The notes under the pieces: model-generated
What the model was told of the DNA's origin: nothing
The model's input: the letters and a program-made list of their open reading frames with translations, nothing else
Database searches by the model: none
In this document: positions 1 to 64,000 of the stretch, piece by piece
Layout of the letters: each line of letters opens with the position of its first letter
Position numbering within the stretch: the stretch's first letter is position 1
DNA from: Prauserella marina
GTDB lineage: Bacteria; Actinomycetota; Actinomycetes; Mycobacteriales; Pseudonocardiaceae
Length of the DNA stretch: 64,000 nt
Direction: 5' to 3'
Assembly (NCBI RefSeq): GCF_002240355.1
Contig: NZ_CP016353.1
Location: 5,371,001 to 5,435,000 of the forward strand
Made by a program: the position numbers and the translations under genes

Positions 1-9
1 GCCCAGTTC

Positions 10-60
10 GTTTCGAAAACAGAAACACCCAGCGGATGGTAGTGTTTCGAATAAAGAAAC
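10..60. promoter_or_regulatory. Tandem GTTTC-N7-GAAAC operator upstream of the HxlR gene
   Basis: Two inverted repeats of the same form, GTTTC-N7-GAAAC, lie at 10-26 and 44-60, 34 bp apart, and the second extends to TGTTTC-N7-GAAACA. Both have A-rich spacers beginning GAA. They end 18 bp before the start of the HxlR gene, so autoregulation is the likely role. Binding is inferred from symmetry, duplication and position. Confidence 0.6.
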
Positions 61-78
61 ACAAGGCGCAGGAGGAGC

Positions 79-426
79 ATGCCGACACCACACCCAGGAA
101 GCCCTGTTCGTGGTTCGACGACCGGCCGCCCCCTCATGGCCGCGATGGACCTGTTCGGCCGTCGGTGGGCGCTGCGAATTCTCTGGGAACTGCGCGCGGG
201 CCCCCTCGGCGCCCGCGCGCTCCTGGCACGGTGCGAAGGGCTATCGTCCAGCGTCCTCTACCAACGGCTTCGTGAACTCACAACGAGCGGGATCATCGCC
301 CGCTCGGCCGAGGGCTACGAGCTCACTCGGCTGGGGACAGCACTCAGACACGCCCTCCATCCGCTCGACGAATGGGCGATCGCCTGGGCGCAGGAGCAAC
401 AACACAACGATCAGGAGCCGGAATGA
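79..426 (+). CDS. HxlR-family winged-helix transcriptional regulator
   Basis: A 115-residue protein with the HxlR/MarR-like fold: a helix beginning DLFGRRWALRILWEL, then the recognition region LSSSVLYQRLRELTTSGII and a wing ending in YELTRLG. HxlR proteins are small dimeric DNA-binding factors that often sense reactive or electrophilic compounds. There is one Cys (in LARCEGL), ahead of the recognition helix, where redox-sensing HxlR members often carry theirs. The ATG is chosen because GGAGGAG lies directly upstream. The controlled target is not obvious, since the downstream DNA is decayed. Confidence 0.85.
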   Translation: MPTPHPGSPVRGSTTGRPLMAAMDLFGRRWALRILWELRAGPLGARALLARCEGLSSSVLYQRLRELTTSGIIARSAEGYELTRLGTALRHALHPLDEWAIAWAQEQQHNDQEPE

Positions 427-495
427 CCATCGCGCTGCGTCTTCGTCATCCACGCCTTGGTGCACAACAGCTTCCCCACGAAGCCATCACCGACA

Positions 496-723
496 TCAGA
501 GGAGCTCTCGGACGAGTTGATGACCTGAGTAGTAGATGCGGACGATGCCGTTGCCTTCGACGGTGTGCACGGTCTGGCAGACGAGTTGTGCTCCGACCTG
601 GATTTTGCGTTTGCGGTAGCTGTTCGCCCGGTGCGGTCGCTCGAGGTTGCAGTGCCAGCAAAACGCGTCGAGCAAGTTTTCAGCTCCTCGAGCCTGATGG
701 CTGGCGGCCATGGCCACAAGCAC
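496..723 (-). pseudogene. Relic of an IS481/IS3-type transposase C-terminus
   Basis: This 75-codon frame reads CWHCNLERPHRANSYRKRK, resembling the end of an rve-type integrase core (the N-ERPH-x segment), followed by a beta-rich tail (KIQVGAQLVCQTVHTVEGN, then IVRIYYSGHQLVREL) like the C-terminal domain of IS481-like transposases. The N-terminal catalytic D-D part is missing and no terminal inverted repeats are seen. Family assignment is from remembered motif shape and is tentative. Confidence 0.45.
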
Positions 724-1151
724 AACCGACTATCGGCGGCGACCGGGGTTCCCGAGAACCAGCGGCGCAGCGCCGCAGGTGAGTACGAAGTGGACAGTGG
801 ATCTCCGTGCTTGTCCTCACCGAAGAAGTCGAGGCGGGGCCGAGCACGGCATCGCCCCGGCCTCTTAGGCCAGTTGCGGATTGTCGTGGTGTGGATAGTC
901 TCTCCGAACTCGATCTTGCCACCAGTCGGGTCAGTTGCAACTCACCCGTCAGGTGATCGCTCAGCTTGGCATCGCCCTTGGGGAGACGTTGGAGCGGCTA
1001 CCAATGTTGGTGCCGACTGAGGAAAACGGCCTGGTTCTCTCGACTTGGTCAAGAGTACGAGCAAGGAAGGATTGATCAGGCCCTGCCCTTGGATTCGAAG
1101 GCGGATTCAGTCGATCTGTTGGCCTGCGATCTGTTTGGGGGTGGAGTGGCC
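724..1151. other. Intergenic stretch without a recognisable gene
   Basis: No frame shows actinobacterial codon bias together with a family motif. One short plus-strand frame near 935-1060 (QLTRQVIAQLGIALGETLER) looks helical and protein-like but has no clean start, so it may be another decayed gene. The stretch separates the transposase relic from the ABC operon terminus. Confidence 0.4.
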
Positions 1152-1892
1152 TCAGCTGAATCGGCGGATCTGGTCGCGGTGGTAGCCCCAGGCGGTGAGT
1201 CCGGCCAGTACCGTGATCCATATCGCGAGCATTGCCAGCGACAGCGGGCCGACCGATTCCCCGGTGAGGGCGACCAGCACGAGGTCGGTCGCGCCTCGGG
1301 TCGGCACGTAGGGCGCGATCTGAACGATGAACGACGGCGTGTCGGCGCGATCGAAGAACATCCCACCGGCCACTGCCAGGGGAAGGAAACCGATGCTGTT
1401 GGCGATGGAGGCCACGCGCAGCGACAGCAGGTAGCCCATTGCCAGCCCCAGCAGACTGAAGGTCACGACAGCGACCAGCAGCGCTCCCGCCGCCAGCAGC
1501 ACCCGCGACAGTGGCGCCGTCGCGGCGGTGAACAGTCCGGCTACCAGCACGATCGGTACGATCGCCGCAGCGACGACGACCATCCCGACCAGCAGTTGAG
1601 CCGACATTTGCGGCGCGAGCCCTCCCGGAAGGGTGCGCAAATAGTTCCCCCAGGCCGATTCCCGTTGCGTCGCGATCACGATGCTGAAGTGGCCGACGCA
1701 GGCCATGAGCACCCCGAACACCACCAGAGTTCCGGTGGCCGAGGTGATGGCCCGCGCGTCCTGGCCGATGAACGGTACGACGAAGAACAGCATCACGCCG
1801 ACCGGGACCAGTGCCACGGTCAGGAACATCGTGGGCGTGCGGATGGTCTCGGCAAGATTTCGCCGGGTGTAGGTCATGGTCAATGAAGACAT
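1152..1892 (-). CDS. ABC-2 type transporter permease
   Basis: A 246-residue integral membrane protein with about six hydrophobic segments, for example TMFLTVALVPVGVMLFFVVPF, LLVGMVVVAAAIVPIVLVAGL, and a C-terminal helix ending near HRDQIRRFS. The order and length match ABC-2 export permeases paired with a separate ATPase. It starts 17 bp after the ATPase stop and is the last gene of a four-gene operon (TetR, SDR, ATPase, permease). Likely role is export of a drug or lipid-like compound from the cytoplasm. The substrate is unknown. Confidence 0.9.
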   Translation of the reverse strand: MSSLTMTYTRRNLAETIRTPTMFLTVALVPVGVMLFFVVPFIGQDARAITSATGTLVVFGVLMACVGHFSIVIATQRESAWGNYLRTLPGGLAPQMSAQLLVGMVVVAAAIVPIVLVAGLFTAATAPLSRVLLAAGALLVAVVTFSLLGLAMGYLLSLRVASIANSIGFLPLAVAGGMFFDRADTPSFIVQIAPYVPTRGATDLVLVALTGESVGPLSLAMLAIWITVLAGLTAWGYHRDQIRRFS

Positions 1893-1909
1893 TGATCAGG
1901 CCTTTCGGG

Positions 1910-2788
1910 TCACGTGATCCGCCGATCACCGGTGATCGCCAGGAAGGCGTCCTCCAGCGAGGCGGACTCGATTTCGATGTCAGTGAAGGACGCGCCGACG
2001 GTCACCAGTTCCCGGACCAGCGCCGTGGCGTCGTTGGTGAGCAGATGGGTGCGGTCGGCGTCTCGCTCGATCGACGCGACCTCGTTCAGCGCGGGCAGCG
2101 CCGCGTCCGTGAGCGTGACCCGTTTGAGCTGGATCCGGCCGCGGATCTCGGCGACACCGCCGTCGGCGATGACTCGGCCGCGGTCCACCACCACGACCCG
2201 GTCGGCCAGTTCCTCCACCTCCTCGATGTAGTGACTGGTCAGCAGAACTGCTCCGCCGTCGGCGTGGAAGGAACGGATGCCCTCCCACAACGCCCGCCGG
2301 GCGTCCACGTCGAGACCGGTGGTGGGCTCGTCCAGGAACACCAGCCGAGGCCGCCCGACGAAGGCCAGCGCGACCGCGACCCGCCGCTGCTGCCCGCCGG
2401 AAAGACCGCCGGCCTGCCGGTCGGCCAGCGAGGTGAGGTCGAAGCGCTTGAGCAGTTCGGCCCGCCCCACCGGGTCGGGGAAGTGCTCGGAGACGAAGTC
2501 CACCAGTTCGGCGACTCGCCAGGTCTCAGGAAGCCCGGTCTCCTGTGGCGTCACGCCGATCACACGGCGGGTCGCTTCGCTGCGCGGGTCACCCCCGCAC
2601 AATTCGACACTGCCGGAAGTGGGCCGCAGCAGCCCGGTCATCACGTTGATCAGCGTGGACTTTCCCGCACCGTTCGGCCCCAGAAGCCCGAGCACCTGGC
2701 CTGCCGGGATGTCCAGGGAAACACCGTCCAGCGCGGTCTTGTCGTTGTAGCGACGGGTGAGATCGCGCGCGCGGGCGAGGATGGTCAT
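1910..2788 (-). CDS. ABC transporter ATP-binding protein (DrrA-like)
   Basis: A 292-residue ATPase with Walker A GPNGAGKST (about residues 37-45), signature LSGGQQRR, Walker B RLVFLDEPTTGLD and the switch histidine in LLTSHY. The C-terminal extension after the nucleotide-binding domain is typical of the DrrA/ABC-2 class. The ATG at 2788 overlaps the SDR stop (ATGA), which fixes the start and implies translational coupling. It pairs with the downstream permease. Confidence 0.92.
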   Translation of the reverse strand: MTILARARDLTRRYNDKTALDGVSLDIPAGQVLGLLGPNGAGKSTLINVMTGLLRPTSGSVELCGGDPRSEATRRVIGVTPQETGLPETWRVAELVDFVSEHFPDPVGRAELLKRFDLTSLADRQAGGLSGGQQRRVAVALAFVGRPRLVFLDEPTTGLDVDARRALWEGIRSFHADGGAVLLTSHYIEEVEELADRVVVVDRGRVIADGGVAEIRGRIQLKRVTLTDAALPALNEVASIERDADRTHLLTNDATALVRELVTVGASFTDIEIESASLEDAFLAITGDRRIT

Positions 2789-3558
2789 GCGGTGGCCTCC
2801 GAGATCTGGCGGTGCGGCTCGGACATGATCGACGGAATCTCGGGGAAGGCGAAGGGAGTGGGCTCGCCGTGCGGCACAACCGGCCATGCTTGTCCCGTCC
2901 CACCGTGTGCCAGCGCCAGTTCGGCGACCTCGGCGACCCGTTCCGGCCGAAGGACCGCCACCCCGAGGTCGCTGATGTAGGGGGTGGCCTCCCCCAAGAT
3001 CGGGGTGTCGATAAAGGTGGGGCACAGCGCGTTGACGGTGATGCCCTGCTCGGACACGATCGGTGCGACGGAGCGGACCAGCCCGGTCACGGCGTGTTTG
3101 GTGGCCGCGTAGAGCGGGTTCATCGGACTCTCGCTCAAGCCGGCCAGGCTGGAAGTGGCCAGGATCGCTCCGGAACCCCGTTCGGTGAACACCCCCAAGG
3201 CGGCGTGCAGCCCGTAGACCACCCCGTCGAGGTTGACCGAGACCAGGTCGCGGTAATGCTCAGGCCGGAAATCCTCGACGAAGCTGCCCCGTTCACCGAT
3301 TCCGGCGTTCAGCACGGCGATATCGAGGTTGCCGAAGTGCTCGATCGCAGTTCGAACGGCGGCGAGATTGTCAGCCAGCCGGGCGACGTCGGTGGGAACG
3401 AAGACTCCGCCGATCTCCCGGGCGATTGTCTCCCCTGCCACATCGATGTCGGCGATGACGACCTTGGCGCCGCCGGATGCGAACCGGCGACCGATGGCCG
3501 CACCGATCCCGCCGGCCCCACCGGTCACGAGTGCGACTTTGCCGTCGAGGGGGTTCAT
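2785..3558 (-). CDS. Short-chain dehydrogenase/reductase (classical SDR)
   Basis: A 257-residue SDR with the cofactor motif TGGAGGIG, an acidic residue after beta-2 (VVIADID, favouring NAD), NAGI, and the active-site YAATK preceded by SSLAG. It reduces or oxidises an alcohol/ketone pair of unknown identity. Start and stop both overlap neighbours by 4 bp (ATGA with TetR upstream and with the ATPase downstream), so it is a true member of the exporter operon and may modify the exported or sensed compound. Confidence 0.88.
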   Translation of the reverse strand: MNPLDGKVALVTGGAGGIGAAIGRRFASGGAKVVIADIDVAGETIAREIGGVFVPTDVARLADNLAAVRTAIEHFGNLDIAVLNAGIGERGSFVEDFRPEHYRDLVSVNLDGVVYGLHAALGVFTERGSGAILATSSLAGLSESPMNPLYAATKHAVTGLVRSVAPIVSEQGITVNALCPTFIDTPILGEATPYISDLGVAVLRPERVAEVAELALAHGGTGQAWPVVPHGEPTPFAFPEIPSIMSEPHRQISEATA

Positions 3559-4196
3559 GTCTCCTCCGTGGTGAACAAGACCGGCCGGGTGGCGTGGTCG
3601 ATGGCGGTGGTGATCTCCCGCAGATAGCGATCGATGTCGAGATCGGCATCGCGGGACAGCGCGGTGGGAACGGCGTCGATCACGCCACGCACGATCCTGG
3701 CCATGACGGTGACATCGAAGTCCCGGAATTCGCCGCATGCCTGCCCTTCCGCGAACAGTTGCTCCAGCGGCAACAGCAGTTGCCGGTCGAACTCCTCCGG
3801 ATCGGCGCCTGGAAGGTCGGACAGGCCGCCGCTGGTGAGAATCTCGACGAGCGCGACCATCCGGGTCGGATAAGCGCGCATGTACTCCAGGTTCGAGCTG
3901 ATGTAGGCGCGCAACCGACCGGCGAACGTGGTCTCGGCGTCGATCAGCGGCGTCATGAATGCCGCCGCGTCGGTGTAGACGGTGGTGACGACCTGGTCGA
4001 TCAGTTCGGACTTTCCCGCGAAGTGGTACGAGATCAACCCGCGACTGATCCCCGCACGCGCACCGATCTTGCCCATCGACGCGCGGCGGTAACCGACATC
4101 GGCGATGGTCTCCACGGCGGCGGTCACGATCTGAGCCCGCCGAGCCTCTTCGATGAAGGAACGAGTTTGGCCGCCTTGATCATTTTTTGGCACCAT
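3555..4196 (-). CDS. TetR-family regulator of the ABC/SDR operon
   Basis: A 213-residue TetR protein. The N-terminal helix-turn-helix reads MGKIGARAGISRGLISYHFAGKSEL, and the C-terminal ligand domain is unassigned. ATG at 4196 is chosen; a TTG two codons upstream is also possible. A clear Shine-Dalgarno sequence is missing and the start codon lies inside a palindrome (4185-4204), so a leaderless autoregulated transcript is plausible. It heads the operon with the SDR and ABC exporter, the usual arrangement for a ligand-responsive efflux system. Confidence 0.9.
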   Translation of the reverse strand: MVPKNDQGGQTRSFIEEARRAQIVTAAVETIADVGYRRASMGKIGARAGISRGLISYHFAGKSELIDQVVTTVYTDAAAFMTPLIDAETTFAGRLRAYISSNLEYMRAYPTRMVALVEILTSGGLSDLPGADPEEFDRQLLLPLEQLFAEGQACGEFRDFDVTVMARIVRGVIDAVPTALSRDADLDIDRYLREITTAIDHATRPVLFTTEET

Positions 4197-4204
4197 AGCC
4201 AAAA
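4185..4204. promoter_or_regulatory. TTTTGGC-N6-GCCAAAA palindrome over the TetR start
   Basis: A perfect 7-bp inverted repeat with a 6-bp spacer covers the start codon of the TetR gene. Its size and place fit an autoregulatory TetR operator. It differs from the palindrome at 4221-4238, so only one of the two may be the real operator. Confidence 0.45.
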
Positions 4205-4220
4205 TTTAGCACACCGTGAC

Positions 4221-4238
4221 AGTACGGTTGCCTGTACT
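4221..4238. promoter_or_regulatory. AGTAC-N8-GTACT palindrome upstream of the TetR gene
   Basis: An 18-bp inverted repeat (AGTAC, 8-bp spacer, GTACT) 24 bp upstream of the TetR start, where the promoter should be. TetR operators of this size are common. No convincing -35/-10 pair could be assigned. Confidence 0.45.
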
Positions 4239-4370
4239 CGCCACATCTGCAGGTAAACGGCCTTTGAGACGGCGTCGGCGTACGCGTTTGACGTGGCAAA
4301 TCAGCCATACCAGCCGGGTCGGCCCGCGGACGCGGGGAATGCCAGAACTGGCAGGCTCGATCGGCACCGC

Positions 4371-5030
4371 TCACGGGCACAAGCCTGTTCTCGACCACGA
4401 GGACAGGGCCTTGGTGATGAAACGGCCGTCTCGGATGAGACGAACGCGTGCCTTCGCAGGCCCACTGGCATCCGCCCGGAGGGCGAGCATGACCGCTTCG
4501 GACGACAGCCGCAGAAGCTCGGCACGACACACTGGACACAAATGTCCACAAAGGACTCCAGGCGTGGGAGTCCGGGTACGCGAGTCATTTGTCATCGCAT
4601 GCGTCGCGTCGCTGGTCGTGGCCGACTTCGCCCGAATGGTGGGCCAGTCTGAGTGGGTACTGGTGTGATACCAGGCGACGCGGGTGAGGTAGTCGTCATC
4701 GAGGACCGGATCGGCGGGGTCGCGCAGCGCCATCACCGCACGGCCGAAGTGAATGTCGGCGCTGGCGATCGGGGTGATCGCCGGACAAGCCGAGCACCTC
4801 ATGTTGCAGTAGTCGAAGGTCACGTTCTCGCGGCGAGGTCGCGCATGCCGCTCGGTTGCGAGCCGCTGACGTTGTTTGCGAGTTTCGGGGATCCGCGGCT
4901 GATTCAGAAGTTCGTAGGCAGTCGCAGGGTCCGTAGCGGTCACTGGCGGCAGCACGACGCGAGTCCCATAGGAAAGGACCAGAGAGTGGGAAAGAACGGA
5001 CGTCCGCGTAACCTTCCCGCTACCCATCAT
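4371..5030 (-). CDS. Hypothetical protein with a Cys cluster, possibly decayed at its C-terminus
   Basis: A 219-codon frame. The first 130 residues look like real protein: a YELLNQPRIPETRKQRQRL segment, a cysteine cluster FDYCNMRCSACPAI (C-x3-C-x2-C) and a conserved-looking block ADIHFGRAVMALRDPADP, DDDYLTRVAWYHTSTHSDWP. After that, composition becomes Thr/Arg rich and loses pattern, which suggests a frameshift or wrong reading frame near 4620. No function is assigned. A metal site at the Cys cluster is possible. Confidence 0.45.
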   Translation of the reverse strand: MMGSGKVTRTSVLSHSLVLSYGTRVVLPPVTATDPATAYELLNQPRIPETRKQRQRLATERHARPRRENVTFDYCNMRCSACPAITPIASADIHFGRAVMALRDPADPVLDDDYLTRVAWYHTSTHSDWPTIRAKSATTSDATHAMTNDSRTRTPTPGVLCGHLCPVCRAELLRLSSEAVMLALRADASGPAKARVRLIRDGRFITKALSSWSRTGLCP

Positions 5031-5327
5031 CGCAGGTCAACGAGATAGCCGTGCTGCTAAGGGCGTAGCTTGAGCGCGTTCCGATGTCGGAGCGCGACCT
5101 GTGCGCATCATTCAGGGCAGAGCAGTTCGAGGGCAGAGACATCCCCAGCCACTCAACCGTCCAGAGAAGACTCAACGGCGAGAGCCTCGACGGCCGCGCT
5201 CGCACTCGCGCGGGAACCGGGTCGGCCTGTCGCTCCGTCGTCGCCACCTCCGGCAGCGCCGCGCGTACCGCACGCGGAATCGATCGGCAACGGGACGCCA
5301 TCGTCGAACCCACGCAGGAACCACTGT

Positions 5328-5663
5328 TCAGGCGGCAAGCCCTTCGTTGATGGCGAGCTGGCACGCGGCAGCGATGCGGACGGTGAACCAGTCCATTCCG
5401 GTGTCGTGGACGCAGGCGAGAGGCAGGGCGTCGCCGGGGGCGGTGGTGCCGATGTAGTCCATGGCGCGGCCGAGCACGTGCAGATACAAGGTGAGAGTGG
5501 AGCGATCCGGCGCGGCACCGGCTGAGACGAGTTCGGCGCGGATCTCATCCTGGTGATGATCGAGCACAGCTGATCGCCAGGGATCGGCCGTCATTGCCGC
5601 GATGGTGGCGCGGACCGGCCCGCTCACCCAGGTCTCGAGCGGTATCGGCGCGCCCACGCTCAT
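5328..5663 (-). CDS. Hypothetical protein, mostly helical
   Basis: A 111-residue protein starting MSVGAPIPLETWVSGPV, with a good Shine-Dalgarno sequence (GAGAGGAG) just before ATG at 5663, which decides this start over an upstream in-frame one. It is predicted mostly alpha-helical (DPWRSAVLDHHQDEIRAEL, LTLYLHVLGRAMDYIG) with no signal peptide or membrane segment. I do not recognise the family. It stands alone between two gene-poor stretches. Confidence 0.6.
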   Translation of the reverse strand: MSVGAPIPLETWVSGPVRATIAAMTADPWRSAVLDHHQDEIRAELVSAGAAPDRSTLTLYLHVLGRAMDYIGTTAPGDALPLACVHDTGMDWFTVRIAAACQLAINEGLAA

Positions 5664-5942
5664 GCACTCCTCTCGTCGCCCGGATGTCGACCAGCCTCGG
5701 GGTCCGGCCGACATCTGCTCAACTGCTCAACGCGGTCGCCAGGTGAGGCATAGACCGCTGACCTGCAGTGCGCTGGTTCAGACATTCACTCACCAGCCGC
5801 CCAGTAAATCTATGTCGACGGGGGTAGACATTCAATGGTCGAGGAGTGTACTGTTCTCCTTGTTCGGAGACAGATAACGTCAGATGGCGCGGGAGATGAC
5901 GTACCTACCCGCGAAAAGACAGGTAAGACCGCTATGCGGGAT

Positions 5943-6186
5943 GGAGCCGATCGCGGAAAGGGGTTCCGGCCGGTGGCGGACCGGGGTCGAGTAGAGAAGA
6001 CGAAGCAGTAGTGGCCTCGGTGCAGCAGACGCGGACGAGCAACAGTGTCCGCACGGAGTGATGTCAGTTCGCAGTATGCAGTGAAGAAGACGGGCGGATG
6101 CGGGGCCGGGCAGTACGCAAGACTCCGCATTCCCCAGCGACATCAGGCGTGCTGGGACCGATCTCGGTAAGGGGTTCCGGCCGGTG
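5943..6186. repeat. Pair of 33-bp direct repeats (5943-5975 and 6154-6186)
   Basis: The two copies differ at 4 of 33 positions, are in the same orientation and begin 211 bp apart. The last 18 bases (AAGGGGTTCCGGCCGGTG) are identical. Sequence after each copy diverges. They could be duplicated regulatory elements or remnants of a larger duplication. Confidence 0.7.
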
Positions 6187-6419
6187 ATGATCGCAGCGGT
6201 ACCGAGTACGAGAGAAACACAGGAAAGAAGGGATAGGGCACATCATTGGATCGCCCGCCGCGGATGGGTAGTAGTGCCGCGCGGGTACCGCAGTCCCATC
6301 AGATTGGAAGGTGGTTCTCGGTTACGACTCAGCGATCCCCGCACAGTCCGCTCTGCGAGTGGATGCGGGTGCAACAGTCCGGCATTGATGCCGGTTGGCA
6401 ATGATGAAACCCAAACCCT

Positions 6420-6455
6420 GGAACCCCGGGTGCCGTATAGGGCACCCGGGGTTCC
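6420..6455 (+). terminator. Perfect 15-bp hairpin in front of the MerR gene
   Basis: GGAACCCCGGGTGCC pairs perfectly with its complement across a 6-base loop (GTATAG). It ends 10 bp before the GGAGGTGGAG ribosome-binding site. It could terminate a leader transcript (attenuator), stop upstream transcription or protect a leaderless-type mRNA. No U-tract follows. Confidence 0.6.
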
Positions 6456-6473
6456 TTGTGATGTGGAGGTGGA

Positions 6474-6809
6474 GTGATCCCTGACCAACATGACCCGGCC
6501 GTGCCGGGCGGCGGGGCCGACAAATTCGACGACGAGGACTACCCCGCCTACACCATGGGCCGCGCCGCGGACATGCTCGGCGCGACTCAGAATTTCCTGC
6601 GCAGCCTGGACGAAGCCGGCCTGATCCAGCCGCAGCGCTCCGCCGGAGGACACCGCCGTTACTCTCGCCGCCAGTTGCGGATCGCCGCACGGGTGCGGGA
6701 ACTGGTCGACCAGGGCACCGCCGTCGACGCGGCGTGCCGGATCGTGTCCCTTGAAGACCAGCTGCACGAAGCCCAGCAGCAGAATTCCAGTCACCAGCGC
6801 GCAGACTGA
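6474..6809 (+). CDS. MerR-family (HspR-like) helix-turn-helix regulator
   Basis: A 111-residue protein with an acidic N-terminus, then the MerR domain YTMGRAADMLGATQNFLRSLDEAGLIQPQRSAGGHRRYSRRQL and the dimerisation helix (RVRELVDQGTAVDAACRIVSLEDQL). No effector domain follows. This small class is widespread in actinobacteria and is often found near cold-shock genes, as here (cspA 1.2 kb away). GTG at 6474 is chosen for GGAGGTGGAG directly upstream. Strong hairpins flank the gene on both sides. Confidence 0.88.
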   Translation: MIPDQHDPAVPGGGADKFDDEDYPAYTMGRAADMLGATQNFLRSLDEAGLIQPQRSAGGHRRYSRRQLRIAARVRELVDQGTAVDAACRIVSLEDQLHEAQQQNSSHQRAD

Positions 6810-6815
6810 CACCGT

Positions 6816-6845
6816 GGGTGTGCCGCCCTTACCGGCGGTACACCC
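6816..6845 (+). terminator. Terminator hairpin after the MerR gene
   Basis: A 12-bp stem (GGGTGTGCCGCC with its complement, one G-U wobble in RNA) and 6-base loop begin 7 bp after the MerR stop codon. It fits a GC-type intrinsic terminator without a U-tract, as is common in actinobacteria. Confidence 0.75.
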
Positions 6846-7443
6846 ATCAACGGTTCGAAAGGAAACTCTTCTGATCTCGCCGGAGCGCCCCGTTGCCCCG
6901 TTCAATCACCGCAGGCGAGACGTCGGACGAGTCTGGCTTCCGCGCTGAACGTTCCTTTTGCCGGTCAGAGACAACGGGCGTGGTCTGCGGCATGTAGCGG
7001 GGCACCGAGCTGATGCAGGTGGTCGAGGATGCCCGATCTGGTAGGTCAGCCCACCGGCACGCGCCCGTCATTGCGGGTTCCCCTTGTGGTTCGACGCGAA
7101 CGAACAACCCATGTAGTCACCCCAAAGGGCTTCGTGCACCACAACGAACGTGACCGCGTGACCCGCGCAGCGCGAGAAACGCCGCAGTAAGGTAGCCCGC
7201 GAAACGCGCGGTCAGCAAGGCGCCTTCCACACGGCGCGCCGTCGTCTCGCCGCGCCACACCGCCCGGATTCGGACACGTGCAGGTTGAGCCCTTCGAGGG
7301 GCAGCAAGGAAAGACAGGAACGCCTGGTTTTGGCCATCCAACGGCGAAAGCCCTGTCTCATGTGGGCTTGCCGGCGATCTGGACGGATCCGAGCACGGTG
7401 GGTCGATCAGTCGTAGCGATCCGGCGACGTGGAGTTCGGCCAG
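6846..7443. other. Intergenic stretch, no gene seen
   Basis: Frames here are short, lack ribosome-binding sites and carry no recognisable motif. It lies between the MerR terminator and the 3' end of the DUF6292 gene. Confidence 0.5.
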
Positions 7444-7803
7444 TTATGCTCGGGTTCGGCTCATGTGTGCTGCCAGGGTTGTCCGGTCGAGTTGGGGAGG
7501 CACCGGGCTGAGCTGGTCGTTGCCGCGTGGTTCGATTGCGACGGACCAGCCGAGCCGTTCGTCCCAGACGAGCATCAGGTCGCAGTGCGGGCGGTCAGCG
7601 GTGCTGGAGGTGAGCCCGAGGTAGGCGGTGGCTGTGTCGGTAACTTCGTGGGTCACCGCGTCGAGGGGGACGCCGACCTGCTCGGCCACCTGACGAACGT
7701 AGTCCGCCAGCGCGGAATCCAAGCTCGGCGTCGTGGTGCCGACAACGGGCTTGAGGTCCAAAATGGACAGTAAGAGAGATTCGTCGTGCTGATCGCGCGC
7801 CAT
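7444..7803 (-). CDS. DUF6292 family protein
   Basis: The core reads LADYVRQVAEQVGVPLDAVTHEVTDTATAYLGL, then CDLMLVWDERLGWSVAIEP, the pattern I associate with DUF6292, a small soluble domain of unknown function found in Pseudonocardiaceae. The start is uncertain: ATG at 7803 gives 119 residues; an upstream GTG near 7932 would add about 43. The region further upstream is occupied by the cspA terminator palindrome, arguing against a longer form. Confidence 0.65.
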   Translation of the reverse strand: MARDQHDESLLLSILDLKPVVGTTTPSLDSALADYVRQVAEQVGVPLDAVTHEVTDTATAYLGLTSSTADRPHCDLMLVWDERLGWSVAIEPRGNDQLSPVPPQLDRTTLAAHMSRTRA

Positions 7804-7984
7804 CCGGGTGACCGTGCGTGCCGCGCGGACACGGTGTTGCCCTTGCTCGCGCAGCTGACGGGCACGGCAGGAGACGAGCTGCGCCGCCGGTCCTTCGCTC
7901 GACTGGGCGGGGGGTGAGGTCACGGTCGGCACCTCGAAACCCGGAACGTTGAATGCGACGGCGATGCGGGTGGGCGCGTGGGCG

Positions 7985-8018
7985 CGGCTGGGCGTCCGCG
8001 GCGCCGCGGACGCCCAGC
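7985..8018 (-). terminator. cspA: Perfect 34-bp palindrome ending the cspA transcript
   Basis: Positions 7985-8001 are the exact reverse complement of 8002-8018 (17 + 17 bp, about 75 percent or more G+C). It starts 15 bp after the cspA stop. In RNA it forms a very stable hairpin with a minimal loop. No U-tract follows on the cspA strand. Confidence 0.8.
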
Positions 8019-8032
8019 CGACATGGTGGTGG

Positions 8033-8236
8033 TCAGAGGACCGACACCGCCGTAGCCTGCGGGCCACGGTTGCCCTGGCCGACGTCGAACCGCACGCGGG
8101 CGTTCTCGTCGAGGCTGCGGAAACCGTGGCCGGTGATTTCGGAGTAGTGAACGAACACGTCGCTGCCGCCGTCGTCGGGGGCGATGAATCCGAATCCCTT
8201 TTCGGGATTGAACCACTTCACGGTGCCTTGAGACAT
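8033..8236 (-). CDS. cspA: Cold shock protein (CspA family)
   Basis: A 67-residue single cold-shock domain: [18 protein letters not shown] carries RNP1 (KGFGFI) and VFVHY carries RNP2, with the family's usual length. It binds single-stranded RNA or DNA and acts as an RNA chaperone in the cytoplasm. The start is fixed by AAGGAA about 8 bases upstream. A leader of roughly 150 bases or more upstream has no gene and may carry the cold-responsive 5' UTR typical of the family. Confidence 0.95.
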
Positions 8237-8895
8237 ACAGGTATTTCCTTGTCGCGTCGAACATCGCGGCTCTGCCTCAGGCGAGGTGGCCGGGCTGCGA
8301 GCGTGAAACCAACGAGAGCCTGAAAGGCATCGAGACGACGCTCGCCAAAAACCTCTGCGGCGTCGGGAACAACGAGCACAAAAAACTTCAACCACAGCAG
8401 TGGAGCACACCGGCAGGCGGGCCGTCAACCCGACGGCCGCGCCTCATCCCCGCGCTGGCAGTCTCCCGCCGATGCACGTAGCGTCGGGACCAGCAGGCGC
8501 GCCGCGCTTCTCGCCCCTGGGTTACGAGGCGCCTTGACGGCGCTGTCCAGCCTGTGCCAAGCCTTTGCCCGACGACGGTGCGCCGATCCATGCTCGACGC
8601 TGCCGTTCGGCGCTGACGTGCCATCGCTGGCCGTGTTCGCCTACCCGGCCTCCTCAAGGAGTTTCTTTGTTGCGCACACCCGTACGTTCCCGCAGTAGCT
8701 GTGCCCCGGTTTCGCCGGTGCTGTTCAGCCATCCCGTCTCGCACGCCGCCGGACAGGCGCTCTCCGACGTCGATCAGCGCCGTACCTGCTGCGTTCGGTT
8801 TTCCGCCGTCGGAGCGCCTACGACGCCGCGTCGATGAACGCGTCGGGCGCTGTCACGGCTTAAGTGCTGGACAGGGATAACGGCAAGATCATCTG
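8237..8895. other. cspA leader plus non-coding spacer
   Basis: No coding frame is supported. The part next to cspA is its promoter and leader; the rest shows no motif I can name up to the MFS pseudogene. Confidence 0.4.
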
Positions 8896-9300
8896 ATGCA
8901 TGACCACACCGGCGGCTTGCTCGTCGCCGTCGTGTTCTTCGGGCTCGTCTCCGTGTTCGCGCTAATCCTCAACCTGTTGACCCAGCAGGAGCTCGGCTAC
9001 TCCCGACGGAGGCGGGGCTGGCCATCGCGCCGGTATCGCTCGGTATCGCCCTCGGATCGGTCGGCGGGTTCCACCTCGCCACCCGAACTGGTCGCCGGAC
9101 GCTTCACCTGATCGCGCCCCTGTTCAATGTCATCCTGGCCGGCGTGGACGACCACGAGGAGGGCTCGGCATCCGGGGTTCTCACAGCCGTGCAGCTCGGG
9201 TCCGCCGTCGGGGTCCCGCGTTCGGCACGCTGTTCATCGCCGCATCGTTCGGCGCAGCCACGATCGCCATGACGGGACGCTGGCACCGTTCTCCGGCCGG
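8896..9300 (+). pseudogene. Decayed DHA2-type MFS drug-efflux permease
   Basis: Three frames together read like the second half of an EmrB/QacA-type permease. Frame 1: a membrane helix (LLVAVVFFGLVSVFALILNLL, then TQQELGYS). After a 1-base loss: TEAGLAIAPVSLGIALGSVGG and HLATRTGRRTLH. Then an abrupt join to VILAGVDDHEEGSASGVLTA, which in intact members lies about three helices later, so an internal deletion is likely. After a second shift: AFGTLFIAASFGAATIAM. It cannot make a functional transporter. Confidence 0.75.
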
Positions 9301-9347
9301 TTCCTCAACCACGGGTCGTCCGCTATCGACAGGGAAGGGAGAACACG

Positions 9348-9510
9348 TGGCCGGGCGATCCAATCGTCATCGAGTTCCCCACCACGGCTGCTGCGGCCAC
9401 CTGGTACGACTCCGAGCCCGACCAGAAGATCATCCCGCTGCGCACGGCGGATGCCGAAAGCGCAGTGGCACTATTCGTGGCGTCGAACACCCACACCAGG
9501 CAACGGATAT
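9348..9510 (+). pseudogene. Fragment of a DUF1330 protein
   Basis: The frame reads DPIVIEFPTTAAAATWYDSE, then IIPLRTADAESAVALF, matching the second half of DUF1330 (usual form VIEFPSxEAAxAWYDSPEY..PLR). The N-terminal half (start Met and the first strand-helix unit) is absent, and the frame runs on into unrelated sequence. It is probably part of the same decay as the adjacent MFS relic. Confidence 0.6.
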
Positions 9511-9555
9511 CCTCGCCGAGGCCCAATCGACGGACCTACAGGAAGATGAGCACTC

Positions 9556-10134
9556 ATGACTTCAGCCGAGCTGTCGAACAGGGCTGCCACGCATGTCCGG
9601 GGGCGGGCGATAGGCGCTCAGATCGGCGGAGTCTTCGGGGCGGTGTTCGTCTGGATCAACTCTGCTGCACTGACTCCCTCCATACGAGTACCGCTGCTGG
9701 TCATTGCCGGCACCTCCCTGGTTGCGGTCATTGCGCTCAGTATCCACAGCCTCCGGCGGCGGACTGCCTCCGTCACCACAACGACCGGTAGGTCCCCGTT
9801 CGGCTGGAAATACTGGCTGATCGTCGGAATCGAGGCGGCAGCATTGGTCGGCGGAAGCCAGGTGCTCACCGCACTCGGCCACCCTGAACTTGGTATCGCC
9901 TGGGTAGCCGTCGTCGTCGGCACGCACTTCTTCGCTTTGGCCCGGGTCTTCCGTCTCGCCCGTTTCCATGTGCTGGGCGCAGTCATCACCGCGTGCGGAT
10001 TGGCCGGATTCGTCATCCGGTGGTTCGGCCAGATCGAACCCATCGCGATCACTAGCGGCGTCCTGACAGGATTCGTTCTCCTTGCCTTTAGCCTGTGGGC
10101 GTTCGCTCCTATGCGACGCCCGGCAAGCGCGTAG
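9556..10134 (+). CDS. Integral membrane protein of unknown function
   Basis: A 192-residue protein with about six hydrophobic segments, arranged as two sets of three (QIGGVFGAVFVWINSAAL, VPLLVIAGTSLVAVIALSI; then WLIVGIEAAALVGGSQVL, LGIAWVAVVVGTHFFALA, VLGAVITACGLAGFVIRW, and the last helix near GFVLLAFSLWAF). An AGGAAG sequence precedes the ATG. I do not recognise a family. It appears intact although both neighbours are decayed. Confidence 0.75.
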   Translation: MTSAELSNRAATHVRGRAIGAQIGGVFGAVFVWINSAALTPSIRVPLLVIAGTSLVAVIALSIHSLRRRTASVTTTTGRSPFGWKYWLIVGIEAAALVGGSQVLTALGHPELGIAWVAVVVGTHFFALARVFRLARFHVLGAVITACGLAGFVIRWFGQIEPIAITSGVLTGFVLLAFSLWAFAPMRRPASA

Positions 10135-10846
10135 GTCGTGTCGCTCAACTACGTATCCAGGCCATTACTGCCGCTAGCACGACCGCTCAGCGGTGGCCGA
10201 CAGCAAGTTTGTCGTACCGCGCGGCAAGTCCCAGCCACTAGTGGAGAGCGTAAGGATCGCTCAAAGACCTCAACCACATAGACCACTCCGAAGGCCGCGT
10301 CATCCGCACCAGAAAGGGTCTGCGAGAACAAGATCTCGCAGATTCTGCACGACCGCTACGACCTCGGATACGTCGAGTACGGCGGCGATCCCGGATGACA
10401 GCACAAGAACGCCGCCACCAGATGCTGTCCCATCGGCAACCCTGTCAGGCGCCCGTCGGACGAGGTCGACGCCTTCTGGATGTGTGCTTCATGCGCCGCC
10501 AGCACGTCCCGCGCCGACGGGTCAGCGGTCAGGCCGGTGGCCCGGTCCGCTACTCCAAGCCATCCCCTTCGGTGCACGGCCGTCGTGGACGGCGACGACG
10601 CCGACCCGACACTCTCTCCACCGACCGCGCCTATGACTTCGGCTCCCCACCGCACGTCGGTACGCGCCAAGGGAGTCCGCGACGACATCCATCAAGCTTT
10701 CCTCAGCACCGCCTGTGCCCTACGGGCAACTCGGGCGCGGGAGTGCGGAACTCGCTCTATTTCGTCCACTGTGGACCCAACTTGGGTTACTCCTAACGGC
10801 TGGGGGTCACCGGGCGACGCGGGCTCGGCCGGGTTAGGGTGCCGCC
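10135..10846. other. Non-coding stretch with a possible recombinase relic
   Basis: Mostly without coding character. About 10330-10400 on the plus strand reads NKISQILHDRYDLGYVEYGG before a stop, resembling the recombinase segment of large serine recombinases (xILxNRYYLGYVxYxG). Nothing else of such an enzyme is seen. The end of the stretch holds palindromes at 10764-10776 and 10775-10787 before the dehydrogenase gene. Confidence 0.35.
10775..10787. promoter_or_regulatory. ACCCAA-C-TTGGGT palindrome upstream of the MDR dehydrogenase
   Basis: A perfect 6+1+6 inverted repeat 60 bp before the dehydrogenase start, directly abutting a GTCCACTGTGGAC palindrome (10764-10776). The TTGGG/CCCAA halves resemble, but do not match, the island's TetR sites. 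It is a candidate operator for the dehydrogenase promoter. Confidence 0.4.
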
Positions 10847-11896
10847 GTGTCGACCGCCAAGTACGCCCACGTCACCGCGCCGAAGCAGCTCACCATCAGC
10901 GAGGAACCGGTACCGGAGCCCGCCGCCGACGGTGTGATCGTCGACGTCGCCTACACGGGTATCTGCGGCACGGACGTCCACGGATACCAGTCGCCGGATT
11001 TCCTGCCGCCCGCGGTGTTCGGGCACGAGTGGACGGGAACCGTGCGTGCCGTCGGCTCCGCGGTCACCACCGTCGAAGCCGGGCAGCGGGTGATCGCCAG
11101 CGTGGGTACCGCGTGCGGCCGGTGCGCGGCCTGCCGCGCCGGGTTCGCCGACATGTGCGAGCTGGTGTTCGCCGAGGCGAACGGCATCGACGACACGGCA
11201 CCTGTCCACGGTGCCTTCGCGACGAGCATCGCCGTGTCACAGCGCAGAATCCAGCCTGTCCTGGATGGACTGACCGACGCGCAGGCGGGTCTGGTGGAGC
11301 CGACGGCGGTCACGTTCCACGCCGTCAAGCGCACGCGGCAGCCCCTCGGCGCGTTGGTCGTCGTACAGGGCGCGGGACCCATCGGGCTGCTCACCGCCCA
11401 GCACGCCCGGCACGCGGGTGCCCGCGACGTGGTTGTCGTGGAACTGAACGAGGCCCGCCGTCGCACCGCAACCGAACTCGGTTTCCCTGCCGTGTTCGCG
11501 CCGGGTGACGACTTCACGCGGCATCTCGAACAGGCAACCGGCGGGCTGGGCGCCGACGTGCTGTACGAGTGCACCGGCGCGCCCGGCCTTCTCCAGTCGT
11601 CGGCGGAGCTCGTGCGCCGAGGCGGGGTGCTCTCGCTGCTCGGCTACCCGATGACGAACTCCGAGGTGAGTTACGGCGACTGGCAGAGCAGGCAGCTCAC
11701 CGTCGTCGCCTCGCTCGCCTACACCCACGACGACTTCGTGGGCGCCATGGCCGCGATCGCGAACGGCGCCGTCGACGTCGACGCCCTGCACTCCCGCACG
11801 ATCGGTCTCGACGGCCTCGCCGGGGTACTCGAGGAACTCGGTTCGGGGACGAGCACCGACATCAAGGTGCTCGTGGACCCGAGTCGCGGCGCCTGA
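10847..11896 (+). CDS. Zinc-dependent medium-chain alcohol/polyol dehydrogenase
   Basis: A 349-residue MDR enzyme. Catalytic zinc ligands C40 (GICGTD), H60-E61 (GHEW); structural zinc C90, C93, C96, C104; Rossmann motif QGAGPIGLLTA. It resembles sorbitol/threonine/butanediol dehydrogenases and should oxidise a secondary alcohol with NAD. GTG at 10847 is the start. It converges with the SDR gene, the stops being 2 bp apart, so it lies at the left edge of the catabolic island, and no copy of the island's TetR site is seen before it. Confidence 0.88.
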   Translation: MSTAKYAHVTAPKQLTISEEPVPEPAADGVIVDVAYTGICGTDVHGYQSPDFLPPAVFGHEWTGTVRAVGSAVTTVEAGQRVIASVGTACGRCAACRAGFADMCELVFAEANGIDDTAPVHGAFATSIAVSQRRIQPVLDGLTDAQAGLVEPTAVTFHAVKRTRQPLGALVVVQGAGPIGLLTAQHARHAGARDVVVVELNEARRRTATELGFPAVFAPGDDFTRHLEQATGGLGADVLYECTGAPGLLQSSAELVRRGGVLSLLGYPMTNSEVSYGDWQSRQLTVVASLAYTHDDFVGAMAAIANGAVDVDALHSRTIGLDGLAGVLEELGSGTSTDIKVLVDPSRGA

Positions 11897-11898
11897 TC

Positions 11899-12660
11899 TC
11901 AGCCCCGGGGCGCGAGCTGCGCGGTCCGCCCGGTCGCGCCACCGTCGACGGGAAGCACCGCGGCCGTGATGAACGACGACGCGGGCGAGGCGAGGAACGC
12001 GATCGCCTCGGCCACCTCCTCCTGTTCACCCCACCGCCTCAACGGCAAGGCACGGCGCAGCTCGTCGTACTTCTCGGGCTGGGTGTCCTTGATCGGCCGG
12101 GTGAGGTCGGTGTGCGTCGGTCCCGGCGCGACGACGTTGACCCGGATCCCGTCGGGCGCCAGGTCGATCGCCGCCGAGCGGGCCAGGTTCGTGATGGCGG
12201 CCTTGGACGTGCAGTAGGCCCAGTGCTCCGGTTCGCCGCCGGTGCCCGACACCGACGACAGCACCACGATCGACCCGCCGCCGGACCGGCGCAGGGCGGG
12301 CGCGGCGGCCCGGATGCCCAGCACTCCCGCGCGCACGTTGACGTCCATGACCCGGTCGTAGACGGCGAGGTCGAGGTTCTCGATGTCGCCCCACGCCGTG
12401 ATTCCCGCGGACAGCACCACGGTGTCGACACGGCCGAAGCGTTCCTCGGCGAGACGAACGGCGGCCTCGTTGCCTGCCGCGTCGGTGACATCGACCGCCA
12501 GCCCAGCCGCATCGCAGCGCCCTTCCGCCAGCCACGCGATCCGTTCGGCGGAGACGTCCACACCCACCACGGGACCGTGGCGTGCCAGCCACAGCTCGGC
12601 GAACGCCTTGCCGAGCCCGGACCCGGCACCGGTCACGACCGCGACCAGTCCTTCGCTCAT
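11899..12660 (-). CDS. SDR-family oxidoreductase
   Basis: A 253-residue classical SDR: TGAGSGLG cofactor motif, D after beta-2 (VVGVDVS, NAD preference), catalytic S in VLSSVSG and YCTSK, ending VDGGATGRTAQLAPRG. It starts with ATGA overlapping the acyl-CoA synthetase stop and is the last gene of the ten-gene operon transcribed leftward from 22.2 kb. It probably oxidises a hydroxy intermediate, such as a hydroxyacyl-CoA. The substrate is unknown. Confidence 0.9.
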   Translation of the reverse strand: MSEGLVAVVTGAGSGLGKAFAELWLARHGPVVGVDVSAERIAWLAEGRCDAAGLAVDVTDAAGNEAAVRLAEERFGRVDTVVLSAGITAWGDIENLDLAVYDRVMDVNVRAGVLGIRAAAPALRRSGGGSIVVLSSVSGTGGEPEHWAYCTSKAAITNLARSAAIDLAPDGIRVNVVAPGPTHTDLTRPIKDTQPEKYDELRRALPLRRWGEQEEVAEAIAFLASPASSFITAAVLPVDGGATGRTAQLAPRG

Positions 12661-14234
12661 CGTTGTCCGCTCCTCTCCTTCGCGGCGAATTCGCGCAACC
12701 GGTACTTCTGGATCTTGGTCGCGGACATCGGCCATTCCGTGCGGAACCAGACCTTCCTCGGCACTTTGAATCCCGCCAGTTCGCCCCGGCAGAACGCGAT
12801 CAGTTCGTCCTCCTCGGCGGCACATCCGGGAGCGAGTTCCACGAAGGCCACCGGCACCTCCTGCAGACGCGGATCCGCGACGCCCACGACGGCGGCGAGC
12901 TTCACCGCCGGGTGCTGCGCGAGGTGGGATTCGATCTCGGCGGCGGCGACGTTCTCGCCACCGACCTTGAGCATGTCCTTGAGCCTGCTGGTGTAGGTGA
13001 TCCGGCCGTCCTCGTCCACGCTACCGAGATCGCCGGTGCGCAGCCTGCCGTGCGCGTCGGTCCGTTCAGCGGTGGTGCGCGGATCGTTGAGGTACCCGTC
13101 GAACATTCCCGGTCCGCTCAGCCGGATCTCACCGGTCATCCCCAGCGGGCATTCCTGTTCCGTGACGGGATCGACGATCGCGACCCGCATACCGGGGAAC
13201 GGCCTGCCCGAGGTGGTGATCCGTGCTTCCAGCGGATCGTCGAGGTGGCTGTAGGTGATCACACCGCCCGCTTCGGTGAGCCCATAGGAGCTGATGACCT
13301 TGGCGTGCGGGAACGCCGCCTGCACCTGGCGCAGCGTCTCGGCGGGGCTGCTGTCGAGCACGGCGCGGACGCGTGAGACGTCGGCGGTGGCGAAGCCGGG
13401 GTGGTGGATGATCGACTGCGTGATCGTGGGGAAGGCCGGGTAGGCGAAGGTTGCCTTCTCCTCGGTGAGCTGCCGGAGCGCGGTGTCGGCGTCGATGTGG
13501 GTCAGGCTGAGCATCGCGCCACCCCGCAACACGTTGGCAAGGGTGGGCAGCAGCCCGGCCATGTGGAACAGGGGCAGCGGATCCCAGAATCGTTCCCGTT
13601 CGGTGAGTTCGAGCCGCTCCGCGACACACTCCGCCGTGCGCATCAGGGCACCGTGGCTGAGTGGACAGCCACGCGGGGACGACGTCGTGCCGGAGGTGTA
13701 CATGATCACGGCGGTGTCCTCGTGCTCGGCGCGATCCTCGACGGAAGCTGGGTCGGTGGCCTTGGCCGCGGCGTCCCAGCCGTCCTGGTCGACAAAACCT
13801 TTCGGACTGCTGGTGCCGAGGGACACCAGCGTGCGCAGGGATGGTGGTGTCCCTTCGGCGAAGGCGCGCCGCAACAGGTCGGCGAAGGGCACGTACTCGG
13901 ACACCAGGTCGGTGGTGACGATGGCGGCCAGCTCCGCGTCGGCGGCGACGTGCCGCAGTTCCTTCGGTTTGTAGCGGGCGTTCACCGTCACCGGCACGAT
14001 CCCGGCGAGGTGGGCGCCGAAGAAGACCTCCAGGAACTCGAGGCAGTTCGGCATCAGGATGCCGATCCGCTCACCGGGTTCGATGCCGAGTCCCACCAGC
14101 GAACGCGCGGCGAGCCGGGAACGCCGCAGCAGAGCCGAATACGTATGCCGCCGGTCCGGATACACGGCGACCTCCGCGTCCGGCCACAGTTCGGCCCCAC
14201 GAACCAACGCCCTGCCCACGGTCGGCACCGACAT
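12657..14234 (-). CDS. Acyl-CoA synthetase (AMP-forming), copy 1
   Basis: A 525-residue ANL-superfamily ligase: P-loop MYTSGTTSSPRGCPLSH, adenine-binding SSYGLTEAGG, the TGD motif LRTGDLGSVDEDGRITYTSR, LKDMLKVGGENV, and the C-terminal catalytic lysine in SATKIQKYRL. It activates a carboxylic acid to its CoA thioester via an acyl-AMP. AAAGGAG precedes ATG at 14234, which overlaps the EthD stop (TGATG). It is clearly paralogous to the synthetase at 19242-20963; two ligases suggest two acids of different size are activated in one pathway. Confidence 0.93.
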   Translation of the reverse strand: MSVPTVGRALVRGAELWPDAEVAVYPDRRHTYSALLRRSRLAARSLVGLGIEPGERIGILMPNCLEFLEVFFGAHLAGIVPVTVNARYKPKELRHVAADAELAAIVTTDLVSEYVPFADLLRRAFAEGTPPSLRTLVSLGTSSPKGFVDQDGWDAAAKATDPASVEDRAEHEDTAVIMYTSGTTSSPRGCPLSHGALMRTAECVAERLELTERERFWDPLPLFHMAGLLPTLANVLRGGAMLSLTHIDADTALRQLTEEKATFAYPAFPTITQSIIHHPGFATADVSRVRAVLDSSPAETLRQVQAAFPHAKVISSYGLTEAGGVITYSHLDDPLEARITTSGRPFPGMRVAIVDPVTEQECPLGMTGEIRLSGPGMFDGYLNDPRTTAERTDAHGRLRTGDLGSVDEDGRITYTSRLKDMLKVGGENVAAAEIESHLAQHPAVKLAAVVGVADPRLQEVPVAFVELAPGCAAEEDELIAFCRGELAGFKVPRKVWFRTEWPMSATKIQKYRLREFAAKERSGQR

Positions 14235-14773
14235 CACACACTCCTTTGTGGAATCGCGAAACCCATCGAACGACACACCAGCGAAACCTCGGCACCACGC
14301 GTCAGCGACAGCGCCTCGGCGATCCCGTCCACCATGGCGTAGTGCACACGCTTTCCCTTCCCCGGCGCGGGAACCGGACGAGCCAGGTCGAGCGCGACCC
14401 ACGAAGCACCCGGCGGCGGCGACTCGTCGAACCACAGCACACGGATACCCTCGGCGACGACGGGAACGGAATCACCGATAACCGCCGAAGCCCATGCCGC
14501 GTCACGGTCCAGGAAGGACGCTTCGTCGGGCGTCACCACATCGCGATAGTACGGCGACGCGTAGGCCTCCCGCTCGGCATCCCGGTCGGCGAACCAGGTT
14601 TCCGAGCAGAACCGCGCGGTGCCACGATCCCATTCCTGATCCACCGGCCGGTTCTGGGTGTAACCGAGCAACCTCGGCGTCGCCGTGAAGAGATCACCGT
14701 GCCGCCGCTCCCAGTGACGTCGTGCCACCTCGGGGTCACCACGGTGCGGGACAAGGAAAATCCGGTGCTGCAC
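14234..14773 (-). CDS. EthD-domain (dimeric alpha-beta barrel) protein
   Basis: A 179-residue protein beginning HRIFLVPHRGDPEVARRHWE, followed by RRHGDLFTATPRLLGYTQNR, the pattern of EthD/stress-responsive alpha-beta barrel proteins, and HDP-like spacing in the first domain. A second half (VRVLWF to VHYAMVDGIAE) may repeat the fold. EthD proteins are needed for some P450-dependent ether degradation systems, with an unclear role. It lies between the NDMA-type alcohol dehydrogenase (3 bp away) and acyl-CoA synthetase 1. Confidence 0.8.
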   Translation of the reverse strand: MQHRIFLVPHRGDPEVARRHWERRHGDLFTATPRLLGYTQNRPVDQEWDRGTARFCSETWFADRDAEREAYASPYYRDVVTPDEASFLDRDAAWASAVIGDSVPVVAEGIRVLWFDESPPPGASWVALDLARPVPAPGKGKRVHYAMVDGIAEALSLTRGAEVSLVCRSMGFAIPQRSV

Positions 14774-14776
14774 GGA

Positions 14777-15907
14777 TCAGTCCTCGTGGAGGATGACGCC
14801 GCGAATGTTGCGGGCGGCCTCCATGTCGGCGTACGCCTCGTTGATCTGATTGAGCGAGTACGTCCTGGTGATCATCTCGTCGATCATCAGTTCACCGCGC
14901 TGGTACCGCGCCAGCAGCCTCGGGATGTCGATGCGCGGCTGGAGCCCGCCGTACAGGCCGCCCTTGATGGTCTGCTGCATCATCACAAAACCGAAGACGT
15001 TGAACTGGGCGTCGATGTCCCACATGGACGACACACCCGCGATCGCCATCGTGCCGCCCTTGCCGAGCAGCCCGAGCATCGGCTGGATCATCCTTCCTTC
15101 GACCACGCCGATGGTGACGATCACCTTGTCGGCCATCCGGCCATGGGTGAGGTCGGTGAGCAGCGGCATCGCCTCCTCGATCGACGCCGCCACGTGGGTG
15201 GCACCGAACTTCGGCGCCTCCCGCCGTTTGAACGCCACCGGGTCGATGACGACGATCTCGCGCGCTCCGGCATGTTTCGCGCCCTGCACCGCGCTCATGC
15301 CGACACCGCCGACGCCGAGCACCACCACCACGTCGTCGATCTCGACCTCCGCGATCCGGACGGCGGTGCCCCAGCCGGTGGGCACGGCGCAGCCCGCGAG
15401 CGCGGCGGCGGGGAACGGAATGTCCCTGGCTATCTTGATGACCGAGTCGACGGGCGCGACGATGCGGTCGCTGAACGTGCCGAGGTAGGTCATCGGGCCG
15501 ACCGGTTCCCCCGCCGCGGTGTGGATGCGGTTGGTGCCGTCGAGCATCACGCCCTGGAGCAGCCCGGCTCCCCGGTCGCACAACTGCCCGATTCCGCGCA
15601 CACACGGCACACATGTGCCGCAGGAGGGCATGAACGTACAGGTGACGTGATCGCCGACGGCCAGTTCGGTGACCCCTTCGCCGATCTCCTCGACGATCCC
15701 GGCACCCTCGTGGCCGCCGAGGAACGGCGCGAAGTCGACGGCCTGGTCACCGGCGGCGGCGTGGTTGTCGGAGTGGCAGAGTCCTGCCGCCCTGAGCTTG
15801 ACCATCACCTCGCCCCGCTTCGGCGGTGAGACCTCCAGTTCCTCGACGTGCCAGTCGTTGCGCACGTTCTGCTGTGTCTTCAGAAGTACCGCACCGTGAG
15901 ACTTCAT
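14777..15907 (-). CDS. NDMA-dependent (mycofactocin-type) alcohol dehydrogenase
   Basis: A 376-residue zinc MDR: GLCHSDNH (catalytic Cys), GGHEGAGIV, structural-zinc cysteines in CGTCVPCVRGIGQLC, and nucleotide motif LGVGGVGMSAV. The sequence has the character of the NDMA-dependent alcohol dehydrogenase family, whose members hold NAD tightly and pass electrons to mycofactocin. It likely oxidises a primary alcohol to the aldehyde that the adjacent ALDH (12 bp upstream) takes to the acid. No mycofactocin biosynthesis genes are in the window. Confidence 0.88.
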   Translation of the reverse strand: MKSHGAVLLKTQQNVRNDWHVEELEVSPPKRGEVMVKLRAAGLCHSDNHAAAGDQAVDFAPFLGGHEGAGIVEEIGEGVTELAVGDHVTCTFMPSCGTCVPCVRGIGQLCDRGAGLLQGVMLDGTNRIHTAAGEPVGPMTYLGTFSDRIVAPVDSVIKIARDIPFPAAALAGCAVPTGWGTAVRIAEVEIDDVVVVLGVGGVGMSAVQGAKHAGAREIVVIDPVAFKRREAPKFGATHVAASIEEAMPLLTDLTHGRMADKVIVTIGVVEGRMIQPMLGLLGKGGTMAIAGVSSMWDIDAQFNVFGFVMMQQTIKGGLYGGLQPRIDIPRLLARYQRGELMIDEMITRTYSLNQINEAYADMEAARNIRGVILHED

Positions 15908-15919
15908 CGGCTCTCCCGC

Positions 15920-17365
15920 TCACTTCACCTTGATGGACTTGTACTGGAGGAACTCGCCGATCCCTTCGAGACCGAACTCGCGCCCGAAGCCGGACTGCTT
16001 GAATCCGCCGAACGGCGCGAACAGCGACACTCCCGCCGTGTTGATCGCGACGGTGCCCGCCCTGATCCGGCCTGCGACCGTGCGGGCCAGTTCCTCGTCG
16101 GCGGCGTAGACCGAAGCGGCAAGGCCGTACGGCGTGCCGTTGGCGATGGTGACGGCCTCATCGAGGGTGTCGTAGGGAATGACGCTGAGCACGGGGCCGA
16201 AGATCTCCTCTTGCGCGATCCTCGCGCCGGGGTCGACGTTCGCGAACACCGTGGGTGCCACGTAGAAACCCCGGTCGAGACCTTGCGGCCTGCCACCACC
16301 GAGAACCAGATCGGCGCCCTCCCGCCTCCCGGCATCCACATAGGACAGCACGCGTTCGAGCTGGCGAGCGCTGGCGAGCGGACCGAGGTCGGAGGCGCCG
16401 TCGAGAGGGTCGCCGACCGTCATGGCGCTCAGGCGTTCCACGATCGCGGTGACCACCTCGTCGTGCCGGTGCCGGGGCACCACCACGCGGGTCAGCGCCG
16501 CGCAGATCTGGCCGTTGAACGCTATGAATCCGGGTACGAGTGATGGCAGCACGTCGTCCAGTGGGATGTCATCGAGAATGATCGCGGGCGATTTGCCTCC
16601 CAGTTCGAGGGTCACGTTCGCGAGCCGTCCCGCGCAGGCGCCCATGACGGCTTTGCCTGCCGGGATCGAGCCGGTGAGGCTGACCTTGTCGATCGCGGGG
16701 TGTGCGACGAGGTGCGCGCTCACCTCAGTGGAGGCGGCCAGCACGCTCAGCACCCCCTTCGGAACCCCTGCCGCTTCGGCCATCTCGCCGACGAGCGCGG
16801 CGGTGAGTGGGGACTCCCGCGCCATTTTCAGCACCACAGGGCATCCGGCCAGCAGCGCGGGCACCATCTTCATCGCGAGGTAGAGGCCGGGGCCGTTCCA
16901 CGCGGTGATGACGACGGCGGGACCGATCGGTTCGCGGACCACGTCGACCACACCGTCGGGAACCTCGCGGCGTTCGGTCAGCGCGAGGCCGGCGGCCTGG
17001 TCGAGGAGGGTGCGCCAAATCGTCACCACACCGGTGTCGAGTGCGGCGGCGTGTGCCAGTGTCGGTCCGGATTCGGTCACCCAGGCCCGGTCGAACTCGT
17101 CCTTGCGTGCCTCGAACGCGTCGCAGAACCGGCGGAGCACCGCGATCCGCTCGGCGAGCGGCATACCCGGCCACGGTCCGTTGTCGAACGCCGCGCGGGT
17201 CGAGGCCACGGCGCGGTCGGCGTCCTCGACGGTCGGATCCGCGGCCACGGCGACGACGTCACCGGTCGCGGGCGACACCACCTCGTACCCTGGCTCCGCG
17301 TGCACCCATTCCCCACCAAGGTAAAGCCGGTCGATACGGGCAACAGCGCCGGTGCTCGTCGTCAT
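15920..17365 (-). CDS. Aldehyde dehydrogenase
   Basis: A 481-residue NAD(P)-dependent ALDH. Motifs: ITAWNGPG (cofactor/oxyanion Asn), LTGSIPAGKAVM, catalytic Glu in LELGGKSP, and catalytic Cys in FNGQICAALTRVVVP, ending FGREFGLEGIGEFLQYKSIK. It converts an aldehyde to a carboxylate. ATG at 17365 is chosen as the start after which the family N-terminus (RLYLGGEWV) follows. Together with the alcohol dehydrogenase and acyl-CoA synthetase it makes an alcohol-aldehyde-acid-CoA relay. Confidence 0.93.
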   Translation of the reverse strand: MTTSTGAVARIDRLYLGGEWVHAEPGYEVVSPATGDVVAVAADPTVEDADRAVASTRAAFDNGPWPGMPLAERIAVLRRFCDAFEARKDEFDRAWVTESGPTLAHAAALDTGVVTIWRTLLDQAAGLALTERREVPDGVVDVVREPIGPAVVITAWNGPGLYLAMKMVPALLAGCPVVLKMARESPLTAALVGEMAEAAGVPKGVLSVLAASTEVSAHLVAHPAIDKVSLTGSIPAGKAVMGACAGRLANVTLELGGKSPAIILDDIPLDDVLPSLVPGFIAFNGQICAALTRVVVPRHRHDEVVTAIVERLSAMTVGDPLDGASDLGPLASARQLERVLSYVDAGRREGADLVLGGGRPQGLDRGFYVAPTVFANVDPGARIAQEEIFGPVLSVIPYDTLDEAVTIANGTPYGLAASVYAADEELARTVAGRIRAGTVAINTAGVSLFAPFGGFKQSGFGREFGLEGIGEFLQYKSIKVK

Positions 17366-17384
17366 GATGATCCCTCCACAATGT

Positions 17385-18173
17385 TCACAGTCGGGTGTGG
17401 ACGGTCGAGGCCGCGGCACGGGCACGACCGTTCGGTGACAGTCCCCTGGTGGCGGCGGTGGGTGCCTCGACGGACACCGCGGCGTCCGGGAGCGCGGCCA
17501 GCAGCCCGGCCAAATCCAGTTCTCCTTCTCCCGGCAGCAGTCGCCCGGCGAGTGCCTCCGCGCGAAGGTCCGGCGGGGCGGCGCGTGGAGCGTCGCAGAG
17601 TTGGAGATACGGAAAGAGATCCCCGCCGTGCTGCCTGACCGCGGCGGCGACCTCGGCGGCGCTCCCGCCGGAACGTTGCAGGTGCAGGGCGTCGATGAGG
17701 ATCCCCGCTCCGGCGGGAACGGCGGTCGCGATCGCCTCGGCGAGGGTGCGGCACCGGGTGAACGCCATCGGTTCCAGGCACGGGCGCACCCCTGCGGCGC
17801 GTGCCTCCGCGACGATCGCCGCCAGCACGTCCACCGCCTCGGCGGGTTCCAGTTCCTCGTTGACGACCAGCAGATGCCGGGCCCCGCATTCGGCGGCCAG
17901 TTCCACCACGCAACCGATCTCGTCGCCGGAAAGCCGCCCGTTCAACCGGATCACCTCGACGTCGAGCACACCCAGCCCGGTGGCTTCGAGCGCCGCGAGC
18001 ACCCGATGGCGACGGCGTGCGTCGGCGCCGAGGTCCGCGACCACCGGTTCACGGCTGCCCGCGCCGCGCAGGGTCACCGCGTCGAAACCGGCTTCCGCGG
18101 CCGCCGCGACGAACACCTCCGGGTCGGTGTCCAGGAAGTCCAGGCAGGCCAGGGCGAGGTGGCGACGCGGCAT
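17385..18173 (-). CDS. Sugar phosphate isomerase/epimerase-like TIM barrel protein
   Basis: A 262-residue protein of the xylose-isomerase-like/AP endonuclease 2 fold. Probable metal ligands are E in PCLEPMAF, D and H in ILIDALHLQRSG, a D in LQLCDAP and E in VSVEAP. Such proteins isomerise, epimerise or dehydrate oxidised substrates; in catabolic clusters they can act on hydroxy-keto intermediates. It starts 5 bp after the VOC stop. Real activity is unknown. Confidence 0.8.
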   Translation of the reverse strand: MPRRHLALACLDFLDTDPEVFVAAAAEAGFDAVTLRGAGSREPVVADLGADARRRHRVLAALEATGLGVLDVEVIRLNGRLSGDEIGCVVELAAECGARHLLVVNEELEPAEAVDVLAAIVAEARAAGVRPCLEPMAFTRCRTLAEAIATAVPAGAGILIDALHLQRSGGSAAEVAAAVRQHGGDLFPYLQLCDAPRAAPPDLRAEALAGRLLPGEGELDLAGLLAALPDAAVSVEAPTAATRGLSPNGRARAAASTVHTRL

Positions 18174-18178
18174 CGAAA

Positions 18179-18703
18179 TCACCGTTCCCGCAACAGGTTT
18201 GTCCCGTCCCAGCCTTGCGCGGCCTTGGCCACCCTCCGGTAGAGACCGGTGAGGTAGGGCGTGTCCTCGTAGATCTCGATCAGGTGCCCCACGTGGGGGC
18301 CGGGGTCGAGGAACACGAACCGCACCTCCGGGGTAGACGCGTCCATCACGACCCGCGCGCCGTCGGCCACCAGCCGGTCGCGGGCGTCGTTGATGTCGTC
18401 GACGAAACAGGCCACGTGGTGGATGCCGGTCGCGCCCCTGCGCATGTCCTTCTCGAGTGCCACCGGTTCCAGCGCGTGGTGGTGCACGAACTCGACCATC
18501 ACCGGTCCCCATTGCCCCAGCGCGCAGGTGTGGTCGAACACCCCGCCTCCTTCGCCGGGCACGTCGACGTACTCGGTCGGAACGTGTTCGCGGACGTAGA
18601 AGGGCCCGGCTCCGTAACGCCGGTGCCACGCGGTCGCGGCGGCGCGTACGTCCGTGGTCGCGTAGGCGATCTGCACCATCCGCATTCCGCTCGGCAGGCT
18701 CAT
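18179..18703 (-). CDS. VOC-family (glyoxalase fold) protein 1
   Basis: A 174-residue two-module VOC protein. Compared with a classical metal site, the first position (VQIAYAT) lacks the usual His, while E (VMVEFVHH), H (IHHVACFV) and E (GHLIEIYED) are present. VOC members include epimerases, lyases and extradiol dioxygenases. ATG at 18703 overlaps the stop of the next VOC gene (ATGA). It is one of five VOC proteins in the island. The substrate is unknown. Confidence 0.82.
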   Translation of the reverse strand: MSLPSGMRMVQIAYATTDVRAAATAWHRRYGAGPFYVREHVPTEYVDVPGEGGGVFDHTCALGQWGPVMVEFVHHHALEPVALEKDMRRGATGIHHVACFVDDINDARDRLVADGARVVMDASTPEVRFVFLDPGPHVGHLIEIYEDTPYLTGLYRRVAKAAQGWDGTNLLRER

Positions 18704-19245
18704 GATCGCCGCCACGTCGGCCGTGCCTCGTTCCATGCGATCCGGCCCGCCAGCACGTCGGCGACCCCCGCACCTTCCGGCATCACAGGGTCGGCCCAGG
18801 CCAGCGGCGAATCCGTCAGCTGCACCAGCGTGCCGAAACCGGAGCTGGGACGGATGAACGTCTCGTCCCAGCACCCGGTACCCGTTCGGGTGTCCACAGT
18901 GGAGTATCCGGCCGCCTCCAGCCGCGCGGCGGCTTCGGTGACGTCATGCACAAAGCAGGTCATGTGGTGGAAACCGGGACCGCGCTTGTCGAGATAGGCC
19001 GCGAGATAGGACTCCTCGTGCAACGGCTGGAGCAGCTCGATCTTCACCCCCGGCGGGAAACTCAGCTGCAACGACCGGATCCCGAGCCGGTCGTCGTCGC
19101 CGCCCGCGATCAGCTTTCCGCCGAACAACTCGGTGTAAAGCGGTGCCGCGGCGGCGAGGTCGCGCACCGCGACGGCGACGTGGTCGAAGCGGGTGACCAG
19201 CCCGGCGAGTTCATCGACCGCACCGGGAACGAGATCCTCGATCAC
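18700..19245 (-). CDS. VOC-family protein 2, paralogue of the one at 25643
   Basis: A 181-residue VOC protein starting at GTG 19245, which overlaps the acyl-CoA synthetase stop (GTGA). Likely metal residues are H (FDHVAVAV), E (KIELLQPL), H (FHHMTCFV) and Q (GTLVQLTD). It shares the FHHxTxxVHDV segment and an unusual C-terminal extension ADVLAGRxxxxxARPTW with the VOC protein at 25643-26149, so the two arose by duplication. Epimerase or lyase activity is possible. Confidence 0.82.
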   Translation of the reverse strand: MIEDLVPGAVDELAGLVTRFDHVAVAVRDLAAAAPLYTELFGGKLIAGGDDDRLGIRSLQLSFPPGVKIELLQPLHEESYLAAYLDKRGPGFHHMTCFVHDVTEAAARLEAAGYSTVDTRTGTGCWDETFIRPSSGFGTLVQLTDSPLAWADPVMPEGAGVADVLAGRIAWNEARPTWRRS

Positions 19246-20963
19246 GGGAGCTCGATCCCGAGTTCGGCGCAGATCGCCTCCCGCAGCCGGAACTTCTGGA
19301 TCTTGGTGGCTGCCATCGGCCACTCCTCGACGAGCCTGATGTGCCGGGGCAGCTTGAAACTCGCGATCCTGCCGTGCAGCCAATCCCCCAGTTCCTCTCC
19401 GGTGACGGCCTTCCCGGCACGCAGTTCGACCGCGGCGGCGGGAACCTCGACGAGCCGTTCGTCCGGGATGCCGACGACCTGGGCGATGTTCACCGCGGGA
19501 TGCTGTTGCAGCGCTTCCTCGATCTCGACGGCCGCGACGTTTTCCCCGCCGACCTTCAGCATGTCCTTGAGGCGGCCCAGATACGAGATCCTGCCGTCGG
19601 CGTCGACGGCGCCGATGTCCCCGGTGTGGAACCAGCCCTCGGCGTCGATGACGGCGGCGGTTTCCTCCGGCGCGTTGTGGTAACCCTCGAACATCGAGTA
19701 CCCGCGCACGCAGATCTCGCCGCGTTCCCCGGTCGCAACCTCGGCACCGCTCTCCGGGTCCGCGATCCGGATCTGGATACCGGGAAACGGCGGTCCGCTG
19801 GTGTTGGTCCGTTGTTCCAGGGTGTCGGTGGGGACGGAGAAGGAGACACAGCCGCCGGTCTCCGTGGAGCCGTAGGCGGTGACGACCGCGGCATGTGGAA
19901 ACCGTCCCTGCAGGGCCCGCAGGGTCGCGGGCGGGGCGACACCGTTGACCACCCGCACATCGCTCCAGTCCACTGTGGAGAAGTCGGGGTGGTTGGTCAC
20001 CGCCTGGGTGATGGTCGGGAACGTCGGATAGAAGTGGGTGAGCCGGACCCGCCGGAGCATCGCGATCGCCGCGTCGGGTTCGAAGTGCTCCATGGACATG
20101 AACGTGGCGCCGACGTAGAAACAACCGTTCATCGGCAGCACCGAGGACATGTGGAACATCGGCAGCGGATCCCAGAACCGGTCCGCGCCATGAACGTCGA
20201 GCCGTTCGGCCACCGCGATCGCGTTACGCACCACCATCTCGTGCGACAGCGCGCAGCCCTTCGGTTTCGCGGTGGTGCCGGAGGTGTACATCATCATGCC
20301 GATGCCGCGCAGGGGAACCTGACGGCGCAGGGCGTGCACCTCCTCCGGCGACACCCGCGCCGCGTCGGCGTAGAACCGCTCCGCGGTGAGGTACGCGGGC
20401 GCGGTGTTCTCGTCGTTCTCGTCGCCGAGCACCACCACGGCCTCGAGCGCGGGCACCGACGGTACCGGGAAAGCGTCGGCACGGCCGGGATCCAGTTCCG
20501 GTATGGCGGCCTCGATCCGCGCGGTCAGCGCGAACGGCTGCCCGGACTGGGCGGCCGAGACCAGAACCTTGATCCCGGCGTCACCGAGGACGTGCGCGAG
20601 ATCATCACCCTGGTAGCGGGCGTTGATGAGCACGGCGACGGCGCCGATCATCGCCGCGCCGTAGGAGATCCTGGCGAAATCGGGGCAGTTCGCCATCAGC
20701 ACGCCGACGTGGTCGCCCGGCCCGACGCCCATGGCTCGCAGGGCACGCGCGGCCAGTTCCACGTCCTCGGCGAGTCGCGCGAACGTCAGCCGCTCGCGGG
20801 GGAAGACCAGAGCCTCGGCCCGCGGCCACAGCGCGGCGGCACGCACCACCACGTCGCCGAGGGGAACCGCCTCGGCCCAGCCGCCTGGTCCGGTCGGTGC
20901 ACCGGCGGCCGCCGCGACGCTCAGCGCCGGCGCCTGGTGCGAGGACGTCTCCGTTGTCGTCAC
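19242..20963 (-). CDS. Acyl-CoA synthetase (AMP-forming), copy 2
   Basis: A 573-residue ANL ligase with MYTSGTTAKPKGCALSH, TAYGSTETGG, FHTGDIGAVDADGRISYLGR, LKDMLKVGGENV and the catalytic lysine in AATKIQKFRL. The GTG start gives an N-terminal extension of about 30 residues compared with copy 1. It is second in the operon behind the acyl-CoA dehydrogenase (39-bp gap), the expected order for activation then desaturation of an acid. Confidence 0.93.
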   Translation of the reverse strand: MTTTETSSHQAPALSVAAAAGAPTGPGGWAEAVPLGDVVVRAAALWPRAEALVFPRERLTFARLAEDVELAARALRAMGVGPGDHVGVLMANCPDFARISYGAAMIGAVAVLINARYQGDDLAHVLGDAGIKVLVSAAQSGQPFALTARIEAAIPELDPGRADAFPVPSVPALEAVVVLGDENDENTAPAYLTAERFYADAARVSPEEVHALRRQVPLRGIGMMMYTSGTTAKPKGCALSHEMVVRNAIAVAERLDVHGADRFWDPLPMFHMSSVLPMNGCFYVGATFMSMEHFEPDAAIAMLRRVRLTHFYPTFPTITQAVTNHPDFSTVDWSDVRVVNGVAPPATLRALQGRFPHAAVVTAYGSTETGGCVSFSVPTDTLEQRTNTSGPPFPGIQIRIADPESGAEVATGERGEICVRGYSMFEGYHNAPEETAAVIDAEGWFHTGDIGAVDADGRISYLGRLKDMLKVGGENVAAVEIEEALQQHPAVNIAQVVGIPDERLVEVPAAAVELRAGKAVTGEELGDWLHGRIASFKLPRHIRLVEEWPMAATKIQKFRLREAICAELGIELP

Positions 20964-21002
20964 CGCGGTGTCCTTCCTGCTGTCCTTTCAGCCGGTCGGC
21001 GA

Positions 21003-22166
21003 TCAGAACGACCTGGGCAAACCTGCCATCTCGGCGATCGAGTTGCGAGCCATCTCGTTCGCGATGGGGCCGATCCGGTAGAGCCGGGCGTCCCGCCAGT
21101 ACCGCTGCATCTGGGTCTCCAGCGCGTAGCCCATGCCACCGAAGATCTGGATGCCACGGTCGGCCGCGGTCACGGCGCCCTCGGACGCGACGATCTTCGC
21201 CATGTTGGCGTGCATACCGCATTCCAGCCCTTCGGACTGGCGCCATGCCGCCTCGTACACCAGCAGTTCCGCGGACTTCTGCGCGATCAGCATGTCGGCG
21301 TAGTAGTGCTGGAGTACCTGCACCTGACCGAGTTTGCGGCCGAAGACGTCCCGCTCGTCGAGGTAGCGCTTCGCCTCCTCGATGACACCGTCGAGGATGC
21401 CGAGCGCGAGCGCCGACATGACGATCCGCTCGTTGTTGAGGGTCTTCAGCAGCATGTACCAGGCCTGGCCCGGTTCACCGAGGACAAGGTCGTCCGGCAC
21501 GAACACGTCGTCGAGGAAGACTTCGCAGGATCCGACGTTCTTCATGCCCAGCTTGGGAATCTGCCTGCACTCGACGCCCCTGGTCTCGCGCGGGACGAGG
21601 AAGAGTGTGGTGCCCCTGGTCTTCTTCTCGGGGTTGCGGTCGCTGCGGGCGAGCAGCAGCAGGTAGTCGGCGACGTGCGCCTGGGTGGACCAGATCTTCT
21701 GGCCGTTGATGACCCAGCCGCCGTCCGTGCGGTCGGCGGTGGTCTTGAGGGAGCCGAGCAGGTCGGTGCCACCCCCGGGTTCGGTGAGCGAGATGGCGAA
21801 CTTCGTGCGCCCCTCGGCGATGTCGGGCAGGAAGCGGCGCTTCTGCTCCTCGTCGCCGTAGTAGCCGACGGACTTGGCTCCCGCGAAGGCGTTGATGCCC
21901 CAGATCCAGGCGATGCCACCCAGCGAACGGGCGAGCTCGCGGATCAGGACGACCTGGTCCAGCTCGGTACCGCCGGAGCCGCCGTACTCCTCGTCGATCG
22001 CGATCCCGTGAAAGCCCGCCTCGGCCATCTTCTGGAACAGCGCGTGCGGGTACTCGAACTCCTGCTTCTCCAGTTCGAGGGCCGCCTCCTTCGGGCACTC
22101 CTTCTCGACCCACGCCCGGACGGTTTTCCGGAACGCCTCCTGCTCGTCGGTGAGCGCGAAGTCCAC
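21003..22166 (-). CDS. Acyl-CoA dehydrogenase
   Basis: A 387-residue flavoprotein with the ACAD fold: N-terminal DFALTDEQEAFRKTVR, FAD/substrate motif ISLTEPGGGTDL, KIWSTQAHVADYLLLLARSD, IFGGMGYALE and a C-terminus ending AGLPRSF. It introduces a double bond alpha-beta to the CoA thioester. The usual catalytic-Glu motif YEGT after the RDARxYRI segment is replaced by GPIANE, so the base must come from elsewhere, as in other ACAD subfamilies. First gene of the leftward ten-gene operon, behind operator site 22202. Confidence 0.92.
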   Translation of the reverse strand: MDFALTDEQEAFRKTVRAWVEKECPKEAALELEKQEFEYPHALFQKMAEAGFHGIAIDEEYGGSGGTELDQVVLIRELARSLGGIAWIWGINAFAGAKSVGYYGDEEQKRRFLPDIAEGRTKFAISLTEPGGGTDLLGSLKTTADRTDGGWVINGQKIWSTQAHVADYLLLLARSDRNPEKKTRGTTLFLVPRETRGVECRQIPKLGMKNVGSCEVFLDDVFVPDDLVLGEPGQAWYMLLKTLNNERIVMSALALGILDGVIEEAKRYLDERDVFGRKLGQVQVLQHYYADMLIAQKSAELLVYEAAWRQSEGLECGMHANMAKIVASEGAVTAADRGIQIFGGMGYALETQMQRYWRDARLYRIGPIANEMARNSIAEMAGLPRSF

Positions 22167-22201
22167 GGTCCCTCCTGATCAGCCACAGCTCTGGGATTTC
22201 C

Positions 22202-22219
22202 ACCAAACGATTGCTTGGT
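22202..22219 (-). promoter_or_regulatory. Island TetR operator, site A (acyl-CoA dehydrogenase operon)
   Basis: On the minus strand the 14-mer reads AGCAATCGTTTGGT (22215-22202), one mismatch from the identical copies at 22272 and 44512. On the plus strand, ACCAA and TTGGT also flank an 8-bp spacer across 22202-22219. It lies 35 bp upstream of the acyl-CoA dehydrogenase start. Confidence 0.75.
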
Positions 22220-22271
22220 TAATGGAACACTGGGTCCGAGGTGATGTCAAGCACGTGGCGGGCTTTTATCT

Positions 22272-22285
22272 ACCAATCGTTTGGT
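22272..22285 (+). promoter_or_regulatory. Island TetR operator, site B (VOC-ferredoxin operon)
   Basis: ACCAATCGTTTGGT, arms ACCAA and TTGGT with a 4-bp centre, 35 bp upstream of the rightward VOC gene. It is identical to the copy at 44512-44525, and the match extends to TACCAATCGTTTGGTGTA (18 bp) in both. Confidence 0.82.
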
Positions 22286-22320
22286 GTAAAAATGGGGAAG
22301 GGCGTACGAAAGGAAGACCC

Positions 22321-22881
22321 ATGACCCGCGTGCATATCGACCACATCGCGCTCTGCGTGAAGGACCTCGACCAGGCCATCGCCGACTGGAAGGACATTCT
22401 CGGCGTACTCACGCCCGAGATGACCGAGACGATCACATACTCCAGGGGCAGCTCGGACGGGACGGAAATGGTGTGGGCCACCTTCCAGAATCCCGATCCC
22501 ACGGGCGTCTCGATCCAGATGTGGGCACCGGGCTCCCCGGACAGCTGGGTGCACAAGGTGCTCGCCAAGCGCGGCGAGTTCGTCCACCACATCGCGTTCC
22601 TGAGCGACAACTTCGGTCACACCATGCAGCAGTGCCGTGCCGCGGGGCTGCCCGTGCTTCTCGACGAGGACAGCCACCCCGACACGATGCCCTGGCTCAA
22701 GTGGAACTTCCTTCCCGAATCGAAGGCTCACGGCGTGCTCATCGAGCTCGCCACCCGCTACCAGGTCGGCGGCGACCGCTGGCTGCCGCATCCCGGCAAC
22801 GCCGAGAACGCCGAACTGAACAAGGAATGGACCCAGCGCTTCTACACCGACCCTGGGCTGCAGGGTGGAGGCAAGCCGTGA
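22321..22881 (+). CDS. VOC-family protein 3 (methylmalonyl-CoA epimerase-like metal site)
   Basis: A 186-residue VOC protein. Its predicted ligand set H (IDHIALCV), Q (GVSIQMWAP), H (VHHIAFLS) and E (GVLIELATRY) is the H-Q-H-E pattern of methylmalonyl-CoA epimerase, so epimerisation of a 2-substituted CoA ester is a reasonable guess. GAAAGGA precedes the ATG. First gene of the rightward operon with the P450 electron-transfer genes; its stop overlaps the ferredoxin GTG. Confidence 0.82.
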   Translation: MTRVHIDHIALCVKDLDQAIADWKDILGVLTPEMTETITYSRGSSDGTEMVWATFQNPDPTGVSIQMWAPGSPDSWVHKVLAKRGEFVHHIAFLSDNFGHTMQQCRAAGLPVLLDEDSHPDTMPWLKWNFLPESKAHGVLIELATRYQVGGDRWLPHPGNAENAELNKEWTQRFYTDPGLQGGGKP

Positions 22882-23066
22882 GGATCAACGTCGACATGGC
22901 GCTCTGCCAGAACTACGGGCAGTGCGTCTTCGCCGCGCCGGAGCACTTCGACCTCGACGAGGCCGGTGACCTCGTTCATCAGGCGAGCGCGGACGAATCG
23001 GCGCGTGCCGACGTCGAGGCCGCCGCCATGGCGTGCCCGGTGCAGGCCATCACCATCGAGGGGTGA
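22878..23066 (+). CDS. [3Fe-4S] ferredoxin of the P450-partner type
   Basis: A 62-residue ferredoxin with cysteines C10, C16 (C-x5-C, QNYGQ between) and C53 followed by Pro. The missing fourth cysteine predicts a [3Fe-4S] cluster, the form that feeds electrons to bacterial CYPs. GTG at 22878 overlaps the VOC stop. It stands directly before a ferredoxin reductase, and the P450 it should serve is at 26898-28124 in an operon with the same operator. Confidence 0.93.
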   Translation: MRINVDMALCQNYGQCVFAAPEHFDLDEAGDLVHQASADESARADVEAAAMACPVQAITIEG

Positions 23067-23069
23067 CGC

Positions 23070-24284
23070 ATGTCGACTCTCCCTGCCCGGCGGATCGTGG
23101 TCGTCGGCGGCTCGCTCGGCGGCCTGCGGGCGACCGAAGCGCTACTGGCGGGCGGCTGGGACGGTGAGATCGTAGTGCTCTCGGACGAACCACACGTCCC
23201 CTACACCCGGCCACCGCTGTCCAAGGCCGCGCTCGCGGGTGGCCCCGATCTCGCGACGCTCGCGGTCAAACAGCGTCCCGAGGCGGCACGTGCCGAATGG
23301 CGGTTCGGCGCCACGGTGGTGGCCGCCGATCTCGCCGCGCGCACGGTCACCCTCGCCGACGGCGAAACCGTGGCCTACGACGGTCTTGTCGCCGCCACCG
23401 GTGTGCGCCCGCGACGGCTTCCTTCGCGGATCGACCACACCGGCGGCGCCGCGCACGTCGTACGGACCATTGAGGACTGTCGCGTGCTGCATTCCGCGCT
23501 GCGCACCGGTTCTCGTGTGGTGGTGATCGGTGCCGGGTTCATCGGCTGCGAGGTCGCCGCCACGGCGGTCGGCCTCGGCTGCGAGGTCACGGTAGTCGCC
23601 GCCGACGAGTCACCAATGCTGGCTCCGCTGGGCCGCACGGTCGGTGACGCGGTCCGCCGACGACACGAACGCGCGGGTGTGAAGTTCCGCCTTGGCGTCT
23701 CGGTGTCGGCTGTAGACCATGGCTATTCGGTTTCCCTCTCTGACGGATCGCGTGTGGACGGTGACGTCGTCGTCCAGTCCATCGGCTCCGCCCCGTGTGT
23801 CGGCTGGCTGTCCGGCAACGGGCTCGACCTCGCCGACGGTGTGGCGACCGACAACGGAATGCGCGCCGGCGGGATCACCGGCGTCGTCGCGGTCGGTGAT
23901 GTCGCACGCTTCCCGAACCCGCTCTTCGACGACGTGCCACGCAGGGTCGAGCACTGGCAGACGCCGATGGAGACCGCGCGCCGCGCGGCGGTCACCCTGC
24001 TCGCCGACCTCGCCGGTCACGACGCCGACCCGGCACCGTTCACGCCACTGCCCTCGTTCTGGTCCGACCAGTTCGATCTGCGGCTCCAGTCGTTCGGCGC
24101 GCTCGGTATCGCCGACCGGACCGAGGTGCTGGAAGGTGACCTCGGCGGTCAGGCGGTTGTCGGCTACTTCCGCGGCACTCTGCTCGTCGGTGCCCTTCTG
24201 CTCGGTATGCCGAAACGGGCGGTGGCAGTCCGCAAACGCCTGCTCGCCGGGCTCACCGATCCCCAACCCACGTACGCGGCCTGA
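23070..24284 (+). CDS. FAD-dependent ferredoxin reductase
   Basis: A 404-residue reductase with two dinucleotide-binding motifs: FAD site VVVGGSLGGLRATEAL near residue 10 and NAD site VVVIGAGFIGCEVA near residue 150. VAVGDVARFP carries the second FAD-binding Asp. Length and order match putidaredoxin reductase/rubredoxin reductase-like enzymes. It moves electrons from NADH to the adjacent [3Fe-4S] ferredoxin for the P450. Confidence 0.93.
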   Translation: MSTLPARRIVVVGGSLGGLRATEALLAGGWDGEIVVLSDEPHVPYTRPPLSKAALAGGPDLATLAVKQRPEAARAEWRFGATVVAADLAARTVTLADGETVAYDGLVAATGVRPRRLPSRIDHTGGAAHVVRTIEDCRVLHSALRTGSRVVVIGAGFIGCEVAATAVGLGCEVTVVAADESPMLAPLGRTVGDAVRRRHERAGVKFRLGVSVSAVDHGYSVSLSDGSRVDGDVVVQSIGSAPCVGWLSGNGLDLADGVATDNGMRAGGITGVVAVGDVARFPNPLFDDVPRRVEHWQTPMETARRAAVTLLADLAGHDADPAPFTPLPSFWSDQFDLRLQSFGALGIADRTEVLEGDLGGQAVVGYFRGTLLVGALLLGMPKRAVAVRKRLLAGLTDPQPTYAA

Positions 24285-24313
24285 ACGTTTCCCTGACGGC
24301 CAAAGGAGGCCAG

Positions 24314-24637
24314 ATGACCTACGTGATCGCAGAGCCCTGTGTCGACCTGCAGGACAAGGCGTGTATCGACGAATGCCCCGTCGATTGCATCTACGAGGGC
24401 CCCAGAATGCTCTACATCCAGCCCGACGAATGCGTCGACTGCGGAGCGTGCGAACCGGTCTGCCCCGTCGAGGCGATCTACTACGAGGACGACGTCCCCG
24501 CCGAGTTCGCCGCCTACACCAAGGTGAACGCGGAGTTCTTCGACAGCATCGGTAGTCCCGGCGGCGCCAGCGGGCACGGGGTCGCGGACGCCGACCATCC
24601 GCGGGTGGCCGGACTGCCCGCGCAGGCGCCCGCGTGA
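24314..24637 (+). CDS. fdxA: Seven-iron ferredoxin (FdxA type)
   Basis: A 107-residue ferredoxin. C9, C17 and C50 fit the [3Fe-4S] site and C21, C40, C43 and C46 the [4Fe-4S] site, with C25 free, the pattern of Azotobacter FdI and mycobacterial FdxA. It carries low-potential electrons in the cytoplasm. A second ferredoxin in the same operon as the [3Fe-4S] one suggests another client, possibly the molybdopterin enzyme at 42217. An AGGAGG-type ribosome-binding site precedes it. Confidence 0.93.
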   Translation: MTYVIAEPCVDLQDKACIDECPVDCIYEGPRMLYIQPDECVDCGACEPVCPVEAIYYEDDVPAEFAAYTKVNAEFFDSIGSPGGASGHGVADADHPRVAGLPAQAPA

Positions 24638-25659
24638 ACGGAGCCGACGTGCATCTCGCCGCCACCACCACCGCGCTGCGCACCGTGGTCGCCGAACCCG
24701 TCACCGCGGCCGCGCCCCGGCCCGGTGAGGCACTGCTGGCCGTCGAAAGGGTCGGGATCTGCGGAACCGATCTGCACATCTGGGACGGCAGTTACGCCAC
24801 CGGGCTCCCCCTTGTCCAGGGTCACGAGATCAGCGCGACCGTCGCCGCGCTGCCAGGCGACTACGACGGTCCACTCGCCATCGGCGACCGGGTGGCCGTG
24901 GAACCCGTGGTGTCGTGCGGAACGTGTTACCCGTGCCGGATCGGGCGGCGCAACACCTGCCGGTCGATGGACGCGGTGGGGGTGCACCGGCCGGGCGGAT
25001 TTCAGGAGATAGTGTGGGTACCGGTGGAAAACTGCCACCTCGCGCGGGAACTCGGGGCCGATGTCGCCGCGCTCGCCGAGACACTGTCGGTGAGCCTGCG
25101 TGCGGTCACCAGGCCCGGCGTGCGGGCGGGTGAGCGGGTGCTGATCCTCGGTGCGGGCCCGATCGGACTCGGCGCCGTGATCGCCGCACGCGACGCGGGT
25201 GCGGAGGTCATGGTCACCGATCTGCATCAGTCCAGATTGGACCTCGCCCGCGCACTCGGAGCCACGGAAACGGTGCGCGGCATCGAGGAGCTGCCCGAGC
25301 GGGTCGCCGCATGGACGTCCGGGGACGGAGTGCCCGTGGTGATCGAGGCGACCGGTGTCGCCGCCGTCGCGGAACGGGCCTTCGAAGTGGTCGCGACCGC
25401 GGGGCGGATCTCGCTCGTCGGCGTGTCGGAGCAGACCGCGCATCTCGGGATGCGTGCGTTCACCGCCAAGGAGCTGGATGTCTACGGCAGCCGGTCCACA
25501 CTGGACTTCCCTGCCGCGATCGCACTCGCGGGACGGCACCACGACGACGTCCGCCGGTTGATCAGCCACGAGTTCGGGCTCACCGAAGTCGGCGACGCGC
25601 TGGCCTTCGCCCACGATACCCCGCATTCGGTGGTGAAAACCGTCATCGCGGTGGGCTGA
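24634..25659 (+). CDS. Zinc-dependent medium-chain dehydrogenase
   Basis: A 341-residue MDR: GICGTDLHIWDG (catalytic Cys), GHEISATV, structural zinc CGTCYPCRIGRRNTC, cofactor motif LGAGPIGLGAV. Resembles threonine/sorbitol-type dehydrogenases. GTG at 24634 overlaps the ferredoxin stop (GTGA). Last gene of the rightward operon; its 3' end overlaps the convergent VOC gene by 17 bp. Likely oxidises a secondary alcohol of the pathway. Confidence 0.9.
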   Translation: MNGADVHLAATTTALRTVVAEPVTAAAPRPGEALLAVERVGICGTDLHIWDGSYATGLPLVQGHEISATVAALPGDYDGPLAIGDRVAVEPVVSCGTCYPCRIGRRNTCRSMDAVGVHRPGGFQEIVWVPVENCHLARELGADVAALAETLSVSLRAVTRPGVRAGERVLILGAGPIGLGAVIAARDAGAEVMVTDLHQSRLDLARALGATETVRGIEELPERVAAWTSGDGVPVVIEATGVAAVAERAFEVVATAGRISLVGVSEQTAHLGMRAFTAKELDVYGSRSTLDFPAAIALAGRHHDDVRRLISHEFGLTEVGDALAFAHDTPHSVVKTVIAVG

Positions 25660-26149
25660 CCTTCCAACAGGGCCACGCGTCCACCAAACCCACGCGCCCC
25701 GCCAGCACATCCGCGAGCGTCATCCCGTCGACCGGGCCGCTCCAGTCGCGGTCCGTGTCGACGAGCTGGATCAGGCCGCCCGTCCGGCGTGGCCGGAGAA
25801 AGGTTTCCCGCCACGTCGGATTGGCCAGGTCGGTGCCGACCGTCTCCCACCCCGCGGCCTCGACGGCGTCCACGGTGTGCGCCACATCGTGGACGACGAA
25901 CGTGACGTGGTGGAACCCTTCGCCGCGCCGCTCGATGGTTTTGGCGAGAAGATTGTCGTCGCGCAACGGCTGCATCAGCTCGATCTTGAACCCGCCGAGC
26001 GTAAGGTGCACGATCCGGTTGCCGGTGTCGTCGTTGTCGCCACCGACAACGAACCGCCCGCCGAGCACGTCGGCGAACAGCGCCAGCGCCGCACGCGCGT
26101 CCCACACCGCGATCGCGACGTGGTCCAGCGTGCGAACCCCTGCCGTCAA
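25643..26149 (-). CDS. VOC-family protein 4, paralogue of the one at 18700
   Basis: A 168-residue VOC protein whose best start is TTG at 26149, overlapping the SDR stop (TTGA). Likely metal residues are H (LDHVAIAV), E (KIELMQPL), H (FHHVTFVV) and Q (GGLIQLVD), the same H-E-H-Q set as its paralogue, and the same C-terminal extension LADVLAGRxxxxxAWPCW. Last gene of the 11-gene leftward operon. Confidence 0.8.
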   Translation of the reverse strand: MTAGVRTLDHVAIAVWDARAALALFADVLGGRFVVGGDNDDTGNRIVHLTLGGFKIELMQPLRDDNLLAKTIERRGEGFHHVTFVVHDVAHTVDAVEAAGWETVGTDLANPTWRETFLRPRRTGGLIQLVDTDRDWSGPVDGMTLADVLAGRVGLVDAWPCWKVSPPR

Positions 26150-26901
26150 CTGATCTGCCCGCCGTCGACGACAAGCGTGCTGCCGGTGACGAAGGACGCG
26201 GCGTCGGAAGCCAGGAACACCACCGGGGCCGCGATCTCCTCCGGCCGCGCCCAGCGCCCGAGCGGGATCTCCGCGGCGTAGAGCCTGCCCATGCTGGCGT
26301 CGGCCTCGTAATGCTCGTGGGCACCGGAATCGACGAGGCCGGGCAGCACCACGTTGCTCCGCACCCCGTGCCCGCCCCATTCCCGTGCCATGGTGCGGTT
26401 GAGCATGACCAAGCCGGCCTTCGCGGTGCCGTAGTGCGCCATGCCGTGCTGCGCGGCCTCGCCGACGATTGATCCGATGTGGACGATCGAACCACCGCCC
26501 GCCCTGATCATGCCGGGCAGGGCGGCACGCGCGCAGATCAGCGGCGCCTCCAGGTTGAGCGCGACCGTCTTCTGCCAGCCGGAAAGGCGCATCTCCGCAA
26601 GGGGAACGAGAAACCGTGCTCCACCGGCGTTGTTGACCACCACGGTCGGATCGCCGAGCTCGGCGGCGACCTTCGCGACGGCCTCGGTCACCCGCTCCTC
26701 GTCGGTGACGTCGGCGGGCACCACCACCGTGCGGCGTCCCGTCGGCTCGATCAGCGCGGCCGTCTCCGCCAGCGCCTCAGGGCGGCGTGCCAGCAGAGCG
26801 ACGTCGGCGCCCGCGCGGGCGACGGCCAGCGCGATCTCCCGCCCGATGCCCCCGCTCGCGCCGGTGACGAGGGCGACCTTGCCCGCCAGCGCCCCGCTCA
26901 C
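26146..26901 (-). CDS. SDR-family oxidoreductase
   Basis: A 251-residue SDR: TGASGGIG, R in the beta-2 loop (LLARRPE, suggesting NADP), NNAGG, IGSIVG and YGTAK, ending VVDGGQIS. GTG at 26901 overlaps the P450 stop (GTGA), so this start is preferred to an ATG 21 codons upstream that would lie inside the P450 frame. It could oxidise the alcohol made by the P450. Confidence 0.88.
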   Translation of the reverse strand: MSGALAGKVALVTGASGGIGREIALAVARAGADVALLARRPEALAETAALIEPTGRRTVVVPADVTDEERVTEAVAKVAAELGDPTVVVNNAGGARFLVPLAEMRLSGWQKTVALNLEAPLICARAALPGMIRAGGGSIVHIGSIVGEAAQHGMAHYGTAKAGLVMLNRTMAREWGGHGVRSNVVLPGLVDSGAHEHYEADASMGRLYAAEIPLGRWARPEEIAAPVVFLASDAASFVTGSTLVVDGGQIS

Positions 26902-28124
26902 GACGCGTCTCCCCGGCGCACCGGCATCGTTTTCATGCCACGGCTCATCATCGTGGTGTGCCATTCCTCCGGCCCGTCCAGCGCCAGATCCGGCATCGCG
27001 TCGAGGACGGCTGGAAACGCGATCTGCGCCTCCAGCCTGGCCAGGAAGTTACCGAGACAGTGGTGCACCCCGAAACCGAATCCGACGTGCTGGTTGGGCT
27101 GGCGCGTGATGTCGAGTTCGTGCGGCCTTTCGAAGACCTCCGGGTCCCGGTTGGCCGCGCTCTGCACGAGGAAAACATTGTCCCCCTTGCGCAACGTCGT
27201 CCCGCGCAGCTCGACGTCCTCGGCCAGCAACCGTTGTTCCAGCCGGGACGGCCCGTCGAACCGCAGCAGTTCCTCGACCGCGGTGCCGATCCGCTCGGGC
27301 TCGTCCCGCAGCAACCGCCACTGATCGGGATGCAGCAGCAACTGCCGGGTGCCGTTGGCGATCAGGTTCGTGGTGGTCTCGTGGCCACCGAACACCAGCA
27401 GCGCGCAGGTGGAGATGATCTCCTTGTCGTCGAGCGGTGGGTCAACGTCGTGCGCGGTGACCAGACTGGAGATCACGTCGTCGCCGGGGTTCTCGCGAAT
27501 CCTCGCGATCAGGTCGGCGAGGTAGCCGGTCAGCTCGATCAGTCCCTGCTGCGCGCGTTCCCGCCTGCCTGGCTCACCCTGTGCTCCGAAGACCAGCGTG
27601 AGGATGTCGTCGGACCACTTCTTGAACATGTCGCGGTCCTCGGCGGGAACACCGATCAGCTCGGCCACCACGATCGCCGGGATCGGATAGGCGAAGTCGG
27701 TGACGAAGTCGAAGCGCTGCCTGTTTTCCAGCGTGGCGAGGGTTTCCTTGACGACCTGCTCGACCCTCGGCCGCCACGTCGCGACACGCTTCGGGCTGAA
27801 CGCGGGCATCACCAGCTTGCGCAGCCGGGTGTGCTCGGGCGGGTCGAGGAACACCATCCAGTGCCGCAGCACCTCGAACGTCGGGGCGCGCGCGGCGCGC
27901 TTCTCCTCCGAAAGGTGCGTCTCGAACACGGGACGCACCCGGTCGGACGAGAACGCCGGATGACGCAACGCCCACAGGACATCGGCGTGTTTGTGCAGGA
28001 ACCATGCCTGGTATCGCTCGTTCCAATGCACCGGATTGTCTCGGAGCATTTCCGCGAAATGCGGGTAGGGATCGGCGAGCCGTTCCCCGCCCAGCATGTC
28101 GTCCAGTTCGAGGGTCTCAGCCAC
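26898..28124 (-). CDS. Cytochrome P450 monooxygenase
   Basis: A 408-residue soluble bacterial P450: I-helix oxygen-binding GGHETT (246-251), K-helix E285-x-x-R288, heme loop FGFGVHHCLG with proximal Cys356. It starts at GTG 28124, overlapping the thiolase stop by 8 bp. It hydroxylates an unactivated C-H of the substrate or an intermediate, using the ferredoxin and reductase of the operon at 22.3 kb. The CYP family cannot be named from sight. Confidence 0.95.
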   Translation of the reverse strand: MAETLELDDMLGGERLADPYPHFAEMLRDNPVHWNERYQAWFLHKHADVLWALRHPAFSSDRVRPVFETHLSEEKRAARAPTFEVLRHWMVFLDPPEHTRLRKLVMPAFSPKRVATWRPRVEQVVKETLATLENRQRFDFVTDFAYPIPAIVVAELIGVPAEDRDMFKKWSDDILTLVFGAQGEPGRRERAQQGLIELTGYLADLIARIRENPGDDVISSLVTAHDVDPPLDDKEIISTCALLVFGGHETTTNLIANGTRQLLLHPDQWRLLRDEPERIGTAVEELLRFDGPSRLEQRLLAEDVELRGTTLRKGDNVFLVQSAANRDPEVFERPHELDITRQPNQHVGFGFGVHHCLGNFLARLEAQIAFPAVLDAMPDLALDGPEEWHTTMMSRGMKTMPVRRGDAS

Positions 28125-29250
28125 CGAGAACCACCACCACACACCCGTTTCCGTCGATTCCCGCGGTGCCGCCGCCCATGGTCTCCACGGCCGCGACCCG
28201 CGCTCCTTCCACCTGTCGTGCCCCGGCGTCACCGCGCAACTGCCACACGGTCTCGGCGATCTGGGCCAGCCCGGTCGCCCCCAGCGGGTGTCCCCTGCTG
28301 AGCAGCCCGCCGGACGGGTTGACCGGCTGAGCGCCACCGAGCGCGGTGTGCCCGGACAGCACCAGGTCGCACCCGCCACCGGGTTCCGCGATACCGAGGG
28401 CCTCGGTCGCGGTGATCTCGCCGATCGTGAACGCGTCGTGCACCTCGAAGACGTCCACGTCACCGGGGCCGATTCCGGCTTCCCGCCACGCTTGTCCCGC
28501 CACCGTGGACATCAGCTCGTAGCCCCACGGATGTGTGCTGCGGTGATCCCACAGTTCCCCGGAACGCAGTGCCGAGCCCGCGATGCGCACGTCCCTGCCG
28601 ACCCCGCGCTCCCCGCCGATCACGGCGGCGGTCGCGGCGTCGGAGATGTCGCAGCACTGCAACAGGGTCAGCGGATCGGCGACCATCCGGGAAGCGAGTA
28701 CTTCCTCGGCGGTGACCTCGGCGCGGTGCTGGGCACGCGGGTTCAGCGCCCCGTGACGGCGGTTCTTCACCGACACCGCCGCCAGCGCCTTGGGTTCCAG
28801 GCCGTACAGGTACTCGTATCGGCTCGCGACCATCGCGTACACGCCCGGCAGCGCCAGCCCCGCCCGCCCCTCGGCGTCGGTCTCCTCCGGGGTGATCGGC
28901 CCGGAGAAGTGCAGGGTCATCGTCTCCACACCGAGACACAGCACCCGCCGGAAACGACCGGACAGCACGGCGTGCCGCGCTTCGTGCAGTGCCGTCGTCG
29001 AGGTCGCGCAGGCGTTCTCGAAGGTCAGGATCGGTACACCGGTGATGCCGAGCAGTTGCAACGCACGCTGTGCCGTACCCGGTGCACCGAAGACAGTGCC
29101 CGCGAACACGGCGTCGATCGCACCGAGGTCATCGAGCCCGGCGTCGTCCAGTGCCTCGCCGATCGCCTGCTGCGCGAGCCACGGTGCACCGACCCCCGGC
29201 TGGCGACCGAACCGGGATGTACCGACCCCGTACACGTACGCCGCGCTCAT
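28117..29250 (-). CDS. SCP2-type thiolase or Ltp-like aldolase
   Basis: A 377-residue thiolase-fold protein of the lipid-transfer/SCPx class. It keeps the acyl-binding Cys (FENACATSTTAL) and the HP motif (SRGHPLGATG), but the second catalytic Cys of biosynthetic thiolases is not seen near the C-terminus (METMGGGTAGIDG). It overlaps the DUF35 gene upstream (ATGA), the arrangement of Ltp2-DUF35 steroid side-chain aldolases. It is either a degradative thiolase or a retro-aldolase releasing a short acyl-CoA. Confidence 0.88.
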   Translation of the reverse strand: MSAAYVYGVGTSRFGRQPGVGAPWLAQQAIGEALDDAGLDDLGAIDAVFAGTVFGAPGTAQRALQLLGITGVPILTFENACATSTTALHEARHAVLSGRFRRVLCLGVETMTLHFSGPITPEETDAEGRAGLALPGVYAMVASRYEYLYGLEPKALAAVSVKNRRHGALNPRAQHRAEVTAEEVLASRMVADPLTLLQCCDISDAATAAVIGGERGVGRDVRIAGSALRSGELWDHRSTHPWGYELMSTVAGQAWREAGIGPGDVDVFEVHDAFTIGEITATEALGIAEPGGGCDLVLSGHTALGGAQPVNPSGGLLSRGHPLGATGLAQIAETVWQLRGDAGARQVEGARVAAVETMGGGTAGIDGNGCVVVVLGG

Positions 29251-29648
29251 GCCGTCTCCTCCACCGCGGCCGCCGCGACGGCCAGGAGGTCACCGGTCTC
29301 GGACATCCCGGTGACCTTCGCTCTGCTGGCGGGCGGCAGCGGCTGCTCCCCCGGCGTGTGCACCAGCACCCTCGGACCGTCGTCCAGCACCAGGTACGCC
29401 ACCGCGAACGGCGGCGTGTGCCCTGGAACCCTGACCCGCAGGCACGTTGAGGCCCAGATCTCGCCCTCAGCGGGGAAAACACTCCCCGCCACCACCGACC
29501 GGCACAGCGGGCAGCGCGACACCTGCTGCGCGATGGGATGGCCGCACCCGGTACACCGCCAGCCCGCGACGGCGAGGTCGCTGCCGCCGCCGGGACCGGT
29601 CACGACCCTGGGTCGCGGGTCGCCGGTCGGCTCCGTCGTGCTGCTCAT
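29247..29648 (-). CDS. DUF35 OB-fold protein with zinc ribbon
   Basis: A 133-residue protein with a rubredoxin-like zinc ribbon (WRCTGCGHPIAQQVSRCPLC, four Cys) and an OB-fold DUF35 domain (AVAYLVLDDGPRVLVHT). Such proteins form obligate complexes with SCP2-type thiolases or aldolases and help bind the CoA substrate. Overlap with the thiolase start (ATGA) implies equal synthesis of both. Confidence 0.9.
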   Translation of the reverse strand: MSSTTEPTGDPRPRVVTGPGGGSDLAVAGWRCTGCGHPIAQQVSRCPLCRSVVAGSVFPAEGEIWASTCLRVRVPGHTPPFAVAYLVLDDGPRVLVHTPGEQPLPPASRAKVTGMSETGDLLAVAAAAVEETA

Positions 29649-29670
29649 CGGTCTCCTTCCGGTACGTACC

Positions 29671-30441
29671 TCAACGGGGCGCCATGCGCACGGCGGCGTC
29701 GACGCGGATCACGTCGCCGTTGAGGTAGGTCGTCTCCATACAGGTCCGGACCACGTTCGCGATGTCACCGGCCCTGCCGAGCCGTTTCGGGAACACGTTG
29801 GCGTCACGCAGGTAGTCGCGGATCTCCTCGCTCGCGGCGCGCACCATCGGTGTGTCGATGGTGCCGGGGCACACGCACATGACGCGCACACCGTGGCTCG
29901 CGAGATCCCGTGCGAGCGGCAGGGTCATCGCGACGATGCCGCCCTTCGACGCGGCGTACGACGCCTGGCCGACCTGGCCTTCGAAGGCGGCGATCGAGCC
30001 GATGTTGACCACCAGCCCGCGTTCGCCGTCCTCGCCGGGTTCGTTGCGCGCCATCACCCCGGTGACGTTGCGCAGTACGTCGAACGCGCCGAGCAGGTTG
30101 ACCTCGACACCCTGCCGGAAACGCTCCAGCGGGTACAGGGTTCCGTCACGTGCCACCACCCTGGCCGCGGGGCTGATCCCGGCGCTGTTGACGAGCACGT
30201 CGATCCGGCCGAACCGCTGTGCGACCTTGTCCACTGTGCCGGCGACCTGAGCGGGATCGGTGATGTCGAGCGGGAAGAACTCCGCGCTGTCACCGAGTTC
30301 CGCGCACAGTTCGGCACCGCGCGACACCGGCAGGTCGAGGACCGCGGCGCGGCCACCGTTCTCGGTGAGCATCCGCACGACACCTTCACCGATGCCGGAG
30401 GCACCACCGGTGACAACCCCCACCGCGCCGGTCACGCGCAT
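29671..30441 (-). CDS. SDR, 3-hydroxyacyl-CoA dehydrogenase-like (HSD17B10 type)
   Basis: A 256-residue SDR: TGGASGIG, D after beta-2 (AVLDLP, NAD), VNSAGI, NIGSIAA and YAASK, plus the conserved CVCPGTIDTPMV region. This subgroup often acts as type II 3-hydroxyacyl-CoA dehydrogenase. It lies between two thiolases, which fits the dehydrogenation before thiolysis in beta-oxidation. Confidence 0.88.
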   Translation of the reverse strand: MRVTGAVGVVTGGASGIGEGVVRMLTENGGRAAVLDLPVSRGAELCAELGDSAEFFPLDITDPAQVAGTVDKVAQRFGRIDVLVNSAGISPAARVVARDGTLYPLERFRQGVEVNLLGAFDVLRNVTGVMARNEPGEDGERGLVVNIGSIAAFEGQVGQASYAASKGGIVAMTLPLARDLASHGVRVMCVCPGTIDTPMVRAASEEIRDYLRDANVFPKRLGRAGDIANVVRTCMETTYLNGDVIRVDAAVRMAPR

Positions 30442-30443
30442 GG

Positions 30444-31586
30444 CTACAGCCGCTCCAGAATCGTGGCGTTGGCGAGACCGCCGCCCTCGCACATGGTTTG
30501 CAGGCCGTAACGGGCACCGGTGCGCGTCATCTCGTGCACGAGCGTGGTCATCAGCCGGGCACCGGAGGCCCCGAGCGGGTGGCCGAGCGCCATGGCACCG
30601 CCATTGACGTTGACCTTTTCCTGTGGCACGCCAAGGTCCTTCGCCCAGGCGAGGACCACCGCGGCGAACGCCTCGTTGCACTCGAAGAGATCGATGTCGT
30701 CCACGGTCAGCCCGGCGCGGCCAAGAACCTTGCGGGTGGCCGGGATCGGGCCGGACAGAATGAGAACGGGGTCGCTGCCGACCACACTGGCCGTGTGCAC
30801 CTTCGCGATCGGGGTGAGACCGAACTCGGTGACCGCGCGTTCGGAGGCGACCAGGATGGCGGAAGCGCCGTCGGCGATCTGACTGGCGAGCGGGGCGTTG
30901 TGGATGCCACCGTCCCGGATCGGCGGAATACTCCGCATTTTCTCCCGGTCGGAACTCCGCCGGACGCCCTCGTCGGCGGTGACCCCGGCGACCCGCACCA
31001 GCTGGCTGTCGAAGCGCCCCTCGTCCTGCGCGCGGGCGGCGTTCGCGTGGCTGGCGATCGCCAGGTCGAACATGGCCTCGCGGTCGATACCCCACTTCTC
31101 GGCGATCAGGTCGCCACCACGGAACTGGTGGATCTCCTCGTCCCCATAGTGTTTCGCCCAGCCCGCACCCGCGAACGGGTAGCCGTAACCGAGTTCCGGG
31201 TCGCCTGAGCTGTTGAGCGGAACCCTGCTCATCACCTCGACGCCGCCCGCGACCACCAGGTCCTGTTCCCCGGACTTCACGGCCTGCGCGGCGAAATGCA
31301 CGGCCTGCTGGGAGGAACCGCACTGCCGGTCGATGGTGACGCCGGGAACCTCCACGGGAAGACCGGCCGACAGCCAGGCGTTGCGGGCGACGTTCCACGC
31401 CTGGTCGCCCATCTGCGCCACACAGCCCGCGATGACATCGTCCACCCGGGACGGATCGACTCCGGTGCGTTCCACCAGTGCCGTGAAGATCTCACCGAGA
31501 AGATCGGCGGGATGCAGTTCGGCAAGACCGCCACCGCGCCGCCCAGTGGGAGTGCGGATCGCGTCCACGATGTAGGCCTGGGTCAT
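30444..31586 (-). CDS. Acetyl-CoA acetyltransferase (thiolase)
   Basis: A 380-residue type II thiolase with both catalytic cysteines: DRQCGSSQQAV and the C-terminal CEGGGLANA; also CNEAFAAV and ALGHPLGASG. It cleaves a 3-oxoacyl-CoA to acetyl- or propionyl-CoA. ATG at 31586 overlaps the LLM stop (ATGA). Typical length for FadA/AtoB-type enzymes. Confidence 0.94.
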   Translation of the reverse strand: MTQAYIVDAIRTPTGRRGGGLAELHPADLLGEIFTALVERTGVDPSRVDDVIAGCVAQMGDQAWNVARNAWLSAGLPVEVPGVTIDRQCGSSQQAVHFAAQAVKSGEQDLVVAGGVEVMSRVPLNSSGDPELGYGYPFAGAGWAKHYGDEEIHQFRGGDLIAEKWGIDREAMFDLAIASHANAARAQDEGRFDSQLVRVAGVTADEGVRRSSDREKMRSIPPIRDGGIHNAPLASQIADGASAILVASERAVTEFGLTPIAKVHTASVVGSDPVLILSGPIPATRKVLGRAGLTVDDIDLFECNEAFAAVVLAWAKDLGVPQEKVNVNGGAMALGHPLGASGARLMTTLVHEMTRTGARYGLQTMCEGGGLANATILERL

Positions 31587-32422
31587 GTCGTCACCTCTCG
31601 TTCCGTTTTCCACAGCTCGCCGAGCCCGGAAGGCAGCCGTTGCTGCTGTAGCCGCGGCCGGACCACGGCGGCGAGATCGTCCAGCGCGCCCGTCCACGCC
31701 GCGGTACCCGGCCGAGGGGCGAGGCGGACGAGCGTGGTGTCGAGTCCCCATCCGTCGCGTTCGGACAGCAGCCGCGTGGTGAGGTCCAGCGCTTCCTCGG
31801 CCTCTGGATCCCAGTCGCGCACGGCGGGTCGGCGCAATCGTCGGCAGGCCCGCCCCAACGCGCCTTCCAAGTCACGCCAGACCCACGAACCATCCTCTTC
31901 GGACACCGGACTGAGCGCATAGGCCGCGGCGACCGTCGTGGCGGCGTTCCCGAGCAACCACAACGTGGGCTCCAGCGCGTACGGCGGGGGCGTGACACGC
32001 ACGCGGGTCTCGGGATTCACGGTGTGCGGTGGCAGACCCGCCGGGATCGTGTGGCGTGGACCGTGGTGCGCGAACGGTACGGGAGCCGCGGCGGCGAGCA
32101 GGACCTCGGTCCACTCGCTCAGGTGTTCCTCGTTGTCGCCCCGCAGGCCCAGTACCAGGCGTCCGCCGAGCATCTGGTCGGTGACATGGCGTTCCTCGGC
32201 GAGATACAGCGGATGGTGGTCCGCGACCAAGGTTCCCGCGCCGATCAGCGGAGCGCGTGTGGTGCCAGCGCACGTGGCCGCGGCGGCGAGTGCGATCTCG
32301 GGGCGGTCCGGCGGGGCGTCCAGCCACACCAGGTCGAGCTTCGCCTCCTCGACGGAGCGGGCAAGCGCGGGCACGTCCGCGAGCGGCACGGTGGCGAGAT
32401 CGATCGTGACGCCGATCCTCAT
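31583..32422 (-). CDS. LLM-class (luciferase-like) flavin-dependent protein 1
   Basis: A 279-residue TIM-barrel protein starting MRIGVTIDL, with GTLVADHHPLYLAEERHVTDQ and LGGRLVLGLRGD, the F420/FMN-dependent LLM pattern. It is shorter and more divergent than protein 2 and its C-terminal half is unusual. It overlaps both neighbours by 4 bp. It could be a monooxygenase, reductase or dehydrogenase. Confidence 0.75.
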   Translation of the reverse strand: MRIGVTIDLATVPLADVPALARSVEEAKLDLVWLDAPPDRPEIALAAAATCAGTTRAPLIGAGTLVADHHPLYLAEERHVTDQMLGGRLVLGLRGDNEEHLSEWTEVLLAAAAPVPFAHHGPRHTIPAGLPPHTVNPETRVRVTPPPYALEPTLWLLGNAATTVAAAYALSPVSEEDGSWVWRDLEGALGRACRRLRRPAVRDWDPEAEEALDLTTRLLSERDGWGLDTTLVRLAPRPGTAAWTGALDDLAAVVRPRLQQQRLPSGLGELWKTEREVTT

Positions 32423-33375
32423 GACGTCACCGCCTTCAGCACGGTCGACGCGAGCAACTCAAGCTGGTCGTGCAGCGCGCGCTCGGAGACGAAGTCGAAG
32501 TTGACCCTGGCCACGATGGTGTCCACCCCCGCGTCGGCGAGTGCGGTGAGCCGCGCGGCGACCTCGTCGGGGGTTCCCGCGATCGCACTGGTGGCCGCGC
32601 GCTCGACCTGCTTGTCCAGAAGCTCGGGGCGTTCGAAGCCGTGGACGCCGTCCAGCACCCACCACGCACCGGCCTCCTCGCGGTAGTGCCGCCGCACCCG
32701 CGGCAGGAACCAGGAGCGCGCGTTGGCACCGTCGGGATCGACCCAGAGGTCCCTGATCATGCCGATCCGGCCTGGTGTACGACCCGCGTCGTGCGCGGCT
32801 TGGGTGATGATGGCGACCGCGCGGCGGATGCCCTCGGCGTCGAGGGTCTGCGGCAGCACCGCGGACATCCCGTAGCGCCCGATGCGGTCCAGCGCCGCGC
32901 GTGCCATGCCACCGCCCCACATCGCGTCCTGGCGGCGATCGCGTGGTTCGCGGTCGAGGACCTGGAGTCCGGCCTCCATCCTGCGGCCCCTTCCGGTGCG
33001 TGCTACACCCAGCGCGTCGAACTCGGCGTCCCGATGCCCCAGTCCCAGGCCGAGTTCGAGCCGACCACACGCCGCGTCGTCGACTGCGGCGGCGAGCGAG
33101 CGCAGGCGTTCCGGGTCGTGCTGGGGTAGCAGGGTCATCGCCGTCCCGAGCCGGAGCGTGGTGGTGGCCGCCGCGGCGGCGGCGATCGGCAGCAGCGGCG
33201 CGGGGCAGAAGGCGTCGTACCAGAGCCGGTGCTCGGCGACCCACAGGTGAGCGAAGCCGAGCCGCTCCACGGATGTGGCCAGCTCAGGGAAATCCCGGTA
33301 AAGCCGGGGAAGCGACTGACGACCGGACACTGTGGACTGGAACGTCCACAGCCCGACCCCCATCTCGACGCCCAT
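32419..33375 (-). CDS. LLM-class flavin/F420-dependent oxidoreductase 2
   Basis: A 318-residue luciferase-like protein: GLWTFQSTV, FAHLWVAEHRLWYDAFCPAPL, LRLGTAMTLLPQHDPERLRSLAAAVDD, GRLELGLGLGHRDAEFDALGV and a C-terminal SAIAGTPDEVAARLTALADAGVD. Matches the F420-dependent or FMNH2-dependent LLM family. It stands next to protein 1, so the two may form a heteromer as luciferase subunits do. The MaoC stop is 8 bp upstream. Confidence 0.85.
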   Translation of the reverse strand: MGVEMGVGLWTFQSTVSGRQSLPRLYRDFPELATSVERLGFAHLWVAEHRLWYDAFCPAPLLPIAAAAAATTTLRLGTAMTLLPQHDPERLRSLAAAVDDAACGRLELGLGLGHRDAEFDALGVARTGRGRRMEAGLQVLDREPRDRRQDAMWGGGMARAALDRIGRYGMSAVLPQTLDAEGIRRAVAIITQAAHDAGRTPGRIGMIRDLWVDPDGANARSWFLPRVRRHYREEAGAWWVLDGVHGFERPELLDKQVERAATSAIAGTPDEVAARLTALADAGVDTIVARVNFDFVSERALHDQLELLASTVLKAVTS

Positions 33376-33383
33376 GGCCCGCC

Positions 33384-33812
33384 TCAGCCCTTGGCCAGCT
33401 GCGTGACGTCGACGGTGGCGGTACCCGCGAGCACAACCCGTTGCCCGACAACGAGTTCCACGTCGCAGTCGGCGAGCATGCGACCCTTCTCCTCGCGCAA
33501 GGCCGACACCGTGCCGCGCGCGACGACGTGGTCACCGCCGAGCACATTGCCCTGAAAGCGCGCCCGAATGCCCCGCAGATGCTCGTGACCGCCGGTCCAC
33601 GCGGCAAGCATGTTCATGACGTAGGCGAGGTTGTTCGGTCCCTGGTTGACCGGCTTGTCCCCCATACCCAGCGCGCGGACGGCGTCGAGGTCGAAATGGA
33701 TCGGGTTGGGATCCACCAGTACCAGCGCCATCGTCTTCATCTTCTCGGCGCTCACGGCGGGGAGTTCCCACTCGGGGATGACGGTGCCCGCCCGTACGAG
33801 TGTCGCGGTCAT
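33384..33812 (-). CDS. MaoC-like hydratase, C-terminal-type subunit
   Basis: A 142-residue hot-dog protein. It carries the hydratase-2 active-site pattern with D and H in LVDPNPIHFDLDAV, followed by NQGPNNLAYVMNMLAAW. Family members hydrate enoyl-CoA to 3-hydroxyacyl-CoA, often as heterodimers of two half-size subunits. ATG overlaps the partner gene stop (ATGA), which strongly suggests a MaoC heterodimer like mycobacterial ChsH1-H2 or HadAB. Confidence 0.88.
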   Translation of the reverse strand: MTATLVRAGTVIPEWELPAVSAEKMKTMALVLVDPNPIHFDLDAVRALGMGDKPVNQGPNNLAYVMNMLAAWTGGHEHLRGIRARFQGNVLGGDHVVARGTVSALREEKGRMLADCDVELVVGQRVVLAGTATVDVTQLAKG

Positions 33813-34249
33813 GCGTCCCTCCTCGGGAAGACGATGGAGTTGTAGGTCGCCGCGGCGAGTTCGCCCTCGGCGTCGGTGAGCGCGAGCCGGAAGCCCACGA
33901 TGTCGAAGACGCCGGTCCGTTTGCCGCGCTTGCGTTCCGCGGAAACGAACTCCCCGCTGACGGTGAAGCTCTCGCCGACCTTGAGCGGGCGTTCGAGCAC
34001 GGTCTCGTGCTCGCCGAACATCGGACCGTCGGCGGCGGTCGCGCCGCAGATCGCGAAGACCTCGTCCCAGCTGACGCCCTTGCCGACGGCCACGCTGATG
34101 TAGGCGAACAGCGGGTGCGCCACCTCGCCGTCCCGCCCGGACTCCACGACATCGTTGAGCAACCAGTCGACGTACGGCTCGATGGTGTAGGACCCGCCGG
34201 GAATCGGCCTGCCGACGATCGCGGCAAGCTCGCTCTCGGTCATCGTCAT
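33809..34249 (-). CDS. MaoC-like hydratase, N-terminal-type (FAS1 DH) subunit
   Basis: A 146-residue hot-dog protein with a long MaoC_dehydrat_N-like helix and sheet (PYVDWLLNDVVESG, HPLFAYISVAVGKGVSWDEVF) and no obvious D-x-N-x-x-H motif, so it is the structural partner of the downstream catalytic subunit. First gene of the 11-gene leftward operon that ends at 25643, with the operator 34268-34281 just upstream. Confidence 0.85.
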   Translation of the reverse strand: MTMTESELAAIVGRPIPGGSYTIEPYVDWLLNDVVESGRDGEVAHPLFAYISVAVGKGVSWDEVFAICGATAADGPMFGEHETVLERPLKVGESFTVSGEFVSAERKRGKRTGVFDIVGFRLALTDAEGELAAATYNSIVFPRRDA

Positions 34250-34267
34250 CGAGACTCCAATTCACCA

Positions 34268-34281
34268 ACCAATTGATTGGT
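34268..34281 (-). promoter_or_regulatory. Island TetR operator, site C (MaoC-thiolase-P450 operon)
   Basis: ACCAATTGATTGGT, arms ACCAA and TTGGT with a 4-bp centre TTGA. It lies 18 bp upstream of the first MaoC gene, between it and the TetR gene. Position and symmetry match sites A, B, D, E and F. Confidence 0.8.
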
Positions 34282-34453
34282 AGAAGTCTGCCAGACGACG
34301 TCCGCCCTGCCAAGTTCCCATCCGGAAGTGCCGCGAGTTCCGCACTCAGGCGCGTGAAATGCCCCGCCGCGTCCCAGCTGCCCCTTACCAGCGCGCGAGT
34401 GGGCCTTTCGCGCGCGCGAAGGCGCCAGCCGACGAAAACCAAGAACTCCGGAA

Positions 34454-35137
34454 TCAGCCTCGCGAGAAACTCGATCGCAAGGTCTCGATACCGCCTGCCG
34501 ACTCGACCGCGGAGGCGGAGGCGACCGAGGATACGATCATCCCGACGTAGACGTCCGCCAACTGGTCCGCGGTACGGGGACCGTCCGGGCGATACCACCG
34601 GGTCATCGAGTTCAGCTCACCGGTGATCATGATGCTGGCCAGCCGGGGATCGATCCCGCCGTCGATGACACCCTCGCGCTGCCCCTCCTCCAGAATGCGC
34701 TGGAGCACCACGACATAGGTTTCCCCACCCTCGCGGATCTCGGCGCGACGATGCTCGCTGAGCCGGTCGAACTCGCGCACCTGGATCGTGTACGGCACTA
34801 GGTGGTCGGCGGCGAACAGCACGTGGGCACGCACGAACGCGGCGAGTTTCTCCAGCGGGTCCCGCGCGCCCTCGGTGACGGTGTGCATGTCCGAGATGGC
34901 CTCGTCGTACACGTCCTTGATGATCTTGTAGAGGAAGTCCTCCTTGGATCGGACGTAGTGATAGAGGCTCCCCTTGAGGATCCCGACCCGGTCGGCGATG
35001 TCCTGGATGCTGGTCGCGCTGTACCCCTTGTCGAGGATCACCTCCGCGGCGGCCTCGACGATCTCGGCGTAGCGCTCGGGGTCAGGCCCACGACGCGGCC
35101 GCCCCCGCTTGGCCGGCTCGGCGTCGGTCTTCGACAT
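34454..35137 (-). CDS. TetR-family regulator, probable master regulator of the island
   Basis: A 227-residue TetR protein with a basic N-terminal tail (KRGRPRRGPDP) and helix-turn-helix TSIQDIADRVGILKGSLYHYVRSKEDF, similar in style to KstR2-type repressors of CoA-linked catabolism; these often bind an acyl-CoA inducer. It is the last gene of the moaA-VOC-SnoaL-tetR operon behind site D, so it would regulate itself. It is the only TetR gene inside the island, and six units carry a shared palindrome. Confidence 0.9.
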   Translation of the reverse strand: MSKTDAEPAKRGRPRRGPDPERYAEIVEAAAEVILDKGYSATSIQDIADRVGILKGSLYHYVRSKEDFLYKIIKDVYDEAISDMHTVTEGARDPLEKLAAFVRAHVLFAADHLVPYTIQVREFDRLSEHRRAEIREGGETYVVVLQRILEEGQREGVIDGGIDPRLASIMITGELNSMTRWYRPDGPRTADQLADVYVGMIVSSVASASAVESAGGIETLRSSFSRG

Positions 35138-35152
35138 CTGGTCACGTCCCCT

Positions 35153-35662
35153 TTAGGTAGCTGAGTCCGTCGAGCGCACGTCCCCTCCACTGTGCCCCGC
35201 GCGGTCGAACCACGGCAGGATAGTCCGGTCGCCGGTGACCCACCGACCGTCCACCCGACGCTCGGCGATCCGCCAGCCGTCGCCGGTGTGGCTCAGCAGA
35301 TCACGATAGGACGCGGCGACCTCGACCCGAGACGAACGCGCTCCCTCGCCACCGCGTGCGACCAGGGTGGCGCGAACGTGGCTGCGCACGCGCACCTGGC
35401 CGTCGTCGCCGGCCCGGCCGGACACGCTGCCGAGCAGATGCTGGGTCGTGCGGAGATCGCGATGGAGTTCGGCCATCACGTCCGCGACCTCAGCCCCGCC
35501 GCGGCAGCGAAACGCGCCGTAGTCGGCGACGGCGTCCGGGAGGAACAGCACGCGGAGTTCGTCGTACGCCTCGTCGTCGATCGCCCAACAGTAGCGGGCC
35601 AGTAACTCGGCAGCCACGGCGGTCGCGCGCACGTCGTCGAGAGGGCGCGGCTCAGCGGTCAT
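35153..35662 (-). CDS. SnoaL-like/NTF2-fold protein
   Basis: A 169-residue protein: LLARYCWAIDDEAYDELRVLFLPDAVADYG, then TTQHLLGSVSG and SYRDLLSHTGDGWRIAERRVDGRW, the classic nuclear transport factor 2-like layout shared with ring-hydroxylating dioxygenase beta subunits, dehydratases and isomerases. Activity unknown. Its start overlaps the VOC stop by 11 bp and it precedes the TetR gene by 15 bp. Confidence 0.85.
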   Translation of the reverse strand: MTAEPRPLDDVRATAVAAELLARYCWAIDDEAYDELRVLFLPDAVADYGAFRCRGGAEVADVMAELHRDLRTTQHLLGSVSGRAGDDGQVRVRSHVRATLVARGGEGARSSRVEVAASYRDLLSHTGDGWRIAERRVDGRWVTGDRTILPWFDRAGHSGGDVRSTDSAT

Positions 35663-36167
35663 CGGTGGCCCCGTTCTCCGACCGAGGGGCCGGATAGTCG
35701 GCGCCCTCGAACCACGCCTCGAGTTCCGCCTTCCGTGCGGCGTCGACGATCTCGATCAGCGGACCACTGGGCAACCGGTGGTATGCGAATCGGAATGCCT
35801 GCCCGCTGCCGTCGTCGGAGGTGAGCACCCTGGGGAATCCGTCGGCCTCGAGTTTCGCGGACGTGGCGGCGAAATCCTCGGCCCACACACCGACATGGTG
35901 CGCGCCGCCGGGGCCGAAGGACACGGACGGCGCCTCCCAGATCGTGCCCGGTACGGGTTCCAGCAACTCCAGTCGCGGCGAACCGCCCTGGGAATAAGCG
36001 AACCGCAGGTTCGCCGTCACCGGCCCTTCGGGTGTCGTCACCGGTATCTCGTGTTGCTCGACGTCGGTCCAGGTCACGCCGAAGACGGCGGTCAGGTCGC
36101 GTCGCGCGGCGTCGAGATCGGGCACGACGAATCCCGTGTGGTAGATGTCGGCGATGTTCAGCAACAC
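35652..36167 (-). CDS. VOC-family protein 5
   Basis: A 171-residue VOC protein starting at GTG 36167 with GGAGAGGAG upstream. Likely metal ligands are H (IYHTGFVV), E (RLELLEPV), H (AHHVGVWA) and E (GPLIEIVD), the H-E-H-E set of glyoxalase I-like and epimerase enzymes. It follows moaA by 24 bp in the regulator operon. Confidence 0.83.
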   Translation of the reverse strand: MLLNIADIYHTGFVVPDLDAARRDLTAVFGVTWTDVEQHEIPVTTPEGPVTANLRFAYSQGGSPRLELLEPVPGTIWEAPSVSFGPGGAHHVGVWAEDFAATSAKLEADGFPRVLTSDDGSGQAFRFAYHRLPSGPLIEIVDAARKAELEAWFEGADYPAPRSENGATDDR

Positions 36168-36191
36168 GTTCTCCTCTCCGGAAACCGGCGG

Positions 36192-37208
36192 TCAGCCGCC
36201 GATGTAGGACATCTCCACTCGTGGTCCGCGCAGGCCCTCCTCGCCCCGCAGTTCGGACGCGCGATCGGACCGTCCCGCCCAATGCCGCGCCAGCACCGCG
36301 TACAACTCCTCGTCGGTCGCGCCACCGCGTAGCAGAGCGCGCAGGTCGAGTCCTCGCGCGGCGAAGAGGCACGTGTACAGCTCACCGACAGCGGAGACGC
36401 GGGCGCGGGTGCAGGTCTGACAGAACGGTGCCGTGACGGAGGCGATGATCCCGATCTCGCCGCCGCCGTCGCGGTAGCGGAACCGGGTCGCGACCTCGCC
36501 CGCCACCTCGGGCGCGACCTCCGCCAGTGGCCACAGTGCGTCGACCCGTTCCCGGACCTCGTGCGCGGGAACGACCTTGTCGCGGACCCAGCCGTTGGTG
36601 GTGCCGACGTCCATGTACTCGATGAAGCGCAGCCGGACACCCTCGTCGCGGGCCCACGCCGCGAGCTCCTCGATCTGATGGTCGTTGACGCCGCGCTGAA
36701 CGACGGTGTTGACCTTGACGCCGAGCCCGGCCTCCCGCGCGGCGGTGATGCCGTCCAGCACGGCCGAAAGGGCCACCGGCGTGTCGGCCATCGCGCGAAA
36801 GGTCCTCTCGTCGAGCGCGTCGAGGCTGACGGTGACGCGGTGCAGACCATTGCGCGCGAGCACGGCGGCGTGTTTCGGCAGCAACACCCCGTTGGTCGTC
36901 ATGGCGAGATCCGCGAACCCGGACAGCATCGCGACGAGGTCGGGAAGACCGCCGCGCAGCAACGGTTCCCCTCCGGTCAGCCGGACCTTGCGCACACCGC
37001 CGCGCCGGAAGACGCCGAGCAGGCGGGTGATCTCCTCGAAGCTCAGCAGTTCGGAACGCGGCAGGAAGGCGTGGCCGGCTCCGAACAATTCGCGGGGCAT
37101 GCAGTAGCGGCACCGGAAATTGCACCGATCGGTAACCGACAATCGCACGTCGGTCAGCGGACGGCCGAGGCGGTCGCGCAGCGGGCCCGCATCGAGACGC
37201 TCTTCCAT
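36192..37208 (-). CDS. moaA: GTP 3',8-cyclase MoaA (molybdenum cofactor biosynthesis)
   Basis: A 338-residue radical SAM enzyme: C29-x3-C33-x2-C36 (CNFRCRYC) for the SAM cluster, LTGGEPLLR, a second cluster near the C-terminus (CQTCTRARVSAVGELYTC) and the essential terminal Gly-Gly (SYIGG). It converts GTP to the cyclic precursor on the way to molybdopterin. ATG at 37208 is preferred (GGAAGG upstream) over one six codons earlier. No other moa/moe genes are near, so it probably boosts cofactor supply for the molybdoenzyme at 42217. Confidence 0.93.
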   Translation of the reverse strand: MEERLDAGPLRDRLGRPLTDVRLSVTDRCNFRCRYCMPRELFGAGHAFLPRSELLSFEEITRLLGVFRRGGVRKVRLTGGEPLLRGGLPDLVAMLSGFADLAMTTNGVLLPKHAAVLARNGLHRVTVSLDALDERTFRAMADTPVALSAVLDGITAAREAGLGVKVNTVVQRGVNDHQIEELAAWARDEGVRLRFIEYMDVGTTNGWVRDKVVPAHEVRERVDALWPLAEVAPEVAGEVATRFRYRDGGGEIGIIASVTAPFCQTCTRARVSAVGELYTCLFAARGLDLRALLRGGATDEELYAVLARHWAGRSDRASELRGEEGLRGPRVEMSYIGG

Positions 37209-37233
37209 CACGGGACCTTCCCACATTTTGACA

Positions 37234-37247
37234 ACCGTTCGTTTGGT
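37234..37247. promoter_or_regulatory. Island TetR operator, site D (moaA-tetR / hydrolase divergent promoter)
   Basis: ACCGTTCGTTTGGT: the right half TCGTTTGGT is identical to sites B and F, the left arm is degenerate. It sits in the 93-bp gap between moaA (leftward) and the alpha/beta hydrolase (rightward), so one site may control both units, including the regulator itself. Confidence 0.7.
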
Positions 37248-37301
37248 AGGTTAGGCAAGGAGCGGAACTCGGAGCAAGCCCCCCATCGGGAGGAACGCCG
37301 C

Positions 37302-38231
37302 ATGGACGCCACGACGGCACATTTCCAGGTCGCTCCCGAGTACCGTGATCGCGCGCCCGGTACCGAAAACAGCGTCCCACCGGCGTGGTTCTCGGCTGCC
37401 CTGCGACGCGAGCGGCGCACGGGCGAGGTGCGAGTGGACGGCGTCCCGATCCGGTTCCTGTCCTGGGGTGACCCGCGCGAGCCCGCCACGATCCTGGTGC
37501 ACGGAGGAGCGGCGCACGCCATGTGGTGGGCGCCGGTCGCGGCGCGGCTCGACGGCCACGTCGTCGCACTCGACCTTTCCGGGCACGGCCGCAGCGGGCA
37601 CCGGCCCGGCTACTCGATCGAGCACTGGGCGAAGGAGATCATCGCGGTCGCGCGGAGCGTGTCGGGCGGCCCCGCCACGATCGTCGCGCACTCGCTCGGC
37701 GGCATCGTGGCCTCGCACGCCATGTCCCACACCGGCCTCGGCGCCCGGTTCCACAGGGTGGTTCTCCTCGACGCTCCGGTGTGGCCGGACGCGCCCGCGC
37801 CCGAGAAACCGTTGTCGGACAGGGAGGTCCGGCCGCACAGGAGCTACGCCACCGCGGCGGAGGCACTCGGGCGGTTCCGCCTGGTTCCCTCGCAGCCGTG
37901 CGCCAACGACTTCTACGTCGAGCACATCGCGTGGCACAGCCTCGCTCCTTTCGAGGAGGGCTGGCGGTGGCGTTTCGACCCCCGGATCTTCGCCGACCCG
38001 GACGGCGATCACCGGATCACCAGGTTCGAAGGCGACCTCGACCGCGCGAAAAGCCCGTTCGCGGTGGTCATGGGCGAGCGATCGTACCTTTCGCACGGCG
38101 CGAGGGCGGCCTTGGCGAACCGGCCCGGCACACCACTGTGCTTCGTGCCGGACGCGGCCCACCACGTAATGCTGGACCAGCCCCTCGCCCTTCTCGCCGT
38201 GATACGGGATCTGCTCGGCTCCTGGCCGTGA
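37302..38231 (+). CDS. Alpha/beta hydrolase
   Basis: A 309-residue hydrolase: oxyanion HGGAAHAMWW, nucleophile elbow VAHSLGGIV (Ser), probable acid in LLDAPVW or downstream, and catalytic His in PDAAHHVMLDQP. No signal peptide, so it is cytoplasmic. It probably hydrolyses an ester, lactone or ring-cleavage product of the pathway. GGGAGGAA precedes the ATG. The only rightward gene of this half; it ends 7 bp from the convergent dctQ stop. Confidence 0.9.
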   Translation: MDATTAHFQVAPEYRDRAPGTENSVPPAWFSAALRRERRTGEVRVDGVPIRFLSWGDPREPATILVHGGAAHAMWWAPVAARLDGHVVALDLSGHGRSGHRPGYSIEHWAKEIIAVARSVSGGPATIVAHSLGGIVASHAMSHTGLGARFHRVVLLDAPVWPDAPAPEKPLSDREVRPHRSYATAAEALGRFRLVPSQPCANDFYVEHIAWHSLAPFEEGWRWRFDPRIFADPDGDHRITRFEGDLDRAKSPFAVVMGERSYLSHGARAALANRPGTPLCFVPDAAHHVMLDQPLALLAVIRDLLGSWP

Positions 38232-38238
38232 CCGATGC

Positions 38239-38784
38239 TCAGATCCCGGCACCGCTGAGGTCGTCCCGCTTCGGACGGGCGCGCACGTCCTCCACCGCGG
38301 TCACAATCTGTTCCAGCGCGAGAATGAGGAAACCCGCGAACACGGCGAGCCTGGCCGGCCACATGGGAAGCCGGACCAGACCGAGCTTGTACTCACCGGT
38401 GTCGAGCGCGGCGGCGAGCACCTCCCAGGATGCCAGCGCGAGCAGCACCGCGACGAACGCGGCGCCGATCCCGCCCACCATCCGCACGATCTGGTAGGTA
38501 CGCCCCCGCAACTTGTCCAGCACGGACGTCATGGAGACATGCCGCCGCTGCCGTTCCGCCTCACCCAGCGCGAAGAACGCCGTCAGCGCCATCGCCAGTT
38601 CGACGTACTCGACAACGCCCGGCACCTCGGGTTTGCCGAGTTCGCGCAGCACGAAGTTGTAGACGACGAGCAGCATGATGAAGACCATGCCCGCGATGGA
38701 GACCACGGCCAGGCTTCGGGAAAGGGCGTGGATCGTCGCGGCGAGACCGCGACCGACGGTACCGAGGAAACCGCGGACGTTCAT
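38239..38784 (-). CDS. dctQ: TRAP transporter small permease (DctQ)
   Basis: A 181-residue membrane protein with four helices (LAVVSIAGMVFIMLLVVYNFVL; VEYVELAMALTAFFALGEA; VGGIGAAFVAVLLALASWEV; LAVFAGFLILALEQIV) and the family segment E-x-x-R-RHVSMTSVLDKL. DctQ joins the large permease to form the membrane part of a sodium-driven solute uptake system. Start overlaps dctM stop (ATGA). Confidence 0.93.
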   Translation of the reverse strand: MNVRGFLGTVGRGLAATIHALSRSLAVVSIAGMVFIMLLVVYNFVLRELGKPEVPGVVEYVELAMALTAFFALGEAERQRRHVSMTSVLDKLRGRTYQIVRMVGGIGAAFVAVLLALASWEVLAAALDTGEYKLGLVRLPMWPARLAVFAGFLILALEQIVTAVEDVRARPKRDDLSGAGI

Positions 38785-40118
38785 TCGGTCAGTCCCATCT
38801 GGCTCGGAATGAAGGTGACAATCGCGGGAAAGACGAACATCAGGATCACGACGATGATGTCCAGCCGCACGTACCAGAGCACGCCCTTGAAAGCGGTGCT
38901 CAGCTCGACGTCCTTGCGGATCCCGGCGACGACGAACGCGTTGAGCCCCAACGGCGGGGTGAGCAGCCCGATCTCGATCAGCTTCACGAACAGCAATCCG
39001 AACCAGATCCCGTCCATCCCGAGTTCGGTGACGACCGGGTAGGTCAGCGGCACCATGATCAGCAGGATCGACGTGGGATCGAGGAACATGCCCAGCGGGA
39101 TGAGCAACAGCAGGATGAGCGCGACGATCAGCCACGCGGGCACCGGAAGTCCGGTCAGGCCGTCGGCGATCAGTTGTGGCGCCCCGGCGGCGACCAAGAA
39201 CGAGGAAAAGATCGCGCCACCGATGAGAAGCGCGAAGACCATCCCGTTGAGACTGACCGCCGCGCTGAGCGAACCCCAGAGACTCCTGCCCATCTCCCTG
39301 GGCCTGCGCAGGTGCTCGACGATCACCATCAGCATGGCGACGAACGCGCCGACCGCGGCAGCCTCCACCGCCGTGAAGAAGCCGGAGTACATACCGCCGA
39401 TGATGATCACGAACAGCAGGCCGATGCGGAAAAGGCTGTAGGCGCCGGAAAGCAGGGCGGGCCGGTTGCTGAGCGGCAGCACGTCTTCGGCTCCCCTGCC
39501 GAACAGTTCGGGCTTGCGCTTGGCACGGATCATGATGGAGATGCCGTACACGACCGCGGTGACGACACCGGGCCCGATGCCCGCCATCAGCAGTGCGCCG
39601 ATGGACTCGCCGGTGAGCACGCCGTAGATCACCAGCGGCACACTCGGCGGGATCAGCACACCCAGGGTTCCCGCCGCGCCGACCACACCGGCGGCCACGT
39701 GCATGGCGTACCCGGCCTTGCGCATCTCGGTGATCGCGAGGTTCCCGATCGACACCACGGTGGCGATACTCGAACCGCTGACCGCGGCGAAACAGGCGCA
39801 CGCCGTGAGGGTGGCGACCGCGAGACCACCGGGGAGGCTGCGGAGGAACCAGCCCAGCACACGATAGGCGCCCTCGGCCAGGTTCGCCCGCTCGGCCGCG
39901 TTGCCCAGCAACACGAACATCGGGATGACCAGCAGCGTGAACTTCGAGGCGCTGCTGATCGGCAGCGCGCCCAGCGTCGCCATCCCCACGTCCGGGCCGC
40001 TGATCAGGTAGTAGCCGGCGAACCCGGCGAAGGTGAGTGCCAGCGCGATGCGCATACCCGAGAACAGGCACGCCGCGAGAATCGCGATGACCACCAGGAA
40101 AAGCTCAGTGGTTCCCAT
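38781..40118 (-). CDS. dctM: TRAP transporter large permease (DctM)
   Basis: A 445-residue protein with about 12 membrane helices, including the family signature region GSSIATVVSIGNLAITEM, IPPSVPLVIYGVLTGESIGALLMAG, and LMVIVEHLRRP. It is the sodium/solute symport channel of the TRAP system. It lies between dctP (48 bp upstream) and dctQ. Confidence 0.95.
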   Translation of the reverse strand: MGTTELFLVVIAILAACLFSGMRIALALTFAGFAGYYLISGPDVGMATLGALPISSASKFTLLVIPMFVLLGNAAERANLAEGAYRVLGWFLRSLPGGLAVATLTACACFAAVSGSSIATVVSIGNLAITEMRKAGYAMHVAAGVVGAAGTLGVLIPPSVPLVIYGVLTGESIGALLMAGIGPGVVTAVVYGISIMIRAKRKPELFGRGAEDVLPLSNRPALLSGAYSLFRIGLLFVIIIGGMYSGFFTAVEAAAVGAFVAMLMVIVEHLRRPREMGRSLWGSLSAAVSLNGMVFALLIGGAIFSSFLVAAGAPQLIADGLTGLPVPAWLIVALILLLLIPLGMFLDPTSILLIMVPLTYPVVTELGMDGIWFGLLFVKLIEIGLLTPPLGLNAFVVAGIRKDVELSTAFKGVLWYVRLDIIVVILMFVFPAIVTFIPSQMGLTE

Positions 40119-40166
40119 GGGACACAGGCCCTTTCGTCGACCCGGACATCCACAGTGGACGTATGG

Positions 40167-41267
40167 TCAGTTTCGGCCGCAGGTCGTGAGGCCCTCGGTG
40201 TAGGAGGAGGCGCCGGTGTGCTCGCGCAAGGAGTCGGTGTAGGCGCGCCAGACCTTCTCGACGTCACCGGGGTCGACGGACGTCGCCGCCTCGTCCTTCC
40301 ACACCCCTGGCGCGAGCCGCTGGGTCGCGTCAGCGATCCTGGCCTCGTCGGCCTCGCTCCAGCGCACGATCGTGCCGCCGGAGTCGAGGAACTTCTCGCA
40401 GGCCTGCCGGTCGTACTTGGTCATCAGCTGGTCCGACTTGGCGTACCACTCACCTTTGAGTTCCTCGATCGTGTCCTTCACGTCGCCGGACAACCGGTCG
40501 TAGGCGAGCTTGCTGATCGCGAAGATCGCGCCACCGTTCTCGCCGACGTCGGGCGCCATGTACTTCGCCACGTCGGTGATGCCGTTGGCGACCTGGGTGT
40601 CCATCGGATACGTGACACCGTCGACGATGCCGCGTTCCACGGACTCGTACACCTCTTCCGAGGCCTGGAAGGTCGGCTCCGCGCCGAGTTCCTGCCACAC
40701 CACCGACGACGGCCGCGCGGGAATCCGGATCTTGAGACCGGCCACATCGGACAGTGACTTCACCGGGGAGTTGAACGCGACCGCGGAGGCGTTGTTCGGC
40801 AGGAACCCGATCAGTTCGAGGTCCTGTCGCGCGAGTTCGTCGCGGAAGGCCTCGACGTTGTCCGCGAGATCCTGGAGCGCCCGCAGGCGCGCGGCCTGGT
40901 CAGCGTGCGCGATCGGCACCATGTTGATGTTGTTGAGCGGGAGTTCCGCTGGAAAGTAGGCGGGAATCACGTTGCCCGCCTCCGCGCGGCCCTGCTTGAG
41001 CCCCGGCAGCGTGTCCGTGCCCGAGAGGAGGCCGCCGCCGAAGGTGACCTCGGTGCGCACCTTCCCGTCCGTACGCTTCTCCAGCTCGTCCATGAACCAC
41101 TGGATGAGATCGGACTGCGAGCCACCCGGCGGCAGCACCTGCGCGGCCCGCAGCTGGACCGGCCCGCCCGCGTTGGACGCGATGCCAGCGCAGGCGCTCG
41201 TCGCCATCACGACCGCGACGAGACCGGCGAGGAGCCGGGAGATCCGGCTGGTCCTGGTGCGCGTCAT
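40167..41267 (-). CDS. dctP: TRAP transporter solute-binding lipoprotein (DctP)
   Basis: A 366-residue extracytoplasmic binding protein with a lipoprotein signal (LLAGLVAVVMATSACAG, lipobox Cys at 26). The DctP core includes LKIRIPARPSSVVWQELGAEP with the conserved Arg that pairs with a substrate carboxylate, and ERGIVDGVTYP. This implies the imported compound is a carboxylate, or is made into one by an exported esterase. GAGGAGG precedes ATG at 41267. Confidence 0.94.
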   Translation of the reverse strand: MTRTRTSRISRLLAGLVAVVMATSACAGIASNAGGPVQLRAAQVLPPGGSQSDLIQWFMDELEKRTDGKVRTEVTFGGGLLSGTDTLPGLKQGRAEAGNVIPAYFPAELPLNNINMVPIAHADQAARLRALQDLADNVEAFRDELARQDLELIGFLPNNASAVAFNSPVKSLSDVAGLKIRIPARPSSVVWQELGAEPTFQASEEVYESVERGIVDGVTYPMDTQVANGITDVAKYMAPDVGENGGAIFAISKLAYDRLSGDVKDTIEELKGEWYAKSDQLMTKYDRQACEKFLDSGGTIVRWSEADEARIADATQRLAPGVWKDEAATSVDPGDVEKVWRAYTDSLREHTGASSYTEGLTTCGRN

Positions 41268-41321
41268 TGCGCCTCCTCTGGATGTGCGTAGCTCGTGTCC
41301 GGCGTCGGCCGACAGAATTCC

Positions 41322-41335
41322 ACCAACCGGTTGGT
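41322..41335 (-). promoter_or_regulatory. Island TetR operator, site E (TRAP transporter operon)
   Basis: ACCAACCGGTTGGT is a perfect 14-bp palindrome, 54 bp upstream of dctP. It shares the ACCAA/TTGGT arms and 4-bp spacing with the other sites and has the centre CCGG. Confidence 0.82.
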
Positions 41336-41440
41336 CAATTAACGCCAACAGGGGTTGTGGTGTCAAGCACACTCGTTAGGGGAAATCGTGACTCGCGTCA
41401 CACAATCGACATGACGTTGAAGTCCTTTGTGGACTAAAAC

Positions 41441-42220
41441 TCAGAGCGAATAGCCGCCGTCGACGTCAATCCACTGCCCGGTGACGTAGCGGGCGTCGTC
41501 GCAGGCCAGGAAACACACCGCGGCCGCGATGTCGGCGGCCTTGCCGAACGCGGCCAGCGGGATCCGGCTCCGCGCGGTCTCCAGATGCTCGGGGCGGATG
41601 TCGCCACTCGCCATCAGAGCCTGGGTCATTCCCTCGTCGAGAATGCCCACGCCGACGGCGTTGGCGCGGACGCCGTAACGCCCTTCCTCGGCCGCCACCG
41701 CCTTCACCACCGCCTCGTTGGCCGCCTTCGGCCCGCTCGAGAGCACGTCGCGCAAGACAAACCGTCTATTCGCGACAGTGGCGACCACGACCACCGAACC
41801 GCGTGACTCCCGCAGCGCGGGCAACGCGGCACTGATCACCGCGAACGTGCCGCCCGCGTCGATCCGCAGCTGCTCGTTGTACTGCTCGGGGGCAAGCGTG
41901 CTCGCCCATGCCTGGTAGTTGGTCGGCGAGGCAGCCAGCACCACGGTGTGAAGCCCGCCGTGCCGTCTGACCGCCTCCCCCACCACACTCCGAACCTGTT
42001 CGGTGTCACCGAGATCGAGCCCTACCGCGACCCCGTCCCTGCCCGTTTCCTTCACGAGCGCGGCGGTCTCCGTCGCGGCTGAGGCGTTGCCAGCGTAGGT
42101 CACCGTGACGTCGGCGCCGAGCCCGGCGAGCCGTGTCGCCACCGCCCTGCCGATCGCGCCGCTGCCGCCGACGACGAGGCAACCGCCCCGCCGTCCTCCG
42201 AACGCGTCCTCGGTCATCAC
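41441..42220 (-). CDS. SDR-family protein lacking the catalytic tyrosine
   Basis: A 259-residue SDR: VVGGSGAIGRAV cofactor loop, LDLGDTEQV, and an end DARYVTGQWIDVDGGYSL typical of the family. Where YxxxK is expected it has SSGPK (Ser in place of Tyr, Lys kept), so it is an atypical SDR that may not work by the usual proton relay. It starts at GTG 42220 or ATG 42217, overlapping the stop of the molybdoenzyme, and may act with it. Confidence 0.85.
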   Translation of the reverse strand: MMTEDAFGGRRGGCLVVGGSGAIGRAVATRLAGLGADVTVTYAGNASAATETAALVKETGRDGVAVGLDLGDTEQVRSVVGEAVRRHGGLHTVVLAASPTNYQAWASTLAPEQYNEQLRIDAGGTFAVISAALPALRESRGSVVVVATVANRRFVLRDVLSSGPKAANEAVVKAVAAEEGRYGVRANAVGVGILDEGMTQALMASGDIRPEHLETARSRIPLAAFGKAADIAAAVCFLACDDARYVTGQWIDVDGGYSL

Positions 42221-44490
42221 ACCGGCACCGACACCGGCGCGTCACGCGCGGGCGCCTCGGGTGCGTCACCGGCACGGATCCGGCACCGCGCGCCCCGCAA
42301 CGGCTGGTCGCCGGCGAAACTCGACAACTCGGGAGCGCCGGGGGTAATGGCATTCGCGTTGGAAACCCAGACGCCGGACAGGTGCGGTTCGTACTGCCGC
42401 TCATCGGGATTCCACCAGTAGCCGTCCGGATTCACCGTGTCCCGCCGCAGGGATTCGTCGAACCGGGCTCGCTGCCGGATCGCGCCCTCCGGCCGTTCGA
42501 TGATCATCCACTCGCCATCGGCGACCCCGTACTTCGCTGCCGTGTCCGGATGGACGTCGCACAGCGGTTCGGGGTGGATCCGGCGCAGCCGCGCGCTCTG
42601 GCGCAGGTTCGACGCCGTGAGCTCACGGACCCTGCTGCCGGGGATCATCTGCAACGGGTACTCCTCCTCCGGCGCGTCCGGAATCGAGTACGGCGGCCCG
42701 GTGTAGACCGGTCGCGCCTCGATCCCGAATCGCTCGAACAAACTCGGCACCAGCTCGACCTTTCCCGAGGGAGTGGCGAATCCGCGTTCCCGGTACTTGT
42801 AGAACACCGGTTTGATGAAGCGGTGGTTGACCTCGCCGTCGGCCCACTCACGATAGGACTTCCCCGACGGTTCGAGGAAACGGTCGAACATCCCCTCGAC
42901 GGTCTCCGGCCAGTAGCCGGGGTCGTCGGAGAGCCTGCGGCCCAGTTCGGCCCAGAGGTCGTAGTCGTTCCTGCGCTCGCCGAGGGGCGTGGAAACCTGC
43001 TGTCCCACCACGAAGAAGTTGCCGATGCCCCAGTGGGCGGACAGGTCGGCGCGCTCCATGAAGTCGGCGGCGGGCAGCACGTAGTCGGACAGCTGCGCCG
43101 TCGGCGTCATCCACATGTCCATCGTGACGAGCAGTTCCAGGTTGTCGCTCGTGAACGCCTCGTACGCGTCCCTGCCCGCGCCCATGGACAGCAGCGGTTC
43201 CCCGCACTGCACGAGGATCGCCTTCACCGGATAGGGATCCTGCCTGGTGACGGCGCGGTATATCGCGGGCTGGCTGGCGAAGAGGACGTAGGCGGTGCCG
43301 GTGTGGCCCTGCGGGTAGACCTTCGCGGTGGCGTCCCGGAACGCCTGGTATCCGGTGATCGAGGTGATCGGGTTCTCGTGCGCGTTGACGCTTTCCCTGG
43401 TGCGCAACGGATGATCGACCAGCTTCTCGAAGTTGATGTTGGGAAGCCAGGAGAACGTGTCCGGGTCGTAGGGGTTGCCGAGCGGCTCACCGCCCGGCCG
43501 GTCCAGGTTGCCGGAGATCGCCCGCAGGATGGACCTTCCCAGCACCGCGGAACGGGAGGCACCCTCGCCGAGTTGCGTCGCCGCGACCCCGAACGACAGG
43601 CGCGCGGGCCCCAGCGTGGCGTACATGTGGGCCGCCGTCACGACGTCGTCGGCTGGAACGCCGGTGATCTCCTCGGTACGTTCGGGAGTCCACTTCGCGG
43701 CCTCGGCCTCGACCTCGTCGAAGCCGGTGCACCACTGCTCGACGAACTCCTTGTCGTAGATGCCGTCCCGGATCATCACGTGGATCATGCCGAGCGCGAG
43801 GGCACCGTCGGTCCTCGGGCGGACCGGAAGGTGGAGGTCCGCGCGCTGCGCCGTTTTGGTGCGGCGCGGGTCGACGACGATGAGCTTGGCGCCAGCCGCC
43901 TGGCACTGGCGCAGCCGTTCGAACGACGGCGGCGAGGACTCCGCGGGGTTGGAGCCCCAGATGACGATGCACTTGGTCTTGCCGGGGTAGTAGCTCTGGT
44001 ACACGGTGTCCCAGCCGTAGACCGAGATCTCGGCGATGTACTCGCTGACACCGCAGTTGCGGCCCTGGCTGACGAAGTTGGGGGTGCCGAAGTCGGCGGC
44101 CCAGCGCCAGCTGGCCCAGTCACCGGGGGTCTTGTGCGTGCCACCGAGAGTGGCCACGGACTCCGGGCCGTCCTTCTCCCGCAGCTCGCGCAGCTTCTCG
44201 GCGATCTCGTCCATCGCCTGTTCCCAGGAAATCCGCTCCCATTTGCCCTCGCCGCGCTTGCCAACGCGCTTGAGCGGGAAGTTCAGCCGGTCGTCATGCT
44301 GGTGGATCTCGATCGCCGTTGTGCCCTTGATGCAGAGTTTGCCGTTGGCCACCGGGTTCTCGCGGTCCCCGTCGAACGCCTGCGGATGTCCCTCGCCATC
44401 GACGTGGAACAGCATGCCGCAGTGCTGCGGGCACAAGGTACAGAACGTCCGGCGGACGTCGGATCCGTCCGCGAAGTTGAGCTTGGCCAA
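42217..44490 (-). CDS. Molybdopterin oxidoreductase (DMSO reductase superfamily)
   Basis: A 757-residue enzyme. N-terminal [4Fe-4S] site C17-x2-C20-x3-C24...C53 (CTLCPQHC, LCIKG); pterin-binding GSNPAESSPPSFERL, VDPRRTKTAQRADLHLPVRPRTDGALALGM; molydopterin dinucleotide C-terminal domain (SGVWVSNANAITPG). A Cys in GRNCGVSEY is a possible Mo ligand. There is no twin-arginine signal, so it is cytoplasmic. It could be a hydratase, hydroxylase or dehydrogenase. TTG start with GGGAG upstream. Its moaA is in the same regulon. Confidence 0.9.
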   Translation of the reverse strand: MAKLNFADGSDVRRTFCTLCPQHCGMLFHVDGEGHPQAFDGDRENPVANGKLCIKGTTAIEIHQHDDRLNFPLKRVGKRGEGKWERISWEQAMDEIAEKLRELREKDGPESVATLGGTHKTPGDWASWRWAADFGTPNFVSQGRNCGVSEYIAEISVYGWDTVYQSYYPGKTKCIVIWGSNPAESSPPSFERLRQCQAAGAKLIVVDPRRTKTAQRADLHLPVRPRTDGALALGMIHVMIRDGIYDKEFVEQWCTGFDEVEAEAAKWTPERTEEITGVPADDVVTAAHMYATLGPARLSFGVAATQLGEGASRSAVLGRSILRAISGNLDRPGGEPLGNPYDPDTFSWLPNINFEKLVDHPLRTRESVNAHENPITSITGYQAFRDATAKVYPQGHTGTAYVLFASQPAIYRAVTRQDPYPVKAILVQCGEPLLSMGAGRDAYEAFTSDNLELLVTMDMWMTPTAQLSDYVLPAADFMERADLSAHWGIGNFFVVGQQVSTPLGERRNDYDLWAELGRRLSDDPGYWPETVEGMFDRFLEPSGKSYREWADGEVNHRFIKPVFYKYRERGFATPSGKVELVPSLFERFGIEARPVYTGPPYSIPDAPEEEYPLQMIPGSRVRELTASNLRQSARLRRIHPEPLCDVHPDTAAKYGVADGEWMIIERPEGAIRQRARFDESLRRDTVNPDGYWWNPDERQYEPHLSGVWVSNANAITPGAPELSSFAGDQPLRGARCRIRAGDAPEAPARDAPVSVPV

Positions 44491-44511
44491 GGCTACGCTC
44501 CCATCATACCT

Positions 44512-44525
44512 ACCAATCGTTTGGT
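44512..44525 (-). promoter_or_regulatory. Island TetR operator, site F (molybdoenzyme operon)
   Basis: ACCAATCGTTTGGT, identical to site B at 22272, in the flanking TACCA...GGTGTA context as well. It lies 21 bp upstream of the molybdoenzyme start and is the last copy of the motif, marking the right edge of the island. Confidence 0.82.
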
Positions 44526-45079
44526 GTATTTAACCTACCTCGCCATGACGCGACTCACAAGGGGTCCCCGTTTGTCCACAGTGGAAAGCCTGCCGGACGG
44601 CCGGTGTCACGTCCTCAAGCGCGTGGGGTCAGATGAACGGTGGGTCTGACAGACCCGAACTTGGCACTTGCGAGGCCGAGGGAGCCCGAGAGGGCTCGGA
44701 CAGGACGACAGAGGTGACACTCGTCGACATCAACGGTCAGGCGGCTCCGCCGTCCAGCGGCCGGAAGAGTCTCGGCATCACTCGACACCATCCGGCACGG
44801 CCGGGTTTCGGACTCTGAACCAGCGGGTCGGGGTTCGAGTCCCTGATGGCGCACCCTCATTCCAGGTCAGAGACCCGGAGTGGTTTGTTTTGAGGACTCG
44901 GTTTCATCTTGGCCGGGCCGAGAACCGACAGAACCGCGACCCGAGTGCCCAACCAGGTCACTCGGTGAACCAATCCCCGAATGTTGTGCCGCTCCACCGA
45001 AGTCACGCCGGCCTCGAAGAGCTACCGCGCTCGGCCCCTGGTCGACCGGATCGAGCCCGGCCGACCAGGACGACGCGAG
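44526..45079. other. Island-edge spacer with a partial tRNA
   Basis: No coding frame is supported. It holds a TTTGTCCACAGTGGA element at 44571 and a tRNA 3' fragment ending at 44853. The remainder has no recognisable feature. It separates the catabolic island from the secreted mannonate-dehydratase-like gene. Confidence 0.45.
44801..44853 (+). tRNA. Partial tRNA (3' half, tRNA-Gln-like), probable att-site remnant
   Basis: A complete T-arm (44829-44845: CGGGG, loop TTCGAGT, CCCTG with one G-U pair) is followed by a 7-base acceptor strand ATGGCGC and discriminator A. Before it lies CTCTGAA, which could be an anticodon loop with CTG (Gln), but its stem pairs poorly and no matching 5' acceptor (GCGCCAT) is found upstream. 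This fits the 3' tRNA fragment left at an integration site. It is not a working tRNA gene. Confidence 0.45.
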
Positions 45080-46294
45080 CTACCTCCTCGGGACCTTGCC
45101 CTCCGTGATCAACGCGGCCTGCATCAATGCTCGGCAGTAGCCGGTGTCATACAACTCTCCGGCATGTCCACCACCGCCGACGTCGGCGTACTGGCCGCCG
45201 ATTTCGTCGTGCTTGCGGTCGTAATCAAGCGCCCGCGGGTGCTCGGCGAGGATTCCGTACCGATAGTCGTGTCGAACCAATTCGCGCATGAAGGCGAACA
45301 TGTCCACTTGGCCGTTGTCCGGAAAGACTTCCGCGTACTTGACGTAGGGCTTTTCGACCAAGACATTACGAAAATGTACGTGGTTGATGCAGTCGCGCTT
45401 ACCCATGTACCGAACGACTTCAAGCGGGTCCTCACCGATCTCGGTCGTGACACCTGGGTCCACGGTCATACCATTCGATGGACTCGGAACCGAATTGACA
45501 AGTCGTTTCCAGTCGTCGAACGTCGCCAATATTTGCGGGTTACCACGGCTAATCGGCGCAGGCGGATCGTTCGGGTGAACAGCCAAACGGACGCCAGCGG
45601 CTTCCGCGACCGGAACCACCGCACGCAAGAAATATTCGAGATTGTCCCAGAGTTGTTCGCGAGTATAGGCTTCGACACCTTCGGGCCGAGGCAAGTCCTT
45701 GACCGGAACCCCGTCGACATCGAGCTCGTAGTCAAATCCCGTGTAACCGGCGCCACCACGCCCGATTACTTCGTGGTACCCCTCGCTGAGCCGGTGGACG
45801 TACCAGTTGTACTCCACGACAGGAATACCAGCACGCCCTGCGGCACGAATCGATTGTTTTACCTCATTGATTTTCTCGTCACGCCCGGGGAGGCCGAGGA
45901 CCGCGCTTTCGGGAGCACTGAACAGGACGCCCAGCAGTCCCATTCCCATTTTTTCAAGCCGTTTCACGTCGGCACGCAGGTCCGCGGCGGTCCACGGCAG
46001 CGGCAGCGGGTTCGTGACAAGGGCGTGGTCGACTCCCGCTTGACGCCAACGGCGCACCGTCTCCTCGGTTGGCGTTCGGGAGAACCATTGACACAGCTTA
46101 GGAGTGTTGGGGCCTTCGAGTACGGGCCACTTGACGGCCCGAATCGGGCCACGTGGAGGAGTGCCGTTGCTTGCCGTCTCAGCGGATGCCGTGGCCCCAT
46201 TCGCGCCGAGACCAACGGCGGAGATTGCGGCTAGCGAGGCGCTGGTCCTCAGGAAATTTCTGCGATTATTTGCCACGTTGAGCAGCCTTTCCAC
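45080..46294 (-). CDS. Twin-arginine-exported mannonate dehydratase-like TIM barrel protein
   Basis: A 404-residue protein. Its N-terminus RRNFLRTSASLAAISAVGLG and an A-x-A cleavage site (TASAET) form a Tat signal. The body matches the UxuA/xylose-isomerase-like fold: LAVHPNDPPAPISRGNPQIL, VDPGVTTEIGEDPLEVVRYMGKRDCINHVHFRNV, ILAEHPRALDYD. UxuA converts mannonate to a 2-keto-3-deoxy acid in the cytoplasm; an exported version is unusual. GTG 46294 or GTG 46276 is the start, each with a plausible ribosome-binding site. It is a single-gene unit. Confidence 0.82.
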   Translation of the reverse strand: MERLLNVANNRRNFLRTSASLAAISAVGLGANGATASAETASNGTPPRGPIRAVKWPVLEGPNTPKLCQWFSRTPTEETVRRWRQAGVDHALVTNPLPLPWTAADLRADVKRLEKMGMGLLGVLFSAPESAVLGLPGRDEKINEVKQSIRAAGRAGIPVVEYNWYVHRLSEGYHEVIGRGGAGYTGFDYELDVDGVPVKDLPRPEGVEAYTREQLWDNLEYFLRAVVPVAEAAGVRLAVHPNDPPAPISRGNPQILATFDDWKRLVNSVPSPSNGMTVDPGVTTEIGEDPLEVVRYMGKRDCINHVHFRNVLVEKPYVKYAEVFPDNGQVDMFAFMRELVRHDYRYGILAEHPRALDYDRKHDEIGGQYADVGGGGHAGELYDTGYCRALMQAALITEGKVPRR

Positions 46295-46776
46295 GGGTTA
46301 CTACTTCCGCGCAATTGAGGACCTCGATACTCGACCTGCACAGGATTTCGACTCACCGCACATCTTCGAGCACGAATCTCGAATTCAGGACAGATTTAAA
46401 TAGTCGTTCGCAAATCGACCAAACAAGAGCCGGCGAACCGGACTTCATTTGCGATCTGGTCTCATTCCCGACCATATCCGTTCCACAGCGCAAACGTTAG
46501 CCCATGGATTATCATTTAAAATGTGATCATGTTCACGAACCCCGGGGTTGCCGGAGCGCACCGTGGAAGTTATGGAGCGCATTCCGGAATGGGGTTTCAA
46601 GCAGGTAACGATACGGAGCGTGCATTCGAATTCACGAAGTGTTCGCGCGACGTTACCGCCGTAACCAGAAATGCCCCCGGAGGTTCCGCGTTACGGACAC
46701 CCGAAATACTCGGCACGCTACGCTGTGCCCGCATGCGAACACGCTCGGACACCGCCCCGCGCACAGGCGCCAGCCG
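46295..46776. other. AT-richer intergenic region with a candidate operator
   Basis: No gene is seen. Base composition falls clearly below that of its neighbours between 46330 and 46540, which suggests foreign or promoter DNA. The palindrome-like element at 46511-46527 lies here. Confidence 0.45.
46511..46527. promoter_or_regulatory. ATCATTTAAAATGTGAT operator-like element
   Basis: An imperfect inverted repeat with ATCA and TGAT ends and an A/T core, in an AT-rich patch 217 bp upstream of the secreted mannonate dehydratase-like gene. GntR-type regulators of sugar-acid genes use sites of this size. No regulator gene is adjacent. Confidence 0.3.
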
Positions 46777-47151
46777 TCAGGAACGCTCGCGGGCCTTGAG
46801 CCGTGCTGCCTCTTTGCGCACCTCGGCCTGAGTGGCGCGCTCGCGCCGCAACCATTCGGGGCTCTCCGCCTTCAACGCCTCCACCTGTTCGGTGGTGAGG
46901 GGGTCGGTGATTCCGCCACGGGCGAGACCGCCGATGGAAATACCCAGCTTCGCGGCGATGACCGGGCGCGGGTGCGGGCCGTTGCGACGTAGGTCCCGCA
47001 ACCACTCTGGCGGATCCGCCTGGAGCGCATTCAGCTCGTCGCGCGAGACGACACCGGCCCGGAACTGGGCAGGAGTGGCTTCGAGATACACACCCAGCTT
47101 CTTTGCCGCGGTCACGGGCTTCATCGTCTGGGGAGTCTTGTGCGACGTCAT
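46777..47151 (-). CDS. DUF5997 family protein
   Basis: A 124-residue basic protein: MTSHKTPQTMKPVTAAKKLGVYLEATPAQFRAG, ELNALQADPPEWLRDLRRNGPHPRPVIAAKLG and a near-repeat EALKAESPEWLRRERATQAEVRKEAARL. I recognise this as DUF5997, an actinobacterial family of unknown function. The two internal EWLRxxRRNGPHPRP / EWLRRERATQAE units look duplicated. It faces the LysR-like gene at 47210 across 58 bp, an arrangement I recall from other actinobacteria. Confidence 0.85.
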   Translation of the reverse strand: MTSHKTPQTMKPVTAAKKLGVYLEATPAQFRAGVVSRDELNALQADPPEWLRDLRRNGPHPRPVIAAKLGISIGGLARGGITDPLTTEQVEALKAESPEWLRRERATQAEVRKEAARLKARERS

Positions 47152-47209
47152 GACATCAAGGGTAACGAGCATGTGCGCTCATGCCGATCACGCCCGGTAA
47201 TCTGGACAC

Positions 47210-47956
47210 GTGCCCAGCGCAGACGAGCCTCCATCGTTCACACTCGGCTACGTCCCAGGGGTCACTCCGGCCAAATGGGTGCGGATCTGGAACGAACGCA
47301 TGCCCGAAGTACCCCTGACGCTTGTCCAGGTGTCGGCCGCCGACGCCGCTGAGGCGGTCCGAGATCGCCGCGTGGACGCGGTCCTGCTGCGTTCCTTCAT
47401 CGACCTCAGCGGCTTGCACGCGATACCCCTTTACACCGAGACGACCGTCGTCGTTGCTCCCAAAGACCATCTCGTGGCGGCGGCCGACGTGATCTCGACC
47501 GAAGAGCTGGCCGATGAGATCGTGCTCCATCCTCTTGACGACACGCTCGATTGGGAACAGCAGCCAGGTCAGCCCGCGATCATGCGGCCAGCCACGACGG
47601 CCGGTGCCATCGAACTGGTGGCGGCGGGGATCGGGCTGCTCGTCGTCCCGCAATCACTTGCCAGGCTGCACCACCGCAAGGACCTCACCTATCGGCCCCT
47701 CACGGAGGCCCCCGAGTCTCGTGTCGCACTGTCCTGGCTCGAAGACGACACCACTGACTTGATCGAGACCTTCATCGGCATCGTTCGCGGCCGGACCCCC
47801 AACAGCACTCGCGGACGTACCCCGGCATCGACATCGGAAAAAGCCAAGAAGCCGGAAGCCAACCGGAAAGCCAGGACCACAACCGGCAAGAAACGACAGC
47901 CGGGTTCCCGCCCCTCCCACAACAACCGACGCAAGAAACCGCGCCGCCGCTCGTAA
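47210..47956 (+). CDS. LysR-type substrate-binding domain protein without a DNA-binding domain
   Basis: A 248-residue protein starting at GTG with FTLGYVPGVTPAKWVRIWNERMPEVPLTLVQV, the beginning of a LysR effector domain; there is no winged helix. The periplasmic-binding fold runs to about residue 185. A Lys/Arg-rich low-complexity tail follows (KAKKPEANRKARTTTGKKRQ...). The tail could bind nucleic acid in place of a helix-turn-helix. It diverges from the DUF5997 gene. Confidence 0.8.
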   Translation: MPSADEPPSFTLGYVPGVTPAKWVRIWNERMPEVPLTLVQVSAADAAEAVRDRRVDAVLLRSFIDLSGLHAIPLYTETTVVVAPKDHLVAAADVISTEELADEIVLHPLDDTLDWEQQPGQPAIMRPATTAGAIELVAAGIGLLVVPQSLARLHHRKDLTYRPLTEAPESRVALSWLEDDTTDLIETFIGIVRGRTPNSTRGRTPASTSEKAKKPEANRKARTTTGKKRQPGSRPSHNNRRKKPRRRS

Positions 47957-48004
47957 CCACCGCGAAGTTCCGACGCCGAGCGGCAAGAAACAGAGGCATC
48001 GACC

Positions 48005-48742
48005 ATGTACGTGCAGTTGTCCGGCGACCGAGACGGACGCCCCGTCGTGCTGCTGCACGGCGGAGGCGTGGCCGGATGGATGTGGCGGCTGACGACGGAC
48101 CTTCTTCCGGCGGGGCTTCACCTCATCGTGCCGGACCTTCCCGGACACGATCGAAGCTCCGGCGAACCGTACGTGTCGCACGACCACACGTTGACAGAGC
48201 TGATCACCATCATCGAGAAAGAAGCCGACCAGCCGGTCGCCGTGGCCGGTTTCTCACTCGGCGCTCAACTCGCGATTCTGCTCGCAACCCAACGCCCGGA
48301 CCTGGTGGACCGGGTCGCGGTCGTCAGCGCGCAGGCCATACCGACGAGGGCGGCCGGGCTGACGCTCGGTCTGCTGGGCGCGACCGCCCCGCTCGCGAAG
48401 TACGAATGGTTCGCGAAACTACAGGCGAAGCAACTGTTCATACCGGCATCCCTGAAGGACGACTACCTCCGCACCTCGGCGCTCATCTCAAAGCGGAGCC
48501 TCGTCGCGGCCGTCGGCGAGAACATCCGATTCACTGCGCCGCCGGAATGGGCCGGCTTTCCCGGCACCGCACTCATTCTCGCCGGAGAACGCGAGCGCGG
48601 GTTCATGCGGTCGTCAGCGCGATCGCTCAGCGACGCACTACCGGGCAGTGAACTGGAGATCGTCAGTGGGTGCGGACACGGCATCCCGCTGCAGCGACCC
48701 GACTGGTTCGCGAAGCGGTTGAGGGACTGGCTCAGTACATGA
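48005..48742 (+). CDS. Alpha/beta hydrolase
   Basis: A 245-residue hydrolase: oxyanion LLHGGGVAGWMW, DLPGHDRS, nucleophile AGFSLGAQL (Ser) and catalytic His in GCGHGIPLQRP. Soluble, no signal peptide. Substrate unknown. It follows the LysR-like gene by 48 bp and may be cotranscribed with it. Its 3' end abuts a truncated maleylpyruvate-isomerase-type gene. Confidence 0.85.
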   Translation: MYVQLSGDRDGRPVVLLHGGGVAGWMWRLTTDLLPAGLHLIVPDLPGHDRSSGEPYVSHDHTLTELITIIEKEADQPVAVAGFSLGAQLAILLATQRPDLVDRVAVVSAQAIPTRAAGLTLGLLGATAPLAKYEWFAKLQAKQLFIPASLKDDYLRTSALISKRSLVAAVGENIRFTAPPEWAGFPGTALILAGERERGFMRSSARSLSDALPGSELEIVSGCGHGIPLQRPDWFAKRLRDWLST

Positions 48743-48745
48743 TCG

Positions 48746-48970
48746 ACACAGCCGCCCGACGTGATCGGCCAGCACGTGTGCGACGACGTCGTGGACCGTC
48801 CAGCCGGGGCAAACGGTGGGCCTGGTCCAGTCCTCGGCCGTGAACTCCCGCAGCAAGCCGACAAACGCATCGTGCTGTCGGGCGAACAACGGCAGGACGT
48901 CGACGCGCGGCCCCAGCCAGTGGGCTCGGGTGTCCGGGGTGGACGCCGCGGCATCATCCATGGCGTTCAT
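48746..48970 (-). pseudogene. Truncated mycothiol-dependent maleylpyruvate isomerase-like (DinB fold) gene
   Basis: The first 70 residues match the MDMPI N-terminal domain (VDVLPLFARQHDAFVGLLREFTAEDW, then CPGWTVHDVVAHVLADHVGRL). After that the frame runs antisense into the hydrolase gene and loses all family character. About two thirds of a normal gene is gone, so the gene was cut at the hydrolase junction. Confidence 0.7.
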
Positions 48971-49097
48971 GATGCCGAACTCACCGAGGTCGAGTCGAAC
49001 GAAAATCGGAAGCGGGTGGCCTGGCCACCATTCCCTGCGTTCCTGATGTCAGTTGTCGGCGCGAGCCACACCGGGAACGACCGGTACGGCAGGGAAA

Positions 49098-49129
49098 AGC
49101 AGGCCCGGATGTCGTTTCCCGGACCTGCT
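49098..49129 (-). terminator. Terminator hairpin after the glyoxalase gene
   Basis: An 11-bp stem with one mismatch (AGCAGGCCCGG with CCGGACCTGCT) and a 10-base loop, followed on the minus strand by TTTTCCC. It lies 41 bp downstream of the gene at 49170-49706. Confidence 0.65.
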
Positions 49130-49169
49130 TTCCGGCTACCGGCCTACGCGTGGCGACGAAAGGCCCCCG

Positions 49170-49706
49170 TCAGCCGGTCACCTCGCAAAACCGGATGACG
49201 TTGGCGTACGGATCGATGACCTCCATGGTCGGACCGCCGGGCGCCTGCTCGTCGATGCCGGGGCGCATGCGCGGATACGCCTTTCCGGTCAGTTCTCCGT
49301 GCAGGCCGCGAAGATCGTCGACAGGAACCCAGATCACCGAGCCCGGCGTCCCGTCACCGTGATGTTCGGACAGGTCGATGACCATCTGGTCCCTGCGTAC
49401 CCGCGCGTACAGCGGCGCGTCCCTTTCGAACCGGTGTTCCCATTCGAATACGAACCCGAGGTAATCGACGTAGAAGTCACGCATCACGCCCTCGTCGCGG
49501 ACGCGCAACACCGGAACCGGCCTCCGGATCCCCACCCGCGACGCGCCGTCGAGTGCCGCGGACATGGTGTTCCAGTCCCGGTATCCAGCTTGGCGGGCAA
49601 CGATTTCCAGCGCTTGGCTGTGCGTGAGGCTCAGCGAGCCTGACGTGATCGAGACGTCCCGCAGAACCCGAGCGGCGCGTTTGGCGTCTTTGATGGTCAT
49701 GTCCAT
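49170..49706 (-). CDS. Glyoxalase/bleomycin-resistance superfamily protein with an N-terminal helical domain
   Basis: A 178-residue protein. Residues 1-60 form a helical domain (DAKRAARVLRDVSITSGSLSL, THSQALEIVARQAGYRDWNTMSA), and the rest is a VOC domain (VLRVRDEGVMRDFYVDYLGFVFEWEHRF, VIDLSEHHGD, MEVIDPYANVIRFCEVTG). The usual antibiotic-binding or lyase role is unproven. An AGGTGAATT-type ribosome-binding site is upstream. Confidence 0.83.
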   Translation of the reverse strand: MDMTIKDAKRAARVLRDVSITSGSLSLTHSQALEIVARQAGYRDWNTMSAALDGASRVGIRRPVPVLRVRDEGVMRDFYVDYLGFVFEWEHRFERDAPLYARVRRDQMVIDLSEHHGDGTPGSVIWVPVDDLRGLHGELTGKAYPRMRPGIDEQAPGGPTMEVIDPYANVIRFCEVTG

Positions 49707-49974
49707 GAATTCACCTGTCCGTCCCGGTGCCGTGATCCCTCAGTGCCCGCGTTGCTGAAAGGGGCACCGTGCCTCGAAAGGTGAATGGTGACCACGCATC
49801 GATGTGTTCACCATGCCTGAAACGGCGCGGGCGGCAGGTCACATCGAAACCCCGCACGGCAGTCTACACGGCAACGAAATAGTCCGCTGTGGACAGTTTT
49901 CCCGATGTCCGAGTCCAACGTCTGCCCGCCGATTCGCATGGTGTCGTGCTGACGAAGCTTCCACAATCCCAGCG

Positions 49975-50220
49975 GTGGGTGAACTCGTCTACTACATCGT
50001 CGTCTCGATCGACGGACAGATCACGGCGCCGGACGGCGGGTTCGATACCTTCCTGATGGAGGGTGACCCGGCACCGGTACTCAAGACTGCTGATCGACGA
50101 GATCGACCGCCTGTACTCAAGCGCAATCCGGTCGCGTTCGGCAGCGGCATGCCGCTGTTCGGCCACGGCCCCCGGCCGGTCCGGACCCGCGCGCAGCGAA
50201 GCATGCCTGACGACTCCCGT
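49975..50220 (+). pseudogene. Decayed dihydrofolate reductase-like (RibD C-terminal) gene
   Basis: It begins like a RibD-type reductase (VGELVYYIVVSIDGQITAPD, then GGFDTFLMEGDPAPVL) but jumps, after a deletion, to LLIDEIDRL in one frame and VLKRNPVAFGSGMPLFGHG in another, which are the family's C-terminal motifs. The middle, with the NADPH site, is missing. An intact relative lies immediately downstream. Confidence 0.65.
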
Positions 50221-50343
50221 CCCGCCAGGACGACGACAGCAGTTCACCGGGTTGTTCGAAAAAATCTCGAAGCCGATGTCGAAAAGGCGACCTGCCGGAC
50301 GACGCGTTGAACGACACCCGTCGACAACGAAGGAGACAACGAG

Positions 50344-50943
50344 ATGAGCAAGGTCACCACTGGCGCCACGATGTCGCTGGACGGCTATCTCGCCGGACCG
50401 GAGGAAAGCGGCTTCGACCTGCTGTTCCAGTGGTACGGCAACGGTGACGTGGAGATCCCGTCGGCCAGTCCCCGGGTGCCGTCGTTCCGTACCTCGGCCG
50501 CGAGCGCCGGGCTGATCAAGCAGGAGTGGGGTGACACCGGCGCGCTGGTCGTCGGCCGGTATCTCTACGACATGACGAGCGCATGGGGAGGGCGTCATCC
50601 GATGGATGTGCCGACGGTCGTGCTCACCCATCAGCGTCCAGCCGACCGTCCGGAGGACGACGAGAACTTCGTCTTCGTCACCGGCGGCATCGAAGCGGCG
50701 GTGGCGAAGGCGACAGAACTGGCTGGGGACAAGAACGTCGTCGTCAACGGAGGGCAGATGGCCCGGCAGTGCCTTGAGGCCGGACTGCTCGACGAGATCG
50801 GCGTCGAACTGGTTCCGGTCATCCTCGGCGGCGGGAAGACGCTGTTCGGCGAACTCGCCACGACACCGGTGGAGTTCGAAGGCCCCATCGCGCTGGTCGA
50901 GGGCACCGGTGTCACACACCTGCGCTACCGGGTCAAGAAGTAG
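50344..50943 (+). CDS. Dihydrofolate reductase family protein (RibD C-terminal domain)
   Basis: A 199-residue protein: VTTGATMSLDGYLAGPEESGFDLLFQWYGNGDVE, VVGRYLYDMTSAWGG, NVVVNGGQMARQCLEAGLLDEIGVELVPVILGGGKTLF. This is the stand-alone RibD/DHFR-like reductase, an NADPH-dependent enzyme with varied substrates, not FolA. GGAGACAACGAG precedes the ATG. Confidence 0.9.
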   Translation: MSKVTTGATMSLDGYLAGPEESGFDLLFQWYGNGDVEIPSASPRVPSFRTSAASAGLIKQEWGDTGALVVGRYLYDMTSAWGGRHPMDVPTVVLTHQRPADRPEDDENFVFVTGGIEAAVAKATELAGDKNVVVNGGQMARQCLEAGLLDEIGVELVPVILGGGKTLFGELATTPVEFEGPIALVEGTGVTHLRYRVKK

Positions 50944-50961
50944 CCGCCCCGGTATCGACAT

Positions 50962-50996
50962 CCCGGACGCCGCGCGGGACACGCTCGGCGTCCGGG
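50962..50996. terminator. Bidirectional terminator between convergent genes
   Basis: A perfect 11-bp stem (CCCGGACGCCG with CGGCGTCCGGG) and 13-base loop fill the 55-bp gap between the reductase stop and the methyltransferase stop. Confidence 0.75.
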
Positions 50997-50998
50997 CG

Positions 50999-51787
50999 TC
51001 ACCGCCCGCGAAAGGCCGAGACGATCCACGCCCGCGAGTCGAAGTACACGCCGTCACCGGTCTCGTGCGCTGCCAGCGTGGCACGGAGGCAATCGTGCGC
51101 CATTTCAGCCGCTTCGGTGTCCATTGTGGATACCAGATACGACGGTTCGTACAGGCTGAGCACGGCGGAATGGGCGGCGGCGCGGTCGGGCCCGTAGTAG
51201 ACCGGCTCGCGCACGTCGGCGAAGCGAACCCGCTCGAAACCGGCTGCGGTGAGGATGCCTTCCGTCGTGGCCGGATCGGCGAGCGAGAACGGGTCCTTTC
51301 CCAGCGCCGGCACGGATGGCGCCGCCGTTCCGGCAAGCGCTCGATGAATCTCGGTGGACCACTCGTTGCGTTCGCGGCCCTGCCAGATGAGCAGCACGAG
51401 CCGCCCTCCGGGGCGAAGGGCACGCGCGATGTTGGTGAACGCGGCGACCGGATCGGCGAAGAACATCACGCCGAACCTGCTGAGGCAGAGGTCGAAGCGC
51501 GAGGGAGGGAACCGGTGGACCTGCGCGTCGGCAAGCAGGTAGTCGACGTTGCGCACGTCCTCGTCGCCGAGCAGCCGTGCTTGGTCGAGCATCCGTTCGG
51601 ATATGTCGACGCCGAGCGCGCTCCCTTCGACTGCGACCCGTGCGGCTTCCCGCGTCACCTGTCCGGTGCCACAGCCGACGTCAAGCACCCTGTCGCGCGG
51701 CCGGACACCCGCCGCGACGCGGAATCGCTGGTTGTACCGACGCAGCTCGGCGTCGTAATCGAACGCATCGCTCGGTCGCACCACCAT
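50999..51787 (-). CDS. Class I SAM-dependent methyltransferase
   Basis: A 262-residue Rossmann methyltransferase: motif I VLDVGCGTGQVTREAA, GVDISERMLDQAR, and FDLCLSRFGVMFFADPVAAFTNIARALRPGGRLVLLIW. It resembles UbiE/ubiquinone-type small-molecule methyltransferases. The acceptor is unknown. Single-gene unit. Confidence 0.9.
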   Translation of the reverse strand: MVVRPSDAFDYDAELRRYNQRFRVAAGVRPRDRVLDVGCGTGQVTREAARVAVEGSALGVDISERMLDQARLLGDEDVRNVDYLLADAQVHRFPPSRFDLCLSRFGVMFFADPVAAFTNIARALRPGGRLVLLIWQGRERNEWSTEIHRALAGTAAPSVPALGKDPFSLADPATTEGILTAAGFERVRFADVREPVYYGPDRAAAHSAVLSLYEPSYLVSTMDTEAAEMAHDCLRATLAAHETGDGVYFDSRAWIVSAFRGR

Positions 51788-51856
51788 CGGTCGATGCTAG
51801 GTCGTTGGCACGGGTATGTCGTCACTTCGGTAGCGGTGCCGAGGTGGCACTACAAC

Positions 51857-52663
51857 TTAGCCCGCCACCTCGGGTGGAGTGGAGCGCAACAGCTCGCCGA
51901 CGGCGTCGGCGATGAGCTCCGGCTGTTCGAACGGGACCTGATGACTCGCCTTCTCGGCGACCACCACCCGCCCCAGCGGGGCCTCTCCGGCCAGCGCGCG
52001 GTGATCGGCGGTCAGGTAGTCCAACTGCGACCGAGGCATCCTCGGGCGTTTCCCCGCCGTGATCACGCGGATCGGCACCCTCGGCAGGCCCGGTTCGGCA
52101 CGCGCTTTCTCAGCCTCGGCCATGGCTTGCCGCATACCGGCGAGCGTGACGGCCAGTTCGCGCAGCGCCTGCGCGTTTCCGCCTCCGAAGGCGGCCCGCA
52201 GGCGCAGCAGTTTCGGCGCGAGCGCGAAGGAAAGGCGCTGGGCGAAGGCAAAACCGGGTGGTGTCCCCGCGACCGTCGGATCGACGAACACCAGCCCTGC
52301 CACGTCGTCCGGATACCTTGCCGCATGGACCTGGGTGACGAGCGCGCCGAACGACCAGCCGACGAACGTCGCGGGCAACGGCAGATCCATCGCGTTCACG
52401 AGCCGGTGCAAATCGTCGGCCATCGCGGTGACATCCCCCGTTTGCCTGCCACCGGACCCGCCGACCCCAGCGCGATCGTAGGTGACCACAGTGGCCCGAT
52501 CGGCCAATGCTTGCTCAAGGGCGGTTCCCCACGCACCCAGGCCCTGCCCCGCGCCACCACAGTCGAGGATCACTGGCGGACCTTCACCGGCGACCCGCAC
52601 GCGGAGCGCGTAGTCGCCGACCTCGACCATCGTCACGGCTTCCTTGCCATCGTCTCGCGTCAT
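51857..52663 (-). CDS. Alpha/beta hydrolase
   Basis: A 268-residue hydrolase: GGAGQGLGAW, nucleophile VGWSFGALV (Ser), DRAGVGGSG, and catalytic His in EKASHQVPFEQP. No signal peptide. Two matching inverted repeats, TGTCAA-N6-TTGACA, begin 3 bp upstream of its start, so it is tightly regulated by an unknown factor. Confidence 0.88.
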   Translation of the reverse strand: MTRDDGKEAVTMVEVGDYALRVRVAGEGPPVILDCGGAGQGLGAWGTALEQALADRATVVTYDRAGVGGSGGRQTGDVTAMADDLHRLVNAMDLPLPATFVGWSFGALVTQVHAARYPDDVAGLVFVDPTVAGTPPGFAFAQRLSFALAPKLLRLRAAFGGGNAQALRELAVTLAGMRQAMAEAEKARAEPGLPRVPIRVITAGKRPRMPRSQLDYLTADHRALAGEAPLGRVVVAEKASHQVPFEQPELIADAVGELLRSTPPEVAG

Positions 52664-52665
52664 GC

Positions 52666-52711
52666 TGTCAACCTAGCTTGACACCCAGAAGGGCGTCAAC
52701 CGAGATTGACA
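52666..52711. promoter_or_regulatory. Tandem TGTCAA-N6-TTGACA operators
   Basis: TGTCAA-CCTAGC-TTGACA (52666-52683) and CGTCAA-CCGAGA-TTGACA (52694-52711) repeat at a 28-bp interval, in the 70-bp gap between the hydrolase (leftward) and a membrane-protein gene. The first is perfect, the second has one end mismatch. Two copies argue for a dimeric regulator binding cooperatively. Confidence 0.6.
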
Positions 52712-52733
52712 CAAGACGACGAACACGGCGCTT

Positions 52734-53144
52734 TCACTCCGGCCTGTTGCCCCGGGCCCGCTGGAGCAGTAGCGCGAGCCCACCGGCGACGAGCCCCCAC
52801 AGCGCGTTGGTGAGCAGCATCGGGATGATCGCCATCGGTTTGGCCAGCGGCCCCTCCAGCTCGCCGTTGGCGATCGGCGAAAGAACGGCACTGAGCGCCG
52901 TGGCCATGACCGCGTAGCCGATCCCCGCCGCGACCAGCGTCCATACCGGTTCCCGCACCTTGGAAAGCCCCACGATGAGCACCCACACCAGCGTGATGCC
53001 CCCGGTCAGGATCAGCGGGGTCGCCGGTGTTCCGAGCACGTCACTCCAGCCGACGATCGAAAAGAGCGGCCGGACCAGCGCAAGCGCGGAAAGACCGAGC
53101 ACGAGAGGCACGTTCAGGCCGCGGAACGAAGCAACAGAACTCAT
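52734..53144 (-). CDS. Small integral membrane protein
   Basis: A 136-residue protein with four hydrophobic segments (VPLVLGLSALALVRPLFSIVG, PLILTGGITLVWVLIVGL, VWTLVAAGIGYAVMATALSAVL, IPMLLTNALWGLVAGGLALLL). No family recognised. It shares the tandem operator with the hydrolase gene, which starts 70 bp downstream in the same direction, so the two could be cotranscribed. Confidence 0.75.
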   Translation of the reverse strand: MSSVASFRGLNVPLVLGLSALALVRPLFSIVGWSDVLGTPATPLILTGGITLVWVLIVGLSKVREPVWTLVAAGIGYAVMATALSAVLSPIANGELEGPLAKPMAIIPMLLTNALWGLVAGGLALLLQRARGNRPE

Positions 53145-53222
53145 CCCTCGACGCTAGATTTCTCGCCCCGTCCCCGGCAGCCGCATCGACTCGTCAATCA
53201 CAGCGAAGGACCTGCGGCGGAG

Positions 53223-53242
53223 AGCGACCCTTCGGGGTCGCT
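53223..53242. promoter_or_regulatory. Very stable cUUCGg-capped hairpin
   Basis: AGCGACCC-TTCG-GGGTCGCT: a perfect 8-bp stem with a UUCG tetraloop closed by C-G, an exceptionally stable RNA fold. It lies between the divergent membrane-protein and histidine-kinase genes, in the probable kinase leader. Confidence 0.5.
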
Positions 53243-53312
53243 TGTGGACGTACACACCGGGACGAGTCTGATGGGAGAATCGGCGGATCAGAAACGAAGC
53301 GAGGGAGCGAGG

Positions 53313-54470
53313 ATGCCGACGGCGGAACCACGGGAGGACGAGATACCCGCGTGGGTCCTCACCGTGCTCGTCGCCGCTGGGCAAGCCATCGCGGTCGCGC
53401 TCATCATCGCGATCGGCTCCGCGGGGACACTCGACGTCGATTACGGCGCGTATCTGTTCGCCGCCGGGTTCGGCGCGGTGCTGTTGTTGCGCAGGATCGT
53501 TCCGGTCACCGTCCTGATCGTGTCCGTTCTCGGCGTGTTCAGCTACTACGCCTTCGACTTCCCGCCGATCGGGATGGCCGTCCCCGTCGTGGGCGCGTTC
53601 TACAGCGTGACCGAACGGGGCCGGGTCGTCGTCGCCACCGTCGCGGGCCTGGTGCTGCTGGGCGTTTCGCTGTACTTCCGGGTCGGCGACCGGCAGCCGA
53701 GCACGGTATTGGCCTACGACCTGATCACCAACGTCGCGCTCGTCGGCTGCGCGATAGCGCTCGCGCTGACTGTCCGCAGCAGGCGCGACCTTCGGGACCA
53801 GCAACGACGCGTGGTGCTGCTGGAACGCGAGCATCAGCAGGAACGCGCGGCGAGGCAGCTGGAAGCCGAACGGCTCCGCCTTGCCCGCGACGTGCACGAC
53901 TCGGTCGGTCACGCGCTTTCCCTCGTCTCGGTACAGGCACGAGTGGCCCAGCAGTCGTTGGGCTCCGACCAGGCGGCCGTGGCGCGCGCGCTCGACAACG
54001 TCGTGTCGGCCACCGGGTCCTCACTCGCCGATCTGCGGCGCACCCTCACCGCGCTGCACTCCGACCAGGCCGTCTCCTTGCACGCCCCGGTGACGCTGCG
54101 AGGCATCGAGCACACGGCCGAGGCGGCGAGACAGGCCGGTCTCGACGTCGACGTCTCGATCACGACCGGCCCTGCCGACGTCCCCGAGCCGGTCGCGGGA
54201 ACGGCTTTCCGGATCGTCCAGGAAGCCGTGACCAACGTGCTCAGGCACGCGCACGCGACCCGCGCGAGCATCACGGTGACGGCCGAGGCGGGAACGCTGC
54301 GCCTGCGCGTGGCCGACAACGGCACCGGTCTCGGCGAGGCGGGTGAGGACGGTCGCGGCATGACCGGCATGCGGGAGCGCGCCGCGCTGGTCGGCGGCAC
54401 CGTCACCGTCGAGTCCCAACCTACCGGGGTCACCGTGACCGCGGAGCTGCCGACCGAGGAGAGCCCATGA
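53313..54470 (+). CDS. Sensor histidine kinase (NarL-type, HisKA_3)
   Basis: A 385-residue membrane kinase: five or six N-terminal helices (WVLTVLVAAGQAIAVALIIAI and following), coiled-coil EHQQERAARQLEAERLRLARDVHDSVGHALS with the phospho-accepting His, then the ATPase N box QEAVTNVLRHAHA and G box DNGTGLGEAGEDGRGMTGM. It resembles DesK-like two-component kinases. ATG 53313 is chosen for GGGAG upstream. It overlaps its response regulator (ATGA). Confidence 0.92.
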   Translation: MPTAEPREDEIPAWVLTVLVAAGQAIAVALIIAIGSAGTLDVDYGAYLFAAGFGAVLLLRRIVPVTVLIVSVLGVFSYYAFDFPPIGMAVPVVGAFYSVTERGRVVVATVAGLVLLGVSLYFRVGDRQPSTVLAYDLITNVALVGCAIALALTVRSRRDLRDQQRRVVLLEREHQQERAARQLEAERLRLARDVHDSVGHALSLVSVQARVAQQSLGSDQAAVARALDNVVSATGSSLADLRRTLTALHSDQAVSLHAPVTLRGIEHTAEAARQAGLDVDVSITTGPADVPEPVAGTAFRIVQEAVTNVLRHAHATRASITVTAEAGTLRLRVADNGTGLGEAGEDGRGMTGMRERAALVGGTVTVESQPTGVTVTAELPTEESP

Positions 54471-55108
54471 TCCGCGTCCTGATCGCCGAGGACGAGATAC
54501 TGCTGCGCAGCGGGTTGAAAGCGCTCGCCGAGCACGACGGCGACATCGAAATCGTCGCCGAGGCGGATCAGGGTGGGGCCGCGATCTCCCGCGCGAGGGC
54601 GACCCTGCCGGACGTGGTGCTGATGGACATCAGGATGCCGGGGGTCGACGGGATCACCGCGACCCAGCTCATCAGGCAGGACCCCGCGCTGTCCGGCACC
54701 TCGGTGCTCGTGCTGACGACCTTCGCCGAGGATCACACCGTCATCGAGGCACTGCGCGCGGGAGCGGCGGGCTATGTGCTCAAGGATGTCGCGCCGGACG
54801 ACCTCAGGGAGGCGATCCGCGCCGTGGCCTCCGGCAAAGCGGTGCTCTCCCCCGAGGTGACGGCGACCGTCATGCGCGCGGCGAGCGCGCGCCCCGCCGC
54901 GGACACCGAGAGCATCAGCCACCTTGCCCCAAGGGAGATCGAGGTACTGGCCGAGGTGGGCAAAGGGCTGAACAACGCGGAGATCGCCGAACGGCTCTAC
55001 ATCAGCCCCGCGACGGCGCGCACGTACGTCAGCAGGCTCCTGCACAAGCTCGCCGCGCGCGACCGTGCGCAGCTCGTCGTCATCGCCCACCGCAGTGGCC
55101 TCGTGTGA
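54467..55108 (+). CDS. NarL/LuxR-family response regulator
   Basis: A 213-residue regulator: receiver domain with acidic pocket (IAEDEILLRSG), phospho-Asp in VVLMDIRMPG, switch T/S in VLVLTTFAED and K (GYVLKDVAP); LuxR helix-turn-helix HLAPREIEVLAEVGKGLNNAEIAERLYISPATARTYVSRLLHKL. Partner of the overlapping kinase. Its stop and that of the SARP gene lie 7 bp apart with a shared hairpin. Confidence 0.95.
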   Translation: MIRVLIAEDEILLRSGLKALAEHDGDIEIVAEADQGGAAISRARATLPDVVLMDIRMPGVDGITATQLIRQDPALSGTSVLVLTTFAEDHTVIEALRAGAAGYVLKDVAPDDLREAIRAVASGKAVLSPEVTATVMRAASARPAADTESISHLAPREIEVLAEVGKGLNNAEIAERLYISPATARTYVSRLLHKLAARDRAQLVVIAHRSGLV

Positions 55109-55119
55109 GGCCGCCTCAC
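55105..55119. terminator. Short bidirectional hairpin over two convergent stops
   Basis: GTGAGG-CCG-CCTCAC covers the response-regulator stop and the SARP stop. Six perfect base pairs and a 3-base loop. Confidence 0.5.
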
Positions 55120-56894
55120 GGGGCGACGAGGTCGAACGCCCGTAGCGAGCCGGACGCCTCGGCGTCCAGGTCGGCCTCCCCCAGCTCGGCCGCGTAGGCG
55201 CGCAGCAGCTCGTGCAGCCGATATCCCCCGTTCGGCGTCTGGTCGACGAGGTGGGCGCGGACCAGCACGGTGAGCACCCGACCGGCCGCGCTCACGCTCA
55301 TCCCGGCCGTCGCGGCCACCTCGTACTCGTCGGCCTCCCGGTACCGGCCGAGCAGCCGGAACACACGCGCGGCCACGGGATCGAGCCGCCGGTAGGACCA
55401 CGAGAACACGGTGCGAAACGCGGTGTCCTGATCGCCATGCGCGTCCAGCAGGTCGAGCACGTTTCCCTTCGCCAGCTCGTCGACCAGGTCCCCGACGCCC
55501 CGCGTTGAACGCCCGTGGATCAGTTCCGCGGCGACCCGCAACGCCGACGGCAGCCGCGCGCACAGCCCCACCAGCGTCCGCACCGCTCCCGGCTCGGCAT
55601 CGGCACGATTGCCGAGCAGCACGCGCAACAGTCTCCGCGCGTCGGGCACCGGCAACCGGTCGAGTCCGATCCGGTGGGCTCCCTCCCTCGCGACGAGCCC
55701 GCCAAGGGAGTCCCTGCTGGTGATCAGCGTGCGGGTGGCCGCCCCAGCCGGAAGCAGCGGGCGAACCTGGCCGGAGCCGTGGGCGTTGTCCAGCAGCACG
55801 AGCATCCTGCGCTTGTCGGCAAGGCTGCGGAAGAGGGCCGCGCGCTCCGCGAGCTCGTCAGGGATCGCTGCCCTTTCGACGCCGAGTGCCCTCAGGAACC
55901 CGGCGAGCGCGTCGGCAGGCGAAACCGGTTCGCCTGGACCGAAGCCACGCAGGTCCACGTACAACTCTCCGTCGGGGAACCGGTCCCTGACGGCGTGTGC
56001 CCACCTCACGGCGAGCGCGGTCTTTCCAGCCCCCGCCGTGCCGACCACCGCGAGCACCGGCGCGACTCCCCCCTCCGGGGAGCTGCCGAGTTCGGCCAGT
56101 TCCGCCGCTCTTCCGACGAACCATGGCACGTCGGCGGGAAGCTGGGCGGGCACCGCGCCGCCCGCGACCGCAGGGCCGAGGTCGCCCTCCAGCACGCGCC
56201 GATGCAGCTCGCGCAGCTCGGCTCCCGGTTCGACACCGAGCTCGGTGACCAGCTTCTCCCTGGCGGCGCGATAGACATCCAGCGCTTCGGCTCGCCTTCC
56301 CGCCCTGGACAAGGCGGTCATCAGCAGACCGTGGAATCGTTCCCGCAGGGCGTGCTCCCCTGCCAGCCTGCTCAGCTCACCGATGACGGCTTCGTGAAGG
56401 CCGCACGCCAACTCGGCTTCGTACAAGGCTTCCAGTGCGACGAGCCGCCGCTCGGCGAGCCGCAGCGACCAGTCGGCCAGCTCCGGCACCTCGATACCGG
56501 CGAACGGTTCCCCCCTCCACAGCGCCAGCGCCGCCCGCAGCGGCTCGATCGCCCGCTTCGGTTCCAGCCGCCGCGCCTCCTCGACAAGTGCCTCGAACCG
56601 GTCGGCGTCGGTTTCGCCTGTCGCGACCCGCAATCGATATCCGGCCTCGACCGACGACAGCCTTCCCGGCTCGTCGAGCATTCCCCGCAGGCGGTGAATG
56701 TGCAGGTGCAGTTTCCGCCCGGCGCCTGGCTCCGGTGCCTCACCCCACAGCGCGCCCGCGAGCAGGGCAGCCCGCACGGGCCGATTCGCCCTCGCGAGCA
56801 GCACGCCGAGCAGAACCCGCCGCAGCCGTCCGGTCACCTCCTCGCTCCTGCCGCCCTCGGTCACCGTCATGGAACCGAGAACACGGAACTCCAT
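55116..56894 (-). CDS. AfsR/SARP-type transcriptional regulator
   Basis: A 592-residue regulator: OmpR-type winged helix at the N-terminus (MEFRVLGSMTVTEGGRSEEVTGRLRRVLLGVLLARAN), BTAD domain with GAELRELHRRVLEGDLG, then an NB-ARC/STAND ATPase with Walker A GTAGAGKTALA and Walker B-like RMLVLLDNAHG. The C-terminal TPRs are largely missing. Such activators often turn on secondary metabolism. The ATG follows a G12 tract, so the amount or frame of translation may vary. Confidence 0.92.
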   Translation of the reverse strand: MEFRVLGSMTVTEGGRSEEVTGRLRRVLLGVLLARANRPVRAALLAGALWGEAPEPGAGRKLHLHIHRLRGMLDEPGRLSSVEAGYRLRVATGETDADRFEALVEEARRLEPKRAIEPLRAALALWRGEPFAGIEVPELADWSLRLAERRLVALEALYEAELACGLHEAVIGELSRLAGEHALRERFHGLLMTALSRAGRRAEALDVYRAAREKLVTELGVEPGAELRELHRRVLEGDLGPAVAGGAVPAQLPADVPWFVGRAAELAELGSSPEGGVAPVLAVVGTAGAGKTALAVRWAHAVRDRFPDGELYVDLRGFGPGEPVSPADALAGFLRALGVERAAIPDELAERAALFRSLADKRRMLVLLDNAHGSGQVRPLLPAGAATRTLITSRDSLGGLVAREGAHRIGLDRLPVPDARRLLRVLLGNRADAEPGAVRTLVGLCARLPSALRVAAELIHGRSTRGVGDLVDELAKGNVLDLLDAHGDQDTAFRTVFSWSYRRLDPVAARVFRLLGRYREADEYEVAATAGMSVSAAGRVLTVLVRAHLVDQTPNGGYRLHELLRAYAAELGEADLDAEASGSLRAFDLVAP

Positions 56895-56898
56895 GTTT

Positions 56899-56910
56899 CC
56901 CCCCCCCCCC
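56899..56910 (-). promoter_or_regulatory. 12-base G tract just before the SARP start
   Basis: On the coding strand the gene is preceded by G12 then AAAC and the ATG, so the tract occupies the Shine-Dalgarno position. Homopolymer runs of this length slip during replication and change its length, which would alter ribosome spacing. A sequencing-length error is also possible. Confidence 0.55.
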
Positions 56911-57004
56911 GGGAACCGGTGCCAAGACCGGCACTTTCCTGGTGATGAAAGGCCGGTAAAAGCCCAGCCGCCACTCTGAGGTCAGACTCCCGCGCCGGCA
57001 GGCA

Positions 57005-57038
57005 GGTGTGTTGTCAGGTGATCACCCGACAACACGCC
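57005..57038. promoter_or_regulatory. 34-bp near-perfect palindrome between SARP and lipoprotein genes
   Basis: Arms GTGTTGTC and GACAACAC flank the self-complementary core GGTGATCACC, with one mismatched pair inside and one wobble farther out (arms of 17 bases). It lies 111 bp upstream of the SARP start and 122 bp before the lipoprotein start. It fits either an operator of a large dimeric regulator or a strong RNA hairpin. Confidence 0.6.
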
Positions 57039-57159
57039 CGCCATCGCGGGCTTAGCGTCCTGGGTGCGGCATGCGCCGTCGAGGGGGCCGCGCATGCCTC
57101 GTGCCGCGAAGGCGGCGACGGGAGTGAACCAGTTTCCGAACCTTTGCGGGAGAACAACG

Positions 57160-57360
57160 ATGACACCCAGCAAGCAAGGTCGTAGCCGGATTCGCAGGAC
57201 CGTCGCGACACTCGGCGCAGCCGCCGCCGTCTTCGCCATCTCGGCCTGTGACAACGAGCAGCCACCTATTCCCCCCGCTCCCCTCACGCCGCCGTCGCTT
57301 CCCGACCTGCCGGACCTGCCGGACATCGAGATGCCGAGCGTCGGCGTGGACCGGCCCTGA
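57160..57360 (+). CDS. Small proline-rich lipoprotein
   Basis: A 66-residue protein with a type II signal (RTVATLGAAAAVFAISAC, lipobox AISAC, Cys30), then DNEQPPIPPAPLTPPSLPDLPDLPDIEMP, a Pro/Asp-rich surface tail of only 36 residues. It is probably anchored in the outer leaflet of the membrane. GGGAGA lies upstream. It precedes the larger lipoprotein by 16 bp. Confidence 0.75.
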   Translation: MTPSKQGRSRIRRTVATLGAAAAVFAISACDNEQPPIPPAPLTPPSLPDLPDLPDIEMPSVGVDRP

Positions 57361-57376
57361 GGACGGAGGGGACACC

Positions 57377-58402
57377 ATGGGGGAACGTACGAAACTCGCG
57401 GTCGCCGCGCTGGGAACGGCGGCCTTGTTGACGATGTCGGGCTGCGGCGAAGACGTCGCGGGAAAGCCCGTCCAGCAAGCGAATGGGCAAAACGAACCAT
57501 CCACACCGTCCGCACCGGACGAAGTGGAGAACGGTTTCGACGAGTGCGCTCTCGTCGAAACCGAGGCGATCGCCCAAGCGATCGGGGTCGACACGATGTA
57601 CATCACGTCTCGCGAGGCGCGCTTGCAAGACGACGGAAGTACCCGCGCGCTGTGCCAGTACCACCCGCAAGACGTTCCCGGCTTGAACGGGATGACGTTG
57701 AGCACGGTCACCGGCACCGACGCCGAGCGGTTCTTCGCACCGTTCGACAAGCACGAGGTGGCCGAGATCGACAGCATCGGCGACGCGACGAAGGTCGTCG
57801 CCTTCGAAGTCGACGGTTCCCCCACCGCGTTCATCGAACTCAGGACCATCGTCGGTGACATCGGACTGCACCTGCGCTACCAGTACGACCAGTCCGGCGG
57901 CGGAGCCATGCCGGAAGCGAACGGCACCGCGCTCGGCACGATCGTCAGGTCGGCGATCGAGGAACTTCCCGGCGACGTGGCGATCCCGGAAGGGCAACCG
58001 GAAGGTGTCTGCGCGGAAATCGATCTCGACCTCGCCGCGCGGGTACTCGGCGACGAACTGGTCATGTCGCGAACGCTCGAATCGAATGCGGGCGGGGCCA
58101 CCTGCGACCTCAGCAACGGACCGGCGAGCCTCGGGATCATCCACGTGACGAACGAGGACCAGGTCGCGAAGATGGCCACGAAACCGGAGCTGATCAACGA
58201 GGACATCGGCGATGGCGCTCTCGTCGAGGTCGCGCAAACACCGGAAGGACAGGGACCGCTGCACGCGAGGGTCAACGTCGGCGACGAGATCGTGGAGATC
58301 TTCGCCCACTACGCCGACAGCGTCGCTCAGTTCACCACGCCGCGACCGGAAGATCTCGACCTGGTGCGGTCGGTCGTCGCCTCGGTCGGCGGGCAGGGCT
58401 AG
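57377..58402 (+). CDS. DUF3558-type lipoprotein
   Basis: A 341-residue lipoprotein (signal LAVAALGTAALLTMSGC, lipobox Cys23). Two similar halves each carry conserved Cys residues (ECALVETEAIAQAIGVDTMY... RALCQYHPQ; VCAEIDLDLAARVLGDELVMSR... ATCDLSNGPASL), the duplicated DUF3558 pattern of actinobacterial envelopes. Function unknown. GGAGGGG ribosome-binding site; probably cotranscribed with the small lipoprotein. Confidence 0.85.
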   Translation: MGERTKLAVAALGTAALLTMSGCGEDVAGKPVQQANGQNEPSTPSAPDEVENGFDECALVETEAIAQAIGVDTMYITSREARLQDDGSTRALCQYHPQDVPGLNGMTLSTVTGTDAERFFAPFDKHEVAEIDSIGDATKVVAFEVDGSPTAFIELRTIVGDIGLHLRYQYDQSGGGAMPEANGTALGTIVRSAIEELPGDVAIPEGQPEGVCAEIDLDLAARVLGDELVMSRTLESNAGGATCDLSNGPASLGIIHVTNEDQVAKMATKPELINEDIGDGALVEVAQTPEGQGPLHARVNVGDEIVEIFAHYADSVAQFTTPRPEDLDLVRSVVASVGGQG

Positions 58403-58412
58403 AGAGCACCGG

Positions 58413-58441
58413 CCGCGTCGCCGCGACCGGAGGCGACGCGG
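58413..58441. terminator. Bidirectional terminator between lipoprotein and double-TetR genes
   Basis: A perfect 10-bp stem (CCGCGTCGCC with GGCGACGCGG) and 9-base loop in the 40-bp gap between two convergent stops. Confidence 0.75.
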
Positions 58442-58442
58442 C

Positions 58443-59678
58443 TCAGCGGGGTGGCCGGGTATCGGTGTCCCGCAGCACCGCGGTCGCGACGCTCGTCAAC
58501 GCCTCGGCCGCACCCTCGGCGTGTACGACCCGGGGTGTGCGGACGAGGTCGTCGACCACCACCTGCGCCGTGTTGACGAGAAGCTGGGTCGCCGCCTCCG
58601 AACGGTCCTGGCGAATGGCACGCGCCCAATGCGCCCACTCCTGCGAGCGCTCCGTTCTCGCCCTCGCGAGCCGTTCGGCCGCGTCGGAGGGAAGGTGGTG
58701 CGCCTCGGTGACGGTGACCGAAAGCAGGTCCTCGGCCTCGGCCGCGATCTTGACGTAGCCCCCGATGAGACCGCCGAGCGCGTCGGTGTCACTGGTGGCC
58801 GCGCGCAATGCCCTGATGGTTTCCAGCGAAACCCATTCGCGGAACCGGTCCGCGATCGCGACGAGCATGTCGGTTTTGCTCTCGAAATAGCGGTAGATGG
58901 CTGGACCGGCGATACCGGCCTCCATCGCGATGCCGTCGACGCTCGCGCCGTCGAAACCGCTGCGCCGGAATGTGCCTGCCGCGATGGCGAGCAGTTGTTC
59001 CCTGCGCGAAACGGACCCCCAACGCCGTCCTGACTCTGGTGGGTCGCCGGCGGTCCCCTCGGCCTGCTCTGCCTGCTCGGCGTCGACGGCGGCGAGCGCG
59101 GCGGCGCCGAGCAGCCTCGCGGTCTGTTCCTGATCGAACAGCCCAGCCGACTCCTCGTGGCTGTTGACGATGGCGATGACCGCCCACGCGCGCACGAATA
59201 CCTCGACCTCGGCAAGGGCGGGATGCCGCGCGCGGATCACGTTCGCGAGCCGCGACACGAGGTCGTTCAGCCTTCCGCGAAGCACGCGCAGGCCTTCGGC
59301 TTCGATGTGCCGCGCTTCCCTCCTCCACAGTCGCGCCATGTCCCGTTCGGCCAGCGACGCACTCGCCATGTCGTGCAGCGTCGCGGGCAGGGCGCCGGGA
59401 TCGGCGTCGGCCGGGTACTCCGGCAGCGCGGCCAGGAAGGCGCCCTGCGCTTCGAACAGCACGTGCGACAGCAGCGCCTGCTTGTTCGCGTAGTGCCGGT
59501 ACAAGGCGCGCGAGGTGATCCCGGTGACCTCGGCGATGTCGCTCATCCGAACCGAATGGAACCCGCGCTCGACGAACAGTTCGCGCGCGTTCGCGGAGAT
59601 CTGCTCACGCCGGTCACTCGGCCGACGGGCCCTGATCGACCGGCTTTCGTTCCCCTTTGATTCCCCATTCAGCGACAC
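58443..59678 (-). CDS. Tandem double TetR-family regulator
   Basis: A 411-residue protein made of two complete TetR units. Unit 1: ISANARELFVERGFHSVRMSDIAEVTGITSRALYRHYANKQALL near residues 27-70. Unit 2: LLAIAAGTFRRSGFDGASVDGIAMEAGIAGPAIYRYFESKTDML near 228-272. Each has its own C-terminal helical domain, joined by an Ala/Glu-rich linker (AEQAEQAEGTAGDPPESG). TetR proteins usually act as dimers of one unit, so this is a built-in dimer. GTG start. It faces the cupin operon. Confidence 0.9.
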   Translation of the reverse strand: MSLNGESKGNESRSIRARRPSDRREQISANARELFVERGFHSVRMSDIAEVTGITSRALYRHYANKQALLSHVLFEAQGAFLAALPEYPADADPGALPATLHDMASASLAERDMARLWRREARHIEAEGLRVLRGRLNDLVSRLANVIRARHPALAEVEVFVRAWAVIAIVNSHEESAGLFDQEQTARLLGAAALAAVDAEQAEQAEGTAGDPPESGRRWGSVSRREQLLAIAAGTFRRSGFDGASVDGIAMEAGIAGPAIYRYFESKTDMLVAIADRFREWVSLETIRALRAATSDTDALGGLIGGYVKIAAEAEDLLSVTVTEAHHLPSDAAERLARARTERSQEWAHWARAIRQDRSEAATQLLVNTAQVVVDDLVRTPRVVHAEGAAEALTSVATAVLRDTDTRPPR

Positions 59679-59783
59679 GCCCGGAGACTAACAGATGAAC
59701 GTCCATGTACTTACTTGACGAGTTGTCGCCTCTGTAGCCATACTTCCGGTCAATTGGCATAGCGATGTTGGTTAACGGTCAAT

Positions 59784-59794
59784 GACGTAACGTC
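59784..59794. promoter_or_regulatory. GACGT-A-ACGTC palindrome between double TetR and cupin genes
   Basis: A perfect 11-bp inverted repeat, 45 bp upstream of the cupin start in the 161-bp divergent region. It is the most symmetric element there and a likely operator. GGTCAA half-sites at 59747 and 59777 could be additional contacts. Confidence 0.45.
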
Positions 59795-59839
59795 GCCGAT
59801 TCAGACATACCGTTCACATTCGGGAAGCGAGAAGCACAC

Positions 59840-60370
59840 ATGAAGGTCCGCAGGGTTGTCATGGGTAACGACAGCGAAGGCACCACGAAGGTGCTCGACG
59901 ACGGGACGATCGAGCCGACAACGGCCACACTGCTTCCCGGCGTCGAAATCCACCGGGTCTGGGAACTGGACTCGGTCGCGGTCCCGGTCGGAGACGCCTC
60001 CGAAGGCGACCCGAAGGCGACGTTCTTTCCCCCGCACCCCGGCGTCCGGTTCGGGTTCCTCACGGTGCCGCCCGGCATCACCTACATCCCGGAGCCAGGC
60101 GCCGACCTCGCCGCGGCCGCGGCGGAAATGGAGGAGCGCCTTCCCGGCGCCGCCGCGACCTTCGCGTTCCCCGACAAGCCGGGAGCACACGAGACGCGGA
60201 CCGTCGACTACATCGTCGTGCTCTCCGGCAACGGCGTACTCCGCTTCGACGACGTCGAGGTCCGCCTCAACCAGGGTGACTGCCTCATCCAGAACGGCAA
60301 CCCGCACGCGTGGTTCAACGAAGGCGACGAACCGTTCGTGCTGGCATTCGCGCTCTGCGGAGCGCCCTGA
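59840..60370 (+). CDS. Cupin-domain protein
   Basis: A 176-residue protein whose C-terminal half is a cupin: TVDYIVVLSGNGVLRFDDVEVRLNQGDCLIQNGNPHAWFNEGDEPFVLAFAL. Metal-binding residues include E or D and the second-motif His (NPHAW). The N-terminal segment (RVWELDSVAVPVGD) is family-like too. It may be a dioxygenase, isomerase or sensing protein. First gene of the rightward operon opposite the double TetR. Confidence 0.82.
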   Translation: MKVRRVVMGNDSEGTTKVLDDGTIEPTTATLLPGVEIHRVWELDSVAVPVGDASEGDPKATFFPPHPGVRFGFLTVPPGITYIPEPGADLAAAAAEMEERLPGAAATFAFPDKPGAHETRTVDYIVVLSGNGVLRFDDVEVRLNQGDCLIQNGNPHAWFNEGDEPFVLAFALCGAP

Positions 60371-60386
60371 CGAAAGGCTGCGGCAC

Positions 60387-60458
60387 GTGCGCACCACGAC
60401 CGTTCCCTCGCCCGCTCCGCCGGAACTCGGCATGAGCTGGTGGAAACATGGCCGGTAA
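60387..60458 (+). CDS. Possible 23-residue leader peptide
   Basis: GTG at 60387 with GAAAGG upstream opens a frame MRTTTVPSPAPPELGMSWWKHGR ending TAA at 60458. It overlaps the start of the racemase gene (60448), so it could couple translation of the two. Pro-rich with a conserved-looking WWKHG end. No homology recalled, so weak support. Confidence 0.25.
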   Translation: MRTTTVPSPAPPELGMSWWKHGR

Positions 60459-61599
60459 TGGCCCGCTGGCCGGGGTCAAGGTCGTCGAACTCGCCGGGAT
60501 GGGACCGGCGCCCTTCGCGGCGATGCTGCTCGCCGACATGGGTGCACAGGTAATCCGGCTTGAACGCCGCGTCGCTTCCGACGCGGGCGCTGGCGCATGG
60601 AATCACCTGCACAGAGGGCGCCCCTCCGTCGCCTGCGATCTCGGAACGGCCGAGGGTACGGAACTCGCCCTCCGCCTCACCGAGACAGCCGACATCCTGC
60701 TGGAGGGCTTCCGTCCCGGAGTACTCGAACGCCTCGGCCTCGGACCCGACCGGCTGCTGGCGAGCAACCCCGCGCTCGTGTACGGCAGGGCGACGGGATA
60801 CGGCCAGACCGGCCCGCTCTCCACGGTCGCCGGTCACGACATCAACTACATCGCGGTGGCGGGAGCCCTCGGCGCGATCCGGCGCCAAGGGGAGACTCCG
60901 CTCTTCCCGCTCAGCCTGGTTGGCGACTTCGGCGGCGGCGGGATGCTACTGGCCTTCGGAGTGCTCTGCGGGCTCGTCGAGGCCCGGCGTTCGGGCAAAG
61001 GTCAGGTTGTCGACGCCGCGATGGTCGAGGGAACGGCGTTGCTGACCACGATCTTCCACGCGCTGCGCGACGCGGGCGAGTGGGACGGCGAACCAGGTAC
61101 CAACACGCTCGACAGCGGAGCCCATTTTTACGAGGTCTACCCGGCCTCCGACGGCGGCCACGTCGCCGTCGGAGCGCTCGAACCCCAGTTCTACGCCGAA
61201 CTCCTGCGACTGCTCGAACTCGATCCCGCCGACTACCCACAGTGGGAGCGGGCCCGGTGGCCCGAACTGAAGAAAAAGCTCGGCGAGATATTCCGGTCCC
61301 GCCCTACCGACGAGTGGGCCGGCCTCTTCGAGAACGAACAGGCGTGTGTCACCGCCGTGTACGGCCTCGACGACGCTCCGTCCCATCCGCACAACCTCGC
61401 GAGGGGCACGTTCGTCGAGATCGACGGCAAACTCCAGCCTGCCCCCGCACCCCGGTTCAGCAGAACCCCCGCCGCCGTGCCCACGCCACCCGCCGAACCC
61501 GGTTCCGATGACGGAACGGCGCTCGCGGCCTGGGGACTGTCCCAAGGCGACATCGCCCGGCTCACCCGAACCGGTGAGCACACCCACGAAAGGACATGA
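60448..61599 (+). CDS. CaiB/BaiF family CoA-transferase, alpha-methylacyl-CoA racemase-like
   Basis: A 383-residue protein with the racemase catalytic pair His130 (GHDINYIA) and Asp160 (GDFGGGG), as in mycobacterial MCR/AMACR. It would interconvert R and S 2-methylacyl-CoA esters, which is needed before branched-chain beta-oxidation. Family CoA-transferases have a different active site (an Asp that forms a thioester in a distinct motif), so racemase is preferred. Part of the cupin-LLM operon. Confidence 0.88.
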   Translation: MAGNGPLAGVKVVELAGMGPAPFAAMLLADMGAQVIRLERRVASDAGAGAWNHLHRGRPSVACDLGTAEGTELALRLTETADILLEGFRPGVLERLGLGPDRLLASNPALVYGRATGYGQTGPLSTVAGHDINYIAVAGALGAIRRQGETPLFPLSLVGDFGGGGMLLAFGVLCGLVEARRSGKGQVVDAAMVEGTALLTTIFHALRDAGEWDGEPGTNTLDSGAHFYEVYPASDGGHVAVGALEPQFYAELLRLLELDPADYPQWERARWPELKKKLGEIFRSRPTDEWAGLFENEQACVTAVYGLDDAPSHPHNLARGTFVEIDGKLQPAPAPRFSRTPAAVPTPPAEPGSDDGTALAAWGLSQGDIARLTRTGEHTHERT

Positions 61600-61602
61600 G
61601 AC

Positions 61603-62595
61603 ATGGGCACCCCGAAGATCTCCTGCGCGTTCTACACCGGCGCGGAGACACCCGACCACATCGCGCTCGCCGAACGGCTCGGCTACCACCGCGCCTGGGT
61701 CTACGACTCGCCCGCGCTGTGCCTCGACGCCTGGAGCGCGCTGGCCCGCGCGGCCGACCGCACGGAACGCATCGGGCTCGCCACCGGTGTCGCCGTACCG
61801 AAACTGCGCCACCTCGTGGTGACCGCATCGGCCATCGCGACCATCGAATCGATCGCGCCCGGCAGGTTCACCCTCGGGGTCGGCACCGGCTTCACCGGCC
61901 TGCGCGCGCTCGGGCACAAACCGATGAAGTGGGCCGACGTCGCCGAGTACGTCACCGCGCTCAAGACCCTGCTGCGCGGTGAGCCCGTGCAGTGGGAGGG
62001 CAAGACCATGCGGCTCATGCACGCGAGCGGCTACCTGCCGAAGCTTCCGGTCGAATTCGACGTGTACATGGCGACCGAAGGCCCCAAGGGCTTCGCCGTG
62101 GCCAAGGAACACGCCGACGGTGTGCTCACCGTCAACACCGAACCCGGTGAGGGCTGGCAGAACTCGGCGCGGTGGGCGATGGGTACCGTGCTCGACGATG
62201 GCGAGTCGGCGACCTCCGACAGGGTGTGGGCCGCGGCCGGTCACGCCGCCGTCGTCATCTACCACCTCTACTACGAGGCCGGTCTCGACCTGAACACGCT
62301 GCCGGGCGGCAAGGAATGGGGCGAGATGATCTCGTCGCTTTCGGAGGAGGAACGGCACCTCTCCCTCCACAAGGGACACCTGATGGAGGTGTCCGAACAC
62401 GACGACCGGCTCATTCCGAGGGAAACCGTCTCCGCGCTGACCTTCACCGGTACCGTCGACGAACTGCGTGCGCGCGTCGACGACATGGCCGCGAAGGGCA
62501 TCACCGAGGTCGTCTACCAGCCCGCGGGTCCCGACATCCCGCGGGAACTGGAGGCGTTCGCCCGGCTCGTCCCCCAGAAGGCAACAGCGAGCTGA
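61603..62595 (+). CDS. LLM-class flavin/F420-dependent oxidoreductase
   Basis: A 330-residue luciferase-like enzyme: AERLGYHRAWVYDSPALCLDAWSAL, IGLATGVAVPKLRHLVVTASAIATIESIAPGRFTLGVGTGFTGLRALG, FTGTVDELRARVDDMAAKGITEVVYQ. Typical of F420-dependent dehydrogenases/reductases. ATG begins 3 bp after the racemase stop. No exact substrate can be named. Confidence 0.88.
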   Translation: MGTPKISCAFYTGAETPDHIALAERLGYHRAWVYDSPALCLDAWSALARAADRTERIGLATGVAVPKLRHLVVTASAIATIESIAPGRFTLGVGTGFTGLRALGHKPMKWADVAEYVTALKTLLRGEPVQWEGKTMRLMHASGYLPKLPVEFDVYMATEGPKGFAVAKEHADGVLTVNTEPGEGWQNSARWAMGTVLDDGESATSDRVWAAAGHAAVVIYHLYYEAGLDLNTLPGGKEWGEMISSLSEEERHLSLHKGHLMEVSEHDDRLIPRETVSALTFTGTVDELRARVDDMAAKGITEVVYQPAGPDIPRELEAFARLVPQKATAS

Positions 62596-62604
62596 TGGCG
62601 AAAG

Positions 62605-62658
62605 GCCCGGGCTGATGCGGATCGACAGCAGGCACCGCCGGTCCGCATCAGCCCGGGC
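62605..62658 (+). terminator. Large 17-bp hairpin after the LLM gene
   Basis: A perfect 17-bp stem (62605-62621 with 62642-62658; begins GCCCGGGCTGATGCGGA) and a 20-base loop, 9 bp after the LLM stop. It should terminate the cupin-racemase-LLM transcript before the acyl-CoA synthetase, which then has its own promoter. Confidence 0.8.
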
Positions 62659-62760
62659 GCACCCACAACCTCCGGTCGGCCCGGCGGGACGTGCGGTGAT
62701 CGAAGAGGACAACCGGCGCGCCGCGAGCGGCCGGTACGGACGCACACAGGAGCCGCCGTC

Positions 62761-64000
<1,240 letters not shown>

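Follow-up and report, generated by a model that had tools for sequence, protein, structure and literature searches.

The igr/KstR operons of steroid catabolism bring together a P450, MaoC proteins, a DUF35-thiolase, a further thiolase, and an acyl-CoA dehydrogenase (ACAD) under a TetR regulator. The acetylene hydratase/catechol dehydroxylase group of molybdoenzymes is usually met in anaerobes. In the authors' tree, as far as the portion of the source used here goes (PMC7028382), the catechol dehydroxylases are placed next to acetylene hydratase, and through that tree they and the Streptomyces CC-1065/yatakemycin homologue, a Streptomyces precedent for such an enzyme, fall in the same part of the bis-MGD family as g47 of Prauserella marina. 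Unlike acetylene hydratase, g47 is encoded within an actinobacterial CoA-thioester cluster, in which the gene-class combination of the igr/KstR operons is also found under a TetR.

By our own gene calls, 36 genes (g12–g47) form a discrete block at 11899–44490 of the window, the whole stretch of 64,000 nucleotides that was analysed, with a coding fraction of 0.972 (97%) versus 0.505 in positions 1–11898. This confirms the 36-gene block of about 33 kb described in the sequence-only reading and sharpens its ends to g12 and g47. The gene classes of the coherent degradation set proposed there were found again by Pfam, which covered all 36 genes: TRAP DctP, DctM, and DctQ, an alpha/beta hydrolase, a P450 with ferredoxin and ferredoxin reductase, a second ferredoxin, two zinc alcohol dehydrogenases (ADH), one aldehyde dehydrogenase (ALDH), two AMP-dependent ligases, an ACAD, four SDRs, two thiolases, an OB-fold partner, five VOC proteins, EthD, SnoaL, a TIM-barrel protein, MoaA (above the Pfam cut-off), TetR, and a bis-MGD molybdoenzyme. 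The OB-fold protein g31 and the second LLM protein, g34, score under the cut-off, and of the supposed MaoC pair only g36 matches Pfam MaoC, g37 having no Pfam match at E<=1e-3. Neither an Rfam scan at gathering cut-offs nor a tRNA scan had a hit in the window.

Table. Features of the block, its putative operators, and the displaced tRNA-Lys sequence (window coordinates).
Feature	Coordinates	Strand	Content or remark	Basis
Unit 1, g12–g21	11899..22166	-	SDR, acyl-CoA ligase, EthD, Zn-ADH, ALDH, TIM-barrel (AP_endonuc_2), VOC, VOC, acyl-CoA ligase, ACAD	gene calls, Pfam, reciprocal best hits
Unit 2, g22–g26	22321..25659	+	VOC, small ferredoxin, ferredoxin reductase, second ferredoxin, Zn-ADH	
Unit 3, g27–g37	25643..34249	-	VOC, SDR, P450, OB-dependent thiolase, OB-fold partner, SDR, thiolase, weak LLM, LLM, MaoC, MaoC-sized protein	
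g30	28117-29250	-	OB-dependent thiolase (unit 3)	
g31	29247-29648	-	OB-fold partner (unit 3)	
Unit 4, g38–g41	34454..37208	-	TetR (34454-35137), SnoaL, VOC, MoaA (36192-37208)	
g42	37302..38231	+	alpha/beta hydrolase	Pfam
g43–g45	38239..41267	-	TRAP transporter DctQ, DctM, DctP	Pfam
g46–g47	41441..44490	-	SDR, acetylene-hydratase-like bis-MGD molybdoenzyme	
g47	42217-44490	-	molybdoenzyme alone	
Putative operator	22202..22219	-	upstream of unit 1	
Putative operator	22268..22285	+	upstream of unit 2	
Putative operator	34264..34281	.	upstream of unit 3	
Putative operator	37234..37247	.	between MoaA and hydrolase; 14-base core, 2 mismatches	
Putative operator	41322..41335	.	upstream of TRAP genes; 14-base core, 0 mismatches	
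Putative operator	44508..44525	+	upstream of g47-g46	
Displaced tRNA-Lys 3' part (att-like repeat)	44813..44859	+	96% identical to host C1:5366000-5366047	

Six palindromic sites with the core ACCAANCGNTTGGT stand at the head of all predicted transcription units. By strand and gaps there are seven units rather than the six first proposed, the number six holding for the operator sites, one of which is common to a divergent pair. The 18-mer ACCNACCAATCGTTTGGT at <=3 mismatches has 5 matches at 4 places in the window versus 0.07 expected from shuffles. The sites at 37234 and 41322 are visible only with a looser 14-base core, which has 11 matches (three outside the cluster, one within the MoaA gene) versus a shuffle mean of 1.7 (largest 5; 20 shuffles). 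These window counts are partly circular, because the motif was derived from the same sites, whereas its recurrence at the orthologous promoters of four other genomes is not; all five genomes have conserved sites upstream of g37 and, two per genome, at the g21/g22 pair. At <=2 mismatches the 18-mer occurs at 4 places in the host genome, all of them the cluster's strongest sites, and at 3 mismatches three further places outside the cluster appear; a reversed control pattern has 2 matches genome-wide versus 8 for the 18-mer. The TetR g38, apparently a repressor, is the only regulator gene among the 36, so the block combines one regulator gene with a palindrome common to all units, as in a TetR regulon. 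The earlier suggestion of one regulator with shared operators is thereby supported, and the module is probably a single TetR-controlled regulon, with g38 predicted to bind these sites.

Reciprocal best hits to the 36 genes number 36 in P. endophytica, 33 in P. salsuginis (g13, g27, and g32 missing), 31 in S. brasiliensis, and 29 in S. carpinensis; to the 28 flanking genes they number 7, 0, 1, and 1, respectively. Block genes are also carried by P. flavalba, where g34–g47 were read and g30 was found. The block is thus co-inherited as a single unit in three genera, and the reciprocal hits, the largely unshared flanks, the conserved palindromes, and the lone TetR together give good support to a co-inherited catabolic module with one regulator. 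Neither S. carpinensis nor S. brasiliensis has reciprocal hits for the TRAP genes or the LLM pair, and S. carpinensis also has none for g15 and g16; with a gene set so variable among relatives, some genes must be dispensable for any single route. In a plasmid search with a 20 kb query, 9 records were found, each covering <=2% of the query; the VOC protein g22 had no plasmid match at 1e-20 and, among 394 genomes of the class, matched only its own genome at 1e-40.

In the host the module sits between tRNA-Lys and a displaced copy of its 3' part, 49.9 kb apart. This 47–48-base repeat, first spotted by eye and then confirmed computationally, is accompanied by the C-terminal remnant of an integrase. 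A genomic island integrated at a tRNA would be expected to have such a repeat at both ends and an integrase; the P. endophytica block, however, adjoins g61–g64, with no tRNA found in 120 kb.

Thiolase g30 carries the thiolase Cys, HDAF, and GHP in all 11 sequences compared, itself included, the catalytic residues being assigned from the roles that we take their BbsB counterparts to have. With this catalytic Cys and His and an adjoining OB-fold gene, g30/g31 has the features of an OB-dependent thiolase. The nearest solved structure to g30 is the benzoylsuccinyl-CoA thiolase BbsB (1.4e-64), with PhlC weaker, and it scores 243.9 on the NCBIfam BbsB model (cut-off 750); g31 is nearest to BbsA, but this likeness is weak (E=0.096), and it matches PF01796 under the cut-off.

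The locus could also be read as an igr-type cluster, in which the P450, the MaoC pair, the DUF35 protein, and an Ltp2-like aldolase would remove the branched side chain of a steroid or bile acid. The same gene classes are here side by side, g31 is a DUF35 partner with a zinc finger as in Ltp2/Sal, the steroid 3-ketoacyl-CoA thiolase model gives g33 399 bits against a cut-off of 515, and CYP125-type chains match the P450 g29 at about 1e-73, although it is matched best by TamI chains and by a chain annotated simply as 'Cytochrome P450'. In the part of the source drawn on (PMC12329534), the Ltp2/Sal aldolase motif is YDHF/YDCY and the Shy finger is Cys3His1, whereas g30 has HDAF throughout and the g31 finger is Cys-x2-Cys-x10-Cys-x2-Cys. 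The steroid side-chain aldolase reading is rejected, because the OB-partnered thiolase carries thiolase, not aldolase, residues. Pfam also recognised no steroid-ring genes among the 36, by the families that we presume to be such, and the palindrome differs from the KstR site, so an igr-type role is judged quite improbable.

The OB-thiolase-P450-SDR unit recurs in three other Pseudonocardiaceae genera, where three genomes have PaaK-type ligases near these sister modules and one has an RPE65-type oxygenase. These neighbours, the matches of g30 and g31 to BbsB, PhlC, and BbsA, and the published relationship of catechol dehydroxylases to acetylene hydratase noted above would fit a plant compound that is aromatic or aryl-alkanoid (a lignan, stilbenoid, or acylphloroglucinol), the OB-thiolase cleaving an aryl-beta-keto-CoA and g47 removing or moving a ring hydroxyl. 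Set against this, no ring-cleavage dioxygenase was recognised, although a VOC protein could be one, both ligases have the FadD-type C-terminus (PF13193) rather than being of PaaK type, and S. carpinensis has an IcmF-type operon that speaks for a branched aliphatic unit, all of which makes an aromatic or aryl-alkanoid substrate rather unlikely.

That operon, an extra one behind a similar operator, encodes an ACS, an OYE-type reductase, an IcmF-type fused mutase, and a 3-hydroxyacyl-CoA dehydrogenase, and hints at a branched (isobutyryl-like) product. LLM and flavin-reductase genes lie close to it. A branched terpenoid or polyketide acid or ester, for which the LLM proteins would be Baeyer-Villiger-type monooxygenases and the hydrolase would open a lactone to give isobutyryl- or propionyl-type CoA esters, would accommodate both sets of genes as well as g22, which is nearest to methylmalonyl-CoA epimerases, keeps the H/Q/H/E set that we assume to be significant for them, and is 78–97% identical across four relatives. 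The IcmF-type operon, however, belongs to Streptomyces and is absent from this window, and the Baeyer-Villiger role is putative for an LLM pair (g34/g35) with no reciprocal hit in either Streptomyces, so this reading is entertained only tentatively. The uptake system of S. carpinensis is of the branched-chain-amino-acid ABC type in place of the TRAP transporter of Prauserella; uptake being exchangeable, TRAP is weak evidence for the substrate and does not stand as proof of a carboxylate.

The reading preferred here, which we consider probable, is a single TetR-controlled regulon for an aerobic CoA-thioester route that breaks down one bulky carboxylate or ester, probably branched and cyclic. 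After TRAP uptake and ester hydrolysis by g42, the ligases g13/g20 would activate the acid, P450 g29 would hydroxylate with ferredoxin g23 and reductase g24, and the ADH, ALDH, and SDR enzymes would carry out oxidation; beta-oxidation would use ACAD g21, MaoC g36/g37, SDR g32, and thiolase g33. In a separate cut, P450 g29 and SDR g28 may make a bulky beta-ketoacyl-CoA that the OB-dependent thiolase g30/g31 cleaves. The VOC, EthD, and SnoaL proteins would isomerise, epimerise, or cyclise ring or branch intermediates, and g47, with SDR g46, probably a ferredoxin, and the extra MoaA for its cofactor, may perform a catechol-dehydroxylase- or hydratase-type step on a cyclic or enolic intermediate. 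A pathway CoA-thioester presumably relieves TetR. Sequence matches tell little about the chemistry of the VOC proteins, the SDRs, and g47, and limited literature searches for the gene combination found no named pathway, in line with the first reading. The gene set is bounded, rare, and highly conserved and its regulator is testable, which makes induction, instead of guesswork, a way to identify the substrate.

For g47, the nearest solved relative is the acetylene hydratase of Pelobacter acetylenicus (PDB 2e7z; phmmer 2e-104, residues 15–712), also ranked first in a Foldseek search with the AlphaFold model (TM 0.84 by query length); this model has a mean pLDDT of 81.4 (residues 20–23 at the cluster motif < 50) and the acetylene hydratase fold. 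The N-terminal 4Fe-4S motif CxxCxxxC (CTLCPQHC) and the metal-ligand Cys (QGRNC) are kept. At the positions, as counted, of Ile142, presumably functionally relevant in acetylene hydratase, and Trp179, g47 has Gly and a gap. Asp13 is specific to the acetylene hydratase subfamily and its exchange for Ala abolishes activity, in the section of the source relied on (PMC12096430). In g47 it is Pro (CTLCPQHC versus CxxCDIxC), and Asp is absent in 14/14 members of the g47 clade. Acetylene hydratase proper is rejected for g47 on this Pro, and a true alkyne hydratase acting on a substrate with a C-C triple bond is, despite the top match in sequence and fold, very improbable.

The proteins of R. opacus DSM 44186 (L078) and G328 (L011) keep CxxCDIxC, from which g47 stands apart in a separate, well-supported clade spanning actinobacteria, sphingomonads, Chloroflexota, and a gammaproteobacterium; the same-phylum relatives L009, L010, L014, and L015 fall outside it in a tree of sequences other than proven catechol dehydroxylases. 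No description of this clade was found in the literature searched. MoaA g41 is one of two found in the host genome and shares 44% identity with the other, and MoaA is also present in both Streptomyces clusters (with MoeA and MoaE in S. carpinensis); this second MoaA is part of the module. We infer that g47 performs a dehydroxylation- or hydration-type step in an aerobic CoA-thioester pathway, which would place a member of this group in an apparently aerobic degradation route, where its reaction could be deduced from the pathway intermediates. A further, less likely possibility is that this clade represents a new functional class of Mo (or W) enzymes acting in aerobic catabolism. They would remove, add, or move a hydroxyl group of a cyclic intermediate, either a CoA thioester or an acid, helped by a dedicated MoaA and by a ferredoxin, and the pathway would serve a widespread natural compound that is not known to be broken down by such a route.

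Around three pseudomonadotal g47 homologues, Pfam covered 10/17 (L028), 3/20 (L029), and 7/21 (L030) genes, and BLAST between the three loci found no position-conserved gene beside g47. The L028 neighbourhood has Rieske oxygenases, an ACAD, and a recombinase by Pfam and P450s by tblastn, that of L029 a regulator, a transporter, and a methyltransferase, and that of L030 dehydrogenases, an LLM protein, an enoyl-CoA hydratase, and sulfate-assimilation genes.

Judged by gene content and order, the 36 genes called at 11899-44490 (g12 to g47, the block) are inherited as one unit. Reciprocal best hits, computed against gene calls from four relatives, were obtained for 36/36 block genes in P. endophytica, where the order is identical, for 33/36 in P. 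salsuginis, 31/36 in S. brasiliensis and 29/36 in S. carpinensis. For the 28 flanking genes there were 7 such hits in P. endophytica, 0 in P. salsuginis and 1 in each Streptomyces; those in P. endophytica are strong for g61-g64 (69-93% identity) and are at 26-42% for the remaining three.

The block is rare among the sampled genomes. At E≤1e-100 the molybdoenzyme g47 was matched in 2/298 sampled genomes of the order and 6/396 of the phylum, own genome included, the other five phylum matches being at 34-37% identity, and at 1e-40 the VOC protein g22 was matched in 1/394 genomes of the class, which is the own genome. Within the family sample (n=150), the thiolase g30 is present at ≥90% identity in at least 4 genomes, own included, and at 58-61% in at least 6 further genomes among the matches listed, with no match in at least one genome of its own genus. 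The named-genome scan gave 36 loci: five, from three Prauserella and two Streptomyces, reach 81-95% identity, and a further three, from two Novosphingobium and a pseudomonadotal MAG, are at 58-60%. The gene set was not found in the literature searched, which is weak evidence given the poor coverage of subscription papers.

Features of the genomic setting of the block
Feature	Position	Remarks
tRNA-Lys(CTT) 3'-part copy, displaced	44813-44859	47 bases, 96% identity
intact tRNA-Lys and tyrosine-recombinase remnant	host C1:5365968-5366412 (L080, L089)	outside the window

The tRNA-Lys, 49.9 kb to the left of its 3' copy, is adjoined by a tyrosine-recombinase fragment from the C-terminal end. This arrangement fits a decayed integrated island in P. 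marina, with the tRNA-Lys and its copy as the likely ends. Counting against a simple island, in both P. endophytica and P. flavalba the block has g61-g64 as neighbours, genes that are outside the tRNA repeat in P. marina, and within 120 kb around the block in P. endophytica no tRNA and none of the P. marina left-flank genes were found. The genes at 58443-62595, encoding a TetR with two TetR_N stretches, a cupin, a CoA-transferase III and LLM proteins, neighbour the block in both of these species (66-94% identity) and are possibly a second linked catabolic module. Just beyond the block, a mannonate-dehydratase-like gene (45080-46057) has no reciprocal hit near the block in the four relatives.

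The coding share is 97% in the block, against 0.505 in window 1-11898 to its left, a sparse region with a MerR-type gene among short genes. Pfam, scanned over 36/36 block genes, identified TRAP uptake genes, an alpha/beta hydrolase, a P450 with ferredoxin and ferredoxin reductase, another ferredoxin, two ADHs, one ALDH, two AMP-dependent ligases, one acyl-CoA dehydrogenase, four SDRs, two thiolases, five VOC proteins, EthD, SnoaL and TIM-barrel proteins, a TetR, MoaA and the bis-MGD molybdoenzyme. There is one MaoC protein, its MaoC-sized partner having no Pfam match; the OB-fold protein matches under the cut-off, and one LLM protein is clear and another weak.

The palindrome core ACCAANCGNTTGGT occurs 11 times in the window at ≤2 mismatches, versus a mean of 1.7 and a largest count of 5 in 20 first-order shuffles. 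Seven of these make up the six promoter sites of the block, one is inside the MoaA gene, and three are outside the block. In all five genomes scanned, palindromic sites precede g37 and are present between the divergent genes g21 and g22, and in 3/3 Prauserella-type clusters scanned the TRAP promoter and the g47 promoter carry such sites too; in both Streptomyces such a site heads the g47 operon. Genome-wide, the 18-mer is found at ≤2 mismatches in four places, every one in the block, and at 3 mismatches in three places elsewhere, with 2 matches for the reversed control pattern versus 8 for the 18-mer; two of the six sites, 37234 and 41322, are too weak for 18-mer detection. TetR g38 is the only regulator shown by Pfam within the block, and we infer that it binds at these putative operators.

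The closest match to g30 is benzoylsuccinyl-CoA thiolase. The thiolase Cys and the HDAF and GHP motifs are kept in 11/11 sequences compared, including g30, and its OB-fold partner g31 has the canonical four-cysteine finger. The motif given for Ltp2/Sal aldolases in PMC12329534 is YDHF/YDCY, which g30 does not have; from its sequence, g30 is accordingly a thiolase and not a steroid aldolase. In three other Pseudonocardiaceae genera (L106, L109, L110) the OB-protein and thiolase occur with a P450, SDR, TetR, LLM and PaaK-type ligase, and this recurrence supports the P450, SDR and thiolase as components of what would be one functional step. No P450 neighbour is present in the remaining three relatives whose thiolase is at 58-60%. 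An RPE65-type oxygenase accompanies the sister module L110.

The MoaA of the block is the second in the genome, 44% identical to the other, and the sole MoaE found stands outside the block. The best sequence match of g47 is acetylene hydratase (2e-104; runner-up 2e-55), which is also nearest in the predicted fold, a model that is poor at cluster-motif residues 20-23 (pLDDT <50). The metal-ligand Cys is retained, but Asp13, described in PMC12096430 as specific for the acetylene hydratase subfamily and required for activity, is Pro in g47. CxxCDIxC is kept by the acetylene-hydratase-like protein of an R. opacus DSM 44186 plasmid, pRop44186_a (L078:11998-16049), where genes for a ferritin-like protein and FdxA come next; this protein is a candidate acetylene hydratase of aerobic Rhodococcus. 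The tree of 27 rows (18/36 named-genome loci, seven phylum-sample rows, L078 and g47; the fragment L040 and weaker partial loci omitted) groups g47 with sequences from Novosphingobium, Chloroflexota and a gammaproteobacterial MAG, in a clade that comprises 14 rows and has 100/100 support. L078 falls apart from this clade, and some long rows elsewhere are placed unsurely. According to the authors of PMC7028382, the catechol dehydroxylases have acetylene hydratase as their closest relative, and a Streptomyces homologue is required for CC-1065 production. On this basis we propose that g47 performs a dehydroxylase- or hydratase-like step.

The S. carpinensis cluster has no TRAP genes and carries a branched-chain-amino-acid-type ABC system, with MoeA, MoaE, an aldo/keto reductase, another EthD/MmlI-like protein and a two-subunit 2-oxoacid:ferredoxin oxidoreductase (L068:2112-4960) added. 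A palindromic site of the same kind as in the block precedes an operon encoding a ligase, an OYE-type reductase, a fused B12-binding/MeaB/mutase protein and a 3-hydroxyacyl-CoA dehydrogenase. From its domain order the fused mutase would be of the IcmF type, and the operon suggests that a branched CoA ester is produced.
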